DNA from: Tenacibaculum sp. Bg11-29
GTDB taxonomy: Bacteria; Bacteroidota; Bacteroidia; Flavobacteriales; Flavobacteriaceae
DNA length: 64,000 nucleotides
Direction: 5' to 3'
NCBI RefSeq assembly: GCF_002836595.1
Contig: NZ_PJBB01000003.1
Span: 3,099,001 to 3,163,000 of the forward strand
Shown here: piece after piece, positions 1 to 64,000 of the stretch
Position numbering within the stretch: the first letter of the stretch is position 1
How the letters are laid out: each line of letters begins with the position of its first letter
The notes under the pieces: generated by a model
Databases searched by the model: none
What the model was told of the DNA's origin: nothing
Seen by the model: only the letters and a program-made list of their open reading frames with translations
Position numbers and translations under genes: made by a program

Positions 1-1
1 G

Positions 2-3000
2 TCGGTTGGTAATATTAATATGAAATCATACATTATTCAGTCTAATCTTTCTACTGAAACGAATCCTGATGTAGCAGATGTAAGCTTACTTAGTTTTAAT
101 ACAGCGGTTGCGGTTGCACCTAATGGTATTATGAATAGCTTGTATAATTTTGTTAAATTACTATGGGAATGTAGTATTACGCGTTCTGGTGGTTATTATC
201 TATTGTATAACGAAATTGAAGGTGATACAGGTTTCCCAGATTCAATTTTTGATAATTCGGGAATTGCTTCTATTAGATTATTCACAACTTATAAAGAAGG
301 TAGTAATCCTAATGTTTTAAAAAGTTACATGAATTGTGCTGTAACAGGTGATAAAATTGATACAAATTCATCAATTGTTTATGCCGAATCAAAAGCACAA
401 ACAAGCTTAACTTATGCTACAAAAACGACAACAGAAACCTTAACAACTATAGCAGAACAGTATAATATTTTATTAAGTGAATTGGCTGAACTAAATAAAA
501 CTTCGGTTGCGTTAACAACAACTTTTGATAATCCAATTATTCTTACAGGATTGGTTTTTGAAGTAGGTCTTTCAACAGCAACTCCTTCTAATAATTTAAC
601 AGCGATTGCAGCATACTACAATGTGTTGGCTGATAATATTAAAGAACTAAATAAAAACATTACCGCATGGGACAATCTTGATGTTTGGCAATTGGTAATT
701 ATTCCAAATGTATCCTATGAAATTGAATCACCTATTGGAGTTCAGGGAAATACATTTGAAACCATTGCAAATTATTATTTTATTGATATATCTACACTGT
801 CGTTCTTAATTAAAGATAATCCATTATTTGCAAGTAATACAACTTTTGAAATTATAGATCAAATTGTCCAAAAAATATCATCAGTGTCACAAGGTTCTGC
901 AGGATTCGATGTAACTCGTAAAGATCCCGATGTTTCAGGAGTATTAAGTCCAAATGACCCAGGATATGCAGATCAATATTTAAATAATTTATTTAATTTA
1001 CTAAATTATCAAGTGGTTGAAAATAAATTCTTTAGTAAAAGTGTTGTTGGATTGCCATCTGGTCCTACAAGCTCAAATGAAGATACTGAAACAGTAAATG
1101 AATCCACTGGTACCGACCTTGCTATTTGGCAATATAATCAAGTAATTAATGTTGCTCAGTTTGCATTGCCTGTACCTGAAGAGACAGATGATGCTTTAAG
1201 ACCAAGCGCTATTGATAACGCATATAGAGGAATAGGAAACACGCTTCAGGTTCATTTTAACTGGGTAGATTATTACGGTAATCAAACAATTACTCCATTA
1301 AGTGATCCTAGTCTTAACGCTTCCTCTCCATTAAATAATCCACCAATTCAAGTGGGGTATATGGATGAGTTAAAAGGATTATCTCAATGGCCAAGTACTT
1401 TTATTACCTACGATATTTCGGGAGGAAAGGAAAGCCCTGAATTACTTCTTAATTTTATTTTTAACATTACACGTTATGAAAACACAAATGATGAAGCTTG
1501 CATTGCAGACATAAATGATACTGATAACATGGGGGATTGGCAAAAAAATGCATTGCATGATTTAACCAATTACACTACTATTTATAATCAGATAACCCAA
1601 CTGAATCCTGAAAATGGAGAAAACACGGTAACGTTTATGTTGGTTTCTTCTTTAATTCCCGGTGTTAATACGAAATTGAGTGCTACACAATATAGGAAAA
1701 TTAAACAATATGTTCAAGACGTGTACCAGTACTTGTATACGATTGCACACTGTAAAAAGGTTCCTATGGCTCCAGGAATGGAACCAATAAGTCAACCAAT
1801 TAACGATGCTGACATTACATTAGATCCAATATTTATGTTAACCGTTAATTTAAATATTGAAAGAGACTTATCTTTTGTAAACAATGATTTTAAAGATAGC
1901 CCATCGGTTACAAATGCAGATACAATCGTAGAACCGAATACGCAATTAATTGCCGGTAGTAAAGATAATACGGATAGCGTTAATACGAATGAAAATCATT
2001 CATTAACAGAATTTTCAGAGAATTTCGAAAATACTTTTTATACGGCTGACCAATATGTATTAAAAATAGCAACTGGTGTAAATGAAGCAGTAGCAGGAGG
2101 TAAGAAGAGTCAAGCTATTTACGTTGTACGAATGGGCTTCAAAGAAGAAAACGGTATTTATTGGTCTGTTTATGAAGCGGCTTTAAGTGGTAATTTAAAT
2201 CCTTCGTTTTACGCACCAACACCAACATCAACAAGTTTACAATCTAAATCAAATGTTCCAATTTGCCCTTATACAACAGGTGGTGGACTTGATTGTAGTG
2301 CTAATAATACAAAAAACTACACAGGTATTGACCTTGATATTTGGGGAAAACAATGCTTAGAGGCAATTGATCAATTTTTAGGTTCAGAATATTCAGTCCC
2401 TGCATTCTTAGTAGATGAGCTTAAAAATGCTGACGAAAAAACATATTTAAATGCTAATAATATTGAAGCTGATTCATTCTTAGAAGCCATTACCAACGCA
2501 AAAAGTAGTTTGGCTAATACTATTTCACTTACGGTGGAACCAATACTTCAAAACCCTGTACAAAGCACTGGTAATTTATTAAATGCGCAAGAAAAGTTTA
2601 AACAACAACTTTTAATGAAATTGGGTAATACATATTCAATTAATGCGATTGTACAAATGAAGGCTACTGGCGAATCTAATATGCCAAAGACAAATGATAA
2701 TTCTATTGCACCAAGATTATATGGTACACCAACTGTAGTAGAAGAATCTGAAGAAAATTTAGAAGAAAAACTATATTCAATTTCGAATGCAAAGGTGCAA
2801 TTGAATTTTGAAGATGCACAAAATGATTCTTCTGAAATTTCATTTATATTTTCGACAAAGAATGCAGATACCACCAAAACCGTTTCATTGAATATGTCAT
2901 TTCAAATTACACATGTTGAGTTTGAGATTGAGAATGTTCCAAATGTTGAAGGGTATCAAGCTTCAAAATGGTTAACGTTTATTATTCCAGCGAATTTAGA

Positions 3001-4480
3001 AGATACAGCCCAAGAATCTGCATTAGTACAGCAATTAGGACAAGTGGATATTCCAATTGTATTAAGAAATTACCCAGAACCACCTACGCTAACAAAACAA
3101 GAAGCTGTTGCTGTAACACCTATGGAAGGTGAAACAACAAAGAAAATTCTTGAACAATCTACAGAATGGGGTTATGATTATAATTACAATGAATCTCAGG
3201 TAGCACAGGATAAAATTTTCTCGAATATTTCATTTAATGCCGCTTTGCAGGCAAGTGATATTTCATTATTTAGCGTTCAAAGAAACTTATTTAATGATAT
3301 GGCACAAATGATTGCTGTTTGGCCACAAGTATTAAGTGATTTAACCACTTATTTAACTAAAATTAAGCCTTCTTCTGATGTCAATGACCCTAACGTAAAC
3401 CCAGCATATTTTGCTATGCAAACCTTGGTAGAAACAACCAATAATTTAGCATTGGCCTGGGAAGGTTATAATGGATCAGGCGTACAAGCTAAGAGTATGG
3501 TTGAAACAACAAATTCTTATGATTTTGTGATTGAACAAAACAATGATCTTAACTTCCTTGCTGAATGTGATACTTGTACAGATGAAACACCTTGCGGACG
3601 CTTAATTTTAACTATTGTACCTCCTGCAAATATTTCGACTTTTGATTTATTTTTATTTAATACGAACACCTTAACGGATGCCGTATTACCTGAAACACCT
3701 GTTGTTGAAATAAGCGGCTATACACGTGTAGAAGCAACAGAACTTGATGGTAGTATAATTCCGAATTCATATTGGTATTCACCAGACCCAACGGCTAAAA
3801 AACCTACCTATTTAGCATATGCTTGCTCTTTTGATATAGTGGAAAGATTAATAAAGGTAAACGGACTTAATGTGCTAGAATATCAGGATGCTTGGGCAGG
3901 AATTTCAATAATAAGAAATGAAGACCTTGTGGATGGCAACCAAACGAGTAGCGACTTTATTTACCGTACACCATTAATTAGATTCTCTAATAAATTAATT
4001 CCTTTATTGAATACTGATGTAGCAATAGATATTGCAAAACTAGAAAATGAATCTGGAGTTGATACAACACTCGTAAATCATTTAGCAAACCTATTTAATA
4101 CATTGTTTTTTGATGATCATTTACCGCAACAAACAATTAAAATAAGTGCTTCTTGGAATTATAAATTAATAGCCAATGCAGGTGATATATTGCCTTCAAT
4201 ACAATTACCAATTCTGTTATATACACCATTTTCTTTTGAAATACCTACGGATTATACCATTGAAGAAGGTGGCTGCCCAGTAGTAGTTACAGAGACAACA
4301 CCTTTTGTTTGCCAGATGGCGGCTGCAATGGAGCTTTGGTACAGTGAAAATATGCCAATTACAACGGAAGCATATTTCTCGTTTGATTTATCAATATTCT
4401 CAGGTTTAACAGAAACTCAGCTACCTATTTTACAGCTATCAAACCTGGTAATACCCTTTAAAAATATTAACTCAATTTAA
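2..4480 (+). CDS. Large LysM-repeat protein of unknown function (5' end not established)
   Basis: A very long protein (1486 residues from the first ATG at 20) whose frame stays open to the left edge, so the true start may lie outside the window. Counting from that ATG, three LysM-like units are visible: around residues 136-185 (ETLTTIAEQYN ... LAELNK), 188-230 (NLTAIAAYYN ... IKELNK ... VIIPN) and 242-290 (TFETIANYYF ... LSFLIKDNP). LysM units usually bind peptidoglycan or chitin-like glycans. The remaining ~1200 residues, rich in Asn, Thr and Asp, match no family I recognise. I see no transmembrane segment, and the signal peptide cannot be judged. The flavoenzyme gene follows 133 bases downstream on the same strand, so the two may be co-expressed. 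A cell-envelope or secreted carrier role is inference only. Confidence 0.6.
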   Translation, partial: SVGNINMKSYIIQSNLSTETNPDVADVSLLSFNTAVAVAPNGIMNSLYNFVKLLWECSITRSGGYYLLYNEIEGDTGFPDSIFDNSGIASIRLFTTYKEGSNPNVLKSYMNCAVTGDKIDTNSSIVYAESKAQTSLTYATKTTTETLTTIAEQYNILLSELAELNKTSVALTTTFDNPIILTGLVFEVGLSTATPSNNLTAIAAYYNVLADNIKELNKNITAWDNLDVWQLVIIPNVSYEIESPIGVQGNTFETIANYYFIDISTLSFLIKDNPLFASNTTFEIIDQIVQKISSVSQGSAGFDVTRKDPDVSGVLSPNDPGYADQYLNNLFNLLNYQVVENKFFSKSVVGLPSGPTSSNEDTETVNESTGTDLAIWQYNQVINVAQFALPVPEETDDALRPSAIDNAYRGIGNTLQVHFNWVDYYGNQTITPLSDPSLNASSPLNNPPIQVGYMDELKGLSQWPSTFITYDISGGKESPELLLNFIFNITRYENTNDEACIADINDTDNMGDWQKNALHDLTNYTTIYNQITQLNPENGENTVTFMLVSSLIPGVNTKLSATQYRKIKQYVQDVYQYLYTIAHCKKVPMAPGMEPISQPINDADITLDPIFMLTVNLNIERDLSFVNNDFKDSPSVTNADTIVEPNTQLIAGSKDNTDSVNTNENHSLTEFSENFENTFYTADQYVLKIATGVNEAVAGGKKSQAIYVVRMGFKEENGIYWSVYEAALSGNLNPSFYAPTPTSTSLQSKSNVPICPYTTGGGLDCSANNTKNYTGIDLDIWGKQCLEAIDQFLGSEYSVPAFLVDELKNADEKTYLNANNIEADSFLEAITNAKSSLANTISLTVEPILQNPVQSTGNLLNAQEKFKQQLLMKLGNTYSINAIVQMKATGESNMPKTNDNSIAPRLYGTPTVVEESEENLEEKLYSISNAKVQLNFEDAQNDSSEISFIFSTKNADTTKTVSLNMSFQITHVEFEIENVPNVEGYQASKWLTFIIPANLEDTAQESALVQQLGQVDIPIVLRNYPEPPTLTKQEAVAVTPMEGETTKKILEQSTEWGYDYNYNESQVAQDKIFSNISFNAALQASDISLFSVQRNLFNDMAQMIAVWPQVLSDLTTYLTKIKPSSDVNDPNVNPAYFAMQTLVETTNNLALAWEGYNGSGVQAKSMVETTNSYDFVIEQNNDLNFLAECDTCTDETPCGRLILTIVPPANISTFDLFLFNTNTLTDAVLPETPVVEISGYTRVEATELDGSIIPNSYWYSPDPTAKKPTYLAYACSFDIVERLIKVNGLNVLEYQDAWAGISIIRNEDLVDGNQTSSDFIYRTPLIRFSNKLIPLLNTDVAIDIAKLENESGVDTTLVNHLANLFNTLFFDDHLPQQTIKISASWNYKLIANAGDILPSIQLPILLYTPFSFEIPTDYTIEEGGCPVVVTETTPFVCQMAAAMELWYSENMPITTEAYFSFDLSIFSGLTETQLPILQLSNLVIPFKNINSI

Positions 4481-4613
4481 AAACTAATGAGCCCATAAAA
4501 GAGAGAGATAATTAATAAAAAAATGAATTTTGAAGTATTAAATTTAAGAATAGAGAAATAACTAAACTCTAGGTGTTACGGCACATAATATATTTATAAA
4601 CAACCAAAAACAA

Positions 4614-7600
4614 ATGAAAAACCAAACAAAAGAACAATTATTTGATGTTATCGTAGTTGGTGGAGGTCCAATAGGATTATCTTCAGCCTATCACATAAGT
4701 AAACAAGACAATACAAAACGTATACTTGTACTAGAACAGTTTAAATTTGTAAACGAAGAAGTTAGTTCTTCAGGAAAATCGCGCCAATTTAGAGTACAGT
4801 ACGATACTGTTCCTATGGCACAACTAGCATTAAGGGCAAAAGACCAATGGTTGGCTTTTAATGATGCAGCTAACAAAGAATTGTTAGAACAAATAGGGGC
4901 GCTATGGTTTGGTGATCCAGAATTAAACTCTTCAGAAGGAGGTATTAATGATGCGATAAAAGTAATGGATGAATTGGGTATTCCATACGATCAATTTACT
5001 AGTGGAGAGCAGATTATGGATCGTTTTAACTTTAAGGATCTACCAAGTGATTATGAGGGATTCTTTCAAGCAGATGGCGGAATCTTAGATATTGATGCGA
5101 CGCAAGAGTTTATGCTAGCTGAATTAAGAAAAAACAATAATGTAGTCTTAAAAGAATTTACAGCGGTAACAGATATTGAATCTTTACCAAATGACGACAT
5201 TATTGTTACCACTAACAGCACACAGAATCCTGATGAAATAATTAGTTATAAGGCTGAAAAATTAGCGTTAACTCCTGGACCGTACGTAAATGACTTGGTA
5301 AGCCATTTTGGATTAAAAGTAGGAATCGATATTTGGACGATGTCTTCAGCATACTATAAAATCTTAGATCCAGTAGTCGCAGAAATAGGAACGACCTATT
5401 ATGTGTATGAAAATAATGAAACAGGATTGTACTATGGTTTTAATGAAGTTCCTTGGTCGAACCCAGGATATGTGCGTGTGGCAAATGCTGTAGCCGATGA
5501 AATTATAGATCACCCATCTGAAAGTACACATGAACCAGATTTAAAGAATATTGGATATACTACAGATTGGGTGAAGAATCATATGCCAGGTCTTGAGCCA
5601 AAACCTTCACTACTTTCAACTTGTATGGTTGCGATATCACAATCTAAAAATGAAATATTATTAGATTACTTGCCAAATACCATCAGTAATAATAAAAATA
5701 TAGTAGTATATACTGCTGGGTGGGCTGCCAAATTTATCCCTACACTTGGAGACTTAATTTCTAAAATGTTATTGGGTACTGTTTCTGAAGAAGATCGTTA
5801 TTTTTTAGAATACATGACAATTGATTGGAAGTTTCCTTTTGATACTTATGCTCCACATTTGCATAAAAAAAACCTTAAAAAACAATTACTAAAAAATTCA
5901 GCAGCAAAAACTACAAAACCAATCCGTAAGGGGCATAAAAAGTTTACAAGCACTCCAGAACCAGGATTAGATTTAGACGTAGCAATTGTTGGAGCAGGAG
6001 CTTCAGGATTGTATTCAGGTTATCGATTAAGAACTGGCGTAGATTCAAATGGAGATCCTTTAAACTTAAAGGTAAATATTTTTGAAGCTAGTGATCGAAT
6101 TTGTGGCCGTTTAGATTCTGTAGAATTACCAGGAATGGAAGTTACCGCAGAATTAGGTGGAATGCGTTATATGGATACTCAAAAAATTATCACAGGACTT
6201 ATAGATAAATACCAAACAGAAGGGTTATTAAATGCTATTCCTTTTGAAATGGGAGATTCTGGAAATCAGTTGATTTATTTAAGAAAACAACGTTATCATG
6301 CAAAAGATTACGATGTTCCAGGGTTTGAAACAAGGTATGATGTAGATCCGAAGTACACAGGTAAATCTGCCAATGATATATTTAATGATATTATAGATAG
6401 CGTTTTAATAGCCGATGGAGAAAGTATTGCTGCAATACAAGCTAGTCCAGATCCACAAGCGGAATGGAGACGTGTAAAACGAGATTTAATTTATAAATTT
6501 GAGGGGCCTTTTTTTAATAAACATGTTTATGAAATAGGTTTTTGGAACTTATTAAAAGATAGAAGTTCTCAAGAATGTTATGAGTTTTTAGCAAATGCTG
6601 GAGGATATTATTCGAATACTATAAACTGGAATGCTGCTGAAGCTTTTCCGTATATGGTAGGTGATTTTTCAGATGATGATGTAACTTATAATACCATTGA
6701 AGGTGGTTTTGATAAAGTGTTAAAAGTTACCGCTAGTAACTTTGTAAATGCTGGTGGAACTATAAAACCAAATAATGTATTGGTGAATTTCGAAAAAACG
6801 ACAGCAAGTGATCCTACAACCAGAAAATACAAGCTTATTTTTGAGAATGTAGCAACAGGAGAAAAACATAATTATCAAGTACGTAATGAAGCCAATCAAT
6901 GGGTTGCGTACGCAGATGATATTATTTTAGGAATGCCACGTAGGTCATTAGAATTACTAGACCAAAGTAACTTTTTGTTTAATCCTTATGAAACTGAAAG
7001 TAAGGCATTACATCATAATGTTAAATCGGTAATGAATGAACCTGCTTTGAAAATACTATTAGGTTTCGAAAATCCTTGGTGGCCAATAGATCCAGCTGAA
7101 TATCAATCGCCATCAGTAACAGATTTACCAATGAGGCAATGTTACTATTTCGGAACAGACGCTAATAATCATTCTTTATTCTTAGCGAGCTATAATGATA
7201 TGAGAACTGTTTCTTTTTGGAAAGCAATGGAAAATGATGCGTTGTTTGAAACGAAACCTACTGGTTATTTATTAGCTACTGCTACACGAAGAAAACGACT
7301 TCAAGAATATTTAGAAAAAGAAGTGCCAGCTGCAACACAAAGTATGGTTGCAGAAGTAATGAAAGAAGTAAAAGAAATGCATGGAAATGAAAACATACCA
7401 GCACCTTATACTTCAGCTTATAAAGATTGGAGCCACGACCCTTATGGAGGTGGATATCATGCTTGGAAATCAGGATTTGTAGTAGCAGATAAAATGCCTG
7501 AAATAAGACAACCACAAGCCAATGAACGTGTTTTTATTGTAGGAGAAGCTTATTCAGATCAACAAGGTTGGGTTGAAGGAGCTTTTTGTGAAGCAGAAAA

Positions 7601-7709
7601 AGTAATGCTTCATCGTTATAATTTACAACGTCCTAGTTGGATTCCTTCAGATTATTTTTTAGAATGGGAACAAACTGTACTTAAGCATATGTTATCTGAA
7701 GTGGAATAG
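4614..7709 (+). CDS. Double flavoenzyme: DAO-type oxidase fused to flavin amine/L-amino-acid oxidase domain
   Basis: This 1031-residue protein holds two complete FAD-binding oxidoreductase modules. The first (residues ~10-400) opens with a Rossmann motif VVGGGPIGLSSAY and resembles the DAO family (sarcosine/N-methyl-amino-acid oxidases), including the GKSRQFRVQYD stretch after the dinucleotide fold. The second (residues ~453-1025) opens with AIVGAGASGLYSGYRL, continues with FEASDRICGRL and AELGGMRY, and ends with the FAD-closing segment VFIVGEAYSDQQGWVEGAF, as in flavin monoamine and L-amino-acid oxidases. No signal peptide is apparent. Each family normally acts alone, so a tandem fusion is unusual. 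Enzymes of both families release hydrogen peroxide and an imine or ammonia; the substrate here is unknown. A strong terminator follows at 7734-7757. Confidence 0.85.
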   Translation: MKNQTKEQLFDVIVVGGGPIGLSSAYHISKQDNTKRILVLEQFKFVNEEVSSSGKSRQFRVQYDTVPMAQLALRAKDQWLAFNDAANKELLEQIGALWFGDPELNSSEGGINDAIKVMDELGIPYDQFTSGEQIMDRFNFKDLPSDYEGFFQADGGILDIDATQEFMLAELRKNNNVVLKEFTAVTDIESLPNDDIIVTTNSTQNPDEIISYKAEKLALTPGPYVNDLVSHFGLKVGIDIWTMSSAYYKILDPVVAEIGTTYYVYENNETGLYYGFNEVPWSNPGYVRVANAVADEIIDHPSESTHEPDLKNIGYTTDWVKNHMPGLEPKPSLLSTCMVAISQSKNEILLDYLPNTISNNKNIVVYTAGWAAKFIPTLGDLISKMLLGTVSEEDRYFLEYMTIDWKFPFDTYAPHLHKKNLKKQLLKNSAAKTTKPIRKGHKKFTSTPEPGLDLDVAIVGAGASGLYSGYRLRTGVDSNGDPLNLKVNIFEASDRICGRLDSVELPGMEVTAELGGMRYMDTQKIITGLIDKYQTEGLLNAIPFEMGDSGNQLIYLRKQRYHAKDYDVPGFETRYDVDPKYTGKSANDIFNDIIDSVLIADGESIAAIQASPDPQAEWRRVKRDLIYKFEGPFFNKHVYEIGFWNLLKDRSSQECYEFLANAGGYYSNTINWNAAEAFPYMVGDFSDDDVTYNTIEGGFDKVLKVTASNFVNAGGTIKPNNVLVNFEKTTASDPTTRKYKLIFENVATGEKHNYQVRNEANQWVAYADDIILGMPRRSLELLDQSNFLFNPYETESKALHHNVKSVMNEPALKILLGFENPWWPIDPAEYQSPSVTDLPMRQCYYFGTDANNHSLFLASYNDMRTVSFWKAMENDALFETKPTGYLLATATRRKRLQEYLEKEVPAATQSMVAEVMKEVKEMHGNENIPAPYTSAYKDWSHDPYGGGYHAWKSGFVVADKMPEIRQPQANERVFIVGEAYSDQQGWVEGAFCEAEKVMLHRYNLQRPSWIPSDYFLEWEQTVLKHMLSEVE

Positions 7710-7733
7710 TAATCTATTAATTTTAGTATAAAT

Positions 7734-7757
7734 AATTGGGACCTTCGGGTCCCAATT
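7734..7757 (+). terminator. Intrinsic terminator after the double flavoenzyme gene
   Basis: Perfect 10-bp inverted repeat (AATTGGGACC / GGTCCCAATT) closed by a TTCG tetraloop and followed by T-rich sequence. It lies 25 bases after the flavoenzyme stop codon. Confidence 0.85.
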
Positions 7758-7878
7758 TAAGTTTATAATTGTTTCATAAGAACAATAGGAGTGAAGCACT
7801 AATAAATATATTATTTGTTAAATAATAAAAGACTTATCTTATTTTTGTGATTTATATATTTTACATAAATCCTGAAAT

Positions 7879-8478
7879 TTGTTTAAAAAAAGACAGCAAT
7901 TACCCCAAGAACAATTTATAGATACAGATTATTTTATCTACTGTTTAGAAGCGGTTCATGATATAGAAACGGACGATGTTACCGAAACACAAAAAAAATT
8001 AGAACAATTGACCATGCAATATGGGGTAGCCAGTATTTATAAAACATGCGACACTATTGAAGGTCTAGAAACTAGCTTAAATGCATTGCTTTTAGATGAT
8101 CATAATTTTAATGATTATGAAATAATATACATGGTTATAACAGGTGAAGCAAACAGTATTTGTTTAAATGACTACTATTATAGTTTACAAGAAATTGCAG
8201 AAATTTTTGAAGGAAGATTAAGTGGAAAGATTTTACATTTTTCAAATGCAAAAGTTTTAGATTTAGACGAAGAAGAAGCGCAGTATTTTTTGGATATTAC
8301 GGGTGCAAAGGCTATTTCTGGCTATGGTAATGAGTTTAATGGAGTTACTAGTTCAAATTTAGATATCGCTTTCTTTAACTTATTTAAAGAAGATGAAAAT
8401 ATGTTAGAAGTTGTAGAAGAGTTACATCAAAAATATTACAAAATATGTAAACTACTTGATTTTAGATTGTATTACTAA
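7879..8478 (+). CDS. Conserved small cytoplasmic protein, possibly DUF6642 family
   Basis: 199 residues starting at a TTG codon (MFKKRQQLP...); no ATG lies near the expected N-terminus, and the first internal ATG would remove about 45 residues. The protein is acidic with no signal peptide or membrane segment. The pattern FIYCLEAVHDIE, a central DYEIIYMVITGEAN and the ILHFSNAKVLDLDEEEAQYFLDITGAKAISGYG region fit a small family found in many Flavobacteriia, which I recall as DUF6642; that name is not certain. The AISGYG and NLDIAFF segments suggest a CHAT- or caspase-fold-like core, which is speculation. It stands alone between the terminator at 7734 and the convergent araC-type gene. Confidence 0.65.
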   Translation: MFKKRQQLPQEQFIDTDYFIYCLEAVHDIETDDVTETQKKLEQLTMQYGVASIYKTCDTIEGLETSLNALLLDDHNFNDYEIIYMVITGEANSICLNDYYYSLQEIAEIFEGRLSGKILHFSNAKVLDLDEEEAQYFLDITGAKAISGYGNEFNGVTSSNLDIAFFNLFKEDENMLEVVEELHQKYYKICKLLDFRLYY

Positions 8479-8568
8479 AATAAGACTTTATTAATATAAT
8501 GATGAAGTATAATTTGTATATATTTTAATTATTAGATTAAGATGATAAGATAGGAGTGTGAATTTTAA

Positions 8569-9453
8569 TTAGCCTACACATACACTACGTTTTAAAAGCA
8601 TATACTCTCCATTATTTTTAAACTCACGTATAGTTACTCCTGTATAACGTTTAAAGGTTTTTGAAAGGTGACTCACATCTGTAAAACCTAAATCGTCTGC
8701 AATTTGTGTTAATGTATAATCAGAATTTAACAAACGTATTTCTACCAATTTCAACTTTGCTTTAATAATATATTCACGTAATGACATACTAATTTGCTTC
8801 TTAAAAAACTCACTTACATAAGTTGGTGACATCATAAAAACATCAGCTAAGTTTTCAATCTTCAGTAATTCAGTTTTATTGATATTTTCATTAATGTATG
8901 TTAGGATTCTTGTAATTCTATCATCTGAATTATTTTTAGGGACTTCAAAATAAGCTCCTTTTTTAATATTTCTAATTAATAGTTCTAAAATACTTGTCAT
9001 TAAGCTAGTGATTAAGGAAATAGATTCATTTCCGTAATTTCTAGATTCTTGTAAGATCATCTCTATTAGACTCTTAAGATAATTTCGATCTATATCATTC
9101 TTAATAATATCTCCCGGTAATTGATTGTAGTTGGATAAAATATAAGAAGCTTCTTTAAACCATTCGTTTCTATCTATTGAAACATTATTTATGTTTTTAA
9201 AAAACGAATCTGTAAACTTTAAAAACACAAATTTTGTAGGCTTTTTTAGATTAAACGAATGACATTTTAATGGAGGTAATAAGAACATACTGTCTTTGTC
9301 ATAGGTATAATCATTATAATTTATACACTGTGTACCTTCACCACTTTTAATTAGAACCAATTCAAAAAAATTATTCTTAACAGGTCGTTGCTTCCATTCT
9401 GTTAATTCTATTTCTTGTATTTTAAAAGGTTTATAGGCTTCTAATACTTGCAT
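8569..9453 (-). CDS. AraC-family transcriptional regulator
   Basis: 294 residues. The N-terminal half (~1-160) is a cupin-like sensor domain containing the segment SMFLLPPLKCHSF. The C-terminal ~100 residues form the double helix-turn-helix of AraC/XylS regulators: IENLADVFMMSPTYVSEFFKK for the first HTH and YTLTQIADDLGFTDVSHLSKTFKRYTG for the second, with the typical F-K-R-Y-T-G end. It is transcribed away from the operon at 9742-13035 and separated from it by a 288-base control region, so regulation of that operon is the natural inference. The effector is unknown; substrates of the neighbouring oxidoreductases are candidates. Confidence 0.9.
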   Translation of the reverse strand: MQVLEAYKPFKIQEIELTEWKQRPVKNNFFELVLIKSGEGTQCINYNDYTYDKDSMFLLPPLKCHSFNLKKPTKFVFLKFTDSFFKNINNVSIDRNEWFKEASYILSNYNQLPGDIIKNDIDRNYLKSLIEMILQESRNYGNESISLITSLMTSILELLIRNIKKGAYFEVPKNNSDDRITRILTYINENINKTELLKIENLADVFMMSPTYVSEFFKKQISMSLREYIIKAKLKLVEIRLLNSDYTLTQIADDLGFTDVSHLSKTFKRYTGVTIREFKNNGEYMLLKRSVCVG

Positions 9454-9565
9454 TATTGTGTTTTTTATAAATATAACAATACAAATTTAGATAAAAATGA
9501 ATTGTTTTAGCAAATATTCTACCATAAACCTTTAAATGTACATGACTATCCTTTTTTTATACCTA

Positions 9566-9594
9566 ACAAGTACTGTATTGTACTTGTAACTTTG
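9566..9594 (+). promoter_or_regulatory. Palindrome abutting a TAnnTTTG promoter, upstream of the ABM operon
   Basis: An 8-bp inverted repeat, ACAAGTAC-N6-GTACTTGT (9566-9587), directly joins a Bacteroidota -7 element TAACTTTG (9587-9594). No good -33 TTTG lies 17-23 bases upstream; the palindrome takes that place. This is the layout of an activator-dependent promoter, and the divergent AraC regulator is the obvious candidate activator. The implied transcript start near 9600 leaves a leader of roughly 140 bases before the first gene. Binding is inferred. Confidence 0.5.
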
Positions 9595-9741
9595 TAGTGT
9601 AATTAAAAAACAACTCTATTTATTACAATGAATCCTTGTTTTTAGCTATTATTAAAGTTTTTGAATTAAACAAAGAAAGTGAAAATGTAGTTATAGAACT
9701 TTATTTAGTTATAAAAACAAAATTTTAAAAATAAATAATAT

Positions 9742-10032
9742 ATGAACAGATTAACAATAGTAGCGAAAATAGTAGCAAAAGAAGAAAAAAGAGAATTTGT
9801 AAAAGCCGAATTACTAAAATTAATTCCTATTACTCGAGCAGAAAAAGGGTGTATTAACTACGATTTACACCAAGATAATAAAAACCCTAATCTTTTTTTA
9901 TTCCATGAAAACTGGGAAAGTAAAGAGTTGTGGCAAGTACACATGAATAACGTGCATTTAGCAGAATACTTAAAAGTTACTGATGGAGCTGTTGAAGAAT
10001 TTGTATTAAACGAAATGACTGTAATTGGTTAA
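9742..10032 (+). CDS. Antibiotic biosynthesis monooxygenase (ABM) domain protein
   Basis: 96 residues, the usual size for a single ABM/YgiN-type ferredoxin-fold domain. Visible landmarks are LTIVAKIVAKEEKREFVKAEL at the N-terminus, TRAEKGCINYDLHQD in the middle and FLFHENWESKELWQVHMNNVHL, which carries the conserved E-x-W and the late His. Family members are quinol monooxygenases, heme-degrading enzymes or small-molecule oxygenases without a metal. It is the first gene of a same-strand set (9742-13035) with short gaps, probably an operon under the AraC regulator. The substrate cannot be deduced. Confidence 0.88.
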   Translation: MNRLTIVAKIVAKEEKREFVKAELLKLIPITRAEKGCINYDLHQDNKNPNLFLFHENWESKELWQVHMNNVHLAEYLKVTDGAVEEFVLNEMTVIG

Positions 10033-10089
10033 TAACTGGAATAGTACATTCATTTTTGAATACGCTATTCTTTTCAATAATAAATAGTC

Positions 10090-10875
10090 ATGAAATCAAA
10101 TAAAAAAATCACTCTTGGTGTAACTAATTTATCTTTTCATCGTGTTGCAGCGTCTTTAGTTGCTTATACATTAGTAAAAATGGGTTTTGAGGTAGAACGT
10201 TCTTATGCACCACACCAAGAAAATTTTGAGCGTTTAAATACAGGTGAAATAGTTATGCTAGCTTCCGCTTGGTTGCCTTCTAGTCACGGAATATATAAAA
10301 GTAATGTTGAGGAAAAAGTTCCTTTGTTAGAGTTGGGCTTGCATTACAAACCCTATGCGCTTTGGGGCGTTCCAGATTATGTACCAGAAGAAGAGGTTTC
10401 AGAAATTGTAGATTTACTAAAACCAAGTGTAATTTCCAAAATGAATAAAAATATTCAAGGGATAAATCAAGGAGCAGGAATCACTCGTTTTTCTATTCAG
10501 ATGATGAACGATTACAAACTTAGTCATGCAGGCTATAGATTTCATATAGGTACAGAAGAAAATTGTTTTAGTGCTTTTGAGAATGCTGTTGCAAATAAAG
10601 AATGGGTGATTGTTCCGCTTTGGAAACCTCAATTTTTACATTATAAATATAACATTAGAGAACTTAAAGAACCAAAAGAACTTTTAGGCATTGTAGATAA
10701 GGCGGTTTTATTATTACGTAAAGACAAAGAAAATTTATTTACAATAGCACAGTTAGAAAAATTGAATAGTTTACAATTTACCAACGATATCATAGCAGAA
10801 TTAGATTACAAAGTGTCTCGTGAAGGTAAAAATATAGATGAAGTAACAAAAAAATGGTTAAATAACCGCAATTAA
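10090..10875 (+). CDS. Glycine-betaine/OpuAC-type substrate-binding protein without signal peptide
   Basis: 261 residues matching the OpuAC/ProX type II periplasmic-binding fold: KKITLGVTNLSFHRVAASLV at the start, LASAWLPSSHGIY (the W-L-P-x-x-H ligand-box region), GAGITRFS, and VPLWKPQFLHYKYNIREL near the end. Such proteins normally deliver quaternary amines to an ABC transporter. Here there is no signal peptide or lipobox; the protein begins MKSNKK directly before the first beta strand, and no permease or ATPase gene lies nearby. It may be a cytosolic ligand binder or an enzyme derived from the family. It sits in the ABM/MDR/MRJP operon, 57 bases after the ABM gene and 14 before the next gene. 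Confidence 0.8.
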   Translation: MKSNKKITLGVTNLSFHRVAASLVAYTLVKMGFEVERSYAPHQENFERLNTGEIVMLASAWLPSSHGIYKSNVEEKVPLLELGLHYKPYALWGVPDYVPEEEVSEIVDLLKPSVISKMNKNIQGINQGAGITRFSIQMMNDYKLSHAGYRFHIGTEENCFSAFENAVANKEWVIVPLWKPQFLHYKYNIRELKEPKELLGIVDKAVLLLRKDKENLFTIAQLEKLNSLQFTNDIIAELDYKVSREGKNIDEVTKKWLNNRN

Positions 10876-10889
10876 AAATATAGAATACA

Positions 10890-11903
10890 ATGAAAGCAAT
10901 AGGATTTAAACAATCATTACCAATAAAAGAACAAAACAGTTTTATAGTATTTGAAACTGAAAAACCAACTCCTAAAGGATTTGATTTATTAGTAAAAGTA
11001 CAAGCGAACTCTATTAACCCAGTAGATTTTAAAATAAGACAAACTGCTGCTAAAGATAAAGTATTAGACACGCCAAAGGTTATTGGATGGGATGCTGTTG
11101 GAATTGTGGAAGCAGTAGGAGAAAAAACCTCTAGATTTAAAGTAGGAGACGCTGTATATTATGCTGGTGATATTACTAGAAGTGGTAGTAATGCAGAATT
11201 TCAATTAGTTGACGAACGCATTGTTGGTCATAAACCCAAAAATCTAACAATAGCAGAAGCAGCTGCAATGCCATTAACAAGCTTAACTGCTTACGAAGCG
11301 ATATTTGATAGAATAAGAGTTAATCCAGAAAATGACCAAAGAAAATCTATATTAGTATTAGCTGGTGCAGGTGGAGTAGGTTCAATTGCTATTCAATTAG
11401 CCAAAAAGCTTGGAAATCTAACAGTAATAGCAACAGCTTCTAGACCAGATTCTATACAGTGGTGTAAAGATTTAGGTGCTGATTTTGTAGTGAATCATCA
11501 TCATTTAAAAGAAGAATTAGAAAAAATAGGGCATCCTCAGGTTAATTACATTTTAGATTTTGTAGATTTAGAAGGCTATTGGGAAACAGCTGCAGAAATT
11601 ATCAAACCACAAGGACATATTGTTTCTATTACAGGTAGTATTAAGCCTTTAGATTTAAATATTATGAAATCTAAGAGTGTTACTTTTTCTTGGGAATTAA
11701 TGTACACACGTTCTATGTTTAACACCGATGATATGGATAGACAACATGAAATTTTAAATAATGTTGCAAATTTATTAGACAATGGTACTTTAAAATCTAC
11801 TTTATCAACAACTCTTGAAGGGTTTTCTGTTGAAAATTTGAAAAAGGCGCATGAGCTACAAGAGTCAAGTAAATCTATAGGTAAAACAGTTATTTTATTC
11901 TAA
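10890..11903 (+). CDS. Zinc-type alcohol dehydrogenase-like oxidoreductase (MDR, quinone-reductase-like)
   Basis: 337 residues of the medium-chain dehydrogenase/reductase family. The GroES-like N-terminal domain shows VKVQANSINPVDFKIR and GWDAVGIVEAVGEKTSRFKVGDAVYYAG. The NAD(P)-binding Rossmann domain has LVLAGAGGVGSIAIQLAKKLG. The catalytic-zinc Cys and the structural-zinc Cys cluster of true alcohol dehydrogenases are not visible, so it is likely a zinc-free NADPH-dependent quinone or enone reductase of the ZADH/YogA branch. Third gene of the presumed AraC-controlled operon. With the ABM protein it suggests detoxification or catabolism of a quinone-like or carbonyl compound (inference). 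Confidence 0.88.
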   Translation: MKAIGFKQSLPIKEQNSFIVFETEKPTPKGFDLLVKVQANSINPVDFKIRQTAAKDKVLDTPKVIGWDAVGIVEAVGEKTSRFKVGDAVYYAGDITRSGSNAEFQLVDERIVGHKPKNLTIAEAAAMPLTSLTAYEAIFDRIRVNPENDQRKSILVLAGAGGVGSIAIQLAKKLGNLTVIATASRPDSIQWCKDLGADFVVNHHHLKEELEKIGHPQVNYILDFVDLEGYWETAAEIIKPQGHIVSITGSIKPLDLNIMKSKSVTFSWELMYTRSMFNTDDMDRQHEILNNVANLLDNGTLKSTLSTTLEGFSVENLKKAHELQESSKSIGKTVILF

Positions 11904-11919
11904 TCTTAACACGTATATA

Positions 11920-13035
11920 ATGAGCATACAAAAAGTATTCGTAGCTGTAACCATTGTGTTATTTTATATAAATAATACAAATGCACAAACTTATATAACT
12001 GAAGCTGAAATATTTGCGACAACAAATCAGGCAGTTGGTAATATTACATTTACAAACTCTGGTAATTTAGTATATAGTCATCATCCTTTTTTTGCACCAG
12101 AAAATAGAGTAATGATTATGGATGCTAAAACCAAGGAAAGCAAACCGTTTCCTAATAAAGCATGGAATACACCAAGAGATACAGACGATAATTATTTAAG
12201 TAATGTTCTCGGAATTAGAAATGATAAAAACGGAATTGTATGGATGTTAGATATGGCACAACGCAATAATGTAACACCAAAAATTGTGGGTTGGAATACA
12301 CATACCAATACATTGGAACGCATCTATTATTTACCAAAATCATCAGTACCAAAGGAATCACAACCAAACGATATGGTTGTAGATACCAAAAATGGTTATT
12401 TTATTATAGCTGATGAAGGTATTGGTAATGGAGGAGATGGTACTAATGCTGCTTTTATTATTGTAGATATGAAAACTGGCAAAACGCGTCGTTTGTTAGA
12501 AGGTACACGTAGTACATTACCAGAACACGCACCTACAATAATTGAAGGAAAGCATTTAGCGGTAAATGGTAAAGATTTATTAGTTGGTAATGATGGTATT
12601 ACTGCCGATGCTAATTTTGAATACATTTATTATGGCCCACTAAACGGAACAAAAATTTACAGAATTAAAACAGTAGATTTAGTAAACGAAGTTTTTACTG
12701 AAGCTGAATTAGATAGTAAAATTGAAACCTATTCTGAAAAACCAAACAATGGTGGAATGAGTATAGATACAGCAGGAAACATTTACCTCACTGCTTTAGA
12801 AACTAAAAGTGTAGTCGTAATTTTAGCAAAAGATAAAAGAGTGAAAACTGTGACTAAAGATAAAAATATGGTTTGGCCAGATGGTGTAAGTTATAATCAT
12901 GTAGATGGTTATATGTACGTTTCTGCAGCACAAGTAAACAAAGGCGCCATTTTTAATAATGGCAAAGATTTATCTACAAAACCGTTTTATATATTTAGAT
13001 TTAAACCAATTGTAAATGGAGTTTCTTTTAGATGA
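11920..13035 (+). CDS. Secreted Yellow/major-royal-jelly-protein-like beta-propeller
   Basis: 371 residues with a signal peptide of about 22 residues (hydrophobic AVTIVLFYI, cleavage after NNTNA). The mature part has the features of the bacterial MRJP/Yellow branch of six-bladed propellers: PRDTDDNYLSNVLGIRND, IVWMLDMAQ, QPNDMVVD, FIIADEGIGNGGDGTNAAFIIVD, GNDGITADANFEYIYYGPLNG, and VWPDGVSYNHVDGYMYVSA near the end. The family is related to SMP-30 lactonases, and bacterial members are often annotated gluconolactonase. It lies 16 bases after the MDR gene and ends the operon; a long perfect hairpin follows. A periplasmic lactonase or ligand-binding role is inference. Confidence 0.85.
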   Translation: MSIQKVFVAVTIVLFYINNTNAQTYITEAEIFATTNQAVGNITFTNSGNLVYSHHPFFAPENRVMIMDAKTKESKPFPNKAWNTPRDTDDNYLSNVLGIRNDKNGIVWMLDMAQRNNVTPKIVGWNTHTNTLERIYYLPKSSVPKESQPNDMVVDTKNGYFIIADEGIGNGGDGTNAAFIIVDMKTGKTRRLLEGTRSTLPEHAPTIIEGKHLAVNGKDLLVGNDGITADANFEYIYYGPLNGTKIYRIKTVDLVNEVFTEAELDSKIETYSEKPNNGGMSIDTAGNIYLTALETKSVVVILAKDKRVKTVTKDKNMVWPDGVSYNHVDGYMYVSAAQVNKGAIFNNGKDLSTKPFYIFRFKPIVNGVSFR

Positions 13036-13080
13036 TAATAAATAGTAATTATCAAAAAAAAATAATCTTAATTTATTCGA

Positions 13081-13124
13081 ATAACTCTCAACAATAGAAT
13101 TATGATTCTATTGTTGAGAGTTAT
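13081..13124. terminator. Perfect 20-bp inverted repeat, bidirectional terminator-like
   Basis: Arms at 13081-13100 and 13105-13124 are perfectly complementary over 20 bp, with loop TATG. A short T-rich stretch follows, and the A-rich run at 13055-13063 would serve the other strand. It lies 45 bases after the stop of the MRJP-like gene and just before the first copy of the dispersed repeat. Confidence 0.8.
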
Positions 13125-13135
13125 AATTATTTTTA

Positions 13136-13536
13136 GCGTTGGGTAAGTGATGGATAATTGTGTGTAAAAAAAATATTAGAACCATTTGGCTTTATAAAAC
13201 AATCTAATTATTCTAATCATGAATAATTGTAAGAATATTAATCCTCACGAATACCTAAAACCATTGTTAAATAATTCCAGTAATAAAGATTTTATAGAAA
13301 CGTAAATACTATAGGGAATTTAACCTAATATTACAGCTTACAAACTTGATTTCAATAGCAAAACTAAATATTATATAATTGTACTATAATGTTCTGCGTT
13401 ATATAACTTTACTTAGGTAAAAGCTAAGTTATCAACTACTACTTTTTTCTTCTCAAAAATTTTATTTAAAAATGTAATGGAATATTTTTTGCCCGAAACG
13501 ACGATAGAAGTGAAGTGGCAATGTGTATGGAATGGG
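13136..13536 (+). repeat. Dispersed structured repeat, copy R1
   Basis: Starts with GCGTTGGGTAAGTGATGGA (compare GCGTTGGCAAGCGTTGGA in copies R6 and R7). It contains a degenerate copy of the folded core (~13319-13405, with TACTATAATGTTCTGCGTTA), then ACTTTACTTAGGTAAAAG, and ends in the conserved tail GCCCGAAACGACGATAG ... GTGGCAATGTGTATGGAA (13491-13534). The tail ends about 15 bases before the HAD gene start. No gene is supported in 13036-13550: an in-frame ATG at 13515 falls inside the repeat tail. Confidence 0.75.
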
Positions 13537-13550
13537 CTATATTTACACCT

Positions 13551-14180
13551 ATGAATTTAGTTTTTGATTTAGATAATACCTTAATAAATAGAAATAAAGC
13601 ATATCAAAAATGGTTGGCTTCATTTTTAAAAATTGAAAATGATAATTTTTTTGATTGGAAAATTATTTTAGAAAAAGATAATTGGGGTTATACACCAAGA
13701 GAATTTTTTTATAAATGGTTAATCAATAATTTTTCTTTAGATTTCACGCCTGATTTATTAATAAATAAATGTGCAAATGAGTTACATTTTCATATAGATA
13801 AAGACCCTAAAACAATTCAGCTACTTAAAAAATTGTCAAAAAACCATCAGTTATTTATTGCTACCAATGGTGGAGAAAAAAATCAAATGAATAAGCTTAA
13901 AAAAAGTGGTTTATTGGAAATAATTAATAGTAAAAATATATTTATTTCTGAAAAAATGAAATGTAAAAAACCAAACAAACAATTTTTTGACATGATTGAA
14001 AAATGTATTTCAAATACTCAAAAAACAGTAATGATAGGAGATGATCCAATTAATGATGTTTTAGGAGCTAAACAAAATAATTGGGAAACTATTTGGTTGA
14101 AATTCAACAGAGAATTAGAAGTAAATACAGATTTTGAAATTCAAAATATAAATGAATTAGAAAGTCTGTTATATATATAA
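13551..14180 (+). CDS. HAD-superfamily hydrolase
   Basis: About 209 residues from the ATG at 13551. An upstream in-frame ATG at 13515 lies inside repeat R1 and would add 12 residues that do not fit the family, so I prefer 13551, which puts the catalytic motif at the very N-terminus as usual. HAD motif I is VFDLDNTLI (nucleophile Asp, DxDxT), motif II FIATNGG, motif III Lys in KKPNKQFF, and motif IV MIGDDPINDV. The cap is helical, as in YjjG/phosphoglycolate-phosphatase types. The gene is 71 bases upstream of the STM4013-like gene on the same strand and is probably the first gene of that operon. Its substrate is unknown. Confidence 0.88.
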   Translation: MNLVFDLDNTLINRNKAYQKWLASFLKIENDNFFDWKIILEKDNWGYTPREFFYKWLINNFSLDFTPDLLINKCANELHFHIDKDPKTIQLLKKLSKNHQLFIATNGGEKNQMNKLKKSGLLEIINSKNIFISEKMKCKKPNKQFFDMIEKCISNTQKTVMIGDDPINDVLGAKQNNWETIWLKFNRELEVNTDFEIQNINELESLLYI

Positions 14181-14251
14181 ATTATATGGCTATAATTGTA
14201 AATATATATATTTAAAAACCTAAAATTACAATATTTGTTTATATTTAAAAG

Positions 14252-15049
14252 ATGAATGTAAAAACCGCCATACCAAATACTGATATAGTATTTATTACCC
14301 TTGATTCGTTAAGGTATGATGTCGCGCAACAATTATTTTTAGAAGGTAAATTGCCGAATTTTGCTAAATGGTTACCAAAAAACGGATGGGAAGAAAGATA
14401 TAGTCCTGCAAGTTTTACTTTTCCAGCGCATCAAGCATTTTTTGCTGGGTTTTTACCAACCAAAATCAAACAAAAAATTACTCCAAGATTATTTTCTGCG
14501 GCTTTTCATGGAAGTGAATCTACGGTAGAAAATACTTTTGTTTTTGATGAAGCTACGATTGTAGAAGCATTAAAAAACCGAAATTATAATACAGTTTGTA
14601 TTGGTGGTGTAGGTTTTTTCAATAAGCAATCAGCTATTAGTAATGTTTTTCCTTCCATGTTCGAATTTAGTGAGTGGAATAGATCATTTAGCGTTACAGA
14701 GCAAAATTCAACAGAAAATCAACTAAATGCAGCAGTAAAACATTTAAAAACTGATAAACTAGTTTTTTTATTTGTAAATGTATCTGCTACACATCAGCCT
14801 ACCAATATTTATTTAGATCCAAGCAAAGAAGATGATCTTTGTTCTCAAAAAGCAGCATTAGAATATGTAGATTCTCAGTTAGAAATTTTACAAAAAGCAC
14901 TGCAAAATAGAAAACGAGAAACTATAATAATCGTTTGTAGCGACCATGGTACTTCCTATGGAGAAGATGAACACTGGGGACATAGAAACGGACATCAAAA
15001 TGTAATGAAAGTACCATATTTAGAATTAATAAAAGGAAATGAAAATTAA
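14252..15049 (+). CDS. STM4013/SEN3800-like hydrolase (alkaline-phosphatase/sulfatase fold)
   Basis: 265 residues, shorter than typical sulfatases. Metal-site motifs of the alkaline phosphatase superfamily are visible: IVFITLDSLRYDV (first metal Asp), YSPASFTFPAHQAFFAGF (nucleophile region, with F-P-A-H instead of C-x-P-S-R), and IIIVCSDHGTSYGEDEHWGHRNGH (metal-binding D-H and H residues). There is no signal peptide, so it is cytoplasmic. It overlaps the next gene by 11 bases. This size plus the radical SAM/ATP-grasp neighbours match the family NCBI names STM4013/SEN3800, after a Salmonella locus. The family has no known substrate; phosphoester or phosphonate hydrolysis is inference. Confidence 0.82.
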   Translation: MNVKTAIPNTDIVFITLDSLRYDVAQQLFLEGKLPNFAKWLPKNGWEERYSPASFTFPAHQAFFAGFLPTKIKQKITPRLFSAAFHGSESTVENTFVFDEATIVEALKNRNYNTVCIGGVGFFNKQSAISNVFPSMFEFSEWNRSFSVTEQNSTENQLNAAVKHLKTDKLVFLFVNVSATHQPTNIYLDPSKEDDLCSQKAALEYVDSQLEILQKALQNRKRETIIIVCSDHGTSYGEDEHWGHRNGHQNVMKVPYLELIKGNEN

Positions 15050-16349
15050 AGAAATATTTGAAACAGAAGACTTTTACCAAGGATATACGTATTCATATCC
15101 TCACAAACTGGCTTATAGGACAGTTGTAGAAAAAAGTTTATCTGAAATATGGTCAACTCAAAAACAAGATAGTTTGTTTTATTATGTGCATATCCCTTTT
15201 TGTGAAATGCGTTGTGGTTTTTGTAACTTATTTACTGTTGCCAATCCAAAAGAAGGTGTGAAATTATATTTAGAAAGTATTCATAAAGAAATGCAAACTT
15301 ATAGAAATGAAGTACCCAGTTTAAATTTTAAAAATTTTGCTATTGGCGGTGGTACACCTACTTTTTTGAATGTAGAAGAATTAAATTTTCTATTAGATGG
15401 AATGAACAAGTTTGGTGTAAATACTTCAAAATATTATGGTTCTATAGAAGCTTCCCCAAAAACATTGAATCAAGAAAAAATAGAACTCATAGAAAGTTTT
15501 GGTGTCGCAAGACTAAGTTTGGGAATTCAATCTTGGAAAGAAGAAGAAGTAAAAGCTTTGGGAAGACCACAAAATATTATAGACACCGAAAAGGCCGTAA
15601 ATTTATTGGCTCAATCTAAAATTCCTGAATTTAATTTAGATTTAATTTATGGTGTAAAAGAGCAAACGGTTGAAAGTTTTCTGTATTCAGTAGAAAAAAC
15701 AATCAGTTTTGCACCAACTGAAATATTTTTATATCCACTTTATTTGCGTCAGCTAACAGGCTTAGGAAAAAAAGGTGTAAAAGATAATACAAACAGACAG
15801 CAACTATATTTGGCAGCTCGAGATAAACTTTTGTCTTCAGGCTATGAGCAAACAAGCATGAGATGTTTTAGAAAGACAGGAACAGATTATACCAAAAATA
15901 ATGAAGGATATAACAATATTTTAGATGGAATGATAGGTATTGGAGCAGGTGCACGTTCTTATACTTCTGATTTTCATTATAGCACAGATTATGCCGTAGC
16001 AAAAAAAGAAATTAAAACCATTATAGATACCTATAGCCAAAAAGAAAGTTATGAAAAAATAGTACATGGAATCAATTTAGATGAAGATGAACAGAAAAGA
16101 AGGTTCTTAATAAAATCTATTACAGATGGTGGAATTTTTGATGTAAGTATTTATGAAAAAACCTTTAAGTCTAATGCTTTTAATGAGTTTGAAATTCTGA
16201 ATTATTTAATAGAAAATGAATTGATGAAGGAAGTAAAAAACAACATTTTTCGCCTGACTTTAAAAGGAATGTGTTATGAAGATGTAATAGGTCCTGCTTT
16301 GTATTCTTCAAAAACGATAAATTTAATTAACCAGTATTCATGGAAGTAA
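15039..16349 (+). CDS. STM4012-like radical SAM enzyme (HemW-related)
   Basis: 436 residues. The radical SAM cluster motif C-x3-C-x2-C is in YVHIPFCEMRCGFCNLF (residues ~52-68), followed by the SAM-binding AIGGGTPTFLN and later ASPKTLN and SLGIQSW. This resembles HemW/coproporphyrinogen-III-oxidase-like radical SAM proteins, with an extended C-terminal helical domain (DEDEQKRRFLIKSITDGGIF). Such proteins are easily misannotated hemN; the operon context argues for the STM4012 family. It overlaps the upstream hydrolase by 11 bases and the downstream radical SAM gene by 10, so translation is probably coupled. The reaction is unknown. Confidence 0.88.
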   Translation: MKIKEIFETEDFYQGYTYSYPHKLAYRTVVEKSLSEIWSTQKQDSLFYYVHIPFCEMRCGFCNLFTVANPKEGVKLYLESIHKEMQTYRNEVPSLNFKNFAIGGGTPTFLNVEELNFLLDGMNKFGVNTSKYYGSIEASPKTLNQEKIELIESFGVARLSLGIQSWKEEEVKALGRPQNIIDTEKAVNLLAQSKIPEFNLDLIYGVKEQTVESFLYSVEKTISFAPTEIFLYPLYLRQLTGLGKKGVKDNTNRQQLYLAARDKLLSSGYEQTSMRCFRKTGTDYTKNNEGYNNILDGMIGIGAGARSYTSDFHYSTDYAVAKKEIKTIIDTYSQKESYEKIVHGINLDEDEQKRRFLIKSITDGGIFDVSIYEKTFKSNAFNEFEILNYLIENELMKEVKNNIFRLTLKGMCYEDVIGPALYSSKTINLINQYSWK

Positions 16350-17212
16350 AATGGAATATTCTATACAGAGGTTTTTTAGATAGTTGCAACTATGATTGCC
16401 CTTACTGTCCGTTTGCCAAAAAGAAAAACACTAAAGAAGAATTACTGAAAGATAAAATTGCTTTAGAAAAATTTACAAATTGGGTTTCTAAAAGGAAAGA
16501 GAAACTTTCTATACTTATTACACCTTGGGGCGAAGGCTTAATTAGAAAATACTACCAAGAAACTATGGTAGCTTTAAGTCATATTGAAAATGTAGAAAAA
16601 ATAGCTATTCAAACCAATTTGGCTTGCAATTTGAAATGGGTAGAAAACGTAAATAAAGAAAAATTTGCTTTATGGATTACCTATCATCCAAATGAAGTTT
16701 CCTTTGAAAAATTTGTAGCAAAATGTAAAAAATTGATTGCTATGAATATAGATTTTAGTATAGGTGTAGTAGGCGTAAAAGATCATTTTGAAGCCATAGA
16801 AAATTTGAAAAAAGCTGTTTCAGAAAGGTATATTTGGGTAAATGCTTACAAAAGAGAAAAAAATTATTATACAGCATCAGAAAAAAAATGGTTAACAGAT
16901 AAAGATCATCTGTTTCCTATTAATAATAAAGTATATGACACCTTAGGAAAGAAATGTAAAGCAGGTTATTCCAGCTTTTCTATAAACGGAAATGGAGACG
17001 TCTTTAGATGTCACTTTATAAAAAATAAAATTGGAAACATCTATGAAGATGATTTAAATGATATAAAAAAAGAAGAAAACTGTACGAATACAGGATGTAG
17101 GTGTTATATAGGTTATATTAATTTTAATGAATTAAAATTAGAAGAGATATATACTGAAAATTTGATGGTGCGCATTCCAAAAATAAAAAACATTAAAAAC
17201 AAAAATATATGA
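16340..17212 (+). CDS. STM4011-like radical SAM enzyme with C-terminal auxiliary Cys cluster
   Basis: 290 residues. The radical SAM triad is in [17 protein letters not shown] (C-x3-C-x2-C, near residue 17). The C-terminal part carries extra cysteines ([23 protein letters not shown], then [12 protein letters not shown]), a SPASM/twitch-like pattern that usually binds a second iron-sulfur cluster in peptide- or protein-modifying enzymes. It overlaps both neighbours by 4-10 bases. The family name STM4011 fits by length, motif and context. A peptide or protein substrate is plausible by analogy with SPASM enzymes but is not shown. Confidence 0.86.
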
Positions 17213-18318
17213 AAGAGTATTTAGAATACAAAGATTATGAATCGCAAAAATTTTGGCAAATTCAAGTTGTCGGAAATCAATTTACTGTGCTATACGGTAA
17301 AATAGGAACTGATGGAAGAGAACAGGTAAAGACCTTTGATAGCGAAGAAAAAGCTTTAAAAGAAGCTCAAAAATTAGTTGTCCAGAAAATTAATAAAGGT
17401 TATCAAAGAAAGTTAGAACCTTCAGCTACAGAATATAAAGTTGGTGCTAAGGTAAATGCTTCAAAAGGGTATAAATTTTTTCAAGATTATGATGTAACCG
17501 ATGGAACAGTTTTAGAGCAATTAGCAAGTTTTATAACACAAGAAAACTGTGATAAAGTTACTAAAATAGTTATCGGAATGTGGGGAGAGCATGATTCTGG
17601 TCCAGATAATGCATTAGATTTTATTATTGCCAATAAAGAAAAATTTAAAGCGGTAAAGCATTTTTATATAGGAGACATAGAATCGGAAGAAAATGAAATG
17701 TCTTGGATAATCCAAACAGGTTATGAAAAATTTTTAAAGGAATTTTCTAATATTGAAACGCTTGAACTTAGAGGTGGAAATGGTTTAGAATTAGGTAAAT
17801 TTAATTTACCTAATTTGAAGCAATTAAGAATTGAAACTGGTGGTATGAGTAATGAGTTATTAGAAGAAATAATTGCTTCAGTACAAAATTCACCAAACTT
17901 AACGCATTTAGAATTATGGTTAGGTACTGAAGATTATGAAGGGACTGTAAAAGCAGAAACTGTAGAAAAATTAATCTCAGGAATGGATTTGCCTAAATTA
18001 AAGTTCTTAGGCTTAATGAATTCTGATATTCAAGATCAAATAGTAAAATTATTTAAAAATCATCCAATTATTGATAAAATAGAAACATTAGATTTTTCTA
18101 TGGGTGTTTTAACGAATAAAGGTGGCGAATCTTTATTGGCAAATGATAAGCTTTCAACATTAAAATCTTTAAGATGTGTGTTTAATTTTATGACTGATGA
18201 AATGATAGAAAAATTGACTGTTAAATTTAAAAATGGAGATTTTGATAGATCTTGGGCAGAGCACGATGAAGATGAAGACGAGGAAGATAGATATTATTAT
18301 GTAGAAGTAGGAGAATAA
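17209..18318 (+). CDS. STM4015-like WGR-domain/leucine-rich protein with acidic C-terminus
   Basis: 369 residues. Residues ~1-70 form a WGR domain ([19 protein letters not shown], then [23 protein letters not shown]), the module found in MolR-type proteins and PARPs. The rest is leucine-rich-repeat-like: [57 protein letters not shown], each spaced about 25-35 residues. The extreme C-terminus is very acidic, with a D/E run followed by tyrosines ([11 protein letters not shown]). It is cytoplasmic. Its start overlaps the previous stop by 4 bases. A role as a scaffold or as the substrate of the two radical SAM enzymes and the ATP-grasp protein is inference. Confidence 0.85.
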
Positions 18319-18322
18319 TTTT

Positions 18323-19405
18323 ATGGATATTATTCACCTTATAATTGCTCCAAAACTTTCACGTAGAGCTATGTTCTGGAAGAAAGTTTTGGAGCAAAAT
18401 AATTTAAGATACCTTCATATTTCTTATTTAGATATTATTCAAGACAATTTCACTTTAGATAGCGAAATAAATTATGTTGTAAGGTTAGAATCTGCAGGTG
18501 AAGATTTTGAAACTTACAAAGCTATATTGTCGTTTTCAAGTACTAAAGAAAAGTTCAAACTAATAGAAGAAGATTTTGGTTTGATTTCAAATTTTAAAAA
18601 TTGGCATATCGGTTGGGAAAAACTTTTAATGAAAATTAAAAGTTTTGAAAATGATTTCCATTTAAATTTTATTAATAATCCTGAAGACATTGCATTAACT
18701 TTTGATAAAAAATTAACTCAAAATTTACTAATAGCAAATAACATAAATTGTCCAGAAGTTTTAAATTCTTCTAATTATGATGAACTTTTGGCAGAAATGA
18801 AAACCAAAAAAATACATCAAGTATTTATAAAACCAAGCGCAGGTTCTTCGGCATCTGGAATTATAGCTTTGCGTAGCAATGGTACAAAAAAACAAATAGC
18901 TTATAGTACAATTAAAAAAAATAACAACAAGCATTATAACAGCCTTAAAATTCAAGTTTATAATAAACCAAATGAAATTAGAGAACTTTTCAATAAAATG
19001 AATACCAATCCACTGCAAATAGAAAGATGGATTCCTAAATGGCAGTTCAATAAAATGAATGTCGATTTTCGAGTGTTAGTTATTAATAAAAAAGTAGAAT
19101 TTATTGTACCAAGAGGAAGTCGTCAAGCTATTACAAATTTGCATTTAGGAAATCAAAAACTTAAAATTGAAGATTTAAACCTTTCGGAAGAAATTATAAA
19201 TAAAATAGAACAAGCAGCAATAAAAACAATGACTTGTTTTCCTGGTTTACATTATGCTGGTATCGATATTCTATTAAGTAAAAAAGGAAAAGTTTATGTG
19301 TTAGAAGTCAATTCTTTTGGAGATATGCTTTTAAAAATTGTAAACAAAAAACAAAAATCTACTTATGAGCAAGAGTTAGAAAGTTTACAAGTTTTTTTAG
19401 AATAA
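18323..19405 (+). CDS. STM4014-like ATP-grasp protein
   Basis: 360 residues with an ATP-grasp core: the adenine/phosphate-loop segment IKPSAGSSASGI, the basic WIPKWQFNKMNVDFRVLVI stretch, and the metal-binding end YAGIDILLSKKGKVYVLEVNS, with the Asp and E-x-N typical of the fold. RimK-like ligases with this core join a carboxylate to an amine through an acyl-phosphate. It starts 5 bases after the WGR protein stop and is the last intact gene of the STM40xx-like operon. Salmonella STM4011-STM4015 is the reference set for the family names; no activity is established. Confidence 0.85.
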   Translation: MDIIHLIIAPKLSRRAMFWKKVLEQNNLRYLHISYLDIIQDNFTLDSEINYVVRLESAGEDFETYKAILSFSSTKEKFKLIEEDFGLISNFKNWHIGWEKLLMKIKSFENDFHLNFINNPEDIALTFDKKLTQNLLIANNINCPEVLNSSNYDELLAEMKTKKIHQVFIKPSAGSSASGIIALRSNGTKKQIAYSTIKKNNNKHYNSLKIQVYNKPNEIRELFNKMNTNPLQIERWIPKWQFNKMNVDFRVLVINKKVEFIVPRGSRQAITNLHLGNQKLKIEDLNLSEEIINKIEQAAIKTMTCFPGLHYAGIDILLSKKGKVYVLEVNSFGDMLLKIVNKKQKSTYEQELESLQVFLE

Positions 19406-19409
19406 TATT

Positions 19410-19493
19410 ATGTATCAAGATATTCTTCTAGGAGAAGAACAACAATCATCAATAGAACGCTATTCGAAAATATTTAAAAGAAGAAAGCTGTAA
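19410..19493 (+). CDS. 27-residue ORF immediately after the ATP-grasp gene
   Basis: An ATG only 4 bases after the ATP-grasp stop opens a 27-codon frame (begins MYQDILLGEE, ends SKIFKRRKL). It has an acidic/Gln-Ser first half and a strongly basic end, with no cysteine. The position is what one expects of a translationally coupled gene. It could be a genuine small peptide of the operon, perhaps even a substrate peptide, or the start of a lost downstream gene, since a DUF3732 remnant begins 34 bases later. I recognise no family. Confidence 0.35.
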   Translation: MYQDILLGEEQQSSIERYSKIFKRRKL

Positions 19494-19526
19494 ATACCCC
19501 AGTAGAACTAGACATCATAAATTTAA

Positions 19527-19739
19527 CTCTTAAGTTTTTTAGGCAATAAAAGAGAAGGTTTTCTTTGGGAAATAGGAAGCGGTTCAAATTATATGGCATA
19601 TCATATATCTAATGCATTGGCATTAAAGTTTTTTTTAAGAGATACTTCACACCCAGTCCTAAATTTTTTATTCTTTGACCAATCAAGATTTGATTCAATA
19701 CATAAAGTTTTTAGAAGGGGAGATGACAAAGAGGATTAA
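19527..19739 (+). pseudogene. C-terminal remnant of a DUF3732 (ABC-type ATPase) protein
   Basis: An open frame without a start codon encodes about 70 residues including FLWEIGSGSNYMAYH, HPVLNFLFFDQ and a charged end. This is the signature of the ABC-ATPase C-terminal region of DUF3732 proteins, where FLWEIGSGANW.GYH and FL..DQPSQVYFP are typical. Here the segment after DQ is degraded (SRFDSIHKV instead of PSQVYFP), and everything N-terminal, including the Walker A region, is missing. DUF3732 ATPases occur in multi-component conflict systems (ABC-three-component type), so this looks like the relic of a lost defence locus. Confidence 0.7.
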
Positions 19740-19887
19740 ACTCTTATTCCCGATGAATGATTAAGTTAAATATAGTTTTTTAGACTTTAGAGTCTTTCAG
19801 TATTATAACTTAATTAACATTGGTGTTTAAATAAGACATCATACTTGAGGTTGCAAACGTTTTTAAATACAATATGAATGATTTTGG

Positions 19888-20290
19888 CAAGAGGAAATTT
19901 TACATAATGTCTAATAATATGACTACAAATATATAGTTACAATACTTATTAACAATCGTTTATTAAAAAAATGATGAACCCATTGTACAGAATATAATAT
20001 TCTCACAAATGCCAAGTTTAATAACCCAAGTAATATAGAGTTTGTATATAAATAAGAATATTCTGGGATGTTTAACATAATATAGAATTATAGTTTACAA
20101 GCTAGATTTCAATAGTAAAACTGAATATGATATTATTTGTACTATAATGTTCTGCGTTATGTAATTTTCTTTGGTAAAAGCGAAATTATAAACTCTCAAA
20201 TTTTCTTTCCTAAAATTTCTTTAAAAATGTAATGAAACACGCTTTACCCGAGACGACGATAGGAGTGAAGTGGCAATGTGTATGCAATGG
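19888..20290 (+). repeat. Dispersed structured repeat, copy R2
   Basis: Contains TTTTACATAATGTCTAAT (19897-19914), the internal block GATGAACCCATTGTACAGAA (~19970, shared with R3), and a full folded core at 20075-20162: outer arms ACATAA / TTATGT, inner arms ATTATAG (20087-20093) / CTATAAT (20142-20148), with unpaired segments between. A second hairpin TTTGGTAAAAGCGAAATT and the tail GAGACGACGATAGGAGTGAAG ... CAATGTGTATG follow. The whole gene-free stretch 19740-20345 consists of this copy and AT-rich flanks. Confidence 0.8.
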
Positions 20291-20345
20291 TATTCTATTT
20301 AATCAAAATTCTATACTCTAATAAAAAAATAAACAATGATAATTA

Positions 20346-21824
20346 TTAAAGTTTAATTAAATAATCTTCTGCATTTTTAATATGCTGTTGCCTTTTTTCT
20401 TGTGGCATTTTATCAAACATAGAAACCAACATTCCTAACCTAGGGTTTTTCTTGAAGAAACCGCGATGCGTATCCATAAATCGCCAAAAAAGACCATCCC
20501 AAACTGCTTGCCATTCCCCTTTTTTATAATTACTCATTTTCATTAAGTAGTTACTACCGCTTATATATGGCTTTGTAGCCATTAATCCACCATCAGCAAA
20601 CTGGCTCATTCCATATACATTTGGTACCATAACCCAATCGTAACTATCTATAAAGAGTTCCATAAACCATCGGTATACTTCGTCTGGATCAAATTCGCAA
20701 AGCATCATAAAGTTGCCTAAAACCATTAAACGTTCTATGTGATGACAGTATCCTGTTTCTAGTATTTTTTTAATGGTTTCATCTATTGGATAAATTCCTG
20801 TTGTTCCATCATAAAATGATTTAGGAATTTTTTTAGTAAATCCCCAAAAATTACGTGTACGTTCATCACTACCTCGACTTTCATACACACCACGTATAAA
20901 TTCTCGCCAACCTATTATTTGACGAATAAAACCTTCCAGTGAATTGATAGGAATATTATTAGTTTTCGCGAAAGTAATGCTTTGTTCAATAATATTTTTT
21001 GGAGTAATTAAACCCACGTTTAGCATAGGTGTTAAAACACTATGATTTAATATAGAATTCTCTACAACAATGGCATCTTCATAAGTACCAAACTCTAAGA
21101 AGCGTTGTTCTAAAAATTGTTGAAACCATTGTTTGCTGGTTTCAAAATTTGTTGGGTATAAAGAATTTTCTGAAAGTTTCCCTATATTATCTGTGAAGTT
21201 CTTAGCTACGTAGCTCAGTGCTTCTTTAAAAAATGAATCTACGTCTGGAAACTGAATAGCGGGTGGTATTTTTTTTGCTGGATATTTTTTTCTATTTTCA
21301 GTATCAAAAGTCCATTTTCCTCCAGTAGGCTTTCCGTCAGGTTCTATAAGAATATTTCTTTTATTCCTTTGGTCTGTATAGAAAGATGTTTGATAGTATT
21401 TCTTTTTATCACTTCTAAAAAAAGGTTGTAAATCATCTTTCTTATTAAGAAATAAAGGAGAATCAAAAACGGTTCTTTCAATAGTGTTTACAGTACAACC
21501 TTTCTCAATTCGTTTCTGAAGCCAATTATCTACAGGGTCTATATAGTTAAGATTAGTAATACCTTTTGATTTTAAAAATGGAATTAATTTTCTAACATCA
21601 GAAATATTCTCTATGGATTCTATATAACTAACTTCAATAGTTTTAGAAGCTAAAAAAGCTTCATAATGTTTCATTGTGGCTCTATGATATGCAATTTTCT
21701 GTTTATGAAAATTGACTTGCTTGAAGAATAGAAATTCTTCAATAATATATATAGGATAACCATTCTCTAAAAGAGGAGATATTTCAAAAAGTTGATGTGG
21801 GAAAATTATATTTATTGTTTTCAT
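20346..21824 (-). CDS. FeS-BCP/PhrB-type photolyase-related protein lacking the iron-sulfur cysteines
   Basis: 492 residues of the deoxyribodipyrimidine photolyase-related family (prokaryotic (6-4) photolyase/PhrB branch). The N-terminus (INIIFPHQLFE) and the C-terminal FAD-domain blocks are typical: LEGFIRQIIGWREFIRG, GYCHHIERLMVLGNFMML, VYRWFMELFIDSYDWVMVPNVYGMSQFADGG, KPYISGSNYLMKMSNY, and GLFWRFMDTHRG. Relatives bind a 4Fe-4S cluster with four cysteines: one N-terminal to the HHI.RLM block and three between the KMS.Y segment and the LYW block. Here those positions carry other residues (SNYKKGEWQAVWDGLFW), and only three cysteines exist in the whole protein, at other sites. It directly follows the DUF2256 gene on the same strand. 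Confidence 0.85.
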   Translation of the reverse strand: MKTINIIFPHQLFEISPLLENGYPIYIIEEFLFFKQVNFHKQKIAYHRATMKHYEAFLASKTIEVSYIESIENISDVRKLIPFLKSKGITNLNYIDPVDNWLQKRIEKGCTVNTIERTVFDSPLFLNKKDDLQPFFRSDKKKYYQTSFYTDQRNKRNILIEPDGKPTGGKWTFDTENRKKYPAKKIPPAIQFPDVDSFFKEALSYVAKNFTDNIGKLSENSLYPTNFETSKQWFQQFLEQRFLEFGTYEDAIVVENSILNHSVLTPMLNVGLITPKNIIEQSITFAKTNNIPINSLEGFIRQIIGWREFIRGVYESRGSDERTRNFWGFTKKIPKSFYDGTTGIYPIDETIKKILETGYCHHIERLMVLGNFMMLCEFDPDEVYRWFMELFIDSYDWVMVPNVYGMSQFADGGLMATKPYISGSNYLMKMSNYKKGEWQAVWDGLFWRFMDTHRGFFKKNPRLGMLVSMFDKMPQEKRQQHIKNAEDYLIKL

Positions 21825-21956
21825 TTATGCTTTATTTCTTCTACAACGTTCACTACAATACTTTACTTCTTCCCAATTCTTTTTCCATTTTTTTCGCCAC
21901 GTAAATGGTCGTCCGCAAACCAAACATATCTTTTGAGGTAAATGCTCTTTCTTCAT
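21825..21956 (-). CDS. DUF2256 small zinc-ribbon-like protein
   Basis: 43 residues with two Cys pairs, ICLVCGRPF (C-x2-C) and YCSERC (C-x3-C), around the conserved basic, Trp-rich centre [14 protein letters not shown]. This matches DUF2256, a tiny protein often encoded next to photolyase/cryptochrome genes. The ATG overlaps the stop of the upstream photolyase gene (ATGA, 21953-21956), and its stop directly abuts the start of the next photolyase-related gene, so the three are translationally linked. A zinc-binding role is inferred from the cysteines. Confidence 0.88.
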
Positions 21957-23413
21957 CGGTTTTTATTTACGTGAGTTGCTAAAATTCTATTTTTTTCAGC
22001 ACTAACTGCTGGATGTTTTTTATGCCCCCAAATTTTATCTCTTGCTAACTTAGCACTTGCTTTAAGATCTACTATCGGAGCAGGGTAATCTATTCCTATA
22101 GTTACACCACAAAAGGTTTGCTCCATAAGGCTCATTGTCCAAGGTTCATGTATATATGCTTCTGGAACATTTGCTAATTCAGGAATCCATTTTTTTATAA
22201 AAACACCATTCGGATCATGTTCTTCTGAATTTTTTACAGGATTATAAAGGCGCACTGTATTAATACCTGTTGTTCCTGCTTGCATTTGAAATTGAGGATA
22301 ATGAATACCTGGTTCATAATCTAAAAATTGACAAGCTAAATGGTATACACCATCTCTCCAATCTTGATCTAAATTTAAGGTTAAAAAAGAAACGACCATT
22401 GCGCGCATTCTAAAATTAATCCATCCTGTTTGTTCTACAGCACGCATACACGCATCTATAAGTGGATATCCTGTTTGTCCTGTTTTCCAAGCTTTAATAA
22501 AGAACTCGTTTTTTTTGTGTTCTAGTAATTCATAGCCCTTGTTTACACAAAGTGTTTCATAAGTACATTCTACTTCAAATTTTTGTATGAAATGACAATG
22601 CCAATGTAAACGCGTTAGCATTCCAGAAAAGGCACGATTATTTGCTGTTCCATTAGGGTGCGTACCAACAAAATGAAAGACTTGTTTGATGCTTATATTT
22701 CCCCAAGCGAAATAAGGAGATAATCGACTACAAGCTATTCTACTTTCCGTAGGTTTAGATATATGTCTATGGTAATTAAATCCTCTTTTTTGAGTGAAAG
22801 ATTTAAGGTAACGCCAGGCGTTTTCTTCGCCTGCAGGTTGATAGTGTTTAGGATAATTTTCTAGCTTAGATACTAATTTTTGAGGTAATATATATGAATG
22901 TTCTAATTTATTAAGTTTTGAAACTGAATAGTTATTTTTTAGAAGAGGTGTGTGCATTGTAGCATGCCATCTCTTATTCCAAGTGTCTCTATTTTTAAGG
23001 CCTCTTATAATACCATCACGTTGGCTTTCTTCCCAATAAATATTGTTTTTAATACAAAATTCGTTGATTTTTTTATCACGTTGCCAAGTTTTTCTTATAC
23101 CACTTTCTTGATAACTAAAAAGTTGTTGAATACTGTAATGTTTATTAAGAAAATTAAAAATATCAATAGCTTCTCCATAAAACACATCCACGTTACGATT
23201 ATAGTTTTCTAAACCCTTATTAAGTGATTTTAGGGAATGGTATACAAACTGTAAATGTCTAGGGCTAGTATCTGGATATTTAATAATACTGGGTTCAAAA
23301 AAGTAAATTATAATATAGGGAATACCTTTTTGTTCTGCTTTATGCAAAGGTTCGTGATCTTGTAGCCTAAGATCTCGTTTTAACCAAACTATATTTACGG
23401 GTTTTATATTCAA
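21953..23413 (-). CDS. Cryptochrome/photolyase family protein
   Basis: 486 residues. The N-terminal photolyase alpha/beta domain starts [18 protein letters not shown]. The C-terminal FAD domain has [73 protein letters not shown], and [39 protein letters not shown], all standard photolyase/cryptochrome blocks. The start is a TTG codon at 23413; no ATG fits, since the next in-frame Met would delete the N-terminal domain. Substrate class (CPD repair or cryptochrome) cannot be told from sequence. First gene of the photolyase-DUF2256-photolyase set, with a dead TIGR03643-like gene just upstream. Confidence 0.88.
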
Positions 23414-23541
23414 AAATGTAATTTTTTTACAGTTTTTCCTAACAGGAAAAAGAAGGGGAGTAGTCTTTTATAGAAAATACCCTTTTCACTTCATTATCAC
23501 TTGTTATTTTAAAGGTAAACACGTTTTTATGTCATTTTGTA

Positions 23542-23811
23542 TTAAAGTTTGCTAATTTTATTATCGAAAATTTCGCGTTGCTTTGTGCATTTAAAACGAG
23601 TTATATCTTGACTTTTTTTTAAAATTTTTGTGCTTACACCACTATGTACACGTTTTCTCCAACGTTTAAAATTAGACTACTTAAGGTTTCCATGCATTAA
23701 CTTAATAGCTTCTTTTTTGGGAATACCAAACTGAAATGTTATGGCTTCAAAAAGTATTCAATCTTTCCTAGCCATTTATATAATTCGGTCAGTTGTCTTT
23801 ATGTAAAGTTG
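23542..23811 (-). pseudogene. TIGR03643/DUF2805-like gene with three nonsense mutations
   Basis: One reading frame on the minus strand still spells a TIGR03643-like protein (DRII-stop-MARKD-stop-ILFEAITFQFGIPKKEAIKLM ... LK-stop-SNFKRWRKRVHSGVS ... KILKK ... ITRFKCTKQREIFDNKISKL), interrupted by three in-frame stops. Family members read roughly DRIIEMAWEDRTPFEAI and LKPSSF at those places, so each stop replaces a conserved residue by a point change without a frameshift. The family is commonly encoded beside photolyase and DUF2256 genes in Bacteroidota, which supports the call. This accounts for most of the gap 23414-23827. Confidence 0.78.
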
Positions 23812-23827
23812 TTTTCTTCTACAATTT

Positions 23828-24232
23828 CTAAACTACTTTTTCCCATATTTGATCTGCGTTTAAATAAAAACTTCCTAATGAATTAAAGTTACATTCGTTT
23901 GGTGCGATAATAGACAAAAAATTACCATCATTTTCACGTTCGTACAAATGATAATGTTGACCAATAATAGGCTCAAAAGATAATTTAGCATCGTGTACTA
24001 ATTTATTATCCTCAAACTCTTGTATCAAGAGGTCATATTGTTCTTTAATTTCTTTAAACCTAGTTTGAACTTTATGGTTTAGCTTATTAACACTTCTATT
24101 TTTCCAAGCAATAGTATCTGTAGTAGTAATAACAGGAGCGCCAACACTTGTTGCATAGGGTTTTAAATAAGCATCATACTTTTGAGTCTCTGTATTATAA
24201 ACAACATTATCGGGTTTCTTATCTTCTGTCAT
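23828..24232 (-). CDS. DUF2452 family protein
   Basis: 134 residues, cytoplasmic. It fits DUF2452: KPDNVVYN at the start, LKPYATSVGAPVI, TIAWKNRSVNKLNHKVQTRF, and the C-terminal FEPIIGQHYHLYER ... LSIIAPNEC segment, which is well conserved in Bacteroidota. Function is unknown. It follows the small gene at 24234-24398 with one base between, and belongs to the same minus-strand group as the photolyase genes. Confidence 0.85.
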   Translation of the reverse strand: MTEDKKPDNVVYNTETQKYDAYLKPYATSVGAPVITTTDTIAWKNRSVNKLNHKVQTRFKEIKEQYDLLIQEFEDNKLVHDAKLSFEPIIGQHYHLYERENDGNFLSIIAPNECNFNSLGSFYLNADQIWEKVV

Positions 24233-24233
24233 T

Positions 24234-24398
24234 TTATTTTAGCTTCTCTAATTGTTTCATAATTTCTTCAGCTTGATAAACTTTTTGATCACTTAACTTT
24301 CTATTAGTTGAAGAAAGACTATGTGCCTCTTTGGTTAACTTTTGATATTCGTCGTATAACTTGTCTTTTTGTGATTTTTTTTTAAATAATCCAAACAT
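24234..24398 (-). CDS. Lacal_2735-type small coiled protein
   Basis: 54 residues from the ATG at 24398 (MFGLFKKKSQKDKLYDEYQ); an in-frame ATG 30 bases upstream would add ten residues not typical of the family. The sequence is a highly charged helix (LTKEAHSLSSTNRKLSDQKVYQAEEIMKQLEKL). Very similar short proteins with the same MFGLFKKK start are common in Flavobacteriaceae under the name Lacal_2735 family. Function is unknown. Confidence 0.8.
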   Translation of the reverse strand: MFGLFKKKSQKDKLYDEYQKLTKEAHSLSSTNRKLSDQKVYQAEEIMKQLEKLK

Positions 24399-24726
24399 AA
24401 TAGTATATTTTAGAAAAGTATATATCAATTGATTTATGTAAATATATAAAATGTTTAACGTTTTCGATTAATAATTAAACAAAATTATTTCACATGAACT
24501 GAACAATCTAGGAGTGAAGTAATTATTTTCCTAGAACATAGTTTATTTAAGGACTTATCTCAATCAGACAATAATATTTTTATAAATAAAAAAGTGAGTT
24601 TAGTTCCAAGCTTATATAATTGAAAAATTACAATATCTACAAACACAATTCCTGAATTAAGTAAATATGATTGATGAACTAAAATATATTAAAGTCACAA
24701 TATTTATTTAGAATTACATATTTAAA

Positions 24727-24816
24727 AAATGATGAACCATTGTACAGAATATTAAATTCTCATGAATGCCTAAAACACCAATTATAATCCCCCCCAGTAA
24801 TATGTGTATGGAATGC
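24727..24816 (+). repeat. Dispersed structured repeat, partial copy R3
   Basis: Matches the internal block of R2 (AAAAATGATGAACCATTGTACAGAATATTAAATTCTCATGAATGCC, cited here by position 24727-24770) and then jumps to the repeat tail (GTAATATGTGTATGGAATGC, to 24816). The folded core is missing, so this is a deleted copy. A weak tail-like fragment (AGGAGTGAAG) lies at 24510. The rest of the gene-free stretch 24399-24949 is AT-rich and shows nothing else. Confidence 0.6.
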
Positions 24817-24949
24817 TTAATTATCTTTAATAGTTTACTGAAATCCATAAATATTGATCCTATTAAGTAATAATGGTATTAAAAAATCAGGTTAATAGTT
24901 TTAACGAGCTGATTATTTATTGAAAAATCATATAGTTAATGCTAATAAC

Positions 24950-26305
24950 CTAAAAAAAGTCAGAGGAATACTGAGATTTACCAATGTTATTACTTTGAGC
25001 TATTTTTTTAATAGCAATACTCATTTCGATATCATTATTAAAAATGCTATTTAATACATTGGTAATCTCTTTTGTTATTTCAGTATTAGAATACCCGGTT
25101 AAGGTAATACTTTTGTCTTTAGTTTGATGAAGTTTGAAACCTGCTAAAGGTAAATGAGACACACCATTTGAGATATCAATGGTATTAATTTTTATACCAG
25201 ATTTTGAATAAAAAACAATCGGATTCCTTGCTTCTAAGTCTACTAAAAAAGGAACTCCTTTTTCAATTTTTAAACTGCAAAAATCACCCGTTCTGTAACG
25301 AATTAAAGGTAAAAACGGATTACTTCCTCCTGTAACCACCAATTCTCCTCTTTGGCCGTATGGTAGTAGTTCATCTTTATTAGCATCAAAAATTTCTAAG
25401 TATAAATCAGATCTAATCGCTTTATGACCGCTTTTGGTTGCATAGGCAATATTTCTACATTCGGTTAAAGAATACACATCTATAACAGGACATTTAAAAT
25501 AATCTTCTAATTGTTTTTTAGTCCCTTCTGTTAATTCCATTGCAGATGAAATTAAAGCTCGTGGTGTTATATTTGGTTTTAAATCTAATAAAGCCATAAA
25601 AGCAATAGGATCACCCGTAAGAATTTGAGGGTTATATTTTTCCAAGTACTTATTTGAATCTTCGGGCTTATTCCATTCGGATGCATTTAAGTTGATTTTT
25701 AAGATGCCCGCACCTTTTAAATAGGTCGATAAAGAAGCAAAAGTTAATGTTTTTGCTTGAGCACATATTAATGCAATAGCGGTGGTGTTTTTATCAGCAT
25801 CTATTGTAATTTTATAATCTTTTAAGACAGATTCAATTTGTGGTATCCAATTGGCTTGAGAAACAGCATCAAAAAGTACATCTAATTTTGGTCCTGTTGA
25901 ACCAGAAGTATGGTATACTAACAGTTTATTTAGATCCGCTTCATTAGACACAAAAAAATGTGGATATTCTCTAATATCTGCTCTAGATGTTGTAGGGTAT
26001 ACTTCTAATTTACAGCCTTTTTTATTATAAAAAGGTACAGTTTTGGAGCACCAAGTTAAATATTCCATTAACCATAATGGTTTTTTACCTTCCTCCCAAA
26101 ATATTTTTTCTTTACATTGCTCTGTACTATATTTAGTAACCTTTTCAAGATCGTTTTCATTTAATCTATCACCACTTTTAAAATTAAATTTGGGAGCAAA
26201 TTCATCTTGTCTAAGTGTATTAAGAAAACTTAAATCATGGAGTAAGGGAAAGCGCTCTAAATCAGTTAAAGCTATTTGCGGGCTGCTATTCTCGTCCATA
26301 AGCAT
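24950..26305 (-). CDS. AMP-forming acyl-adenylate ligase, PaaK-like
   Basis: About 451 residues. Adenylate-forming motifs are present: the phosphate loop YHTSGSTGPKLDV (A3), VYSLTECRNIAYA (A5) and PLIRYRTGDFC (A7). The order and spacing resemble phenylacetate-CoA-ligase-type enzymes, but the protein is divergent, and no carrier protein or CoA-pathway gene is nearby. Start codons: an in-frame GTG at 26317 and ATGs at 26305 and 26299; the ATGs are preferred, giving a 14-20 base overlap with the upstream gene. Last gene of the MoxR/vWA operon. In this setting it may adenylate a protein or small molecule rather than serve CoA metabolism (inference). Confidence 0.82.
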   Translation of the reverse strand: MLMDENSSPQIALTDLERFPLLHDLSFLNTLRQDEFAPKFNFKSGDRLNENDLEKVTKYSTEQCKEKIFWEEGKKPLWLMEYLTWCSKTVPFYNKKGCKLEVYPTTSRADIREYPHFFVSNEADLNKLLVYHTSGSTGPKLDVLFDAVSQANWIPQIESVLKDYKITIDADKNTTAIALICAQAKTLTFASLSTYLKGAGILKINLNASEWNKPEDSNKYLEKYNPQILTGDPIAFMALLDLKPNITPRALISSAMELTEGTKKQLEDYFKCPVIDVYSLTECRNIAYATKSGHKAIRSDLYLEIFDANKDELLPYGQRGELVVTGGSNPFLPLIRYRTGDFCSLKIEKGVPFLVDLEARNPIVFYSKSGIKINTIDISNGVSHLPLAGFKLHQTKDKSITLTGYSNTEITKEITNVLNSIFNNDIEMSIAIKKIAQSNNIGKSQYSSDFF

Positions 26306-26873
26306 TTGCCGCTTCACGGGCTTTTTTTTCTGCCATTTCTTTTTTTATTTTCATAACTCTTTCATGAGCATTATAAGAGTCTTCTATAACTTTATGACGA
26401 TCTACGCTACTTAGTGAAGATAATTTATCAGCAGCTTCTTCTAAGTTTTCATTACTAGGTAAAACCTCACAACATTTCAATAATAAACGAACCATTTCTT
26501 CCGCACGCTCTTCATCATTAACCCATTTTTTGAAGTTTACATAAGCCGAAGTATTACTTAATTCTTCAAACCAAAAAACATATAATTTGTCTACAATACT
26601 AGGGGTATTGGCAAAACAATGATGGTTAAGCAACCAAATTGAAATATGAATTGCTTTCCAATGATTATCATCTATACCTTTTAAATCACCATCACCTGGA
26701 ATATTGAAATCATTATTTAAAAAATCATTATTCACAAGTCGGTAAGTATCATAAATTAAAGCGGAAGAATTGATACCTTTTTCAATTATAAAAATGGATG
26801 ATTTTAAAAAAGCATCAGGACACTTTCTTAGGTGTGTAACCAATTCAAAAACGTCATATTTTTTCATAGGCAT
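26286..26873 (-). CDS. Unrecognised helical protein of the MoxR/vWA cluster
   Basis: About 195 residues from the ATG at 26873 (MPMKKYDVFELVTHLRKCP); an earlier in-frame ATG at 26900 would deepen the overlap with the vWA gene to 47 bases. The sequence looks all-helical: NHWKAIHISIWLLNHHCF, FFEEL-type aromatic stretches, and a charged coiled-coil end (AHERVMKIKKEMAEKKAREAANAYG). I recognise no domain. It overlaps both neighbours, so it belongs tightly to the operon and probably works in the same complex. Confidence 0.75.
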   Translation of the reverse strand: MPMKKYDVFELVTHLRKCPDAFLKSSIFIIEKGINSSALIYDTYRLVNNDFLNNDFNIPGDGDLKGIDDNHWKAIHISIWLLNHHCFANTPSIVDKLYVFWFEELSNTSAYVNFKKWVNDEERAEEMVRLLLKCCEVLPSNENLEEAADKLSSLSSVDRHKVIEDSYNAHERVMKIKKEMAEKKAREAANAYGRE

Positions 26874-28623
26874 AGTTTTGTTGTGAAAATTCTGAGGCAA
26901 ATTTCAATAATTCTGCTTCGTTTCTAACATAATAAACATTCCATCCCAATTTTTCTAATCGGATTACGAGATCCTTATTGTAGTCAGGTTGAGAATGTAA
27001 TACCATTGTACCGTGTCCTCCAGCATTTTTTAATGCTAAATCAACTAATTTCCAATGTGTTTGTTTTGTATTCGTTTCAGCTTCCAACATACTAAAAATG
27101 TCATTATCTGTAACAATTACAATATGTGATTTTTTTTTTGGTTTTTCTTCGAACGGTTTCCTCAATCGTTCTATACCATAAGCATAACCAGTACCTAAAT
27201 AAGACGTTAATGTGGTTAATAAATCCGTTTCATCTCTAATAAATCCATCTGTTTCTAAATAGCTACCAGGTTCGCCAGAAAGACATCCCATTACAGATGC
27301 ACCAGCTCTTGTAGCAGATAATCCAATAATAGTTGCAGCCAATACAGGCCAAGAAAAGTTTTGCTTCGGGTTTACCATTGACCCCGAGCAATCTATACCA
27401 ATATAAACATCTAATGGTTTTTCTGAGATATCATTAGCGGAATCTGAACCATAAGTTCTTTTTTTAGTGGTATAACCAGGTAAAATAAAAGGTGAAGAAA
27501 TAGCAGATTGTAACCAATCAATTTCTTCTATAGGATCACTACTATCCCAAGTTTCGACTCCTTCCAATAAGTTCATGGAAATATTGTTAGAAATTTCTAC
27601 TGGAAAATCAATTAAATGTGGCAATGCAATTTCTTTATAATACGCATTAATTAATTGTTGTTCATCCGCTTTTGGATTCACTTGTTTCATTAAATCAATA
27701 TAATTACCAGGCCCCATATATTCATTTCTAGGACCTTGACCACCCATTTTATTTACATCAATACCAAGATTGCTTTTGCTGCTTTCTGTTTCTTTATTAC
27801 CATCAATACTTAATGCTTCTTTTCGCATATCTATAATCTCATCAAAGCCTTCTAAATCGAGTGCAGTCATTCCTGCAATGTCACCTGCTCCGTCACCAGC
27901 ATTTTCGGTATCTAACAAAATAAGTATTTTTTTTCGAGCTTCTTCATAAGCCTTGTCATCCATTAAATAAGGATACAATAAGACTGCAAATCGACCTCCA
28001 CCGTGAATCCAGTTTTTTGAATAACTTCTTATTAAAGAAGCTAATAATGAAGCATCAGCATCTATTCTCTTACTATGAAAAGCTAAATTTGTAGCAAGTT
28101 CTCCACGGTTTAATCGCCATAAATATTCATAGGTACGCATCATAAGCGTCCATAAATCAGTGAAAGTATCCTCAGAATTAATAGCTTTATAAATATCTAA
28201 CATGCGTAATTTATTAACACGTTGTAGTTTATCATTAATTAAAAAATCAGAATATAAATTAGAAACCATAGGTGCTCTGTTTTCTATACTGGGCAATCCA
28301 AAACGAATACGATTTAATAAAATAGCATTATCGTGCAAATTGGCTGGAACAAAAATATGATGTCCTATTTCATGTGCTAAAATTTCAAGAGCATAGTCAT
28401 CAATTTTACGTTCAATAATTTCTTCAAGATTGATTATAATTCTATGATCTGTTAAACGAATCATAGCAAAACTACCTGTGAGGCCTTCTTTTTTTGCCTC
28501 TTCATGTGAAAGGCACCAAATAGGTTCTTGTAAGCGAAGAAAAGGATTCCATACTAACTTTGCTTTATGCCAATACGATTGCCATAAACCAAGTGTTTTT
28601 TCTATGTTAGACGGATTATGCAT
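26854..28623 (-). CDS. Zincin-like metallopeptidase fused to a von Willebrand A domain
   Basis: 589 residues. The N-terminal part carries a zinc-peptidase motif in EILAHEIGHHIFVPANLHDNA (HExxHH, residues ~80-90). The C-terminal part is a vWA domain with the MIDAS motif in LDVYIGIDCSGSMVNP (D-x-S-x-S, ~410) and a later metal Asp in HIVIVTDNDIF. The pairing recalls DUF2201-like proteins, where a metallopeptidase-like domain precedes a vWA-like domain. MoxR ATPases typically act on vWA partners, and a MoxR gene lies two genes upstream. It overlaps the upstream gene by 8 bases and the downstream one by about 20. The peptidase substrate is unknown. Confidence 0.85.
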   Translation of the reverse strand: MHNPSNIEKTLGLWQSYWHKAKLVWNPFLRLQEPIWCLSHEEAKKEGLTGSFAMIRLTDHRIIINLEEIIERKIDDYALEILAHEIGHHIFVPANLHDNAILLNRIRFGLPSIENRAPMVSNLYSDFLINDKLQRVNKLRMLDIYKAINSEDTFTDLWTLMMRTYEYLWRLNRGELATNLAFHSKRIDADASLLASLIRSYSKNWIHGGGRFAVLLYPYLMDDKAYEEARKKILILLDTENAGDGAGDIAGMTALDLEGFDEIIDMRKEALSIDGNKETESSKSNLGIDVNKMGGQGPRNEYMGPGNYIDLMKQVNPKADEQQLINAYYKEIALPHLIDFPVEISNNISMNLLEGVETWDSSDPIEEIDWLQSAISSPFILPGYTTKKRTYGSDSANDISEKPLDVYIGIDCSGSMVNPKQNFSWPVLAATIIGLSATRAGASVMGCLSGEPGSYLETDGFIRDETDLLTTLTSYLGTGYAYGIERLRKPFEEKPKKKSHIVIVTDNDIFSMLEAETNTKQTHWKLVDLALKNAGGHGTMVLHSQPDYNKDLVIRLEKLGWNVYYVRNEAELLKFASEFSQQNYAYEKI

Positions 28624-29587
28624 TTTTAAGACTGTATAAATATAAAAAGTAGGAGTTCTTTAAGGTGTAAACCAATGTATCTTTAGTTGTAACTATTGAT
28701 GAAATGTTATTTGGTTCTATTTTCGAATTTTCTTGTCCTATCCATTTTTCTAAAGACACTATTCTCTTAGAATTTGATAAAATATTAGTAGCAGTAATCA
28801 TATTGGCAGGTAATAGTGTTTTACCACATTGATCGGCAAAAAGTGCGTAACTCTTTTTAGTATCGGTTACTAAAATAGTTCCGTTTACTAGTGCCAATTT
28901 TGGTGGGTATTCAAAATACCCAGTAAAACCTTCAAAACCACCATAAATACCTTCAAATTTTGTGATGCCATTTGTCCAAGGTTTATTATAAACCTCTTCT
29001 GAATTATTACCCAATTCTAAATTATAAAGAACCTTGGATTGTAATTCTTCTGAAAGCAAATCAAAATCTAATTTCAATAGCCCTCTTAAATGAGCTAACC
29101 CGCACTTCCAAGCATAAATACGACCTACAACTTTAAAGTCTTCTATAGTTTTAAAATTACCACTAGTAGCTTCCATTAAATTACACCAATCAAGTATTCT
29201 TTCAGGGGCGTATTTATTAAGCCTTTTAAGAACATCATTTAATAATGAAATAGTTTTAGTAGGAAATTTAATTAATAGATTAGGATTTTTAGCCATTAAC
29301 AACCAAGCCGATTGATACTCGTTTTTATGACTAATAGCCAAACCACTACCAATTAATTTTAAAGATTCAATGTATAATCTTTTAACTATTTGATGGGTTT
29401 TTTCTGGAGTTGAATTTAGTGCAACGGTAGATTTTACAATAGGTTCTAAAACATCAACCATCCAGCTATAAATAGAATGTGCAGGTAAATTGCCATACTT
29501 CATTTCACTTTCGTTATACCATTGGTTGTACAATGCACTGTTTTGTTTAAACTCTTCAATAAGCGGTAAAAACCTTATTTTTTCCAT
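28616..29587 (-). CDS. Unrecognised protein between MoxR and peptidase-vWA genes
   Basis: 323 residues without signal peptide. The first ~200 residues are predicted helical (LNDVLKRLNKYAPERILDWCNLMEA, WKCGLAHLRGLLKLDFDLL). The last ~120 look beta-rich (ALVNGTILVTDTKKSYALFADQCGKTLLP ... SSIVTTKDTLVYTLKNSYFLYLYS). I recognise no family. It overlaps MoxR by 13 bases and the vWA gene by 8, which points to a fixed complex of MoxR, this protein and the vWA-peptidase; a third-partner or adaptor role is inference. Confidence 0.75.
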   Translation of the reverse strand: MEKIRFLPLIEEFKQNSALYNQWYNESEMKYGNLPAHSIYSWMVDVLEPIVKSTVALNSTPEKTHQIVKRLYIESLKLIGSGLAISHKNEYQSAWLLMAKNPNLLIKFPTKTISLLNDVLKRLNKYAPERILDWCNLMEATSGNFKTIEDFKVVGRIYAWKCGLAHLRGLLKLDFDLLSEELQSKVLYNLELGNNSEEVYNKPWTNGITKFEGIYGGFEGFTGYFEYPPKLALVNGTILVTDTKKSYALFADQCGKTLLPANMITATNILSNSKRIVSLEKWIGQENSKIEPNNISSIVTTKDTLVYTLKNSYFLYLYSLKNA

Positions 29588-31167
29588 TGTAACCAGCGTT
29601 TATAATTGTTGTAACGTTGGTGTAGATACTTTAAAGTTAAAATATCATCAGCTCTGTAACCGTATAATTTCTTCTCTTCAGACCATTTCTGTAATTGCTT
29701 TTCAATATTCAATAGTCGTTTATCAATTTCTTTTGTAGATACATTTTCAAGTCCTTTTTTAAATTCTTCTTCAAATTGATCTACCGGATCATTTCTATCT
29801 AAATCTTGACTTACATATTCATCACAAGATAAATCAAATAAGTTTCGTAACCATGCAATTTTATCCACTCGGTAAACATTATTACCTACCTGATCGAAAA
29901 ATGGAGACTCTAAATGAGGTGTTAAACTATCGTGTAGTACAAAAGGTAAAATCTGTCTAATATCTTCTAATTCTACTTCTTTATTTCCTCTAAAATAGGC
30001 GAGTGATTTTGAAAACATCAATAAGGTCATTATTTTTCTTACTGATAACCCGTTATTCGATTGAGAACCTAAATCTTTAATAGGGTCTTTTCCTGTTTCT
30101 TTTCTGAAAAGAGAACGCATATCCATACCCGACAATTTTGCGGTGTCTTTAGTCATGTATTCTAATTGATTGGATGCAGGTTCAAAAAACTCAAACTGAC
30201 GACAAAAGAATTCAATACGTTTTCGTAATTCTGGTGCAATATGAATTTTTCTAACTTGTTTATTTATGGTATTTAATTCATCTTCCGTAAAAATAATCTC
30301 TTCGGGAATTATTGCTTCTGGCTTAAAATTAAGTTCAATACGTTTTAAAAGATCTTCAATAAAGCGTGTGTTAAAATGCAACGCTCTAATTACAATATCA
30401 ATTCTATCTTTTAATGCATCAATAACTTGATAAGTTCCTCCACCAGCATCATCGTTAGCTGTTAAGTACCATGCTGCATCTGGGCATTCATAAATTTGAT
30501 CAAAAATTTCAGCATAATTATCGGCTAAAACTGTTAGTAAGGCAGATTGTGTTCTGGTAGGAATCCTATTATACTCATCGATAATTTTCACACGCATGCC
30601 TAACCATTTTCGCCATGCGATTCTAATATCTTCTGTTTTTTCTGCTTTTATCATATCAGAAGGTAGGGGATGCCCTAATAAATCAGAAATAGTCATTTGT
30701 GGTTGCCCGTGTTGAATGGCTCTCATCACATCCTTTTTATCGTAGCCCGCTAACAAGCCCATAAGTACAGAAGTTGCTGTTTTTCCACGTCCAGGACCAC
30801 CAATAATTAAGCATTTACCTTTTGCGGCTAAATTTAACAAAGGCATTAACACGAAACTTGAATAACTTTGTCCTGAAGGTAAATGTAAAGGGACTTTACT
30901 ATCTCCGAAAACGAATTTTTTAGGGTCTCCATCATTAAATTCTATATCGTAATATGGACTGATAATAGCAGTATTGGTAATCCAAAAATAAGCCTGACGT
31001 AATTTTTCGTCAAGAGAAGCATTACCTGTCGATTCGTTTTCTTCAACATCATTATCATACAAATCTTCAATTTGAAACTTTTCAATTCCATTATCCTCTT
31101 TAGGATTTGTTGGAGATTCAGCGACTTTCTTAAAAAATCCTATGGTTTTATTTATTAAATCGGACAT
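29575..31167 (-). CDS. MoxR-type AAA+ ATPase
   Basis: 530 residues. Walker A is CLIIGGPGRGKTATSVLMG and Walker B VKIIDEYNRIPTRTQSALLTVLADN, with the typical MoxR sequence downstream (a sensor-1-type Asn in WYLTANDDAGGG, then IDALKDRIDIVIRALHFN). The C-terminal half contains the lid and an extension rich in charged helices. MoxR ATPases remodel vWA-containing partners; the neighbouring peptidase-vWA protein is the likely one. The start lies 30 bases after the nadR stop on the same strand, so the five-gene MoxR module may be read through from pnuC-nadR. Confidence 0.88.
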   Translation of the reverse strand: MSDLINKTIGFFKKVAESPTNPKEDNGIEKFQIEDLYDNDVEENESTGNASLDEKLRQAYFWITNTAIISPYYDIEFNDGDPKKFVFGDSKVPLHLPSGQSYSSFVLMPLLNLAAKGKCLIIGGPGRGKTATSVLMGLLAGYDKKDVMRAIQHGQPQMTISDLLGHPLPSDMIKAEKTEDIRIAWRKWLGMRVKIIDEYNRIPTRTQSALLTVLADNYAEIFDQIYECPDAAWYLTANDDAGGGTYQVIDALKDRIDIVIRALHFNTRFIEDLLKRIELNFKPEAIIPEEIIFTEDELNTINKQVRKIHIAPELRKRIEFFCRQFEFFEPASNQLEYMTKDTAKLSGMDMRSLFRKETGKDPIKDLGSQSNNGLSVRKIMTLLMFSKSLAYFRGNKEVELEDIRQILPFVLHDSLTPHLESPFFDQVGNNVYRVDKIAWLRNLFDLSCDEYVSQDLDRNDPVDQFEEEFKKGLENVSTKEIDKRLLNIEKQLQKWSEEKKLYGYRADDILTLKYLHQRYNNYKRWLQWKK

Positions 31168-31197
31168 CCTTTTATTTTAGTTCTAATATAATGAAAA

Positions 31198-32190
31198 TCA
31201 ATATTTATTGTAATTCTTTAAAGTTTGCTCAACTTTAAGAACCCTTTCTTCAATTGAACCTTGAAGTATATGGTAATTTAGGTTTCTTAATTTTAAATCA
31301 TCAAGAATTCGTTGTTGAAATTCTTTTCTTTTCACATCACCAGATCTATCCCAAGTATCATCATAAGGAATATCTGTATCGCAAACGAAAATAACATCAT
31401 GTCTAGTTTCAGCTTTTTTTGCTAAATCCTCTAATTTTTTTAAAGCCTTTCCATGATAATCTAATGAGAATAAATAGGTTGTAATGGCATTCGTATCTGA
31501 AAATAAGTATTGATTAGATGCTAATACAAATGCGTCTTCTTTTTGGATATGAGTTTCGGCAATTACCAGCAAATCATCTAATGTCAATCTATTATCAACT
31601 TGATGTTCCTCCCAATATTCTCTGCCGTATTCTGGCATCCATTGCGTCTTAAAATGTTTTGCTAGTTTTTCTGCCAAAGTAGATTTACCTGTCGATGGAG
31701 CTCCGAGTAATACTACTTTTGTTATTAAATCTTTGTAAACAACAGGGTGAATAAATTTCTTATGTTTGAAAGAGTCTTCTCTAATTTTAGTTGCAGAAAT
31801 AGGAATTTTATTTCTACTTAAATTAACCTGCCTATCTATTGCATTTAAAGCAATGCTCATGTGCTGGCCATAAGGTTCACTAGAATAAAAGTGAGATACT
31901 TGTTTACCATTTAGAATCTCTAAAACATAATCTTCCTGAATTTTCATTATTTCAGATGTATAACCAGTATCGTTAGGAGAATTGTCTCCTTCAAGAACAG
32001 TAATTCTTGGATATATTTTACGAATCCAACCAGCTCTAACAGCTAAAGGAATATTGATAATAGGGTCATCATAAATTAATACAATAACTTCATCCATTTC
32101 ATGGATAGCCATTTCAATCATTAATTGATGTCCCTTGTGAAAAGGAGCAAACTTACCTAAAGTGAGACCTGTTTTTAAGTTATTTTGCAT
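31198..32190 (-). CDS. nadR: Bifunctional NMN adenylyltransferase/ribosylnicotinamide kinase NadR
   Basis: 330 residues. The N-terminal nucleotidyltransferase domain has TLGKFAPFHKGHQLMIEMA (the H-x-G-H motif) and ISATKIRED. The C-terminal kinase domain starts VVLLGAPSTGKSTLAEKLAKHF (P-loop), followed by MPEYGREYWEEH and a second Asp-rich site, FVCDTDIPYDDTW. It lacks the N-terminal helix-turn-helix of enterobacterial NadR, as is usual in this phylum. It makes NAD from nicotinamide riboside. It overlaps pnuC by 11 bases, which fits uptake plus phosphorylation trapping. Confidence 0.92.
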   Translation of the reverse strand: MQNNLKTGLTLGKFAPFHKGHQLMIEMAIHEMDEVIVLIYDDPIINIPLAVRAGWIRKIYPRITVLEGDNSPNDTGYTSEIMKIQEDYVLEILNGKQVSHFYSSEPYGQHMSIALNAIDRQVNLSRNKIPISATKIREDSFKHKKFIHPVVYKDLITKVVLLGAPSTGKSTLAEKLAKHFKTQWMPEYGREYWEEHQVDNRLTLDDLLVIAETHIQKEDAFVLASNQYLFSDTNAITTYLFSLDYHGKALKKLEDLAKKAETRHDVIFVCDTDIPYDDTWDRSGDVKRKEFQQRILDDLKLRNLNYHILQGSIEERVLKVEQTLKNYNKY

Positions 32191-32752
32191 AGTCTAGATC
32201 CTTCTTATACCTTTTTTTCCATTGAAAATATCCAATAATAGCCATTATCAAAAAAGCAACATATAACCCAGTTGTATAATATAATTCTTTATTAAAATAA
32301 ATTCCAATTGCCACAATATCTACAACAATCCAAAATAACCAAGACCCTAATTTTTTCTTAATCATTAAGTATTGCGCAACTAAGCTAGCGGTAGTTGTAA
32401 AAGCATCAGGATAAGGAAAGGAAGCATCTGTTTTTAATTGCATTAAATATCCTAGAACAAAGGTCAAAACTAAGGTTAATAATACCCATAAAACTGTATT
32501 GGTGATTTTTGTAATTTGTAAATTATTTTCGTTTTTACCTCCATATTTCCAATGATACCAGCCATAAATTTGCAAGAAAACATAAATGATATGTAAAATC
32601 ATATCCGAATATAACTTCGCTGTATAAAAAATAAACACAAAAATAACAACTTGAATTAAACCAAAAAACCAACACCAAATGTTTTCTTTAATCGTTAAAT
32701 AAACGGCTAGAAAACCAAAAATAGTTCCAGCAATTTCTAAAGTTATTTTCAT
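32180..32752 (-). CDS. pnuC: Nicotinamide riboside transporter PnuC
   Basis: 190 residues, strongly hydrophobic with about seven transmembrane segments, the usual PnuC size. Typical elements are ENIWCWFFGLIQVVIFVFIFYTAKLYSDMILHIIYVFLQIYGWYHW, the late Trp-rich LGSWLFWIVVDIVAIGIYF, and YTTGLYVAFLIMAIIGYFQWKK. It is an inner-membrane facilitator for nicotinamide riboside, coupled to NadR encoded right downstream. The TonB-receptor gene lies divergently across a gap holding repeat R4. Confidence 0.92.
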   Translation of the reverse strand: MKITLEIAGTIFGFLAVYLTIKENIWCWFFGLIQVVIFVFIFYTAKLYSDMILHIIYVFLQIYGWYHWKYGGKNENNLQITKITNTVLWVLLTLVLTFVLGYLMQLKTDASFPYPDAFTTTASLVAQYLMIKKKLGSWLFWIVVDIVAIGIYFNKELYYTTGLYVAFLIMAIIGYFQWKKRYKKDLDYAK

Positions 32753-32817
32753 ATATTTTTATACTTTCTATATTGATGGCTAAAATATGCAAATTATATT
32801 TTATTGAAATTAGAATT

Positions 32818-32982
32818 CAAGTAAGTCTATAGAAATTTATTTGTACTTTTTTTTTGTAAAAAAGCGTACTATTATACTATAAATGTTATTTGTTTTTTCT
32901 TTCTACAAGCTTCTTAAAAATGTAATGTAATACGCTTTACCTAAAACCATGATAGGAGTGAAGAGGTAATGTGTATAGCATG
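32818..32982 (+). repeat. Dispersed structured repeat, degenerate copy R4
   Basis: Begins with AAGTCTATAGAAATTTATTTGTAC (cited by position 32819; compare AAGTGTATAGAAATTTATTT at 40155 and 44511). It lacks the folded core and ends in the tail TAATGTAATACGCTTTACC ... CATGATAGGAGTGAAGAGG ... TAATGTGTATAGCATGG (32922-32982). It fills most of the divergent pnuC/TonB-receptor gap 32753-33085, so it may carry or disturb promoter elements there. Confidence 0.6.
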
Positions 32983-33085
32983 GAATTATTTTATCAAATA
33001 GTCTTATTTATTATTGTGTAAGAGTTTATAATACCTGTATACTTGTATAATTTACTATATTTAAACCCTCACTATTATTTAATAT

Positions 33086-35083
33086 ATGAATAAACATTTC
33101 ATTCTAGTTCTCTTAACGATAATAATCAGCAGTCAACTTGAAGCACAAAACACTACAAAGCTTGATACAATTAAACAACTTGAAGAAATAATAATTACTT
33201 ACCAAGCTGATAAGCTAACACCAATTACTTTTCAAAATATTTATTCTAAAGAAATAAAATCAAAATCGGTTGGTCAAGAGCCTTCATTTTTACTTTCTGA
33301 AACTCCTTCAATTACTAATTATTCTGATGCAGGAAATTCGCAAGGTTATTCCTATTTTCGACTTAGGGGTATTGACCAAACAAGAATAAATATGACACTT
33401 GATGGAGTGCCACTTAATGAACCCGAAGACCAAGGAGCATATTTTTCAAATTTTCCTGATTTATTAAATTCAATAAGTAAAATTCAAATCCAAAGGGGTG
33501 TTGGAGTTACACAAAATGGTACTGCCAGTTATGGAGGAAGTATTCAGCTTTTTTCACCAAACCTTAAAGATTCTACAAAAACAACTTTTGGATTGAGTTA
33601 CGCTTCATTTAATAGCTTAAGAGCTTTTGGGGAATACAATAGTGGAGTTAAAAACAATAAAGCTATATATGTTAGAGCATCACAAATCTACTCTGACGGT
33701 TATAAATATAATTCATCTAACAACTCTCAATCAGTTTTTGTGAGTAGCGGCTTGTTCTATGATAAATCAACTTGGAAAATAAATTTATTAGTTGGACAAC
33801 AAAGAAATGATATGGCTTGGCTAGGCGTGTCAGATACGCTAATAAATATGGATAGAAGAACTAATGCTAATTCTAATCAAGAAAAAGATATTTTCTTTCA
33901 AAGCCTGGCTCAGATTCAAAACTCTTGGCAAATAAGTCAGTCTTCTTTTTTACAGTCAAGTATATATCATACCTTCCTGAAAGGAAACTATGATTTTGAC
34001 TTTAATAATTTTATAGGCTTACCATCTACAGAAGAATTGTATAATTATGCTTTCCAATCAAATCTTATTGGTTTTTTCAGTAATTACCGTTTTTCAAAGA
34101 AGAATATTAATTGGACAACTGGATTTCACGGTAATATATATAACAGAAAACATACCGGAAGTGAAAAAGAAATAGGTAATTTATACCAAAATACGGGTTT
34201 TAAAAATGAAGTAAGTTTTTTCACAAAAGCAAATTATAGCTACAAATGGATAACTTTTTTTGCCGATTTTCAATATCGTTATGTGAATTTTGATTACGAA
34301 GGGTCTGTTTCTTTTCAAAAATTGGATTGGAATTTTATCAACCCCAAAGCTGGGTTGAGTGCTTCATTAAATTCACATTCCACCTTATATTATAGTATTG
34401 GAAGTACAGGAAGAGAACCAACAAGAAATGATATGTTTGGTGGCGAAGATGATTTGTTAGCTGATAGTTTAGGTAATCCAGTTTTATTTAACACAAAACC
34501 AGAATATGTGACTAATCATGAATTAGGGTTTAGATATCAAAAAAAGAAACTAAATCTGAACTTCAACTTTTACTATATGGATTTCCAAAATGAAATTGTC
34601 TTAGATGGAAAATTTGGACCTAACGGATTAGCTTTGACCAATAATGTAGAGCAAAGTTTGAGAACAGGAGCAGAACTGACTATTTCATATAAAGTGAATA
34701 ACTATTTTTCGTTCATAAATAATTCTTCTTTCAATTATAGTAGTATAAAAGAACAGTCCGAAAGATTCAAGCCAATACTAACACCTCCATTAATTATTAA
34801 TCAAGAAGCTGTATTTAATAAAAATAATTTCACTTTAGCTTTAACTGCTAAATATCAACATAGTTCATTTATTGATTTTTCCAATGAAGAAGTTGTAAAC
34901 GACTACTTTCTTGTAAATTGCAGAGCTAGCTATGACATCAATAAAATTCAAATTTCAATATTTATGAACAACATTATCAATACAAAATATTTCAATCAAG
35001 GTTATATTGATTTTGATGGGAGCAAAAAATATTTTGTGCAAGCTCCAATTAATTTTCTTACTTCAATTCAATACAGCTTCTAA
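33086..35083 (+). CDS. TonB-dependent outer-membrane receptor
   Basis: 665 residues with a signal peptide (MNKHFILVLLTIIISSQLEAQ). A plug domain is visible (VGQEPSFLLSETPSITNYSD, YFRLRGIDQTRINMTLDGVPLNEPEDQ, IQIQRGVGVTQNGTASYGGSI), then a long beta-barrel of alternating aromatic strands ending in the terminal aromatic PINFLTSIQYSF. No N-terminal carboxypeptidase-like domain is present. It is divergent from pnuC-nadR, an arrangement often seen for vitamin receptors, so import of nicotinamide riboside or a related NAD precursor across the outer membrane is a reasonable inference. Confidence 0.9.
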   Translation: MNKHFILVLLTIIISSQLEAQNTTKLDTIKQLEEIIITYQADKLTPITFQNIYSKEIKSKSVGQEPSFLLSETPSITNYSDAGNSQGYSYFRLRGIDQTRINMTLDGVPLNEPEDQGAYFSNFPDLLNSISKIQIQRGVGVTQNGTASYGGSIQLFSPNLKDSTKTTFGLSYASFNSLRAFGEYNSGVKNNKAIYVRASQIYSDGYKYNSSNNSQSVFVSSGLFYDKSTWKINLLVGQQRNDMAWLGVSDTLINMDRRTNANSNQEKDIFFQSLAQIQNSWQISQSSFLQSSIYHTFLKGNYDFDFNNFIGLPSTEELYNYAFQSNLIGFFSNYRFSKKNINWTTGFHGNIYNRKHTGSEKEIGNLYQNTGFKNEVSFFTKANYSYKWITFFADFQYRYVNFDYEGSVSFQKLDWNFINPKAGLSASLNSHSTLYYSIGSTGREPTRNDMFGGEDDLLADSLGNPVLFNTKPEYVTNHELGFRYQKKKLNLNFNFYYMDFQNEIVLDGKFGPNGLALTNNVEQSLRTGAELTISYKVNNYFSFINNSSFNYSSIKEQSERFKPILTPPLIINQEAVFNKNNFTLALTAKYQHSSFIDFSNEEVVNDYFLVNCRASYDINKIQISIFMNNIINTKYFNQGYIDFDGSKKYFVQAPINFLTSIQYSF

Positions 35084-35155
35084 TGAATTTATTTGACATT
35101 AAAAATATTGCTTTTGAAGTATTTAATATACAATAAACTAGCATATAAAAGAGTT

Positions 35156-35363
35156 CACAAAGCAATTTTACATAATGTCTAATTATGATTATCTTTTTAT
35201 GTATCATAATGTTCTGCGTTATGTAACTTTGCTTTGGTAAAAGCGAAGTTTTTACCTCAATTTTTCTTTTATTTTTTTCTTCTCTAAACTTTCTTTAAAA
35301 ATGTAATGGAATACGCTTTGCCCGAAACGACGATAGGAGTGACGTGGCAATGTGTATGGAATG
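35156..35363 (+). repeat. Dispersed structured repeat, copy R5
   Basis: A compact and well preserved copy. Folded core 35170-35224: outer arms ACATAA / TTATGT, inner arms ATTATGAT (35182-35189) / ATCATAAT (35203-35210), with unpaired TGTCTA and GTTCTGC between them. Relative to R2 the inner arms have changed on both sides in a complementary way. A second hairpin ACTTTGCTTT-GGTA-AAAGCGAAGT (35226-35249) and the tail GCCCGAAACGACGATAGG ... GTGGCAATGTGTATGGAATG (to 35363) follow. It occupies the gap between the two convergent outer-membrane protein genes. Confidence 0.85.
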
Positions 35364-35371
35364 AGTACTAA

Positions 35372-35405
35372 AAAAGGTAAGTAGCAAATTTACTACTTAC
35401 CTTTT
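35372..35405 (-). terminator. Intrinsic terminator for the outer-membrane beta-barrel gene
   Basis: Perfect 13-bp inverted repeat (AAAAGGTAAGTAG / CTACTTACCTTTT) with an 8-base loop, A/T-rich on both sides. It lies just past the stop of the minus-strand gene at 35423 and could also stop rightward transcription from the TonB receptor. Confidence 0.75.
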
Positions 35406-35422
35406 AATTAGATTCAAATAAT

Positions 35423-37762
35423 TTATTGACGCTTGGTGTAATCCCTATCTTTTCTATTTCGGTTTTTATCTGTAATATTTTTATTACCAAAGGATAAATT
35501 ATATTTAAAAGTTACATACAGATGTCTTGATGAAGGTGACTGAGAAACACTATTAAATGAAAATCCATTCACTTCCCCATAATTTGTTCTTTTTTTAGAA
35601 TCAAATATATCATTAACACGTAGTATTATTTGTCCTTTTTTATTAAAAAGGTCTTTACTAATAGCCAAGTCTGTATAAGAAAAGCCTTTTGTAGTGTTTT
35701 GTAACCCTACATTTTTAGGGCGAATCCCAAAATTTGCTTGAACACTTACGCCATTAAAGGGCTTAAAAGTGTTGTTAATATTGTATTCATGATTAAATGT
35801 TTTTGTATTTAAAAAAGACTGATTTTTAAATTTCTTAAAGTAATATGTTGCGTCAACTGTAGCATCCCACCAATTAAAAAGGTTTATTCGAGAATAAAGT
35901 TCAAGACCATAATTTTGTGATTTTCCAACATTGTCAAAATAATTTATGGCATTATTACCATTAATAGTTGTTACAAAAGTAATAACATCACTAACTCCTG
36001 TATAAAAAATAGAACTGTTTAAATTAAATTTCTCGAATTTTTTATAATAATTAAATTCCATTTTGTTTGCATATTCAGGTTTCAGGTCTGGGTTTCCAGA
36101 AAACTGAGAATATTGAGAAAAAGTGAATATTGTATTGCTTATATGCCATACACTTGGTCGCGAAATTCTTCTACTATAGTTTAATGATAATTTATGTCCA
36201 TTTTTATTAAATGACGCACTTAACGAAGGAAACAAATCTGTGTAGTCACTTTTTATCGTATTATCATTATTTTTTAGATTAAAAGCGGTGTGTTCTAATC
36301 GTAAACCTCCTTTTATACTTAAATCCCCAAATTGTCTATCATATACTCCATAAGCAGCGTATATCCCATCGTTGTATTTATAGTTTGTATTTGTTTGAGT
36401 TTCGGTTTGGGTAATCATATAGAAATTCTGAGATTTTTCTAAATTCCTTAATTCAGACCGTAACCCTAATTCTAAAGTGCTTTTTTCAGTGTTTTTATAA
36501 TAATCTAAATTTAAGGTAGTTATATTACTTGAGTCGATTAAATTGTCACCTTGTAATTCTGTAGTAGTAGAGTTATCTCTATCTGTTTTTCTGTCAGAGT
36601 TAAACTTAAAAGGAGAAAATGAATAATTTGCATCGGCTTCAATATAATGGTCAGAACCATTAAGCTCTTTTCTATAATTAATATTAAAATCATTATTATT
36701 ACCAGTACTTTTAGATTCTAATTTAAAGATTGAATTGGTAATAGTATTATCAAGTAAAGATGTTTCTATAATGTTATTTTTTCCACTACTTGCAAAGCTA
36801 TATTTAGATAAGCTTGCTGAAACTGAAAGTGCACTGGTACTGTCAATAAAAAAATCTAAACCACCTTTTAAATATGGTGTTTTATTAAATGATAATTGAT
36901 TTTGTTGATTTTCAAATTTTATAGATTCACGTTCGTTATTACTTATTTCTTTGGTGTCCCAAATTGATTTATTATAACTATAATTTACATACGTTTTTAT
37001 TTTTTTTGTGGCATAACTTATATCAATATTTGAGTTGGCTCTTAGCTCTTTACCTGTACCTATAGCTGTGGATAGATTTATTTTACCACCAATATTATAT
37101 TTTCTTTTAGTAATTATATTAATTATCCCTGATACTCCTGCAGCTTCATATTTGGCAGAAGGGTTTGTTATAATCTCAATTTTTGAAATAGCACTGGAAG
37201 GTATTTGCTGGAGTAATCTATCATTTGGTAACGATTGACTTTTTCCATTAACCAATATTTTTACATTCTGGTCACCTCGTAAACTTACGTTTCCATCAAC
37301 ACTTACTTTAACAGATGGTAGTTTGTTGAAAATATCTGTAGCTGCAGCACCTGATGACAATAAATCTTTGCCCAAATTCACTATTTTTCTGTCACTTCTA
37401 TGTTGTATCGTTGTTTTTTCGGCAATGATAACCACTTCATCAAGTTCACTTGCATCACTCTCTAATTGAATTGAAAACTGTTTTTTCTCATTGTTTTTTA
37501 ATTCAAAATCAGCACTATATTCTTTATATCCTAAATAATGAGTTTTTAATTTATAAGCTCCATCTTTTATGTTCTCTAATGAAAACTCTCCTTTATCATT
37601 TGTAATCACAGCTGTTACTATTGTTTCACCTTGGTATAATATAACATCTGCCCAAGAGATTATATCATTTGTTGTACCATCTGTAATTTTTCCTGAAATA
37701 CTATTTTGTGAGTATGTATTGATTACACATAATAATAGAATTAATTTAACTATTGCTTTCAT
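35423..37762 (-). CDS. Outer-membrane beta-barrel protein with carboxypeptidase-regulatory-like N-domain
   Basis: 779 residues. A signal peptide (KAIVKLILLLCVINTYSQ) is followed by a carboxypeptidase-regulatory-like domain (ISGKITDGTTNDIISWADV ... DGAYKLKTHYLGYKEYSADFEL), a plug-like region (AATDIFNKLPSVKVSVDGNVSLRGDQNVKILVNGKSQ ... ISKIEIITNPSAKYEAAGVSGIINIITK) and a long barrel ending in HLYVTFKYNLSFG plus a charged tail. This is the TonB-receptor-like outer membrane beta-barrel family common in Bacteroidota, whose ligands are rarely known. Divergent from a LytS/LytTR pair, which probably regulates it. Confidence 0.88.
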   Translation of the reverse strand: MKAIVKLILLLCVINTYSQNSISGKITDGTTNDIISWADVILYQGETIVTAVITNDKGEFSLENIKDGAYKLKTHYLGYKEYSADFELKNNEKKQFSIQLESDASELDEVVIIAEKTTIQHRSDRKIVNLGKDLLSSGAAATDIFNKLPSVKVSVDGNVSLRGDQNVKILVNGKSQSLPNDRLLQQIPSSAISKIEIITNPSAKYEAAGVSGIINIITKRKYNIGGKINLSTAIGTGKELRANSNIDISYATKKIKTYVNYSYNKSIWDTKEISNNERESIKFENQQNQLSFNKTPYLKGGLDFFIDSTSALSVSASLSKYSFASSGKNNIIETSLLDNTITNSIFKLESKSTGNNNDFNINYRKELNGSDHYIEADANYSFSPFKFNSDRKTDRDNSTTTELQGDNLIDSSNITTLNLDYYKNTEKSTLELGLRSELRNLEKSQNFYMITQTETQTNTNYKYNDGIYAAYGVYDRQFGDLSIKGGLRLEHTAFNLKNNDNTIKSDYTDLFPSLSASFNKNGHKLSLNYSRRISRPSVWHISNTIFTFSQYSQFSGNPDLKPEYANKMEFNYYKKFEKFNLNSSIFYTGVSDVITFVTTINGNNAINYFDNVGKSQNYGLELYSRINLFNWWDATVDATYYFKKFKNQSFLNTKTFNHEYNINNTFKPFNGVSVQANFGIRPKNVGLQNTTKGFSYTDLAISKDLFNKKGQIILRVNDIFDSKKRTNYGEVNGFSFNSVSQSPSSRHLYVTFKYNLSFGNKNITDKNRNRKDRDYTKRQ

Positions 37763-37866
37763 TTTATTTATGTTTTATGATGCAAACATATTTTGAATAA
37801 AAAGCTTAAAGAAGTTAAGTGTATTAACAACAATAATTAGGGTATAACAGATTGTTAACATACTGT

Positions 37867-37897
37867 TTTTCAAAAGTACTTGGTATATTTACGTTTG
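37867..37897 (+). promoter_or_regulatory. Bacteroidota-type promoter before the LytS-like kinase gene
   Basis: TAcgTTTG (37890-37897) matches the -7 consensus TAnnTTTG, with a T-rich -33 candidate (TTTT at 37867-37870) 19 bases upstream. The predicted transcript start near 37903 excludes the in-frame TTG at 37880 as start codon of the kinase gene, because it would lie inside the promoter. Confidence 0.5.
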
Positions 37898-37936
37898 TAC
37901 ATTACAAATACACTTTCGTACATTTACTTTTTAGAA

Positions 37937-38980
37937 ATGAGAGCTTTAAAATACTTTTGTTGTATGAAATATAATGACATGAAATATAACTTATCAATGA
38001 AACTAATAATTCATCTGTTCTTTTGGGTATTCTATTTTGTGGTTGTCTTTTTTTTAGAACCTTACTATGGCAATGCTACCATGAGTTGGATTGATAAGAT
38101 TGATGTAAAACTATTGCTTATTGTAGTGGGATTAACGTACATAAATGATCAGTTATTTCTTCCTTATTTCTTTAAAAATAAAAAATACATCACCTACAGT
38201 CTTTTAATAGTAACACTATTATTTTTAATTACTACAATCTACTGTTATTACATTATTGATTGCTCTTGTAGTTATGGTGCTTGTTTATCACAAAATTTAT
38301 GGAAATTTGTTTTACCAATCATTTTTCTATCTTTAATATGGATATTAATGTCCTTATTTGAAAAACAAAAGGAGTTAGAGAAAATCAATAAAGAACGATT
38401 AGAAATAGAACTTAAGTTTTTGAAATCTCAAATTAATCCACACGTACTCTTTAACAACCTTAATACTATTTATTCACAAGCAGTAAAAGGTGCAGATAAT
38501 GTTCCTGAAATGATTTTAATGTTATCTGAAAATTTAAAGTATATTCTTTATCAGAGTGAAACTAATATAGTGCCTTTAGAAAAAGATATTGATTTTATTG
38601 ATAATTATCTTGAATTTCAAAAAATGAGAACACAAGGAATAAACAATATCATCTATACAAAAAATATCGATTCATTAAACCATTCTATTGCTCCGTTATT
38701 GTTAATTGGTCTTATAGAAAACGCATTTAAACACAGTAGCTATAAAGAAAATTTATTAAGTGATATTGAAATAATAATTAATGTACAAAACGGAAAACTT
38801 CATTTTATTTGTAAAAATGAAGTTGATAATTCTCAAAATAAAACCAATACTGAAGGATTACAAATTGGTTTAAAGAATCTTAAGCAACGTCTTGATTTAA
38901 TGTATAAGGGCAATTATTCATTAGAAAAAATAGAAAATGAAAACAATTTTATAGCAGATTTAAAGATAACCTTAACATGA
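37937..38980 (+). CDS. LytS-type sensor histidine kinase
   Basis: About 347 residues from the ATG at 37937; later ATGs at 37964 and 37979 are also possible, and the in-frame TTG at 37880 lies within the promoter. Four hydrophobic membrane segments (e.g. LIIHLFFWVFYFVVVFFL and VLPIIFLSLIWILMSLF) precede a linker helix and the His-kinase domain with the phospho-acceptor in LKSQINPHVLFNNLNTIYSQ. The family usually reads INPHFLFN; Val here is a mild variant. The ATP-binding part has LIGLIENAFKHS and GLQIGLKNLKQRLDLMY. It overlaps its response-regulator gene by 4 bases. Confidence 0.88.
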   Translation: MRALKYFCCMKYNDMKYNLSMKLIIHLFFWVFYFVVVFFLEPYYGNATMSWIDKIDVKLLLIVVGLTYINDQLFLPYFFKNKKYITYSLLIVTLLFLITTIYCYYIIDCSCSYGACLSQNLWKFVLPIIFLSLIWILMSLFEKQKELEKINKERLEIELKFLKSQINPHVLFNNLNTIYSQAVKGADNVPEMILMLSENLKYILYQSETNIVPLEKDIDFIDNYLEFQKMRTQGINNIIYTKNIDSLNHSIAPLLLIGLIENAFKHSSYKENLLSDIEIIINVQNGKLHFICKNEVDNSQNKTNTEGLQIGLKNLKQRLDLMYKGNYSLEKIENENNFIADLKITLT

Positions 38981-39690
38981 ATTGTATAATAATAGAAGAT
39001 GAGATTCCTGCACAAGAAATCTTAATTACATATATCGGTAAAATACCAGATTTGGAAATTAAGGGCGTTTTTAATTCTGCGCTTATGGCAAACAAAATAT
39101 TAAAAGAAGAGCAAATAGATATTTTATTTTTAGATATTAATTTACCAAATATTTCTGGAATGAATTATTTAAAAACACTACAAAACCCTCCTTATGTAAT
39201 AATGACTACTGCATACTCTAATTATGCAGCTGAAAGTTTTGAATTTGATACTATCGTAGATTACCTAACAAAACCCTTTAGTTTCGAACGTTTTTTAAAA
39301 GCTATAAACAAAGTCGAAAATAGGCAATCAACTATAAAACCTATAAAATCAGACACTATTCAGATTACAAAAAATGAAGACTCTGTGTTTATTAATGTTG
39401 ATAAAACCTTGCATAAAATCAACCTTAATACTATTCTTTATGTACAGTCAGACAGGAATTATGTAACTGTAGTTACCGAAAACATTAGCCTTTCATTTAT
39501 TGATAGTTTAAAAAAATGGAATGACTATTTAATAGATGAACAATTTTTACAGATTCATAAATCATATATTATTAATCTAAATTATGTTGAAAAAGTGACA
39601 GGTAACCTTGTTTATATTAATAAACAAAAAATCCCAGTAGGAAGAACTTTTAAAGACGTTTTATTTGAAAAAATAAAACCTATTAATTAA
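38977..39690 (+). CDS. LytTR response regulator
   Basis: 237 residues. The receiver domain has CIIIEDEIPAQEIL, the phospho-acceptor Asp in IDILFLDINLPNISG, and TTAYSNYAAESFEFDTIVDYLTKPFSFERF with the conserved Lys. The C-terminal LytTR DNA-binding domain has LNTILYVQSDRNYVTVVTE and FLQIHKSYIINLNYVEKV ... IPVGRTFK. The start overlaps the kinase stop (ATGA), and the pair is divergent from the outer-membrane barrel gene. Confidence 0.92.
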   Translation: MNCIIIEDEIPAQEILITYIGKIPDLEIKGVFNSALMANKILKEEQIDILFLDINLPNISGMNYLKTLQNPPYVIMTTAYSNYAAESFEFDTIVDYLTKPFSFERFLKAINKVENRQSTIKPIKSDTIQITKNEDSVFINVDKTLHKINLNTILYVQSDRNYVTVVTENISLSFIDSLKKWNDYLIDEQFLQIHKSYIINLNYVEKVTGNLVYINKQKIPVGRTFKDVLFEKIKPIN

Positions 39691-39818
39691 TTTTGAATGA
39701 ATTATTGTATGCTGTCTCTTAAGAATAAAAAAAACGATGAGAGTAAATTATTAATCTATCAACTATTTTTCGGTACAGTATTTGTATTTTGACAGATTAA
39801 ATATTTATATAAAATAAT

Positions 39819-40076
39819 ATTAAAATTCTTTTAGCTTTTTTATTAGGAGGAGCAATAACAAGCTTTATTCTATTCAGTCAAATTCAAAACAGATATGATA
39901 TAGGCCATAATACAGGTCATCTTGATGGAGGTGTGGAGGTTATCTATTTCTTAAAAAAGAATATACAAAATGATTCGTCAAAAGAAATCACAGACTCTGG
40001 GAAATACCTGGATTTTAAAGATGCTAGAATTTCAGTTGTGGTAATTGATGGTATAGAAACTGTTGTAGTTAAGTAA
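39819..40076 (+). CDS. Small membrane-anchored protein with no ATG/GTG/TTG start
   Basis: An 85-codon frame begins after an in-frame stop with ATT AAA ATT CTT TTA and encodes an N-terminal membrane segment (ILLAFLLGGAITSFILF) followed by a soluble part (GHNTGHLDGGVEVIYFLKKN ... YLDFKDARISVVVIDGIETVVV). The composition is protein-like throughout, but no ATG, GTG or TTG is present at the start; the first codon that fits is ATT at 39819. Either translation begins at ATT, or the ATG was lost and this is a recent pseudogene. No family is recognised. It accounts for part of the long gap 39691-40509, together with repeat R6. Confidence 0.45.
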   Translation: MKILLAFLLGGAITSFILFSQIQNRYDIGHNTGHLDGGVEVIYFLKKNIQNDSSKEITDSGKYLDFKDARISVVVIDGIETVVVK

Positions 40077-40150
40077 CTATTTTTTTTACATACATCTTCT
40101 AATAATATGCAGAATATAATTAAAAAAACTTCAGTTCGAATTCTAAATAT

Positions 40151-40193
40151 AACAAGTGTATAGAAATTTATTTTTCTTAAATTTTATACTCTT
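40151..40193 (+). repeat. 43-base hairpin shared with 44509-44551
   Basis: Imperfect palindrome: CAAG-t-GTATA-g-AAATTTA ... TAAATTT-TATAC-t-CTTG, loop TTTTTCT. The same sequence recurs at 44509, and its left half recurs at 32819 in R4. It lies about 100 bases upstream of repeat R6, just as the other copy lies upstream of R7. Confidence 0.7.
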
Positions 40194-40269
40194 GTGGCTT
40201 ACTGACGAAATGCTTCTGTAAAAAAAATATAACGAGAATTTCCTAGCTAACATAAAGTTTAATTGAATT

Positions 40270-40590
40270 TAAAAGTTAGCTTTTATTTTGGCGTTGGCAA
40301 GCGTTGGATAATTGTGTTAAAAAAAAATACTGCGACAGCATAATTATTTTTAAAAAGCAATCGAGCGTTTGCGAGCGGCAATTTTACATAATGTCTAATT
40401 ATAGCTATCTAATGGATGATAACATTTGTATTATAATGTTCTGCGTTATGTAACTTTGCTTTGGTAAAAGCGAAGTTTTAATTACTTCTTTTCCTTTATT
40501 TTTTTCTAGTCAAATGTTTCTCTGCAATGTTAATGGAACACTCTTTTCATGAAACGACGATAGGAGAGTAGTGGAATGTGTGTGGAATGG
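40270..40590 (+). repeat. Dispersed structured repeat, copy R6
   Basis: The most complete copy. Opening block GTTAGCTTTTATTTTGGCG ... TTGGCAAGCGTTGGATAATTG; block ACTGCGACAGCATAATTA ... AATCGAGCGTTTGCGAGCGG; folded core 40386-40451 (outer ACATAA / TTATGT; inner ATTATA / TATAAT); second hairpin ACTTTGCTTT-GGTA-AAAGCGAAGT; a degenerate tail ATGAAACGACGATAGGAG ... GTGGAATGTGTGTGGAATGG. An apparent minus-strand ORF at 40510-40701 merely runs across this repeat and is not a gene. Confidence 0.85.
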
Positions 40591-40608
40591 AATGTTACTC
40601 CTTATAAA

Positions 40609-40642
40609 AATAAATCTGAATTCACATGAATCCAGATTTATT
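40609..40642. terminator. Hairpin between repeat R6 and the RidA-like remnant
   Basis: 14-bp arms (AATAAATCTGAATT / AATCCAGATTTATT) with one A-C mismatch and loop CACATG. It lies 4 bases past the stop of the short minus-strand frame at 40646-40750 and probably terminates the cupin operon. Confidence 0.6.
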
Positions 40643-40645
40643 AAA

Positions 40646-40750
40646 CTATGTATTAAAGTAGAAGATATGTTGAAAATCGGAAATGTAGTTAGCTTGAACA
40701 TATGCTAATTTGTCTTGCCATTTCCATGGATTAATAATTTTTCGTTCCAT
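40646..40750 (-). pseudogene. N-terminal remnant of a RidA-family gene
   Basis: A 34-codon frame starting MERKIINPWKWQDKLAYVQA. The opening (RKIINPW-WQD-.-.-VQAN) matches the N-terminus of one RidA/YjgF subfamily, whose members continue with a TLYCSGQ-type segment for about 130 residues. Here the frame ends after FYFNT, and the rest of the gene is absent, replaced by a hairpin and repeat R6. It is the last element of the MarR-controlled minus-strand group, 33 bases after the cupin gene stop. It could still be translated as a short peptide. Confidence 0.6.
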
Positions 40751-40783
40751 TTGTTATTTGTTTTAAGTTATATTCTTTACTAA

Positions 40784-41245
40784 TTATTCTATATAAACTA
40801 CTCCAAATTTTTCTTCAATTAATGCAAAGTCAAATTTTCCAGACTTTACTTGTTTACTAGTTTCTGCAAAAAAATCTTCAGCCCAATCCCCTGGAAATAT
40901 GTAGCTAATTAATTTTGCATCTTTATCTCCTGTATTTTTCATATAGTGTGATACTCCTTTTGGACAATGAATAGAGTCTCCTGCGCTAACCAAGACTGTT
41001 TCATTACCAATTTTAACTTCTAAATCCCCTTCTACAATATGGAAAGTTTGATCTTCCCATTTATGATAATGGTTAGGTACAAATCCATCAGGCTCAATAA
41101 TACCATCACTAATAACATATTCAGAATTTGTAGCCTCTTTACCAGCTATGATACCTATAAATTCATTTTCAGTCATCCAATACTTTTTAGCATCACTAGC
41201 TTTTTTTATTACTGTTTTTTTATTGGTCTTAATCAAATTTTCCAT
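40784..41245 (-). CDS. Cupin-domain protein
   Basis: 153 residues, single cupin fold. Cupin motif 1 is in GFVPNHYHKWEDQTFHIVEGDLEV (H-x-H ... E ... G) and motif 2 in DSIHCPKGVSHYMKN (P-x-G-x-x-H), giving a 3-His-1-Glu-type metal site. No signal peptide. It ends the intact part of the minus-strand operon 40784-43586. Cupins of this type include small-molecule dioxygenases, isomerases and sensors; the substrate is unknown. Confidence 0.85.
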   Translation of the reverse strand: MENLIKTNKKTVIKKASDAKKYWMTENEFIGIIAGKEATNSEYVISDGIIEPDGFVPNHYHKWEDQTFHIVEGDLEVKIGNETVLVSAGDSIHCPKGVSHYMKNTGDKDAKLISYIFPGDWAEDFFAETSKQVKSGKFDFALIEEKFGVVYIE

Positions 41246-41247
41246 TT

Positions 41248-41757
41248 TTACTTTTTTAAGTATTTAGTTTCACACATCGCTATTATTACTACTATTGGAG
41301 TAAATATTAATGCTAAAAACCCTGCATAACTTCCTTTTATGATGATGTAATATTTTAAAGATAAAAGGGTAGCATTTGTCACTTCAAGAAGCAAGAATAA
41401 TAATGGTATAAAGACAAGAGTTATTACAATAGCAACTAATAAGCTTCCTAAAAAAGGACGCTGCATCGATTTTTTTAAGATTGAATTGAACCATTCAATT
41501 TCTAACGGTTGTAGTTTCCCTGACTTTACTGCTTTATGCGTCATTTTAGAAACTAACAAAGAAGTCATAAAGACTAACATGAAAGTGGTCATTATTAAAT
41601 CAAAAGCAAAACTATTTTCACCCCATAAATTAAGTTTATCAGCAGATTTAAAAACGACCCATCCCATAAGAGAATTCATAATAATATTCATGAGCACTCC
41701 CATAGTTGTTTGCTGTAAAAAGATATATTTTTTCTGCTTTTTAGATAATGAGATCAT
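41248..41757 (-). CDS. Four-helix integral membrane protein, unrecognised
   Basis: 169 residues with about four membrane segments (VLMNIIMNSLMGWVVF, FDLIMTTFMLVFMTSLLV, LGSLLVAIVITLVFIPLLFLL, AGFLALIFTPIVVIIAM) and a charged loop between the second and third. No conserved catalytic motif is seen. It lies 2 bases before the cupin gene in the MarR-linked operon. Function unknown. Confidence 0.75.
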   Translation of the reverse strand: MISLSKKQKKYIFLQQTTMGVLMNIIMNSLMGWVVFKSADKLNLWGENSFAFDLIMTTFMLVFMTSLLVSKMTHKAVKSGKLQPLEIEWFNSILKKSMQRPFLGSLLVAIVITLVFIPLLFLLLEVTNATLLSLKYYIIIKGSYAGFLALIFTPIVVIIAMCETKYLKK

Positions 41758-41771
41758 AATTTGTGTCTATA

Positions 41772-42515
41772 TTAAAAATTAAGCGTTAAACCTGGAGTTA
41801 AAACGGAGTTGGTTTTTTCTGCCATAGGGACTTCTTTGCTATTATGCCAGACGCTATATGATATGTTAAATTTTAATGATTTACTTATATCAAAGAATAC
41901 ATCTAAACGACTTTCAATACCACTATAATCACTATCCGAGAATGATAAATATGTGTCAATTGAATATCTAATACCCATAGTTTTTGTTACAGGAAAATGT
42001 GAACGCAACCTAAGACCTGTACTGGCAGATTCATGCTTATTAAATGGAGCAAATTTCACAGCCATATAGCCAACATAAATCCCTAAATCGACATAGTTTT
42101 GCTCTGATTTTTGATGAATGTTCCAAGCGACACCAGGACCAGTTAGAAAAGCGTAATCGAGTGAATAAGAGTTTGCTTTTGATATATTTACCGAATAGGT
42201 AAAGTAAAGTTTATTATGTTCTTTTAAGTTGTAACTAGCATGAACATAGTAATCACTATCTAATTCAAAATCTTCAACAGATAAGAATTTATAATTTAAT
42301 CCTAAGTTTAATCGATTGTTATTTTTCTTGAAATTTATTTCTCCTCTTCCTGTTAATAATGTTTCATCTATAGTACCTGTTTGAAAATTAGCCATTAGTG
42401 ATAATGAACCATCCACTTTCAAAGAATCTTTTACAGTAGTTAATCCTTCGGTTTTTTGACTAAAAGTGTAGCCTGATAAAAATAAAAAAATAATGACTAA
42501 TATTCTTAGATGCAT
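41772..42515 (-). CDS. Predicted outer-membrane beta-barrel protein (DUF481-like)
   Basis: 247 residues. A signal peptide (LRILVIIFLFLSGYTFS, cleaved near Q20) is followed by many alternating aromatic strands (LSLMANFQTGTID, NRLNLGLNYKFLSVEDF, HNKLYFTYSVNISKA, LRLRSHFPVTKTMGIRYSIDTYLSF) and a terminal TPGLTLNF with C-terminal Phe, as in small outer-membrane barrels. The ETLLTGRGEINFKK stretch resembles DUF481 proteins; this assignment is tentative. It lies 13 bases after the DoxX-like gene. Confidence 0.75.
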   Translation of the reverse strand: MHLRILVIIFLFLSGYTFSQKTEGLTTVKDSLKVDGSLSLMANFQTGTIDETLLTGRGEINFKKNNNRLNLGLNYKFLSVEDFELDSDYYVHASYNLKEHNKLYFTYSVNISKANSYSLDYAFLTGPGVAWNIHQKSEQNYVDLGIYVGYMAVKFAPFNKHESASTGLRLRSHFPVTKTMGIRYSIDTYLSFSDSDYSGIESRLDVFFDISKSLKFNISYSVWHNSKEVPMAEKTNSVLTPGLTLNF

Positions 42516-42527
42516 AGTACAGAGATT

Positions 42528-42917
42528 TTAGTTTGATTTTAATTGAAAAATTTGCTTATAAGAATCTTTATATAAAACAAATAAAGTTACGTTAAGTATT
42601 AATGCTAATAAAGAGCCTCCAATACCTGGTAAGTCTAAGGCTAAGTGAAATAGAAAGGCATTTAATATTATAGGGAAAATAAGTATTAAAGCTAATGAGG
42701 TATAACGGTTGATTAATAGTAAAACTCCTACGCCTACTTCTAAAATTCCTACAATTGGCATAATATATCCTGCTTTTAGCAATGCTCCTAAAAATTCACC
42801 ACCTTCAGGTGTTGGTGCTGGCAGCGGCATAAATTGAAAAATTCCATTTAGACCAAAAAAAGCCAAAAATGCTCCATAAATAATTCTGATTACTGTTTTT
42901 GTTTTGCTTGTTTTCAT
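42528..42917 (-). CDS. DoxX-like membrane protein
   Basis: 129 residues with four membrane segments: IRIIYGAFLAFFGLNGIFQF, the GALLKAGYIMPIVGILEVGVGVLLL core, SLALILIFPIILNAFLFHLAL and GGSLLALILNVTLFVLY. Length, topology and the G-x-x-x-F-G-L-N-G start fit the DoxX/DUF6790-like group of quinone- or redox-linked membrane proteins. Part of the MarR-controlled operon. Confidence 0.8.
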   Translation of the reverse strand: MKTSKTKTVIRIIYGAFLAFFGLNGIFQFMPLPAPTPEGGEFLGALLKAGYIMPIVGILEVGVGVLLLINRYTSLALILIFPIILNAFLFHLALDLPGIGGSLLALILNVTLFVLYKDSYKQIFQLKSN

Positions 42918-42953
42918 TTTTAAATATTTACTTGTTATTAGATTTATTAATTT

Positions 42954-43586
42954 TTAAAGCCAAAGCATGATAAAACCACCATAATTGGTATTTACGATAC
43001 CTTGAGGGCCTATATACTCGAAGTTAATAGCTGGACCGATACTGAAATTTTTATGCTTTGCACCAACTCTCCAATTATGATAACTATACACATGTTGCTT
43101 ATTAAAGTCTGTTAGTGCTTGTACTCGAAAAAAGGGTTGAATTTTTTTGCCATTATTAGGGTGCCATTCAAAAAAGGAGAACAATTCAAAAAACCCATCC
43201 TTATGTATTTCAATACTAGGCTGAATGAATAGACTTATCTTTTTATTAAATAAGCCATAGGAAGTAGCCAATAATGTTCTAAAACCTGATGCTGTATTTA
43301 ATCTTGTACCTGCTCCTATATTAAAATGATTAGTAAGCTTGTACGTAATCATTGCTTCTGTATTTATAGAATTTGGTGCGGTTTTTTCGTGATTAACTTT
43401 GTATGCCAATTGTGAAAAGAAACCAAACCTACTTCCTTCAAAAAGTGGGCGGTTAATTGAAAACTGAAATCTGTATGCTTCATTTCCTACCATTAATTCT
43501 AATGGTATAGGTGGTTTTTTCTCTAAGTCTTGCGCATTTGCGAAAATATTTAGAAGTATAAACGGTATGATAATCAAGTGTTTCAT
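42954..43586 (-). CDS. Secreted or outer-membrane protein, unrecognised
   Basis: 210 residues with a signal peptide (KHLIIIPFILLNIFANAQ). The mature part has barrel-like alternating strands (YRFQFSINRPLFEGSRFGFFSQLAYKV, FNIGAGTRLNTASGF, KISLFIQPSIEI, WRVGAKHKNFSIGPAINFEYIG) and ends GGFIMLWL. It is the first gene of the minus-strand operon whose promoter is overlaid by the two MarR-type operators. Function unknown. Confidence 0.75.
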   Translation of the reverse strand: MKHLIIIPFILLNIFANAQDLEKKPPIPLELMVGNEAYRFQFSINRPLFEGSRFGFFSQLAYKVNHEKTAPNSINTEAMITYKLTNHFNIGAGTRLNTASGFRTLLATSYGLFNKKISLFIQPSIEIHKDGFFELFSFFEWHPNNGKKIQPFFRVQALTDFNKQHVYSYHNWRVGAKHKNFSIGPAINFEYIGPQGIVNTNYGGFIMLWL

Positions 43587-43627
43587 GCTGTTTTGCAGTC
43601 TAATAATATATATTAATAATTAAAGAG

Positions 43628-43692
43628 TTGACTATTCAACACTACAAATCTAGAAAAAAGTATTGAATACTCAACACTTTTTTTTAGATTTG
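43628..43692. promoter_or_regulatory. Divergent promoters with two MarR-type operators
   Basis: Two near-identical sites, TTGActatTCAACACT (43628-43643) and TTGAatacTCAACACT (43663-43678), each an inverted TTGA-N4-TCAA, have centres 35 bp apart. Rightward promoter: TTG at 43663-43665, 19 bases, TAgaTTTG at 43685-43692, ending 4 bases before the marR ATG, so the mRNA would be nearly leaderless. Leftward promoter: GTTG (complement of 43672-43675), 19 bases, TAgaTTTG (complement of 43645-43652), with a start near 43639 inside the first site. Site 2 overlaps both -33 elements. Autorepression plus repression of the divergent operon is inferred. Confidence 0.65.
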
Positions 43693-43696
43693 CGAT

Positions 43697-44176
43697 ATGA
43701 AATGGAGCGAATTATATATAAAAGACATAAAAAACTTACAGTTGAAAGCAATTCTTAATGTAGTATATACAGGTTTTAGATACGAAAAACGAATTAAAGA
43801 ACTTCTTACACCGATGGGGATTTCTCATCAGCAGTTTGAAGTTTTGAAAATATTGGAAGAGTTCCCTAGTAAGCCTTTTAGTTTGAAAGAAATTCAGATG
43901 CAATTATTAAATCAAACATCTAATGCTACGCGGTTGGTAGAGAAACTAAGATTAAAAGAGTTGCTACAAACTTCCCCTAGTAAAGAAAACAAGAGTAAGT
44001 TGGATATTATGATTACTAAGAAAGGTTTAGATTTGTTAAAGAAAACGGAACACCCAGTTAAATTAATGATGGCTGAAATTAAAGAAAATTTAAGTGATGA
44101 TGAGGCTAATGAAATATCAAGAGTTCTTACTAAAGTTCAGGATTCATTAGACGAAAAGGAACATAATGTTCAATAA
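43697..44176 (+). CDS. MarR-family transcriptional regulator
   Basis: 159 residues with the winged helix of MarR proteins: ISHQQFEVLKILEEFPSKPFSLKEIQMQLLNQTSNATRLVEKLRLKELLQTSPSKENKSKLDIMITKKGLDLL covers recognition helix and wing. N- and C-terminal helices for dimerisation flank it. Divergent from the membrane/cupin operon, with paired operators between. Ligand unknown; such regulators often sense phenolic compounds or oxidants. Confidence 0.9.
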   Translation: MKWSELYIKDIKNLQLKAILNVVYTGFRYEKRIKELLTPMGISHQQFEVLKILEEFPSKPFSLKEIQMQLLNQTSNATRLVEKLRLKELLQTSPSKENKSKLDIMITKKGLDLLKKTEHPVKLMMAEIKENLSDDEANEISRVLTKVQDSLDEKEHNVQ

Positions 44177-44508
44177 ATATAGAATGTTAAACTCGACCTC
44201 ATAAAATTTTGGATAAAACAATAGGAGAGAGGAACGTAATATTTTAGGGCTTTATCAAAACATATTCTTAAGAGTTTCAATTATGCAATGAATTTCTGAT
44301 CAGTCTTAGTAAATTACAATGTTTCCTAAAATATAGTGTAACGAAACGTAATTGTTTCCAAAATTATATGCAGTCTTGATTTTTTGTTTCTTTTTTTATC
44401 AAGAAAAAAAGATAATAATAAACTATTAATAGTCACGATTTTAAATTTCAGTTCTAAATGTTGTTAAACAACTCAAATCAAAAAAGGTTGAATTATAGCA
44501 CAATTAGA

Positions 44509-44551
44509 GCAAGTGTATAGAAATTTATTTTTCTTAAATTTTATACTCTTG
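44509..44551 (+). repeat. 43-base hairpin, second copy
   Basis: Same imperfect palindrome as at 40151-40193 (CAAGTGTATAGAAATTTA ... TAAATTTTATACTCTTG). The rest of 44177-44630 is AT-rich gene-free sequence; a weak repeat-tail-like fragment (ATAGGAGAGAGG) lies near 44221, and nothing else is recognised. Confidence 0.7.
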
Positions 44552-44630
44552 CGAAAACCTTTACTAGAATGTCGTAGAAAAAAATATTGCAGGATTATTA
44601 TCCAATACGCGAATTTTAAACAAATCTAAA

Positions 44631-44984
44631 AGGTTAGCTTTTTTTGGCGTTGGCAAGCGATGGATAATTGTGTTTAAAAAAATTACTGCGACAGCATAAT
44701 TATTTTTAAAAAGCAATCGAGCGTTTGCGAGCGGCAATTTTACATAATGTCTAATTATAGTTACAAATTTATAGTTCTGAAGTTTCTTGAGAATCGCGTA
44801 TTTAAAATAACTTGAACGATTGTACAGAATATTAAATTTAAACGAAAAGCAAAAATGATAATGTTTAATGACCCAAGTACTACAGGTTATTGGTGTGTAC
44901 AAGACTTTCTGGGATATTTTACATAATATAGAATTATAGCTATCTAATGGATGAAATACATTTGTACTATAATTAATATTATGT
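44631..44984 (+). repeat. Dispersed structured repeat, copy R7
   Basis: 44631-44760 is almost identical to 40270-40405 of R6, including GGCGTTGGCAAGCGATGG and a stretch of about 75 identical bases ending CTAATTATAG. An internal block (GATTGTACAGAATATTAAAT ... near 44819) is shared with R2 and R3. It ends in a folded core at 44921-44984 with arms ACATAATATAG-AATTATAG / CTATAATTAATATTATGT, here nearly paired throughout. The tail block is missing. No gene is supported across 44177-45130. Confidence 0.8.
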
Positions 44985-45007
44985 TAAATAGAGTTTTTGT
45001 AAAGTAA

Positions 45008-45056
45008 ATTAATCTTTATATAAGATGGCCTTTTGTCATCTTATATAAAGATTAAT
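45008..45056. terminator. Perfect 20-bp inverted repeat after the lipoprotein array
   Basis: Arms 45008-45027 and 45037-45056 are exactly complementary (20 bp, AT-rich) with a 9-base loop GCCTTTTGT. It lies 75 bases beyond the stop of the last lipoprotein gene (minus strand) and closes the repeat-rich region on the other side. Confidence 0.7.
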
Positions 45057-45130
45057 ATTTGTATGTTTCTTACCAAATTCATTTGTATTACTTATAATAA
45101 TAATAATACTCTCATGGCATTAATTCAAAA

Positions 45131-46231
45131 TTAATATTCTTGTTTGATAATGAGCTCACTTTTTCCACGAATCCAAACTACACTATCAGTTACGTTTGAA
45201 GAGCGTAAGTATAAATATAAATTAATATTAGCTTCGGGTAAATGATCTATAATGTTATCTGAAACTACATTTGTAAACTCAGTACTATTTGTACTCACAG
45301 AGCCTATTGTTTGATAGAAAGTCATGTTGTATAAATCTAATATGGCATTATTTAAAGAATCATCTGTTTTTAAATAAGTGGAAAAATAAATTGAATATGC
45401 TTTACTCCAGTTTCTTTTATCAAAATTTATTAAAGCTGGATAACTGTTAACACCAGTTCCTGAAACACCTGTTGCTCCTGAAAAATTAGTATGAAGAACT
45501 AATCTAATTTCTTCATTTATCTTTCCATCAACACCATTACATATGCTTCTAGTTTCAATAATTTCTTCCTCAGATAAGTTACCATCACTATTAGAATCTC
45601 TACCAGAAACGATAATTAAACCTCCTTTTTCACAAACACCTTCTTTATCTTCTATTATTCTGATTAGACTGGTTTTTCCTTCTTCACCATTACAAAAATA
45701 AGCTGTTGAACTAACTTCTGATTTTTCTAAACTTCCGTTTCCATTTACGTCTAATCCATACTCAATTTTAGTTCCTCCAGTGTCACAATTATTCCCTGGT
45801 AATATGCTACTTATTTCAGTTAATAAGTCATTAGCATCTACTCCATTACATAAAAAGGTAGAAGAAGTAATTTCGATATCATCAAGAGTTCCATTATTAT
45901 TAGAATCTAATCCAAAAGAAACTTTAATCCCTCCTTTTTCACAATTTATACCTTTTGGTTCAGTAATGTAACTACTTAAATATGATAAGCCATTTAATCC
46001 ATTACAGACAAACTCATTTGAATCTACTTCATCCTTATCTAAGATACCATTAGAGTTTATATCTAACCCTGTTTCTATTTTTAGCCCACCTCTTTCACAA
46101 TTTATTCCTGGGGCTTCTGAAATAATATTTGTTAAGTTAGCAAGCCCGTCATAACCGTTTTCTTGACAAGCACTAAGTAATATTAATAACAAAGTTAAAT
46201 GACGAAAATTATTTAATTTAATGTTTTTCAT
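45131..46231 (-). CDS. Lipoprotein with four EF-hand-like repeats (paralogue C of three)
   Basis: 366 residues. Lipoprotein signal with lipobox (LTLLLILLSAC-QENG). Four tandem units of about 50 residues follow, each with NC-.-.GG-.-KI-.-.GLD-N-NG-L-.-.-E-.-.-.-.-.-.-CNG; the D-x-N-x-N-G-x-L-x-x-x-E core looks like an EF-hand calcium loop, and paired cysteines frame each unit. I recall this unit as DUF7151. A C-terminal domain of about 130 residues starts at NEEIRLVLHTNFSG and ends RGKSELIIKQEY. Third of three tandem paralogues; probably cell-surface, calcium-stabilised. Function unknown. Confidence 0.8.
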   Translation of the reverse strand: MKNIKLNNFRHLTLLLILLSACQENGYDGLANLTNIISEAPGINCERGGLKIETGLDINSNGILDKDEVDSNEFVCNGLNGLSYLSSYITEPKGINCEKGGIKVSFGLDSNNNGTLDDIEITSSTFLCNGVDANDLLTEISSILPGNNCDTGGTKIEYGLDVNGNGSLEKSEVSSTAYFCNGEEGKTSLIRIIEDKEGVCEKGGLIIVSGRDSNSDGNLSEEEIIETRSICNGVDGKINEEIRLVLHTNFSGATGVSGTGVNSYPALINFDKRNWSKAYSIYFSTYLKTDDSLNNAILDLYNMTFYQTIGSVSTNSTEFTNVVSDNIIDHLPEANINLYLYLRSSNVTDSVVWIRGKSELIIKQEY

Positions 46232-46240
46232 AATAAAAAA

Positions 46241-47371
46241 TTAATCTTTCCTATAATTAATAATAATTTCGGATTTCATAGTTATATATACATCTTCTCC
46301 TTCTTTTTCAGTTCTAAACCTGAGAGCTAAATCGATTTCCTTATTAGGTAAATTTTCAATAATATTATCAGAAATTAAAAATTCTCCAGGAAACCCTTCA
46401 ATACTTGTGCTTAATGTAGAGTTTTGTATAATCATATTATCCGTTAAATTATATAATTCTACAAAACAAGAAGCTTCTTTATTACTGGTGGATGCATAAA
46501 CCGTATAAATAATTGACGCTTCACTGCTATTTAAATTATTTTTATTAAACCCTATTATCTTTCCATTATCTACTATTTTTCCATCTATTTTGTTAGTAGC
46601 ATTAGCACTAGCATTAGATGAAAATAAAACTAATCTTATTTCTTCATTAAAACGACCATCAGACATATTACAAATAGTTTTAATAGCTTTAATTTCACTT
46701 TCCTCCAAGATAGCATTGTTATTATTATCAATACCAGATTTAATTATGATACCACCGTTACTACAATTAGAATTTGCTTCAATATCTGAGAAAATTACTA
46801 AACTAGACTTACCATCATCAGCATTACATCCATAAGTCGTTGAAATAACTTCATCACCGTCTAATATTCCATTTTCATTTATGTCCTTACCTGCTTCTAT
46901 TTTCATACCACCACTCTCACAATTCATTCCTTTTGGTTCATTAGTGATTTTGGTCAATGTTTCTTTCCCATTAATTCCATTACAAATAAAAGACAAAGCT
47001 GTAATTTCATCTATATCTAGCACATTATTATTATTAAAATCAATTCCTGAATTTATTTTATAGCCTCCATTTTCACAATTTAGCCCAGAAGGCTCTTCTT
47101 CTAATGCTGTCAAACTATTACTACCATTTAAACCATGACAATAATAGTTCGTTACATTGATTTCTTCTACTTCTAATGAACCATTAGAATTTTTATCTAA
47201 ACCTACTTCTAATTTAATACCTCCATTTTTACAATTGGCACTAGAAGGTTCTTTTGTTAAAATAGTTAAACTATTTAATCCTAAAATTCCATTTTCTACT
47301 TGACAAGCTACAAACAATAAGAATGAAGTTATACAATACAGATAAGTTTTTTTTATATATGTGAAATTCAT
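46241..47371 (-). CDS. Lipoprotein with four EF-hand-like repeats (paralogue B of three)
   Basis: 376 residues. Lipobox LLFVAC-QVENG. Four Cys-framed units such as NCKNGGIKLEVGLDKNSNGSLEVEEI and NCENGGYKINSGIDFNNNNVLDIDEI, then the same C-terminal domain as its neighbours (NEEIRLVLFSSNAS ... KSEIIINYRKD). It lies 9 bases upstream of paralogue C and 12 bases downstream of paralogue A, so the three form one operon. Repeat number is conserved among the three while sequence has diverged, which points to an older duplication. Confidence 0.8.
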   Translation of the reverse strand: MNFTYIKKTYLYCITSFLLFVACQVENGILGLNSLTILTKEPSSANCKNGGIKLEVGLDKNSNGSLEVEEINVTNYYCHGLNGSNSLTALEEEPSGLNCENGGYKINSGIDFNNNNVLDIDEITALSFICNGINGKETLTKITNEPKGMNCESGGMKIEAGKDINENGILDGDEVISTTYGCNADDGKSSLVIFSDIEANSNCSNGGIIIKSGIDNNNNAILEESEIKAIKTICNMSDGRFNEEIRLVLFSSNASANATNKIDGKIVDNGKIIGFNKNNLNSSEASIIYTVYASTSNKEASCFVELYNLTDNMIIQNSTLSTSIEGFPGEFLISDNIIENLPNKEIDLALRFRTEKEGEDVYITMKSEIIINYRKD

Positions 47372-47383
47372 AAACTAAATTTT

Positions 47384-48484
47384 TTAATTATTGATAATTA
47401 ATTCAGATTTTCTACCTATAAACACAGATGTTCCTTCATTTTCTGAACGCAACCTTAAGTCTAGTTTGATCTCTTTATTAGGAAGGTTGTCAATGATATT
47501 TTTTGATATAACTAATGAACCAGGATACATTGTACTGTTAGATGATATGGTTGATTCTGAAATAACATAACCATCGGTTGCATTATATAGTTCTATATAA
47601 CAAGTATTATTATAATTACTAGTGTATATGTAAGAATTATATATTATAGATTTTGCTTCTGACCAGTTTTTTTTATTAAACTTTTCAATACTTCCAACTA
47701 TAACACCACTTTCTTTATCAGTTCCTGATGCACCAGCTCCTGAGGATAAAATTAAAAGTCTAATTTCTTCAAGTCCACCAATTCCATCTACTCCATTACA
47801 GACAGTTTTAGTTGTTTTTATCTCTTCTTCATCAAGGATTGCATTACTATTTAAATCGATACCTACTTCTATTTTCATTCCACCATTTTCGCATGTACTA
47901 CCCGATTCAATGTCAGAAATTTTTGTTAAACTTAAATCACCGTCTTCTGCATTACATGCATATGATGTAGAAATAATTTCATCATTATCTAAAATACCAT
48001 TACTATTATTATCTAAACCTATACTAATTTTTATGCCTCCTTTATCACAATTAACACCTATGGGCTCATTTACAAACTTAGTTAGAGGTTTATACCCTTC
48101 AATACCATCACATACTATTGCAGAGATCATTATTTCTTCAATATCCAATACATTATTATTATTATAGTCTAAACCAGAATTTATTTTATGTCCACCATTT
48201 TCACAAACATTAGTATCAATAAAATCGTTACTTACTGATGTTAAATTAATATAACCATTTAAACCATTACATATATAATTAACAGTCTCTATTTCATCTA
48301 TGTCTAAAACATTATTTGAGTTTTTATCTAGCCCTAATTCTATTTTTACACCTCCATTTTCACAATTTGTACCTATAGCTTCTTTATAAGTATTTGTCAA
48401 AGTATTTACCCCTGTATTACCTTCTTCTACTTGACAACTTATAAAAAATAAAATAAGTAAATAATAGTATGTTTTCTTTATCAT
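47384..48484 (-). CDS. Lipoprotein with four EF-hand-like repeats (paralogue A of three)
   Basis: 366 residues. Lipobox LLILFFISC-QVEEG. Four units (e.g. NCENGGVKIELGLDKNSNNVLDIDEI; NCDKGGIKISIGLDNNSNGILDNDEI) and the shared C-terminal domain (LEEIRLLILSSGAGASG ... GRKSELIINN). First gene of the three-gene set by transcription order; its upstream region (48485-48813) holds a REP-like palindrome and no gene. All three C-terminal domains contain a Y-.-.-.-Y-.-S-type strand pattern, suggesting a beta sandwich that may bind a surface ligand (inference). Confidence 0.8.
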   Translation of the reverse strand: MIKKTYYYLLILFFISCQVEEGNTGVNTLTNTYKEAIGTNCENGGVKIELGLDKNSNNVLDIDEIETVNYICNGLNGYINLTSVSNDFIDTNVCENGGHKINSGLDYNNNNVLDIEEIMISAIVCDGIEGYKPLTKFVNEPIGVNCDKGGIKISIGLDNNSNGILDNDEIISTSYACNAEDGDLSLTKISDIESGSTCENGGMKIEVGIDLNSNAILDEEEIKTTKTVCNGVDGIGGLEEIRLLILSSGAGASGTDKESGVIVGSIEKFNKKNWSEAKSIIYNSYIYTSNYNNTCYIELYNATDGYVISESTISSNSTMYPGSLVISKNIIDNLPNKEIKLDLRLRSENEGTSVFIGRKSELIINN

Positions 48485-48684
48485 TAGGTTTAAAGATTTT
48501 AAGCACGAAAATAGTTAATTAATTTAGTATATCTATATTCAATAAAATTATATTAAATATAAGACTCAATAGTATAAAGTACTTTATATCTGTAAAATTT
48601 AATTACACAGATATGATAATTATTAATTTAAGCTATATACTCCAGTTTGGAATTAATTATATTTTAATACCTTAAAAAGGTTTA

Positions 48685-48741
48685 TTTGAGCGTAGTTGAA
48701 ACCTATCTTTACATACTAATAGTTTTTAACTATGCTCGAAA
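48685..48741. repeat. REP-like palindrome of the flavobacterial TTTCGACTACGCTCAAA type
   Basis: TTTGAGCGTAGTTGAAA (48685-48701) and TTTAACTATGCTCGAAA (48725-48741) form an imperfect inverted repeat. The unit resembles a short extragenic palindrome often seen in Flavobacteriaceae genomes. The rest of 48485-48813 is AT-rich, with a small palindrome AACCATATGGTT near 48771. Confidence 0.5.
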
Positions 48742-48813
48742 TAAATAACACGACAAAACTAGCTTCCTTAAAACCATATGGTTTATTAATATTTTATTAC
48801 TAGCAACTTATTT

Positions 48814-50013
48814 TTATATAGCAATTGGCCATTTATCAGCTTGTGAAAATGATTTATCTTTCCATAATTGAATCTCTTTATTGGTAAGTAAACATTCATT
48901 TAATTGAATGATCATTTCCTCTTTATTTAATAGTTGACCAATAAATACTAACTCTATTTTTCGATCTCCAAAAAGAACATCCCAATCAGACTCAATACCA
49001 TCTTTGTTATCATTAAAAGAAGCATAATTAATTCTTTCTTGAAATGGCATAGATGCCCACCAAACCCCAGCCGGATCTGCTTTACAAGAACCGCCTGCTG
49101 AACTCCATGATAATGCTTGATTAGATCTTGAAGCTAACCAAAACAATCCTTTACTTCTAATAACATTTTGAGGAAAACTTTGATTTAGATAGTTAAAAAA
49201 ACGTTCAGGGTGAAATGGTTTTTTACTTTTAAAAACAAAAGAACTTATACCAAATTCATCGGTTTCAGGCACGTGTTCATTTTCTAATTCTTTTATCCAA
49301 CCAGCAGAAGCCTCTGCTTTTTCATAATTAAATAAGCCTGTGTTTAATACATTTTCTAGTTTGATTTTAGAATTTTTAGTTGAAATAATTCTAGCTTCAG
49401 GGTTTAACTTTTTAATAATAGCGCGAAGTTCTGCTACCTGTTCTTTAGTTACTAAATCAATTTTATTAATTATAATAACGTTTGCAAACTCAATTTGATC
49501 GGTTAATAAGTTTACAATAGTTCTATCATCACCATCAATATTAGTAAGTTCTCTTGTCGCTAAATAATCTGAACTCGAAAAATCTTTTAAGAAATTAAAA
49601 GCATCAACTACTGTTATCATATTATCTATATAACTAAATCGGCTTAAATCTATCTTACCATCTTCACTTTCAAAAGTAAATGTTTGTGCCACCGGTACTG
49701 GCTCACTTATACCAGTACTTTCTATTAAAAGGTAATCAAATTTGTTCTGTAATGCTAGTTTTTCTACCTCTACCATAAGATCTTCACGAAGTGTACAGCA
49801 AATACATCCATTAGACATTTCTACTAATTTTTCTTCAGTTCTAGAGAGTGCATTTTCATTTTTAATGAATTGAGCATCAATATTCACTTCACTCATATCA
49901 TTTACAATCACAGCTACTTTTAAGCCTTCTTTATTATGCAATATGTGATTTAGTAATGTTGTTTTTCCAGCTCCTAAAAAGCCACTTAATACAGTTACAG
50001 GTAATTTTTTCAT
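48814..50013 (-). CDS. zigA: COG0523/ZigA-type GTPase, zinc metallochaperone
   Basis: 399 residues. P-loop [18 protein letters not shown], the signature metal motif [14 protein letters not shown] (C-x-C-C), the switch region [19 protein letters not shown], and the guanine-binding INKIDLV. The C-terminal CobW domain has [17 protein letters not shown] and ends [17 protein letters not shown]0523 proteins in operons with FolE are usually Zur-controlled zinc-allocation GTPases; here folE, a MerC protein and two Zur-like boxes support that role. Last gene of the operon starting at 52073. The symbol follows family usage. Confidence 0.88.
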
Positions 50014-50040
50014 TCTATTAATAGGTAAAAATGGTCGTAT

Positions 50041-50538
50041 TTAATTTAAATGATGTTTTTGTAAACAAATTAAATCAGCATATATATTCGTAAATGAATT
50101 GGTATGCTGATTGTATATCTTCCCTCCTATTTTAATATGCCTTTTTGATAAATTTGTTAACTGTAATTGTAACTCATTTATTTTTTTATTTAAATAATAA
50201 GAAAGAATAATAAACTGATTATAGTCTGTTTTCCATAACATATCTGAATGTTCTTTTTGTTTTTTAATTTGACGGTATAATCTAGTTAGTCCTTTTATCC
50301 TTAAAAAATCTTGCGCGCCCAATGCATCATTAATAATATGATTGTTATTAGATAACACAAAAGATATTTCTTTAATATTATGCGCTGTAATTACTTCGCT
50401 TAGCGACTCAATTGTTTTATTTTCAGCCGCAAAAGAATTTCCAAGCGAGGTATAAAAATAATTTTCATGCTTAAAAGTATTGTTAATAACAGATTCTAAA
50501 CAATCGGTAGGACACAAAAAATAAAGGTGTTTTTGCAT
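50041..50538 (-). CDS. Unrecognised protein of the zinc operon
   Basis: 165 residues, no signal peptide. It begins MQKHLYFLCPTDCLESVI and contains HNIKEISFVLSNNNHIIND and LTRLYRQIKKQ. The alternation of short strands and helices suggests an alpha/beta protein (compare the sulfate- and carbonate-related small domains found in such operons), but I cannot name a family. Its start overlaps the stop of the NTF2-like gene by one base, so it is co-translated within the zinc-starvation operon. Confidence 0.65.
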   Translation of the reverse strand: MQKHLYFLCPTDCLESVINNTFKHENYFYTSLGNSFAAENKTIESLSEVITAHNIKEISFVLSNNNHIINDALGAQDFLRIKGLTRLYRQIKKQKEHSDMLWKTDYNQFIILSYYLNKKINELQLQLTNLSKRHIKIGGKIYNQHTNSFTNIYADLICLQKHHLN

Positions 50539-51011
50539 TAGACAACGTTATTTATAGTGTAAGGAAATGAAGAATGATGTAAATCTATTTTTAATTCTCC
50601 AGCAATTAGTTTATAGCCAAATGTATATTCAACTTTTGCTTCATTACCACTTAAATCGGTAAAATAGTAATTACCCATAGCGATTGCTCGGTTTTCTTCT
50701 AAGATGAGATTTGAATTTTCAAACCTTACTTTTGTCCAAGGTTGAAGCGCAAATCCTTTATCTTCATCACAAGCCCTATTTTCGCCTGCAATAAAATATG
50801 ACAAAGCTTTTGGTTGGGTAGGTCTAAATTGTTCTATTTCACACTTAGTAGGCTTAAATAGAACTGGTCCATAATCAAAAGAATATAAATTTTTAAGAAA
50901 CTCATTCGTAAAAGATTCACATTCTGTTGTTTTATCCTTTAAAGAACCAATTTTTACAACTCCTCCTCCCCATTTTTCTTGTGCGTTTAATACTTCTTTT
51001 TTTAATATCAT
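50538..51011 (-). CDS. NTF2/SnoaL-like protein of zinc operons
   Basis: 157 residues. It starts LKKEVLNAQEKWGGGVVKIG and has the conserved blocks YGPVLFKPTK, EQFRPTQPKALSYFIAG, GFALQPWTKVRFEN, AIAMGNYYFTDLSGNEAKVEYTFGYK and LHHSSFPY. This is the cone-shaped NTF2-like fold found beside COG0523 and folE genes. Homologues are often labelled phosphoribosyl-AMP cyclohydrolase, but no HisI motif is present, so I would not use that name. Role in zinc limitation unknown. Confidence 0.75.
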   Translation of the reverse strand: MILKKEVLNAQEKWGGGVVKIGSLKDKTTECESFTNEFLKNLYSFDYGPVLFKPTKCEIEQFRPTQPKALSYFIAGENRACDEDKGFALQPWTKVRFENSNLILEENRAIAMGNYYFTDLSGNEAKVEYTFGYKLIAGELKIDLHHSSFPYTINNVV

Positions 51012-51013
51012 TT

Positions 51014-51679
51014 TTATAATTTTTGTTGCGTTATTATTTTTAAAAATTCATTACGAGTTGCTGTTTCTGAGAAGCATCCTCCATATTCTAAAGTTGTCGT
51101 AAAGCTGCTTTGATCTTTTATGCCTCTAGAAGAAACACAAAGATGTTTGGCTGTTACAGAGACGATAACATCTTTTGTATCTAAAACATCCTGTAAATCG
51201 TTTAAAATTTGTAGCACTAACCTTTCCTGTACCTGTGGGCGACGTGCATAATAATCGACCAATCGATTAATTTTTGATAGTCCAATAACTTTGTCTTTAG
51301 GAACGTATGCTACATGAGCAAATCCTGTTATTGGTAAAAAATGATGTTCGCAAGCAGAATCAATGGTAATATTCTGTTCAACTAACATTTTTTTGTACCC
51401 ATATTTATTTTGAAATGTTGACAGTTTAGGCTTGTTAGCAGGGTTTAATCCATAAAACAATTCTTTAACATACATTTTTGCTACTCGATATGGAGTACCT
51501 GATAAGCTATCATCTGTTAGATCTAAGCCCATTTCATGCATTATCATCTTAAAATGATGTTGTATATTTTTAATCTTTTCATCATTAGATTTATCAAACG
51601 CGTCTGGACGTAATGGGGTTTTAATACTTTTTGAATAATGATCATCCCCTATTATTTCAATTTCTTCTTTATTGTTCAT
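51014..51679 (-). CDS. folE: GTP cyclohydrolase I, type IA (FolE)
   Basis: 221 residues. Catalytic and metal-binding motifs of FolE IA are intact: TIDSACEHHFLPITGFAHVAYVPKDKVIGLSKINRLVDYYARRPQVQERL with the Cys-His pair, and VTAKHLCVSSRGIKD with the second Cys. The enzyme makes 7,8-dihydroneopterin triphosphate for folate, using zinc. A copy inside a zinc-starvation operon is presumably the extra, stress-time copy that works with the COG0523 chaperone. It overlaps the MerC gene by 11 bases. Confidence 0.92.
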   Translation of the reverse strand: MNNKEEIEIIGDDHYSKSIKTPLRPDAFDKSNDEKIKNIQHHFKMIMHEMGLDLTDDSLSGTPYRVAKMYVKELFYGLNPANKPKLSTFQNKYGYKKMLVEQNITIDSACEHHFLPITGFAHVAYVPKDKVIGLSKINRLVDYYARRPQVQERLVLQILNDLQDVLDTKDVIVSVTAKHLCVSSRGIKDQSSFTTTLEYGGCFSETATRNEFLKIITQQKL

Positions 51680-52073
51680 TTGTACAGCATTTTGTTACGT
51701 TACATTTACAATATTTTTTATTGTATTGATGTAAGATTATCAATGAGAGCGCAGGAAAATAGATAAAGCTTTCATGTAAAGATACCCATGCAACTTTTTC
51801 GTTTACTATGATTAAAAATAAAAGAGACCAACTTAGCCACAACGATGGTTTCATCCACTTAATAGTAGTTGTTTGTGTTGAATAATAAATGGCTATTACT
51901 GAGATTACTAAAAAAAAATAGTCTATAAATCTCCACCAAGTAGGTGCGCTATCGCAACAAGTTATTGAGCAGCTTTGTACTATAAATATAAAAGGAGTAG
52001 CAATACAATGTATTAAACATAGTGTGCTTGTTAGAACTCCTAAATTATCTGATTTTTGGTTTGTGAATATCAT
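51669..52073 (-). CDS. MerC-domain small membrane protein
   Basis: 134 residues from the ATG at 52073 (MIFTNQKSDNLG). An in-frame ATG at 52103 lies inside the predicted promoter/operator and is rejected. Four membrane segments, with LGVLTSTLCLIHCIATPFIF (the C-x-x-H-C pair typical of MerC) and CSITCCDSAP after the first helices; the C-terminus is Cys-rich (KYCKCNVTKCC). MerC proteins move or bind thiophilic metals; in this setting zinc is likely. First gene of the zinc operon. Confidence 0.82.
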   Translation of the reverse strand: MIFTNQKSDNLGVLTSTLCLIHCIATPFIFIVQSCSITCCDSAPTWWRFIDYFFLVISVIAIYYSTQTTTIKWMKPSLWLSWSLLFLIIVNEKVAWVSLHESFIYFPALSLIILHQYNKKYCKCNVTKCCTNEQ

Positions 52074-52087
52074 TATAACTTTATTAA

Positions 52088-52140
52088 TACAACTAAGTTG
52101 CAAAATTAATTAAAATATTCACTAATGCAACTTTGTTGCA
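52088..52140 (-). promoter_or_regulatory. Two Zur-like palindromes covering the zinc-operon promoter
   Basis: Box 1 at 52126-52140 is the perfect palindrome TGCAAC-TTT-GTTGCA. Box 2 at 52088-52102 is TACAAC-TAA-GTTGCA, with one mismatched pair. Centres are 38 bp apart. On the minus strand, GTTG (52131-52128) and TAatTTTG (52108-52101), 19 bases apart, form a Bacteroidota promoter: box 1 covers the -33 and box 2 the -7 and transcript start (about 52095). Gene content (COG0523, folE, MerC) points to Zur as the repressor; this is inference from context. Confidence 0.65.
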
Positions 52141-52202
52141 ATTTATTTAATAAGACTGGTATGAAACATAACGTTTCATGAAATTATAATAAAACGTAAA
52201 GC

Positions 52203-52247
52203 ATTTATTATTTAGGAATGTTTACCATACATTCCTAAATAATAAAT
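52203..52247 (-). terminator. Terminator for the 46-residue protein gene
   Basis: 19-bp perfect inverted repeat (ATTTATTATTTAGGAATGT / ACATTCCTAAATAATAAAT) with loop TTACCAT, 22 bases beyond the stop codon at 52269. It also shields the zinc promoter from read-through. Confidence 0.75.
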
Positions 52248-52268
52248 TTAAGAAGGCTTTAGAGTAGA

Positions 52269-52409
52269 TTACTCATTAGTAGTTGATTTACTAGGTTTTA
52301 ACGAAGGTTTATTACCTGGAGTATCCTTGTTATCTCTTCTTCTTTTATCAAGAGTACCATCTTTTTTCTTAGGCTTTGGCCCTGGTTTAATTGCTTCAAT
52401 TTCTATCAT
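52269..52409 (-). CDS. Small basic Pro/Lys-rich protein
   Basis: 46 residues: MIEIEAIKPGPKPKKKDGT, then LDKRRRDNKDTPGNKPSLKPS and a Ser/Thr end. It is strongly basic, low complexity and probably disordered. It has an ATG, its own flanking hairpin terminator and protein-like codon use. Similar tiny KPGPKPKKKDG-type proteins occur in Flavobacteria, but I know no function; nucleic-acid contact is a guess from charge. Confidence 0.65.
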   Translation of the reverse strand: MIEIEAIKPGPKPKKKDGTLDKRRRDNKDTPGNKPSLKPSKSTTNE

Positions 52410-52540
52410 AATTATTTGATTTTAAATAGTACGATAAATATATTTTGTTTAGCAAATAAATAGTTATGGTATTCCGTAATTGACAGAGAATTAAAGTGAA
52501 TACCTCAATTTTATACGGAATGTTATGCTACAAGAACATT

Positions 52541-53668
52541 TTATATTTTAGTTAATTTTTCAGCCGCAGCAATTAAAGTTTCATCAGTTTTGGCAAAACA
52601 AAAACGAAGCATTTGTTTATCGGTTGCATCTTTATAAAAAACGGATATAGGAATTGCAGCAACATTGTGTTTTGTAATTAAATCTTTAGCAAATTCAGTA
52701 TCGCTTTTAGCACTAATTTCTTTATAACTTGCAATTTGAAAATAGGTTCCTTCAGACTGTAATAACTCAAATCGACTGTTTTTAAGAATATCTTGAAACA
52801 AAGCTCTTTTACGTTCGTACATTGTTGCTATTTTACTAAAATCAACAATATCTAAATACTCAGAAATAGCATGTTGTGAAAAACTATTAATACTAAAAAC
52901 TAAAAATTGATGCACCTTTTTAATTTCATTCATTAATCTTTCTGGAGCAATTAAATAACCAACTTTCCAACCAGTAACATGCAATGATTTACCAAAAGAA
53001 GAAGCTATAATTGTTTTATCAATTAATTTAGGTCGGCTATTTATAGAAATATGAGGATGTTTAAACGATATATATTCATAAACTTCATCACTTAATAATA
53101 AGATATTTGAGTGCTTATCTAAGATCGTTTCTAAAGCTTGAAACTCTTCTTCTTTCCAAATTTTACCAGTAGGGTTATGCGGATTATTAATAATTATAAG
53201 TTTGGTTTTTGATGTTATTACTGCTTCTATTCGGTTAAAATTGGGTGAATAATCATCATTTAAAGAAACACGTACTGGCTTTCCTCCTGCTACTAAAACA
53301 GAAGGCTCATAGCTATCGTAGCTTGGGTCTAAAATTATTACTTCATCGTTATAAGTAATAAAAGTGTTAATCGTAGTATAAATACCTTGTGTTGCACCCG
53401 CTGTAATTAATATTTCAGATGAAGTATTTACTTTTCGTTGGTAGTTTTTTTGAGTTAATGAGGCTATTTTTTCTAATAATGAAGGCAACCCTGCCATGGG
53501 TGTATATTGATGAACATTTGTTGTTAATAAACGATTTGAAATTTGAAGTAATCGCTCATCTACAGGGAAATTAGGAAATCCTTGTGATAAATTAATCGCA
53601 TTGTGTTTTTGTGCTAATTGCGACATTACAGAAAATATACTAGCAGTTGTGTTTGGTAACTTTGACAT
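52541..53668 (-). CDS. Methionine aminotransferase, class I/II PLP enzyme (YbdL-type)
   Basis: 375 residues of fold-type I. N-terminal NAINLSQGFPNFPVDERLL and YTPMAGLPSLLEKIA; ITAGATQGIYTTINTFI; IINNPHNPTGKIW; LLSDEVYEYISF with the PLP-ring Asp; the Schiff-base Lys in IIASSFGKSLHVTGWKVGYLIAP; and the substrate-carboxylate Arg in MLRFCFAKTDE. The beginning TTASIFSVMSQLAQKHNAINLSQGFP is typical of methionine/kynurenine aminotransferases (YbdL) used in methionine salvage. Monocistronic; a weak inverted ATTCCGTA / TACGGAAT pair lies past its stop (52471-52521). Confidence 0.9.
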   Translation of the reverse strand: MSKLPNTTASIFSVMSQLAQKHNAINLSQGFPNFPVDERLLQISNRLLTTNVHQYTPMAGLPSLLEKIASLTQKNYQRKVNTSSEILITAGATQGIYTTINTFITYNDEVIILDPSYDSYEPSVLVAGGKPVRVSLNDDYSPNFNRIEAVITSKTKLIIINNPHNPTGKIWKEEEFQALETILDKHSNILLLSDEVYEYISFKHPHISINSRPKLIDKTIIASSFGKSLHVTGWKVGYLIAPERLMNEIKKVHQFLVFSINSFSQHAISEYLDIVDFSKIATMYERKRALFQDILKNSRFELLQSEGTYFQIASYKEISAKSDTEFAKDLITKHNVAAIPISVFYKDATDKQMLRFCFAKTDETLIAAAEKLTKI

Positions 53669-53788
53669 TGTTAAAAATCAGTTTGTACGAAAATACTATA
53701 TTGGTTGTAATAAACAAATGTGTATACTTATTATATTTAGTATCAACGCTTCATTTATCTAGAAACGCTTTATTTATAAGCATAAAAA

Positions 53789-53823
53789 ATAGCGAGCATC
53801 TAAAGATATTTGATGCTCGCTAT
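53789..53823. terminator. Terminator between the aminotransferase and ABC-M1 genes
   Basis: 12-bp perfect inverted repeat ATAGCGAGCATC / GATGCTCGCTAT with an 11-base loop, preceded by an A-run (T-run on the minus strand). It lies 49 bases past the stop of the minus-strand ABC-M1 gene. Confidence 0.8.
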
Positions 53824-53871
53824 AGTTACTATCTAAGTCTTTTTTATAGATTTAATTTACTAAAGTACCTT

Positions 53872-56800
53872 TTATAATTCCATCAAATTATCAACTAAAT
53901 TTTCATCCAATCTTGTTCCGTAAGGATCAATAGCAATATAGCTAGGTTTCTCCTTTACAATTATCTTTAGCTCTGTAAGCTCCTTCGTAAGCTTATTTGA
54001 GTTATAATATAAAATTGAATCCGTAGCTTTTACAGTAGATGGATGTTTTGTGAAAACGCCTATTTTAATAGATTCATGTATTGATATTTCTTTTATTTCT
54101 CCGTTCGCCAATGTTTCAAAACGTTTTGCTTTTACTTTTGCTGTAATTTCATAGGTTCCGTTTGCTAATTTCTTAAAAGAACTTTCCGTTATTCCTAAAT
54201 CGTACGTAATTAATTTTTTAAACCAATCATTAATTAATGTATGTTGTTTTACTGGTGTTATTTTATAAAATTCGTCTAATAACTCAACAGAAGTTACAGC
54301 TAACTTATTAATTGATCTGTATTTAGTAGTTATTGTTTTCATTACCTTATTTACCTGATTCTCCCCAATTAAATCTCTTAATCCCAACATAACAGTAAGC
54401 GCTTTACCATAAGCAATGTAACTTTGTCCGTCTACTTTATAAACCGGTTGTTCAACAGAGCTTGCAAAAGATCTACCTCTAAAATATCTATTTCTTGCAT
54501 TTTCAGTTAAGGTATACAGCACTCTTTTTCCGTACATTTTTTCTAGTATAACAGCTTCTGTATATTTTGCAAAACCTTCAACTAATAAAGAACCTCCCGC
54601 AACAGGTTTGGCAGATAAAGTATGTCCCCACCATTGATGCGCTACTTCATGAACCACTCTTTTTGCAACCACATTAAACGTTTCATCATCACTTACATTT
54701 GTTAAATACAATCGATCTTCTACCATACTTATAACACCGGGATGTGCAAAGCCTCCAAATGGCCAATGTGCAGGCACCTCTGCAATTCTTACATGGTTAA
54801 AATTATATTTACCAAAATTTTCTTGGCAATAATCTAATGTTTGTTTTACACTGTTTTCGATGTCTTTAATATTAAAATTGTGATTAGCATCGTAATATTG
54901 TTCAATTGAAATTCCTTTATAATTTATTTTTTTTGTGCTGTATTTTGCTGAAAAATAACCGACTTCTGGTAAAATTTTATTCTTAGATTTATAGTGATAA
55001 TAATTCCGGTTATTTTTAGACCATTCTTTTAATAGTTCACCTGAACTAATAGCTATTTGATCATTAGATGTTGATATAACAGTTTCAAACTTTATTTTTT
55101 CATGTTTTACATCTTCCAATAAAATATGAGCTTCAGAATTATCTTCTTCAATTCGTTTCGGTAAATTTCTTCTTTTTCGTTCAGACCTATTGGTAATTTC
55201 TAAACCCATAGTATATCCTAAAATTGGGGCAAAATTTCCAAAACGATTTATGTACGTACCATTATTTACAATTGATCTATCTGTTTCATAACCTTTTACT
55301 TCTTTCTTTAATTTAAAGGTATATTTTAATGAATCATTTGGTTGTAATGGTGTATTATACTTAAATAAATATGTTCCGTATACGGTGTCGTGCATTACTA
55401 ATTGTGCATTTTCTATCGTAATATTTTGTAATGAAACTCTTTCTGTTATAAATAATTCAGATAATGGTTGTTTGCTTTTATTTTTTAATACATAATCAGC
55501 AGACACAGTATACATTCGTTTTGATGGATAAAAATCTACTCTTGTCTTTTTAGAAATTGGATATAATCGATCTATGCTATCAAATTTTTTAAATTTTCGT
55601 TCATAGTTTTCACTAAAATCTAATTGATCATTCGTTGTTTCATACTTAGAAATAATGTTTGTATTGTAATAAACAAAACTACCTGCGCTTAAAAGCAATA
55701 CAACTAGTATTAATGTAGTATATTTTTGGGCGCTAGTAAAGTTTAAAACCAATTGCTTAAGTTTAATAGAAAAACTAGCAACTAGCCCCCTATTCCAAAT
55801 TTTAAAGGATAAAACAGTTAGTAGTAAACCTAAGGCTAACCAATATATTACTAAATGATTAAATAGGTTTGAAACACCATTAAAACCATCCATATTATTA
55901 AATTTTATTCTTGGTAAAAAACCAAGGCTTGTTAATGGATGTTCTAAACCAAGCATGCCCGATTTTAAGCTTAATAATACAATGAATCCAAAAACACCCA
56001 TTCCTATATATTTACTTTTTGCTAAACTGTTTATAAAAAAGGAAATCATACAAAATACAAGCAATTGCATACCATAATGATAATATAAAGAAGCATATAA
56101 GCTAAATTCAAAATTCGTGTAGTTTAAACTTACTTGAAATACCATGCACATTATAATACCTGTTGTAATTAAAATTATAGGCAATGCTAATAATGCTGTA
56201 AATTTTGATAGAAAGAAGACACTATTTTTTACAGGTGTTGCATCTATAATAATATTGAAATTTAAATCGCGTTCTCTCCAAACAATCTCAGCACTATAAA
56301 AAATGATGAGTATCAGACTAAAGAGAGTTAACTGATCTAAGAATAAATCAATTAATTGATTGGTAAAAGGATAAGTGCTAACACCATATTCACCACCACC
56401 AATTACAGTCGAAAACAATTCAGAAAATACAATAAGCAACCACATAATTAACACTACAATAAAAGGTAAACTCTTAAAAATATTTTTCAATTCTAACTTT
56501 AGCAGTGCATAAAATGCCAATTGTTGTGCTTTAAAGTTATGTAAGGCAACTACTGGTTTATATATTCGTGTTTTAATTTTAGCTATTTTTTGTTTTGGTA
56601 CTTTCTTTATTTTTTTGATAGTTTTACGAAATGAGAATACTCGATAGGTAGCAAATAAAATTCCTATAGAAATCAAAATCCATACAAGTCTGTTCAATAA
56701 AAACAAGCCTGAAAAAGAGAGTAATTGAGTGTTTTTTTGAAAAGGTGTCCAATATTGAGTTTGCTCAAAAAAAGCAGCAACACCAAAAGAATCTGCCACT

Positions 56801-57432
56801 GCTGCTATTGCCATGCTTTCTGGTGAAGCAGGAACAGATTGTGCTAATAATGGTGAGTTTAAAAAAATAGCACTTATAAAGTATAACATGTAAATAAATA
56901 CAGCACTTGCATAGGTTGCAATACTGTTTTTTGTTAAAATACTTACAGAAAATACAATGGTAGCGCAAATAAATACATTTGGCAATACGATATATAACCA
57001 CGGTTGTAGGTAAGTTATTAATTGAAAGTCGGCTAACCTTTCTGGATCTAAATCAGAAAAATAATTCCCAAAAATATATCCAACTAAAAAAGGAGAAAAT
57101 GCTAAAACACTAAATATAAATGTACCTAAAAAACGACTCCAAAAAAAGTGACTTTTTTTAATAGATGAGCTATAAATTAAACTTTCCATATTGTGTTGTT
57201 TATCTCTAAGTACTGCGCTAATAGCAAAAAACATAATAATAAACACGCTACCTAAGGTAAATATACTTGTATGAAAATATACTTGATATATAGCATTAAA
57301 ATTAATGCCTTTTGGCGCAAAACCTTGCCTTCCTACAAATACTCCTAAAGCCAAAAATAAGATTGCAAATATTGGAAAGGCTCGTTGCTTAAATTGATAA
57401 AAAACTTCGAATTGTAATAATTTTTTAAACAT
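53872..57432 (-). CDS. ABC-2 type permease fused to M1-family aminopeptidase (first paralogue)
   Basis: 1186 residues. The N-terminal ~590 residues carry about twelve membrane segments in two ABC-2-like blocks (FPIFAILFLALGVFVG ... DKQHNMESLIYSSSIKKSHFFWSRFLGTF, and ERDLNFNIIIDATPVKNSVFFLSKF). The C-terminal ~590 form a periplasmic gluzincin with RVVHEVAHQWWGHTLSAKP (HExxH-x18-E: HEVAH ... LLVEGFAKYTEA). Its ATPase partner is encoded 3 bases upstream. Such fusions are widespread in Bacteroidota; their substrate is unknown. The pair is divergent from a LytS/LytTR system and has a second paralogue at 60477-63779. Confidence 0.88.
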   Translation of the reverse strand: MFKKLLQFEVFYQFKQRAFPIFAILFLALGVFVGRQGFAPKGINFNAIYQVYFHTSIFTLGSVFIIMFFAISAVLRDKQHNMESLIYSSSIKKSHFFWSRFLGTFIFSVLAFSPFLVGYIFGNYFSDLDPERLADFQLITYLQPWLYIVLPNVFICATIVFSVSILTKNSIATYASAVFIYMLYFISAIFLNSPLLAQSVPASPESMAIAAVADSFGVAAFFEQTQYWTPFQKNTQLLSFSGLFLLNRLVWILISIGILFATYRVFSFRKTIKKIKKVPKQKIAKIKTRIYKPVVALHNFKAQQLAFYALLKLELKNIFKSLPFIVVLIMWLLIVFSELFSTVIGGGEYGVSTYPFTNQLIDLFLDQLTLFSLILIIFYSAEIVWRERDLNFNIIIDATPVKNSVFFLSKFTALLALPIILITTGIIMCMVFQVSLNYTNFEFSLYASLYYHYGMQLLVFCMISFFINSLAKSKYIGMGVFGFIVLLSLKSGMLGLEHPLTSLGFLPRIKFNNMDGFNGVSNLFNHLVIYWLALGLLLTVLSFKIWNRGLVASFSIKLKQLVLNFTSAQKYTTLILVVLLLSAGSFVYYNTNIISKYETTNDQLDFSENYERKFKKFDSIDRLYPISKKTRVDFYPSKRMYTVSADYVLKNKSKQPLSELFITERVSLQNITIENAQLVMHDTVYGTYLFKYNTPLQPNDSLKYTFKLKKEVKGYETDRSIVNNGTYINRFGNFAPILGYTMGLEITNRSERKRRNLPKRIEEDNSEAHILLEDVKHEKIKFETVISTSNDQIAISSGELLKEWSKNNRNYYHYKSKNKILPEVGYFSAKYSTKKINYKGISIEQYYDANHNFNIKDIENSVKQTLDYCQENFGKYNFNHVRIAEVPAHWPFGGFAHPGVISMVEDRLYLTNVSDDETFNVVAKRVVHEVAHQWWGHTLSAKPVAGGSLLVEGFAKYTEAVILEKMYGKRVLYTLTENARNRYFRGRSFASSVEQPVYKVDGQSYIAYGKALTVMLGLRDLIGENQVNKVMKTITTKYRSINKLAVTSVELLDEFYKITPVKQHTLINDWFKKLITYDLGITESSFKKLANGTYEITAKVKAKRFETLANGEIKEISIHESIKIGVFTKHPSTVKATDSILYYNSNKLTKELTELKIIVKEKPSYIAIDPYGTRLDENLVDNLMEL

Positions 57433-57435
57433 AAT

Positions 57436-58323
57436 TTATACAGTTTTAGTAGCTTGATTAAACAATGTTGCGAAATAAAAATCTTCTAAATTAGGAACAA
57501 TTAATTCAAAACCAATTTCTGGTTTTATGGCAGACAACACTCTAATTTGAGTTTCTCCAGCGACTAATTTTGTAGAAATAACATCAAAAGATTTCTTATA
57601 AATAGCAATGTCTTTTTTAGGAATAATTTTTGTCCAAATTTTCCCTTCAATAGTAGCGACTAACTCTTTTGGACTTCCTTCTGAAATAATTTTCCCATTA
57701 GATAAAATTGCCATCTTAGGGCATAAATCACGAACATCTTCAACAATATGGGTAGATAAAATAACAATTACGTTTTCCCCTATTTCACTTAATAAATTTA
57801 AAAAACGATTGCTTTCTTCCGGATCCAATCCAGCGGTTGGTTCATCAACAATTATTAATTTAGGATTCGCTAATAATGCTTGTGCAATTCCGAATCGTTG
57901 GCGCATACCTCCAGAGAATGTGTACACTGCTTTTTTTCTGTGCTGATATAAATTAACCTGTTGTAATAAGGCGGTTACTTGTTCTTTTCGTTTTTTATTA
58001 TCTACTATTCCTTTTAACACAGCCAAGTGATTTAATAATTTTTCAGCAGATATTTTAGGATATACTCCAAACTCTTGCGGTAAATACCCTAACTCTTTTC
58101 TTATTTCATGTGGTTGTTTAATAACATCTATATCATTAAAAGTAATACTTCCAGAAGATGGTTCTTGCAATGAAGAAATGGTACGCATTAAAGAAGATTT
58201 TCCTGCGCCATTAGCACCTAACAATCCAAACATTCCGTTTGTGATTTTTAAATTAATTCCATCTAAAGCTTTTACACCGTTCGAGTAGGTTTTTGTTAAA
58301 TCATTAATTAGTAATGTGTTCAT
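57436..58323 (-). CDS. ABC transporter ATP-binding protein
   Basis: 295 residues from the ATG at 58323 (MNTLLINDLTKTYSNG). An earlier in-frame ATG at 58359 adds 12 residues that do not fit the family. Walker A GLLGANGAGKSSLMRTI, Q-loop YLPQEFGVYP, signature FSGGMRQRFGIAQALLA and Walker B LIIVDEPTAGLDPEE with the His switch ILSTHIV. A C-terminal extension (~220-295) is typical of CcmA/NatA-type drug or lantibiotic exporters. It energises the fused permease-peptidase encoded 3 bases downstream. Confidence 0.92.
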   Translation of the reverse strand: MNTLLINDLTKTYSNGVKALDGINLKITNGMFGLLGANGAGKSSLMRTISSLQEPSSGSITFNDIDVIKQPHEIRKELGYLPQEFGVYPKISAEKLLNHLAVLKGIVDNKKRKEQVTALLQQVNLYQHRKKAVYTFSGGMRQRFGIAQALLANPKLIIVDEPTAGLDPEESNRFLNLLSEIGENVIVILSTHIVEDVRDLCPKMAILSNGKIISEGSPKELVATIEGKIWTKIIPKKDIAIYKKSFDVISTKLVAGETQIRVLSAIKPEIGFELIVPNLEDFYFATLFNQATKTV

Positions 58324-58538
58324 AATTATTCGGCTTTTAATTATTTGTAAGTACAGCAAACTTATACTCGAATAAAAAGAAGGACTAATAAATATGACTT
58401 AGCGCAATGTTTTAGAGTTATACAGGGGTAAAGTTGTTATTAATTGAGTTTATCAATAAAATGTAGCTGTTGGTGTTAATTATAGTAGTGTCTATCAATT
58501 TACTTGTTAGTACTCTATAACATGAGTATTTTTGAATT

Positions 58539-59669
58539 ATGGTACACTTTTTAAAAAAATATAAAGCCTTCGGACTAGGATTTATAATTGTTTTAACAGC
58601 AATTGTGTTAATGCATTATTATAAGTTTCTTCTTATACCTGATGATGCACCAATAGAAATATTTTTTGTTTTTACTTTCTGGTGGCTTCTTATTTCACTT
58701 CCTATTTATAAGTTTTCGTATATAAAGAAAAAAAGAAAGATTATATATAAACTTATAATACTGATTATTCTTTTTATTGGTACGCTAATTATAGATTCTA
58801 GAATGAAAATGCCTGATAATCCGATTACATTTATTTTATTAATGGGGTTTTGGGTAGGATTTGCATATTTACTAATGCCATTATTTGTTAAAAGATACTG
58901 GAAGTTAATTGTATTATTTTATGCACCTCTCTTTATATACTTTCTATATCTACGCTTGTTTTCAGGTGATTTAGAGGCATATTTAAAAATTAAAGACGAA
59001 ATACCTTTTGCGATCTTTTTTGTACCTATTCCTATCTTTTTCGCGCTGTGGGTGTTCGAGCAATGGAAATGGTTAGAGAATTTAAAAGCTGAAAAAGCAC
59101 AAGCAGAATTATCTTTATTACGAACTCAAATAAACCCTCATTTTTTCTTTAATACACTAAATAATTTATATGCCTTAACTATTAAAAACTCTGAACAAGC
59201 ACCAGAAGTTATTTTAAAATTATCAGATATGATGCGGTACACTATTTATGAAGGTGAAAAGGAAACGGTAAAACTTGATGATGAAATAACGTACCTAAAA
59301 AATTACATTGAATTACATAAAATAAGGTATAAAAAATCAGTAGATATTACTTTTAATCATAACATTAATAGTGATTTATCTGTAGCGCCGTTATTGTATA
59401 TTATTCTTTTAGAAAATGCTTTTAAACATGGTATTGAAACACTAACAACGGATGCTTATATTCATATTAATTTATCAGAAAACGCTGATTTTATTTGTTT
59501 TGATATTGAAAATAATTTCGATCCAAATGAAATACAAGAAACTAATGGTATTGGACTTACAAACCTAAAAAGAAGGCTTTCTTTACTATATAAAGAGAAA
59601 CATATATTTACTATTAACAAAACCAATACAACTTATAAAACAACGCTAAAAATTTTAAAATATGCTTAA
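58539..59669 (+). CDS. LytS-type sensor histidine kinase (ABC-M1 locus)
   Basis: 376 residues. About five membrane segments (AFGLGFIIVLTAIVLMHYY, IEIFFVFTFWWLLISLPIY, LIILIILFIGTLII, FILLMGFWVGFAYLLMPLF, FAIFFVPIPIFFALWVF), a short coiled linker, and the His-kinase domain with LLRTQINPHFFFNTLNNLYALT and the ATP-site LLYIILLENAFKHG and NGIGLTNLKRRLSLLY. It overlaps the response-regulator gene by 8 bases and is divergent from the first ABC-M1 operon, which it probably controls. Confidence 0.9.
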   Translation: MVHFLKKYKAFGLGFIIVLTAIVLMHYYKFLLIPDDAPIEIFFVFTFWWLLISLPIYKFSYIKKKRKIIYKLIILIILFIGTLIIDSRMKMPDNPITFILLMGFWVGFAYLLMPLFVKRYWKLIVLFYAPLFIYFLYLRLFSGDLEAYLKIKDEIPFAIFFVPIPIFFALWVFEQWKWLENLKAEKAQAELSLLRTQINPHFFFNTLNNLYALTIKNSEQAPEVILKLSDMMRYTIYEGEKETVKLDDEITYLKNYIELHKIRYKKSVDITFNHNINSDLSVAPLLYIILLENAFKHGIETLTTDAYIHINLSENADFICFDIENNFDPNEIQETNGIGLTNLKRRLSLLYKEKHIFTINKTNTTYKTTLKILKYA

Positions 59670-60363
59670 GTATATAATTATTGATGATGAGCCTTTAGCG
59701 CATGAAATTATTGAAGAGTTTTGCAGTATGTTGCCATATGTACAATTACAAAAAAACTGTTATAATGCGATAGAAGCGATGCAGTTTTTGAATGAGAATA
59801 CGGTAGATTTTATGTTTTTAGATATTAATATGCCTAAATTAAAAGGATTAGATTTTTTAAAAACATTATCAAAACCACCAAAAACTATTATTACTACGGC
59901 ATATAAAGAACATGCTTTAGAAGGATTTGAACTTAATGTAACTGATTATATTTTAAAGCCTTTTAGTTTTGATAGATTGGTAAAAGCAGTAAATAAAGTA
60001 TCGGAAAGTCAAAACACAAAAACAATTATAAAAGAAGTTGCAAATATTGTAGATAGTACTCGTTTTTTTGTTAAAGGAGATAAAAAGCACCATCAAATTA
60101 ATTTAAAAGACTTGCTATATATTGAAGCTTATGGTAATTACACCAAGTTATTTTTAAAAGATGAAATGATTGTAAGTCATGAAAAAATATCTCATTATGA
60201 AGAAATATTAAACGCTTCAAATTTTTTAAGAGTCCATAAATCGTTTATAGTTGCTATTGATAAAATTAAATTTATTGAAGGAAATAGAATTTTAATAGAT
60301 ATACATAAAATTCCTATTGGGCAAACATATAAAAGTAGTATTAATAAGCTGTACGGAAATTAA
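59662..60363 (+). CDS. LytTR response regulator (ABC-M1 locus)
   Basis: 233 residues. Receiver: YIIIDDEPLAHEIIEEF, phospho-acceptor in VDFMFLDINMPKLKG, and TTAYKEHALEGFELNVTDYILKPFSFDRL. LytTR DNA-binding domain: LLYIEAYGNYTKLFLKDE, FLRVHKSFIVAIDKIKFI ... IPIGQTYK. It is a clear paralogue of the regulator at 38977-39690, with the same length and order of motifs. Confidence 0.92.
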   Translation: MLKYIIIDDEPLAHEIIEEFCSMLPYVQLQKNCYNAIEAMQFLNENTVDFMFLDINMPKLKGLDFLKTLSKPPKTIITTAYKEHALEGFELNVTDYILKPFSFDRLVKAVNKVSESQNTKTIIKEVANIVDSTRFFVKGDKKHHQINLKDLLYIEAYGNYTKLFLKDEMIVSHEKISHYEEILNASNFLRVHKSFIVAIDKIKFIEGNRILIDIHKIPIGQTYKSSINKLYGN

Positions 60364-60428
60364 TAGCGATTCCAATTTTAGTTTATAAAATGGCATCAAT
60401 ATTCAAAATACTATTCGTTTTAAGTGTA

Positions 60429-60461
60429 AAAAAAGGTATTGTGAACTACAATACCTTTTTT
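60429..60461. terminator. Bidirectional terminator between convergent genes
   Basis: 14-bp perfect inverted repeat (AAAAAAGGTATTGT / ACAATACCTTTTTT) with loop GAACT, ending in a T-run on either strand. It separates the response regulator from the second ABC-M1 gene. Confidence 0.9.
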
Positions 60462-60476
60462 AATGCACTTTTTTGT

Positions 60477-63400
60477 CTATTTCGCTTCGTCTATGCTAAT
60501 TTCATTTACAGATTCAAAAAGTTCTGTGATTACATGTTGTAAATTACTTGGAGTAATCGCTCTAAAATAAGTAAGTAAATCTTTACTTGTTGCGTATCTA
60601 TTCGTACTTAATTTTAACGAGCCATTTATACTGTTCCAATCTTTAAGAAATTGTTTTAAGGCTAAATTTACGTTGTTTTCTCCAATTGTTTGTTGCAATT
60701 TATACATAGCAATAGCACCTTTCGCATAATAAATATAATCTTGATTCTCTACCAAGGCTAAAGATGGCTCCTGCCCTATTTCTCTTTGTTTCCCTTTACT
60801 ATATTTATCTTGCTGAATTTTTAAAAATTGTTGTACTTTTTCATCAGAATATTTTTGTTTTAACACCATTAATGCTGCGTATTGCGACAGTGTTTCTAGA
60901 ATTAAATTTTTTCCTTTAACATTTGCAGCTGCTACTTGCATACCAAACCATTGATGCGCTAATTCGTGAGCGGTAACATAAAAAGCCATGTCTACATCTT
61001 TTTTATCGTCAATATCTAACACAAACCCGATAGCTTCAGAAAAAGGAACAGTACCAGGAAACGATTGTGCAAACTCGGCATAACGAGGAAACTCCATAAT
61101 ACGCATTTGTTCGTATTGATATTCACTAAAATTAGTACTATAATAATCAAAAGAAACTTTCATCGCTTGCATCATTCTATCTAAGTTATACTGATGTGTT
61201 TTATGGTGATATATTTCTAATTCAACCGGTTGCTTTGTTGTCTCATATTTAGCTATCCAAATGTCTTTTTTAACCTCATATCTTGCAGAAACAATTGCGT
61301 AAAAATTCATTATTTTCTCATTTACTTTATAATGAAAATAGTTACGGTTATTTGCTTTCCATTCCTTTAAAATTTTACCTGGAGCAATAGCCGTTTGGTC
61401 TATTTCGGTTCCAATGATCATTTCAAAATTAATCCCGTCAGAATCGCCTCCTGTTCTTGAGTTTAATAGCTCGTTTGCATCATTTATTAATGCTTTGTTT
61501 GCTCTTTTAGGTAATTGGTATACGATACGTTCTTTTTTATCTTGAAGTTCATACTTTTTAGTATATCCCAATGTTGGAAGATTTTCGTTATTGAAAAAAG
61601 TTCCGTTTTCAACAATATTAGAATTTGAGTTTGTTCCTGTAAAACCTGTAGATGTAAACGACTGCTTAAAATTCATTTTAACTACTGCTCCCGGTTGTAA
61701 AGGACTCTTTAACTTATGAATTACATAATTATAGGTACTGTATTGCGTGTTTGTAGTTGCGCCTCCTTCAAAATTAAGATAGTCAATAATTACATTGTCT
61801 TCTATTAATTTTTGAATATGTACTTCGTTAATCGGAGTATTAGTGGTGTTTTTAAGTATATAAAAACCTTCGGCTGTGTAATTTCTTTTAGAAGGATACA
61901 ATTCCACATTTAAATTAATACTTACAATTTTAGGCTGTGGCAAATATTCAAACTTCTTTAATTTTTTTTCATAACCAACTCTAAAATTTGTTGTTTCAGA
62001 GGCTGTCCAATACTTATTTAAAACATTGGTGTTGTAAAAAATATAACTCCCTACAACCGTAAAAGATATTATAATGAAAACCGTAAATTTTAAGAGCGAT
62101 TTACTCATGCGATTTTTACTAGCTTTTACTCTTTTTATAAAAGATGTTTCCGTTCCTCGTACTATAAAAAGTGATGCTAGTATGATTAAGAATATTCCGA
62201 AGAGCAACCAATAGGTTTTAATTAGTAAATATGGTTTTAAAAAGTGTCCGTAACCATTCATATCAGAATAAATTCCCAAAGAGTTTCCTCCAAAATTACT
62301 CAACGGATGGTTAAACCCCAATGCGCCCAATGTAATGGAAACGATAAAGAATACTAAGCTGAATAAAATTCCAATAAATTTATTATTAACAAGCGATTGA
62401 ATGAAAAAAGTTACGAGTGCATACAAGGCAAGAAAAGGTAATATTTCTAAAAAGAAGCCATAAAAATATACTTGAAGCTCATAATTGTAATAGCCACTTA
62501 CTGTTTGAAAAATAATACCCGAAATAATTAAAGATAGCATTAAAACAATACAAATTAAAATAAGAGCAACGTACTTGCTTAGCAAGTTTACAAAGCTTGA
62601 CATGGCGGTTGCATCATAAATAAGGTTCAATTTAGCAGTACGCTCTCTCCAAACAAGTTCTCCTGAATAAAAAAGAATAATTATAATAAAGAAAAAGATA
62701 GATGTTTCTTGTAGTTCTTCTACAATAAAGTAAGTTATTGGGTAACTATCAACATCATAAACAGTACCTAAACTCACCGAATTTATTAGTATAATAAACG
62801 CACCACAAATTACAATTGCTAAAAACGAAGGCTGTTTACATATATTTACAAAGTAAAACCATGAAAACTGTTTTAGCTGCGACAATTTAAAAAAGAATCC
62901 TTCTTGTATTTTTACTTTAGGAATTTCAATTTTAGTAGCATTGTTCGTTTCTAAATTAATGTTTTTTTGCCCCTTCCCTTTAAATCGTTTGTTTGAAACA
63001 ACACTAAAATTGAATTTTTTATACCCAAAAAATAAAATAAGCACACTTAATACAAACCAAAACAACTTACTATAAGCTAAAGCACTAGAAAAAGGAATCA
63101 TTTGTGTACTTTTTTCAACGATTGACCAAGATTCTGTTACAGTAGTTAGTGTTGTTAATGAAAAAGGATCAAAAATTCCTTTCCAAAATTGATTTTCGAT
63201 CGATTTAGTCAATAAAAAAATAACAAATATAAATACACCTTGCGTGTATACAACCACCAGTTTTTTAGTTAATGCACCACTTACAAAAAACAAACAAGCG
63301 CCAAAAAATAAGGTAGGTATCGTTATCGTTATAAATGTATACAGGTATGTAAATGGATTAAAACTTAAATAAGATTCAGCATCTTGCCAAGGCATAAATT

Positions 63401-63779
63401 CGCCTACAATCATACCTAAAAAAAGCCCACTAAACACAAATAATAATACCACAAAAGATCCTAAAAACCTCCCCAATAAATAATCCCTCTTTTTAATTGG
63501 GTTTATAAATATGAGCGATTCTATTTGATACTGAAAATCTCTTAATACCGAAACTCCCATAATCATAGACGCTAATACCATAAAAATAGCGGTAATTGCT
63601 GCCATTGTTTTAGCAATTACAAATGGTGAGTTTTTTTTGATAGCTCCTATTTCAACTCCTTGAAAAATAAAATCAACACCAACTATCGAAAATAAAAATA
63701 GAAATAAGAAAAATACGTAGGTGTCTGCTCGTTTAATTCGATACTGAATTTCAAACTTAAATATAGTATACCACATCAT
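60477..63779 (-). CDS. ABC-2 type permease fused to M1-family aminopeptidase (second paralogue)
   Basis: 1100 residues with the same layout as the protein at 53872-57432: a multi-span N-terminal half (SLIFINPIKKRDYLLGRFLGSFVVLLFVF; ERTAKLNLIYDATAMSSFVNLLSKYVALI) and a C-terminal gluzincin with TAHELAHQWFGMQVAA (HExxH) and LILETLSQYAALM supplying the third zinc ligand Glu. The peptidase half is more divergent (e.g. SFPGTVPFSEAIGFV instead of the GGFAHPG-type exopeptidase loop seen in the first copy). Start ATG at 63779 shares one base with the stop of the upstream ATPase gene. Confidence 0.88.
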   Translation of the reverse strand: MMWYTIFKFEIQYRIKRADTYVFFLFLFLFSIVGVDFIFQGVEIGAIKKNSPFVIAKTMAAITAIFMVLASMIMGVSVLRDFQYQIESLIFINPIKKRDYLLGRFLGSFVVLLFVFSGLFLGMIVGEFMPWQDAESYLSFNPFTYLYTFITITIPTLFFGACLFFVSGALTKKLVVVYTQGVFIFVIFLLTKSIENQFWKGIFDPFSLTTLTTVTESWSIVEKSTQMIPFSSALAYSKLFWFVLSVLILFFGYKKFNFSVVSNKRFKGKGQKNINLETNNATKIEIPKVKIQEGFFFKLSQLKQFSWFYFVNICKQPSFLAIVICGAFIILINSVSLGTVYDVDSYPITYFIVEELQETSIFFFIIIILFYSGELVWRERTAKLNLIYDATAMSSFVNLLSKYVALILICIVLMLSLIISGIIFQTVSGYYNYELQVYFYGFFLEILPFLALYALVTFFIQSLVNNKFIGILFSLVFFIVSITLGALGFNHPLSNFGGNSLGIYSDMNGYGHFLKPYLLIKTYWLLFGIFLIILASLFIVRGTETSFIKRVKASKNRMSKSLLKFTVFIIISFTVVGSYIFYNTNVLNKYWTASETTNFRVGYEKKLKKFEYLPQPKIVSINLNVELYPSKRNYTAEGFYILKNTTNTPINEVHIQKLIEDNVIIDYLNFEGGATTNTQYSTYNYVIHKLKSPLQPGAVVKMNFKQSFTSTGFTGTNSNSNIVENGTFFNNENLPTLGYTKKYELQDKKERIVYQLPKRANKALINDANELLNSRTGGDSDGINFEMIIGTEIDQTAIAPGKILKEWKANNRNYFHYKVNEKIMNFYAIVSARYEVKKDIWIAKYETTKQPVELEIYHHKTHQYNLDRMMQAMKVSFDYYSTNFSEYQYEQMRIMEFPRYAEFAQSFPGTVPFSEAIGFVLDIDDKKDVDMAFYVTAHELAHQWFGMQVAAANVKGKNLILETLSQYAALMVLKQKYSDEKVQQFLKIQQDKYSKGKQREIGQEPSLALVENQDYIYYAKGAIAMYKLQQTIGENNVNLALKQFLKDWNSINGSLKLSTNRYATSKDLLTYFRAITPSNLQHVITELFESVNEISIDEAK

Positions 63780-64000
63780 TATATAATTGATTTAAGGTTC
63801 GTAGTATTACCAAATATTTGAGAGAAATACACATCCTCTAAATCGGCATTAATTGGTGAGAATCCATTTCCTGGGTTTGTATCACTAAGAATATGAATAA
63901 TAGGTTTTCCTAAAAACAACCGCTCACTAATTACTTGATAGTTGTTTTTATAGCTTTCTAATTCAGGCTTTGTAATCGTTTTTTCATATACTCTCCCTTC
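63779..64000 (-). CDS. ABC transporter ATP-binding protein, C-terminal part only
   Basis: The last 73 codons of a gene that continues beyond the right edge: EGRVYEKTITKPELESYK ... ISERLFLGKPIIHILSD ... FSPINADLEDVYFSQIFG. The late L-E-D-V-Y-F motif and position match the C-terminal extension of the ATPase at 57436-58323 (also ending NLEDFYFATLF). It is the partner of the second ABC-M1 fusion. The catalytic domain is outside the window. Confidence 0.82.
   Translation of the reverse strand, partial: EGRVYEKTITKPELESYKNNYQVISERLFLGKPIIHILSDTNPGNGFSPINADLEDVYFSQIFGNTTNLKSII

Follow-up and report, generated by a model that had tools for sequence, protein, structure and literature searches.

The site dif is where XerC and XerD resolve dimers. 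Integron integrases are thought to derive from Xer recombinases, and integrons, which the array described here resembles, are known for spreading resistance genes; the R' motif of their attC sites is GTTRRRY. Integrative elements often accrete in tandem at one site. Those of the CTXphi type (IMEX) target dif, insert beside its XerC arm, rebuild dif and form tandem arrays, and they have two inverse dif-like sequences, one with an extended centre. VGJphi is described with a single dif-like attP (PMC5357621, PMC4246890). The dif modules (pdif) of Acinetobacter are Xer-site-bounded modules of toxin-antitoxin or adaptive genes in multi-module islands; their C/D and D/C sites are described as shared, and they are placed on plasmids or at an extra dif away from the main dif (PMC6449649, PMC12907356). 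The PhiCjT23-like prophages of Flavobacterium are reported with dif on both flanks (PMC9719478), and true attC sites have been described from Polaribacter phage P12002L (PMC9892861). Our searches of open-access papers found no description of dif-anchored module arrays such as the one presented below.

We analyzed a window of 64,000 nucleotides from the 4.54-Mb genome of Tenacibaculum sp. Bg11-29, a member of Polaribacter in our assignment. The 32-kb mosaic that it contains (13130-44989) is very probably a head-to-tail stack of mobile modules at chromosomal dif (Table 1). A module comprises a left end (LE, about 150 nt), cargo genes, and a structured right end (RE, up to about 790 nt) that includes an inverted dif-like site. 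The inner repeats are RE+LE junctions, whose core consists of the XerC arm of dif, a 9-nt centre, and a divergent XerD arm; the last repeat, R7, is RE plus dif and not a normal junction. The core is present in R1, R2, R5, and R6, and R3 and R4 are decayed. The sequence-only reading had reported seven repeats in the same orientation, and we recovered repeat sequence at all seven places on the + strand. Apart from one weak outsider per query, the repeat is confined to this array: six of the seven matches of R5 in its own genome, and seven of the eight of R7, fall inside the window, all on the + strand, and the outsiders are short, at E 4.5e-4 and 5.7e-4. Similarity to the relative G039 (92% identity) stops at 13534, at the end of the LE of module 1. 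Three Rfam matches up to E 1 fell in the window; each scored below its gathering threshold, and all lay away from the repeats. Our best reading is that these are cassette-like modules captured at dif by the host XerCD, in an integron-like relative of the Xer-exploiting elements.

Table 1. Features of the array in the window (positions of the window, forward strand).
Feature	Position	Strand	Remarks
R1, decayed RE left by an older module on that side	13130..13378	+	
R1 junction core and LE of module 1	13379..13534	+	XerC arm 13379-13389
Module 1 cargo	13535..19883	+	HAD hydrolase, sulfatase-like protein, two radical SAM proteins, WGR protein, ATP-grasp protein
R2, RE of module 1	19884..20136	+	inverted dif-like site 20071-20096
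R2 junction core and LE of module 2	20137..20289	+	XerC arm 20137-20147
Module 2 cargo	20290..24689	-	DPRP photolyase-related protein, DNA photolyase, DUF2452
R3	24690..24815	+	RE fragment 24690-24770, LE tail 24803-24815
Module 3 cargo	24816..32807	.	AMP-binding protein, MoxR-like AAA_3, AAA_28/CTP_transf_like protein, NMN transporter, three proteins without significant family match
R4	32808..32982	+	decayed RE block 32808-32842; LE 32894-32982 without core
Module 4 cargo	32983..35161	+	TonB-dependent receptor
R5, compact RE of module 4	35162..35198	+	inverted dif-like site 35166-35191, 7-nt loop
R5 junction core and LE of module 5	35199..35363	+	XerC arm 35199-35209
Module 5 cargo	35364..40144	.	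outer-membrane beta-barrel protein, His_kinase (LytS-type), LytTR response regulator
R6, RE of module 5	40145..40425	+	inverted dif-like site 40382-40407
R6 junction core and LE of module 6	40426..40590	+	XerC arm 40426-40436
Module 6 cargo	40591..44184	.	cupin protein, DUF481 protein, weak DoxX-like protein, MarR regulator, proteins without significant family match
R7, full-length RE of module 6, structured non-coding	44185..44961	+	homologous DNA in other arrays
Second, upstream inverted dif-like copy in R7	44737..44762	-	
Inverted dif-like site (attP2-like) in R7	44917..44942	-	19 nt before XerC arm
Chromosomal dif	44962..44989	+	right end of array; sole dif-pattern match in own genome; XerC arm TTGTACTATAA 44962-44972, 6-nt centre 44973-44978, XerD arm TTATGTTAAAT 44979-44989

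The dif pattern (23 nt, one mismatch allowed) was found in 149 of 166 Polaribacter genomes and in 124 of the 128 of good quality, as a single copy in nearly all. The genome under study itself encodes XerC-like and XerD-like genes. A dif-like site with at most 3 mismatches closes the array at the right in 18 of the 21 fetched regions; the exceptions are G039, with a 5-mismatch site there and a better dif beyond the stretch, and G028 and G076, whose dif lies outside the fetched 40 kb. The G076 array sits 97 kb from the dif of that genome, which counts against our main reading. The window array lies at the terminus: the GC skew switches from + to - near it, with the reverse switch roughly half a genome distant. 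Within the array, although it is left of dif, the skew is negative, and this too counts against the main reading. In 20 genomes dnaA lies only about 0.06-0.30 of the genome away from dif or the array. It does not face dif across the chromosome, so the terminus call rests on the GC skew samples.

Strong repeat matches (<1e-10) occur in 64 Polaribacter genomes, with copy numbers per genome that are lower bounds (at most four candidates scored each; matches listed to E about 2.6e-4). We tabulated orientation for 62 of these genomes: dif was on the same contig in 56, on another contig in 2, and not listed in 4. The random orientation that the sequence-only reading had contemplated was not what we observed, since all 78 tabulated matches, from 56 genomes, lie on the strand of dif and on its XerC side. 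Seven matches below 1e-10 fall outside the table; three (G129:77799, G141, G145) share a contig with dif and agree in orientation by eye, and four (G126:C98, G156:C33, G156:C46, G112:C36) are on contigs without a listed dif. Among 117 loci of the wider family, none had a reversed junction at up to 5 mismatches, unlike the alternating C/D, D/C order of the Acinetobacter modules. The core is present in records of at least 27 named Flavobacteriaceae genera (contig search, at least 117 loci, 80 of them listed with titles), a search that demanded an exact or one-mismatch core and that divergent members escape. The DNA of the RE reaches up to 91% identity between genera.

Cargo differs between relatives, and the expectation that modules would differ at repeat borders was borne out by an empty site whose comparison stops at the repeat core. 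Its flank (G076e) and the left flank of G010 match (89%, 294 columns) up to and including TGTACTATAAT, after which the two diverge; the break lies one base past the XerC arm. Another empty site (G077e) has both flanks in common with the filled G085 (92.6% left, 85% right), which holds about 15 kb of modules, and there the flank homology ends about 0.5 kb before the first G085 junction. The insertion point is base-exact in one empty/filled pair only, which counts against our main reading. Nineteen genomes were taken as array-free: 13 without a match, G077, which is outside the listed matches, and five with weak matches (E 9e-5 to 1e-3; G016, G033, G040, G048, G067). In the array-free G048 and G055, inverted dif-like sites adjoin dif as RE remnants. 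No clear left-to-right age gradient of decay was seen along the array, a further point against our main reading, and the idea was dropped.

Inverted dif-like sites (at most 5 mismatches, within 260 nt) accompany 28 of 53 sites, namely 11 of 13 inner junctions, 14 of 20 dif-like sites, and 3 of 20 leftmost junctions. Where such a site precedes the leftmost detected junction (3 of 20 regions), our main reading needs older modules that were lost. The centres measure 9 nt in the core, 7 in the inverted site, and 6 in dif, against 12, 5-7, and 6, respectively, as described for CTXphi (PMC4246890). A folded attP anatomy like that of CTXphi would explain the hairpin drawn in the sequence-only reading. 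The stem arms quoted there are present in the sequence, but the covariation claimed for them is thin: over 77 junctions, picked for having an inverted site and with some copies counted twice (two records), one pair has both partners exchanged, from G-C to A-T, in 10 cases, and the other inner pairs are nearly invariant. Shuffled partners reach the observed pairing in 48 of 2000 trials on the XerC side and in 1136 of 2000 on the XerD side. As inverted sites pair with dif-like cores by descent, pairing alone is weak proof of a folded substrate. When the cores were folded by themselves as DNA, that of R2 adopted the drawn structure but no better than shuffles (z -0.7; other strand -1.1), and R7 with dif adopted it too (z -3.9); R5 folded well (z -3.0) but formed two different small hairpins instead, and R6 did not take the drawn fold. 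The RE of R7 folded as single-strand DNA gave z -5.3 against 20 shuffles.

The cargo consists of metabolic, sensory, or toxin-antitoxin genes, with modules as small as 0.9 kb that carry ParDE genes; among the measured Polaribacter intervals, that of G029 (5111 nt) has a doubtful end site. Within modules, 82 ORFs are co-directed versus 7. The 18 arrays hold 188 ORFs of at least 100 aa, of which 10 cross a stretch border, 27 come from the window, and 151 were family-scanned; the scans cover the 25 commonest families per set, and rare mobility genes could escape them. Among the PHROG names shown for these 151 proteins (25 of 42 and 25 of 58 families), there was no capsid or replication protein. 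The names include transposase, endolysin, tail protein, and minor tail protein with lysin activity; members of the last are probably beta-lactamase-family hydrolases, because the PHROGs and Pfam beta-lactamase member numbers match (3 and 4). PADLOC gave a weak defence match, a WGR domain, in one of ten window cargo proteins.

The window array contains no tyrosine-recombinase match, in agreement with the sequence-only reading, which had seen no integrase. None was found inside the Polaribacter arrays either (phmmer, 21 regions, 755 ORFs), with the three Xer-like proteins of the studied genome as queries and a limit of E 1e-4, a search that distant integrases would escape; the sole match among the 755 ORFs is right of dif in G046. 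The sequence-only reading had suggested looking for a tyrosine recombinase elsewhere in the genome. The third Xer-like protein, an XerA/IntI-like recombinase of 376 aa, was rejected as dedicated enzyme because its distribution does not track the arrays: it has a close relative in one of 39 other genomes (G014, 81%), G039 keeps only a broken 68% piece, and the array-bearing G046 and G085 lack it at E<=1e-60. A phage or plasmid carrier of the modules was also rejected. The phage collection gave one dif-sized match, no LE/RE similarity beyond dif, and no match to the LE, and plasmids and viral contigs gave none; part of this search again required an exact or one-mismatch core. The lack of a free form in these three collections counts against our main reading.

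Apparently, a host housekeeping recombinase and not a dedicated integrase stacks the blocks in this marine bacterium and in many of its relatives. In the mechanism that we propose, a module lacking its own recombinase would have, in its excised or incoming form, the RE joined to the LE. The dif-like core and the inverted site of the RE, paired on one strand, would form a hairpin like CTXphi attP(+), rebuilding an XerC arm and an XerD arm that flank an unpaired centre. The host XerC, with XerD bound, would swap one strand between this hairpin and dif beside the XerC arm, placing the module between that arm and the remaining dif. The RE would bring a new XerC arm, and a complete dif would always be restored on the right, where the next module would enter. 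Insertion always at this rebuilt dif would give one orientation, with the oldest modules left-most. Modules may also exit by excision, and would travel in a vehicle of some kind. We tentatively put forward the array as a 'Xer-integron', in which Flavobacteriaceae would capture genes by a native system with dif as insertion site, XerCD as integrase, and folded single-stranded sites exchanged across genera. If true, such a system would offer a present-day parallel to the step from Xer recombinases to integron integrases, and a model in which to examine how integrons could have arisen through the recombination of folded single strands by Xer enzymes. Adaptive gene modules would then enter the genomes of a major marine bacterial group at a cell-division housekeeping site, with a predicted entry place for accessory genes such as photolyases, TonB receptors, sensors, and toxin-antitoxin pairs, and with junctions that supply natural module borders.

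The array shares with CTXphi-type IMEX all the features listed at the outset: it lies at chromosomal dif, and its attachment sequence is dif-like, with a compatible XerC side and a divergent XerD side. Unlike these elements, its modules show neither a phage replication gene nor a capsid gene among the listed families, the Polaribacter arrays have no internal recombinase match, the cargo is of other kinds, and modules with an RE of up to about 0.8 kb sit in Bacteroidota and form arrays of different modules. It resembles the Acinetobacter islands in its bounded modules, but here all sites share one direction and the array is anchored on the main dif. The PhiCjT23-like ssDNA prophages and microviruses have a similar dif-like sequence (27 nt at 44960-44986 recur in a microvirus record), but they are phage genomes with Rep and capsid genes. 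That double-stranded circles enter dif by Xer in the style of VGJphi or TLCphi/GGI, with the inverted site and RE structure serving replication or packaging, seems unlikely to us. The same insertion point and dif regeneration would be expected, and compact modules do possess short REs; however, the centres are unlike (9 nt versus 6), and the modules retain an inverted dif-like site whose own centre has 7 nt, as described for CTXphi but not for VGJphi.

A chromosomal integron with its integrase encoded elsewhere or lost would account for the oriented array of cassette-like modules down to the small ParDE ones, the possible fold, and the mostly co-directed genes, and the Polaribacter phage mentioned above has true attC sites. 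However, modules here are larger, the target is dif and not attI, the core GTTATGT violates GTTRRRY, all proteins of the genome fall below the cut-off of the integron-integrase model TIGR02249, and the third tyrosine recombinase is unlinked to array presence. We regard an IntI/attC system as scarcely credible, and the attC-like identity first proposed for the repeats was rejected on the core, the lack of an IntI match, and the dif anchor; the idea of a cassette-like recombination site of Flavobacteriaceae survives, within the dif/Xer family. Accretion of integrative elements that later lost private dif-targeting integrase genes appears very unlikely: such tandem accretion is frequent, and locus L209 has a tyrosine-recombinase match about 7.4 kb from its junction, cut by the locus end, which may belong to a module and would also count against our main reading, but the arrays of the 21 regions have none despite strong repeats in so many Polaribacter genomes. 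Passive, structured REP-like repeats acting as hotspots of homologous recombination would fit the long homologous stretches common to the repeats, and R6 resembles a deletion between two inverted copies of the kind retained by R7. This highly improbable reading is largely refuted by the tabulated matches, all on one strand and one side of dif, and by the empty-site border, which adjoins the XerC arm.

The HAD ORF of module 1, as called, begins at 13515, within the LE. The hexamer TTGTAC is present in 10 of 19 array dif sites versus 3 of 20 comparison-set sites (Fisher p 0.019), which is no more than suggestive of a homogenization of the XerC arm in array dif sites.

The seven repeat copies (R1-R7) described in the sequence-only reading were all found in place, each on the + strand. 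The repeat is not dispersed through the 4.54-Mb genome: 6 of 7 matches to R5 and 7 of 8 to R7 lie inside the window, and the single outsider of each search is weak and short. A complete junction core, i.e., a XerC arm, a 9-nt centre, and a divergent XerD arm, is present in R1, R2, R5, and R6; R3 and R4 are decayed, and R7 is of another kind. The 3' end of R7 reads TTGTACTATAATTAATATTATGTTAAATAG, which from ATAAT onward is nearly letter for letter the dif of E. coli, the site of XerC/XerD dimer resolution. With one mismatch allowed, the dif pattern occurs in 149 of 166 Polaribacter genomes (124 of the 128 good ones), with two copies in six genomes and one in the remaining matched genomes, as read from the list; the genome under study has a single match. 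A 27-nt stretch overlapping it has an exact copy in a microvirus record. When the 31-nt site was compared with phage records, E<0.01 was reached in 4 of the best 20 listed of 276 matches, which are mostly at chance level, and all four are Microviridae.

We sampled GC skew in three parts of the window and in twenty stretches of 20 kb. All 11 stretches between 1.0 and 3.1 Mb, the last of them the window's first 20 kb, have positive skew; skew is negative both in the array stretch (window 20.0-45.0 kb) and in 9 of 11 stretches across on the other side. This sign pattern places the array at the terminus, with the skew origin about half the genome's length away. Right-flank homology begins at dif in three relatives (G034, G068, and G142). 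Four DUF7151 stretches are recognised in the product of the gene that lies right of dif, and two ORFs of similar size lie behind this gene.

Coordinates of the features named in the text (window positions unless a genome, G, or a locus of the wider family Flavobacteriaceae, L, is given)
Feature	Position	Remark
Single dif-pattern match	44968-44990	
Exact copy in a microvirus record	44960-44986	27 nt
R6, compared with R7	40145-40407	
R7, compared with R6	44502-44763	
Gene right of dif	45131-46231	four DUF7151 stretches
Two ORFs behind it	46241-48484	
G037, RE with extra hairpin	15020-15615	joined region
G076, array and empty dif	C1:542043 and 639137	97 kb apart
Third Xer-like recombinase (L092)	G000:C3:2090137-2091264	own genome; 376 aa, N-terminal extension ~108 aa
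ParD/ParE module, L185	5349-6238	~890 nt; locus oriented along array
ParD/ParE module, L197	4815-5702	~890 nt; locus oriented along array
ParD/ParE module, L223	4932-5825	~890 nt; locus oriented along array
ParD/ParE module, L184		decayed
97-142 aa protein, L179	5415-5822	

The arrays of 21 genomes share an anatomy in which modules run from a left end (LE) through cargo to a right end (RE): the leftmost repeat is typically an LE with scant or absent RE, inner repeats are RE+LE, and the last is RE+dif. The LE opens with the 9-nt centre TGTTCTGCG and the XerD-like arm TTATGTAAC, followed by a hairpin (AACTTTGCTT..AAAAGCGAAGTT) and the block CGAAACGACGATAGGAGTGAAGTGG. The RE, up to ~790 nt long in the window, folds as single-stranded DNA at -90 kcal/mol against -69 +- 4 for 20 shuffles (z -5.3). 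In a consensus structure of 15 near-full-length copies, predicted from the same alignment on which it was scored and without slid or shuffled control, 1748 of 1879 cells are paired and both sides changed in 21 of 127 pairs. Within the RE lies an inverted dif-like site, TTTTACATAATnnnnAATTATAGCTA. At up to 5 mismatches and within 260 nt, it was found ahead of 11 of 13 inner junctions, 14 of 20 dif-like sites, and 3 of 20 leftmost junctions (28/53 in total, classes sorted by eye). The loop between paired arms spans 4-186 nt (77 cases), with 4-10 nt in compact REs such as R5. Some relatives' REs, e.g., in G037, have an extra hairpin, which follows the inverted site and precedes the XerC arm; it is bounded by ACATAAT and ATTATGT, resembling facing dif XerD arms. 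R6 and R7 have common stretches 94-96% identical, and R6 resembles the product of a deletion between two inverted copies of the kind retained in R7.

R5 matched 104 of the 166 genomes at E<=1e-3 (own included), many matches being short and due to chance; by reading of the list, 64 genomes have a match below 1e-10, of which 62 were entered in the position table. In the 56 genomes whose dif shares a contig with the repeat, every one of the 78 tabulated matches is on the strand of dif and to its XerC-arm side; the random orientation that was to count against a recombination site is thus not seen. Distances to dif range from 17 nt to 32 kb (median 7.4 kb), with one exception at 97 kb, in G076, where the array lies that far from an empty dif. 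Across the 117 wider-family loci listed there is no reversed junction at up to 5 mismatches, and dif is right of the junction in all 15 that contain it.

Empty sites were also found. Nineteen genomes that lack a strong match, like G076 at its empty dif, have no LE junction 10 kb or less from dif, the one exception being a 7-mismatch site 6.4 kb away in G016; RE remnants adjoin dif in two of the 19 (G048 and G055). Empty G077 and filled G085 have in common a left-flank gene (92.6% identical) and right-flank genes (85%), between which G085 has ~15 kb of modules; left homology ends ~0.5 kb short of its first junction. Between the G076 empty site and the G010 left flank, an alignment of 294 columns is 89% identical and runs through TGTACTATAAT, past which G076 continues into dif and G010 into LE. 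Comparing relatives at repeat borders, as the sequence-only reading had proposed for strains, locates this divergence at the core: the last common base is one past the XerC arm, as expected if strand exchange adjoined that arm with one common base.

This design resembles that of CTXphi. According to PMC4246890 and PMC5357621, XerC and XerD sites enclose a 12-bp centre in attP1 and one of 5-7 bp in attP2, and the two attP lie 90 bp apart in inverse orientation; XerC catalyses recombination of the folded strand with dif, bases adjoining the XerC site give specificity, and integration is irreversible. The centres in Polaribacter arrays measure 9 nt in the core, 7 in the inverted site, and 6 in dif. 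Chiefly from this likeness, we infer that the modules may likewise be used as folded single strands, which conjugation, transformation, or a helper phage could supply. Flavobacterium has single-stranded DNA prophages with dif at their flanks (PMC9719478). In the phage collection searched, similarity to LE or RE did not extend beyond dif.

The repeats had been suspected to be integron attC-like sites, a classification we did not retain, and no protein of the genome is above the integron-integrase cut-off. The genome has 10 tyrosine-recombinase matches (8 above cut-off), three of which were examined. Two have XerD-like and XerC-like best families, both below the curated equivalog cut-off. The third is above the cut-off of NF040815 (XerA / integron integrase) and below that of TIGR02249 (integron integrase); it is sporadic across the genus, and was rejected as a dedicated array enzyme since its presence does not follow arrays. 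Tyrosine-recombinase matches are found in one of 755 ORFs in the 21 regions (G046, right of dif) and one of 857 family-locus ORFs (L209, truncated at the end of the locus and ~7.4 kb away from its junction). The arrays are filed as a novel variety of Xer-exploiting elements, integron-like in working. Searches in an open-access library brought up dif prophages, IMEX, and the dif modules of Acinetobacter, and no arrays of this type in Bacteroidota.

Module content turns over. For 9.1 kb, as far as the LE end of R1, the genome under study and G039 agree at 92% identity, and beyond it their cargo differs; a 5.8-kb module is common to G017 and G060, and the photolyase pair occurs in 4 of 21 regions in differing settings. 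Stretches common between Polaribacter regions are mostly 70-85% identical. Polaribacter RE DNA matches loci labelled Aquimarina (91% over 690 nt), Algibacter (91% over 558 nt), Tenacibaculum (90.5% over 580 nt), and Bizionia (87% over 781 nt). Identity this high is difficult to account for unless DNA has passed from genus to genus, though strong constraint on the RE would raise it as well. The 80 titled loci listed include at least 27 Flavobacteriaceae genera, a Flavobacterium-labelled MAG being left out; some of the other labels also belong to MAGs. A MAG contig with the label Pleomorphochaeta, which was probably misbinned, also has a junction. With at most one mismatch, the core pattern occurs in 6 of 296 genomes across the order, all among the 50 Flavobacteriaceae, and in none of the 246 from its other families.

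Cargo in the window comprises photolyases, a TonB receptor, a LytS/LytTR pair, a MoxR-type ATPase, a MarR set, and an NMN transporter next to an AAA_28/CTP_transf_like protein. Among relatives, the recurring cargo is response regulators, histidine kinases, beta-lactamase-fold hydrolases, ABC transporters, and TonB receptors, with a few transposases as well. Intervals span 0.15-15 kb in Polaribacter (n=31, median 6.6 kb), where the longest, in the window, runs across decayed R3 and R4; those of the family span 0.11-7 kb (n=40, median 3.2 kb), bounded by 8-kb loci. ORFs follow the array direction in 134 cases and oppose it in 54 in 18 Polaribacter arrays (window included); in the 40 complete family intervals, these numbers are 82 and 7 (ORFs >=100 aa). 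Modules of 887-893 nt encoding ParD/ParE only, self-contained and in different records, were found in three family loci, with a decayed copy in one more. A protein of 97-142 aa, without significant Pfam match and always on the + strand, recurs near junctions in 4 of 21 Polaribacter regions (G037, G039, G060, and G161) and in 11 of 117 family loci.
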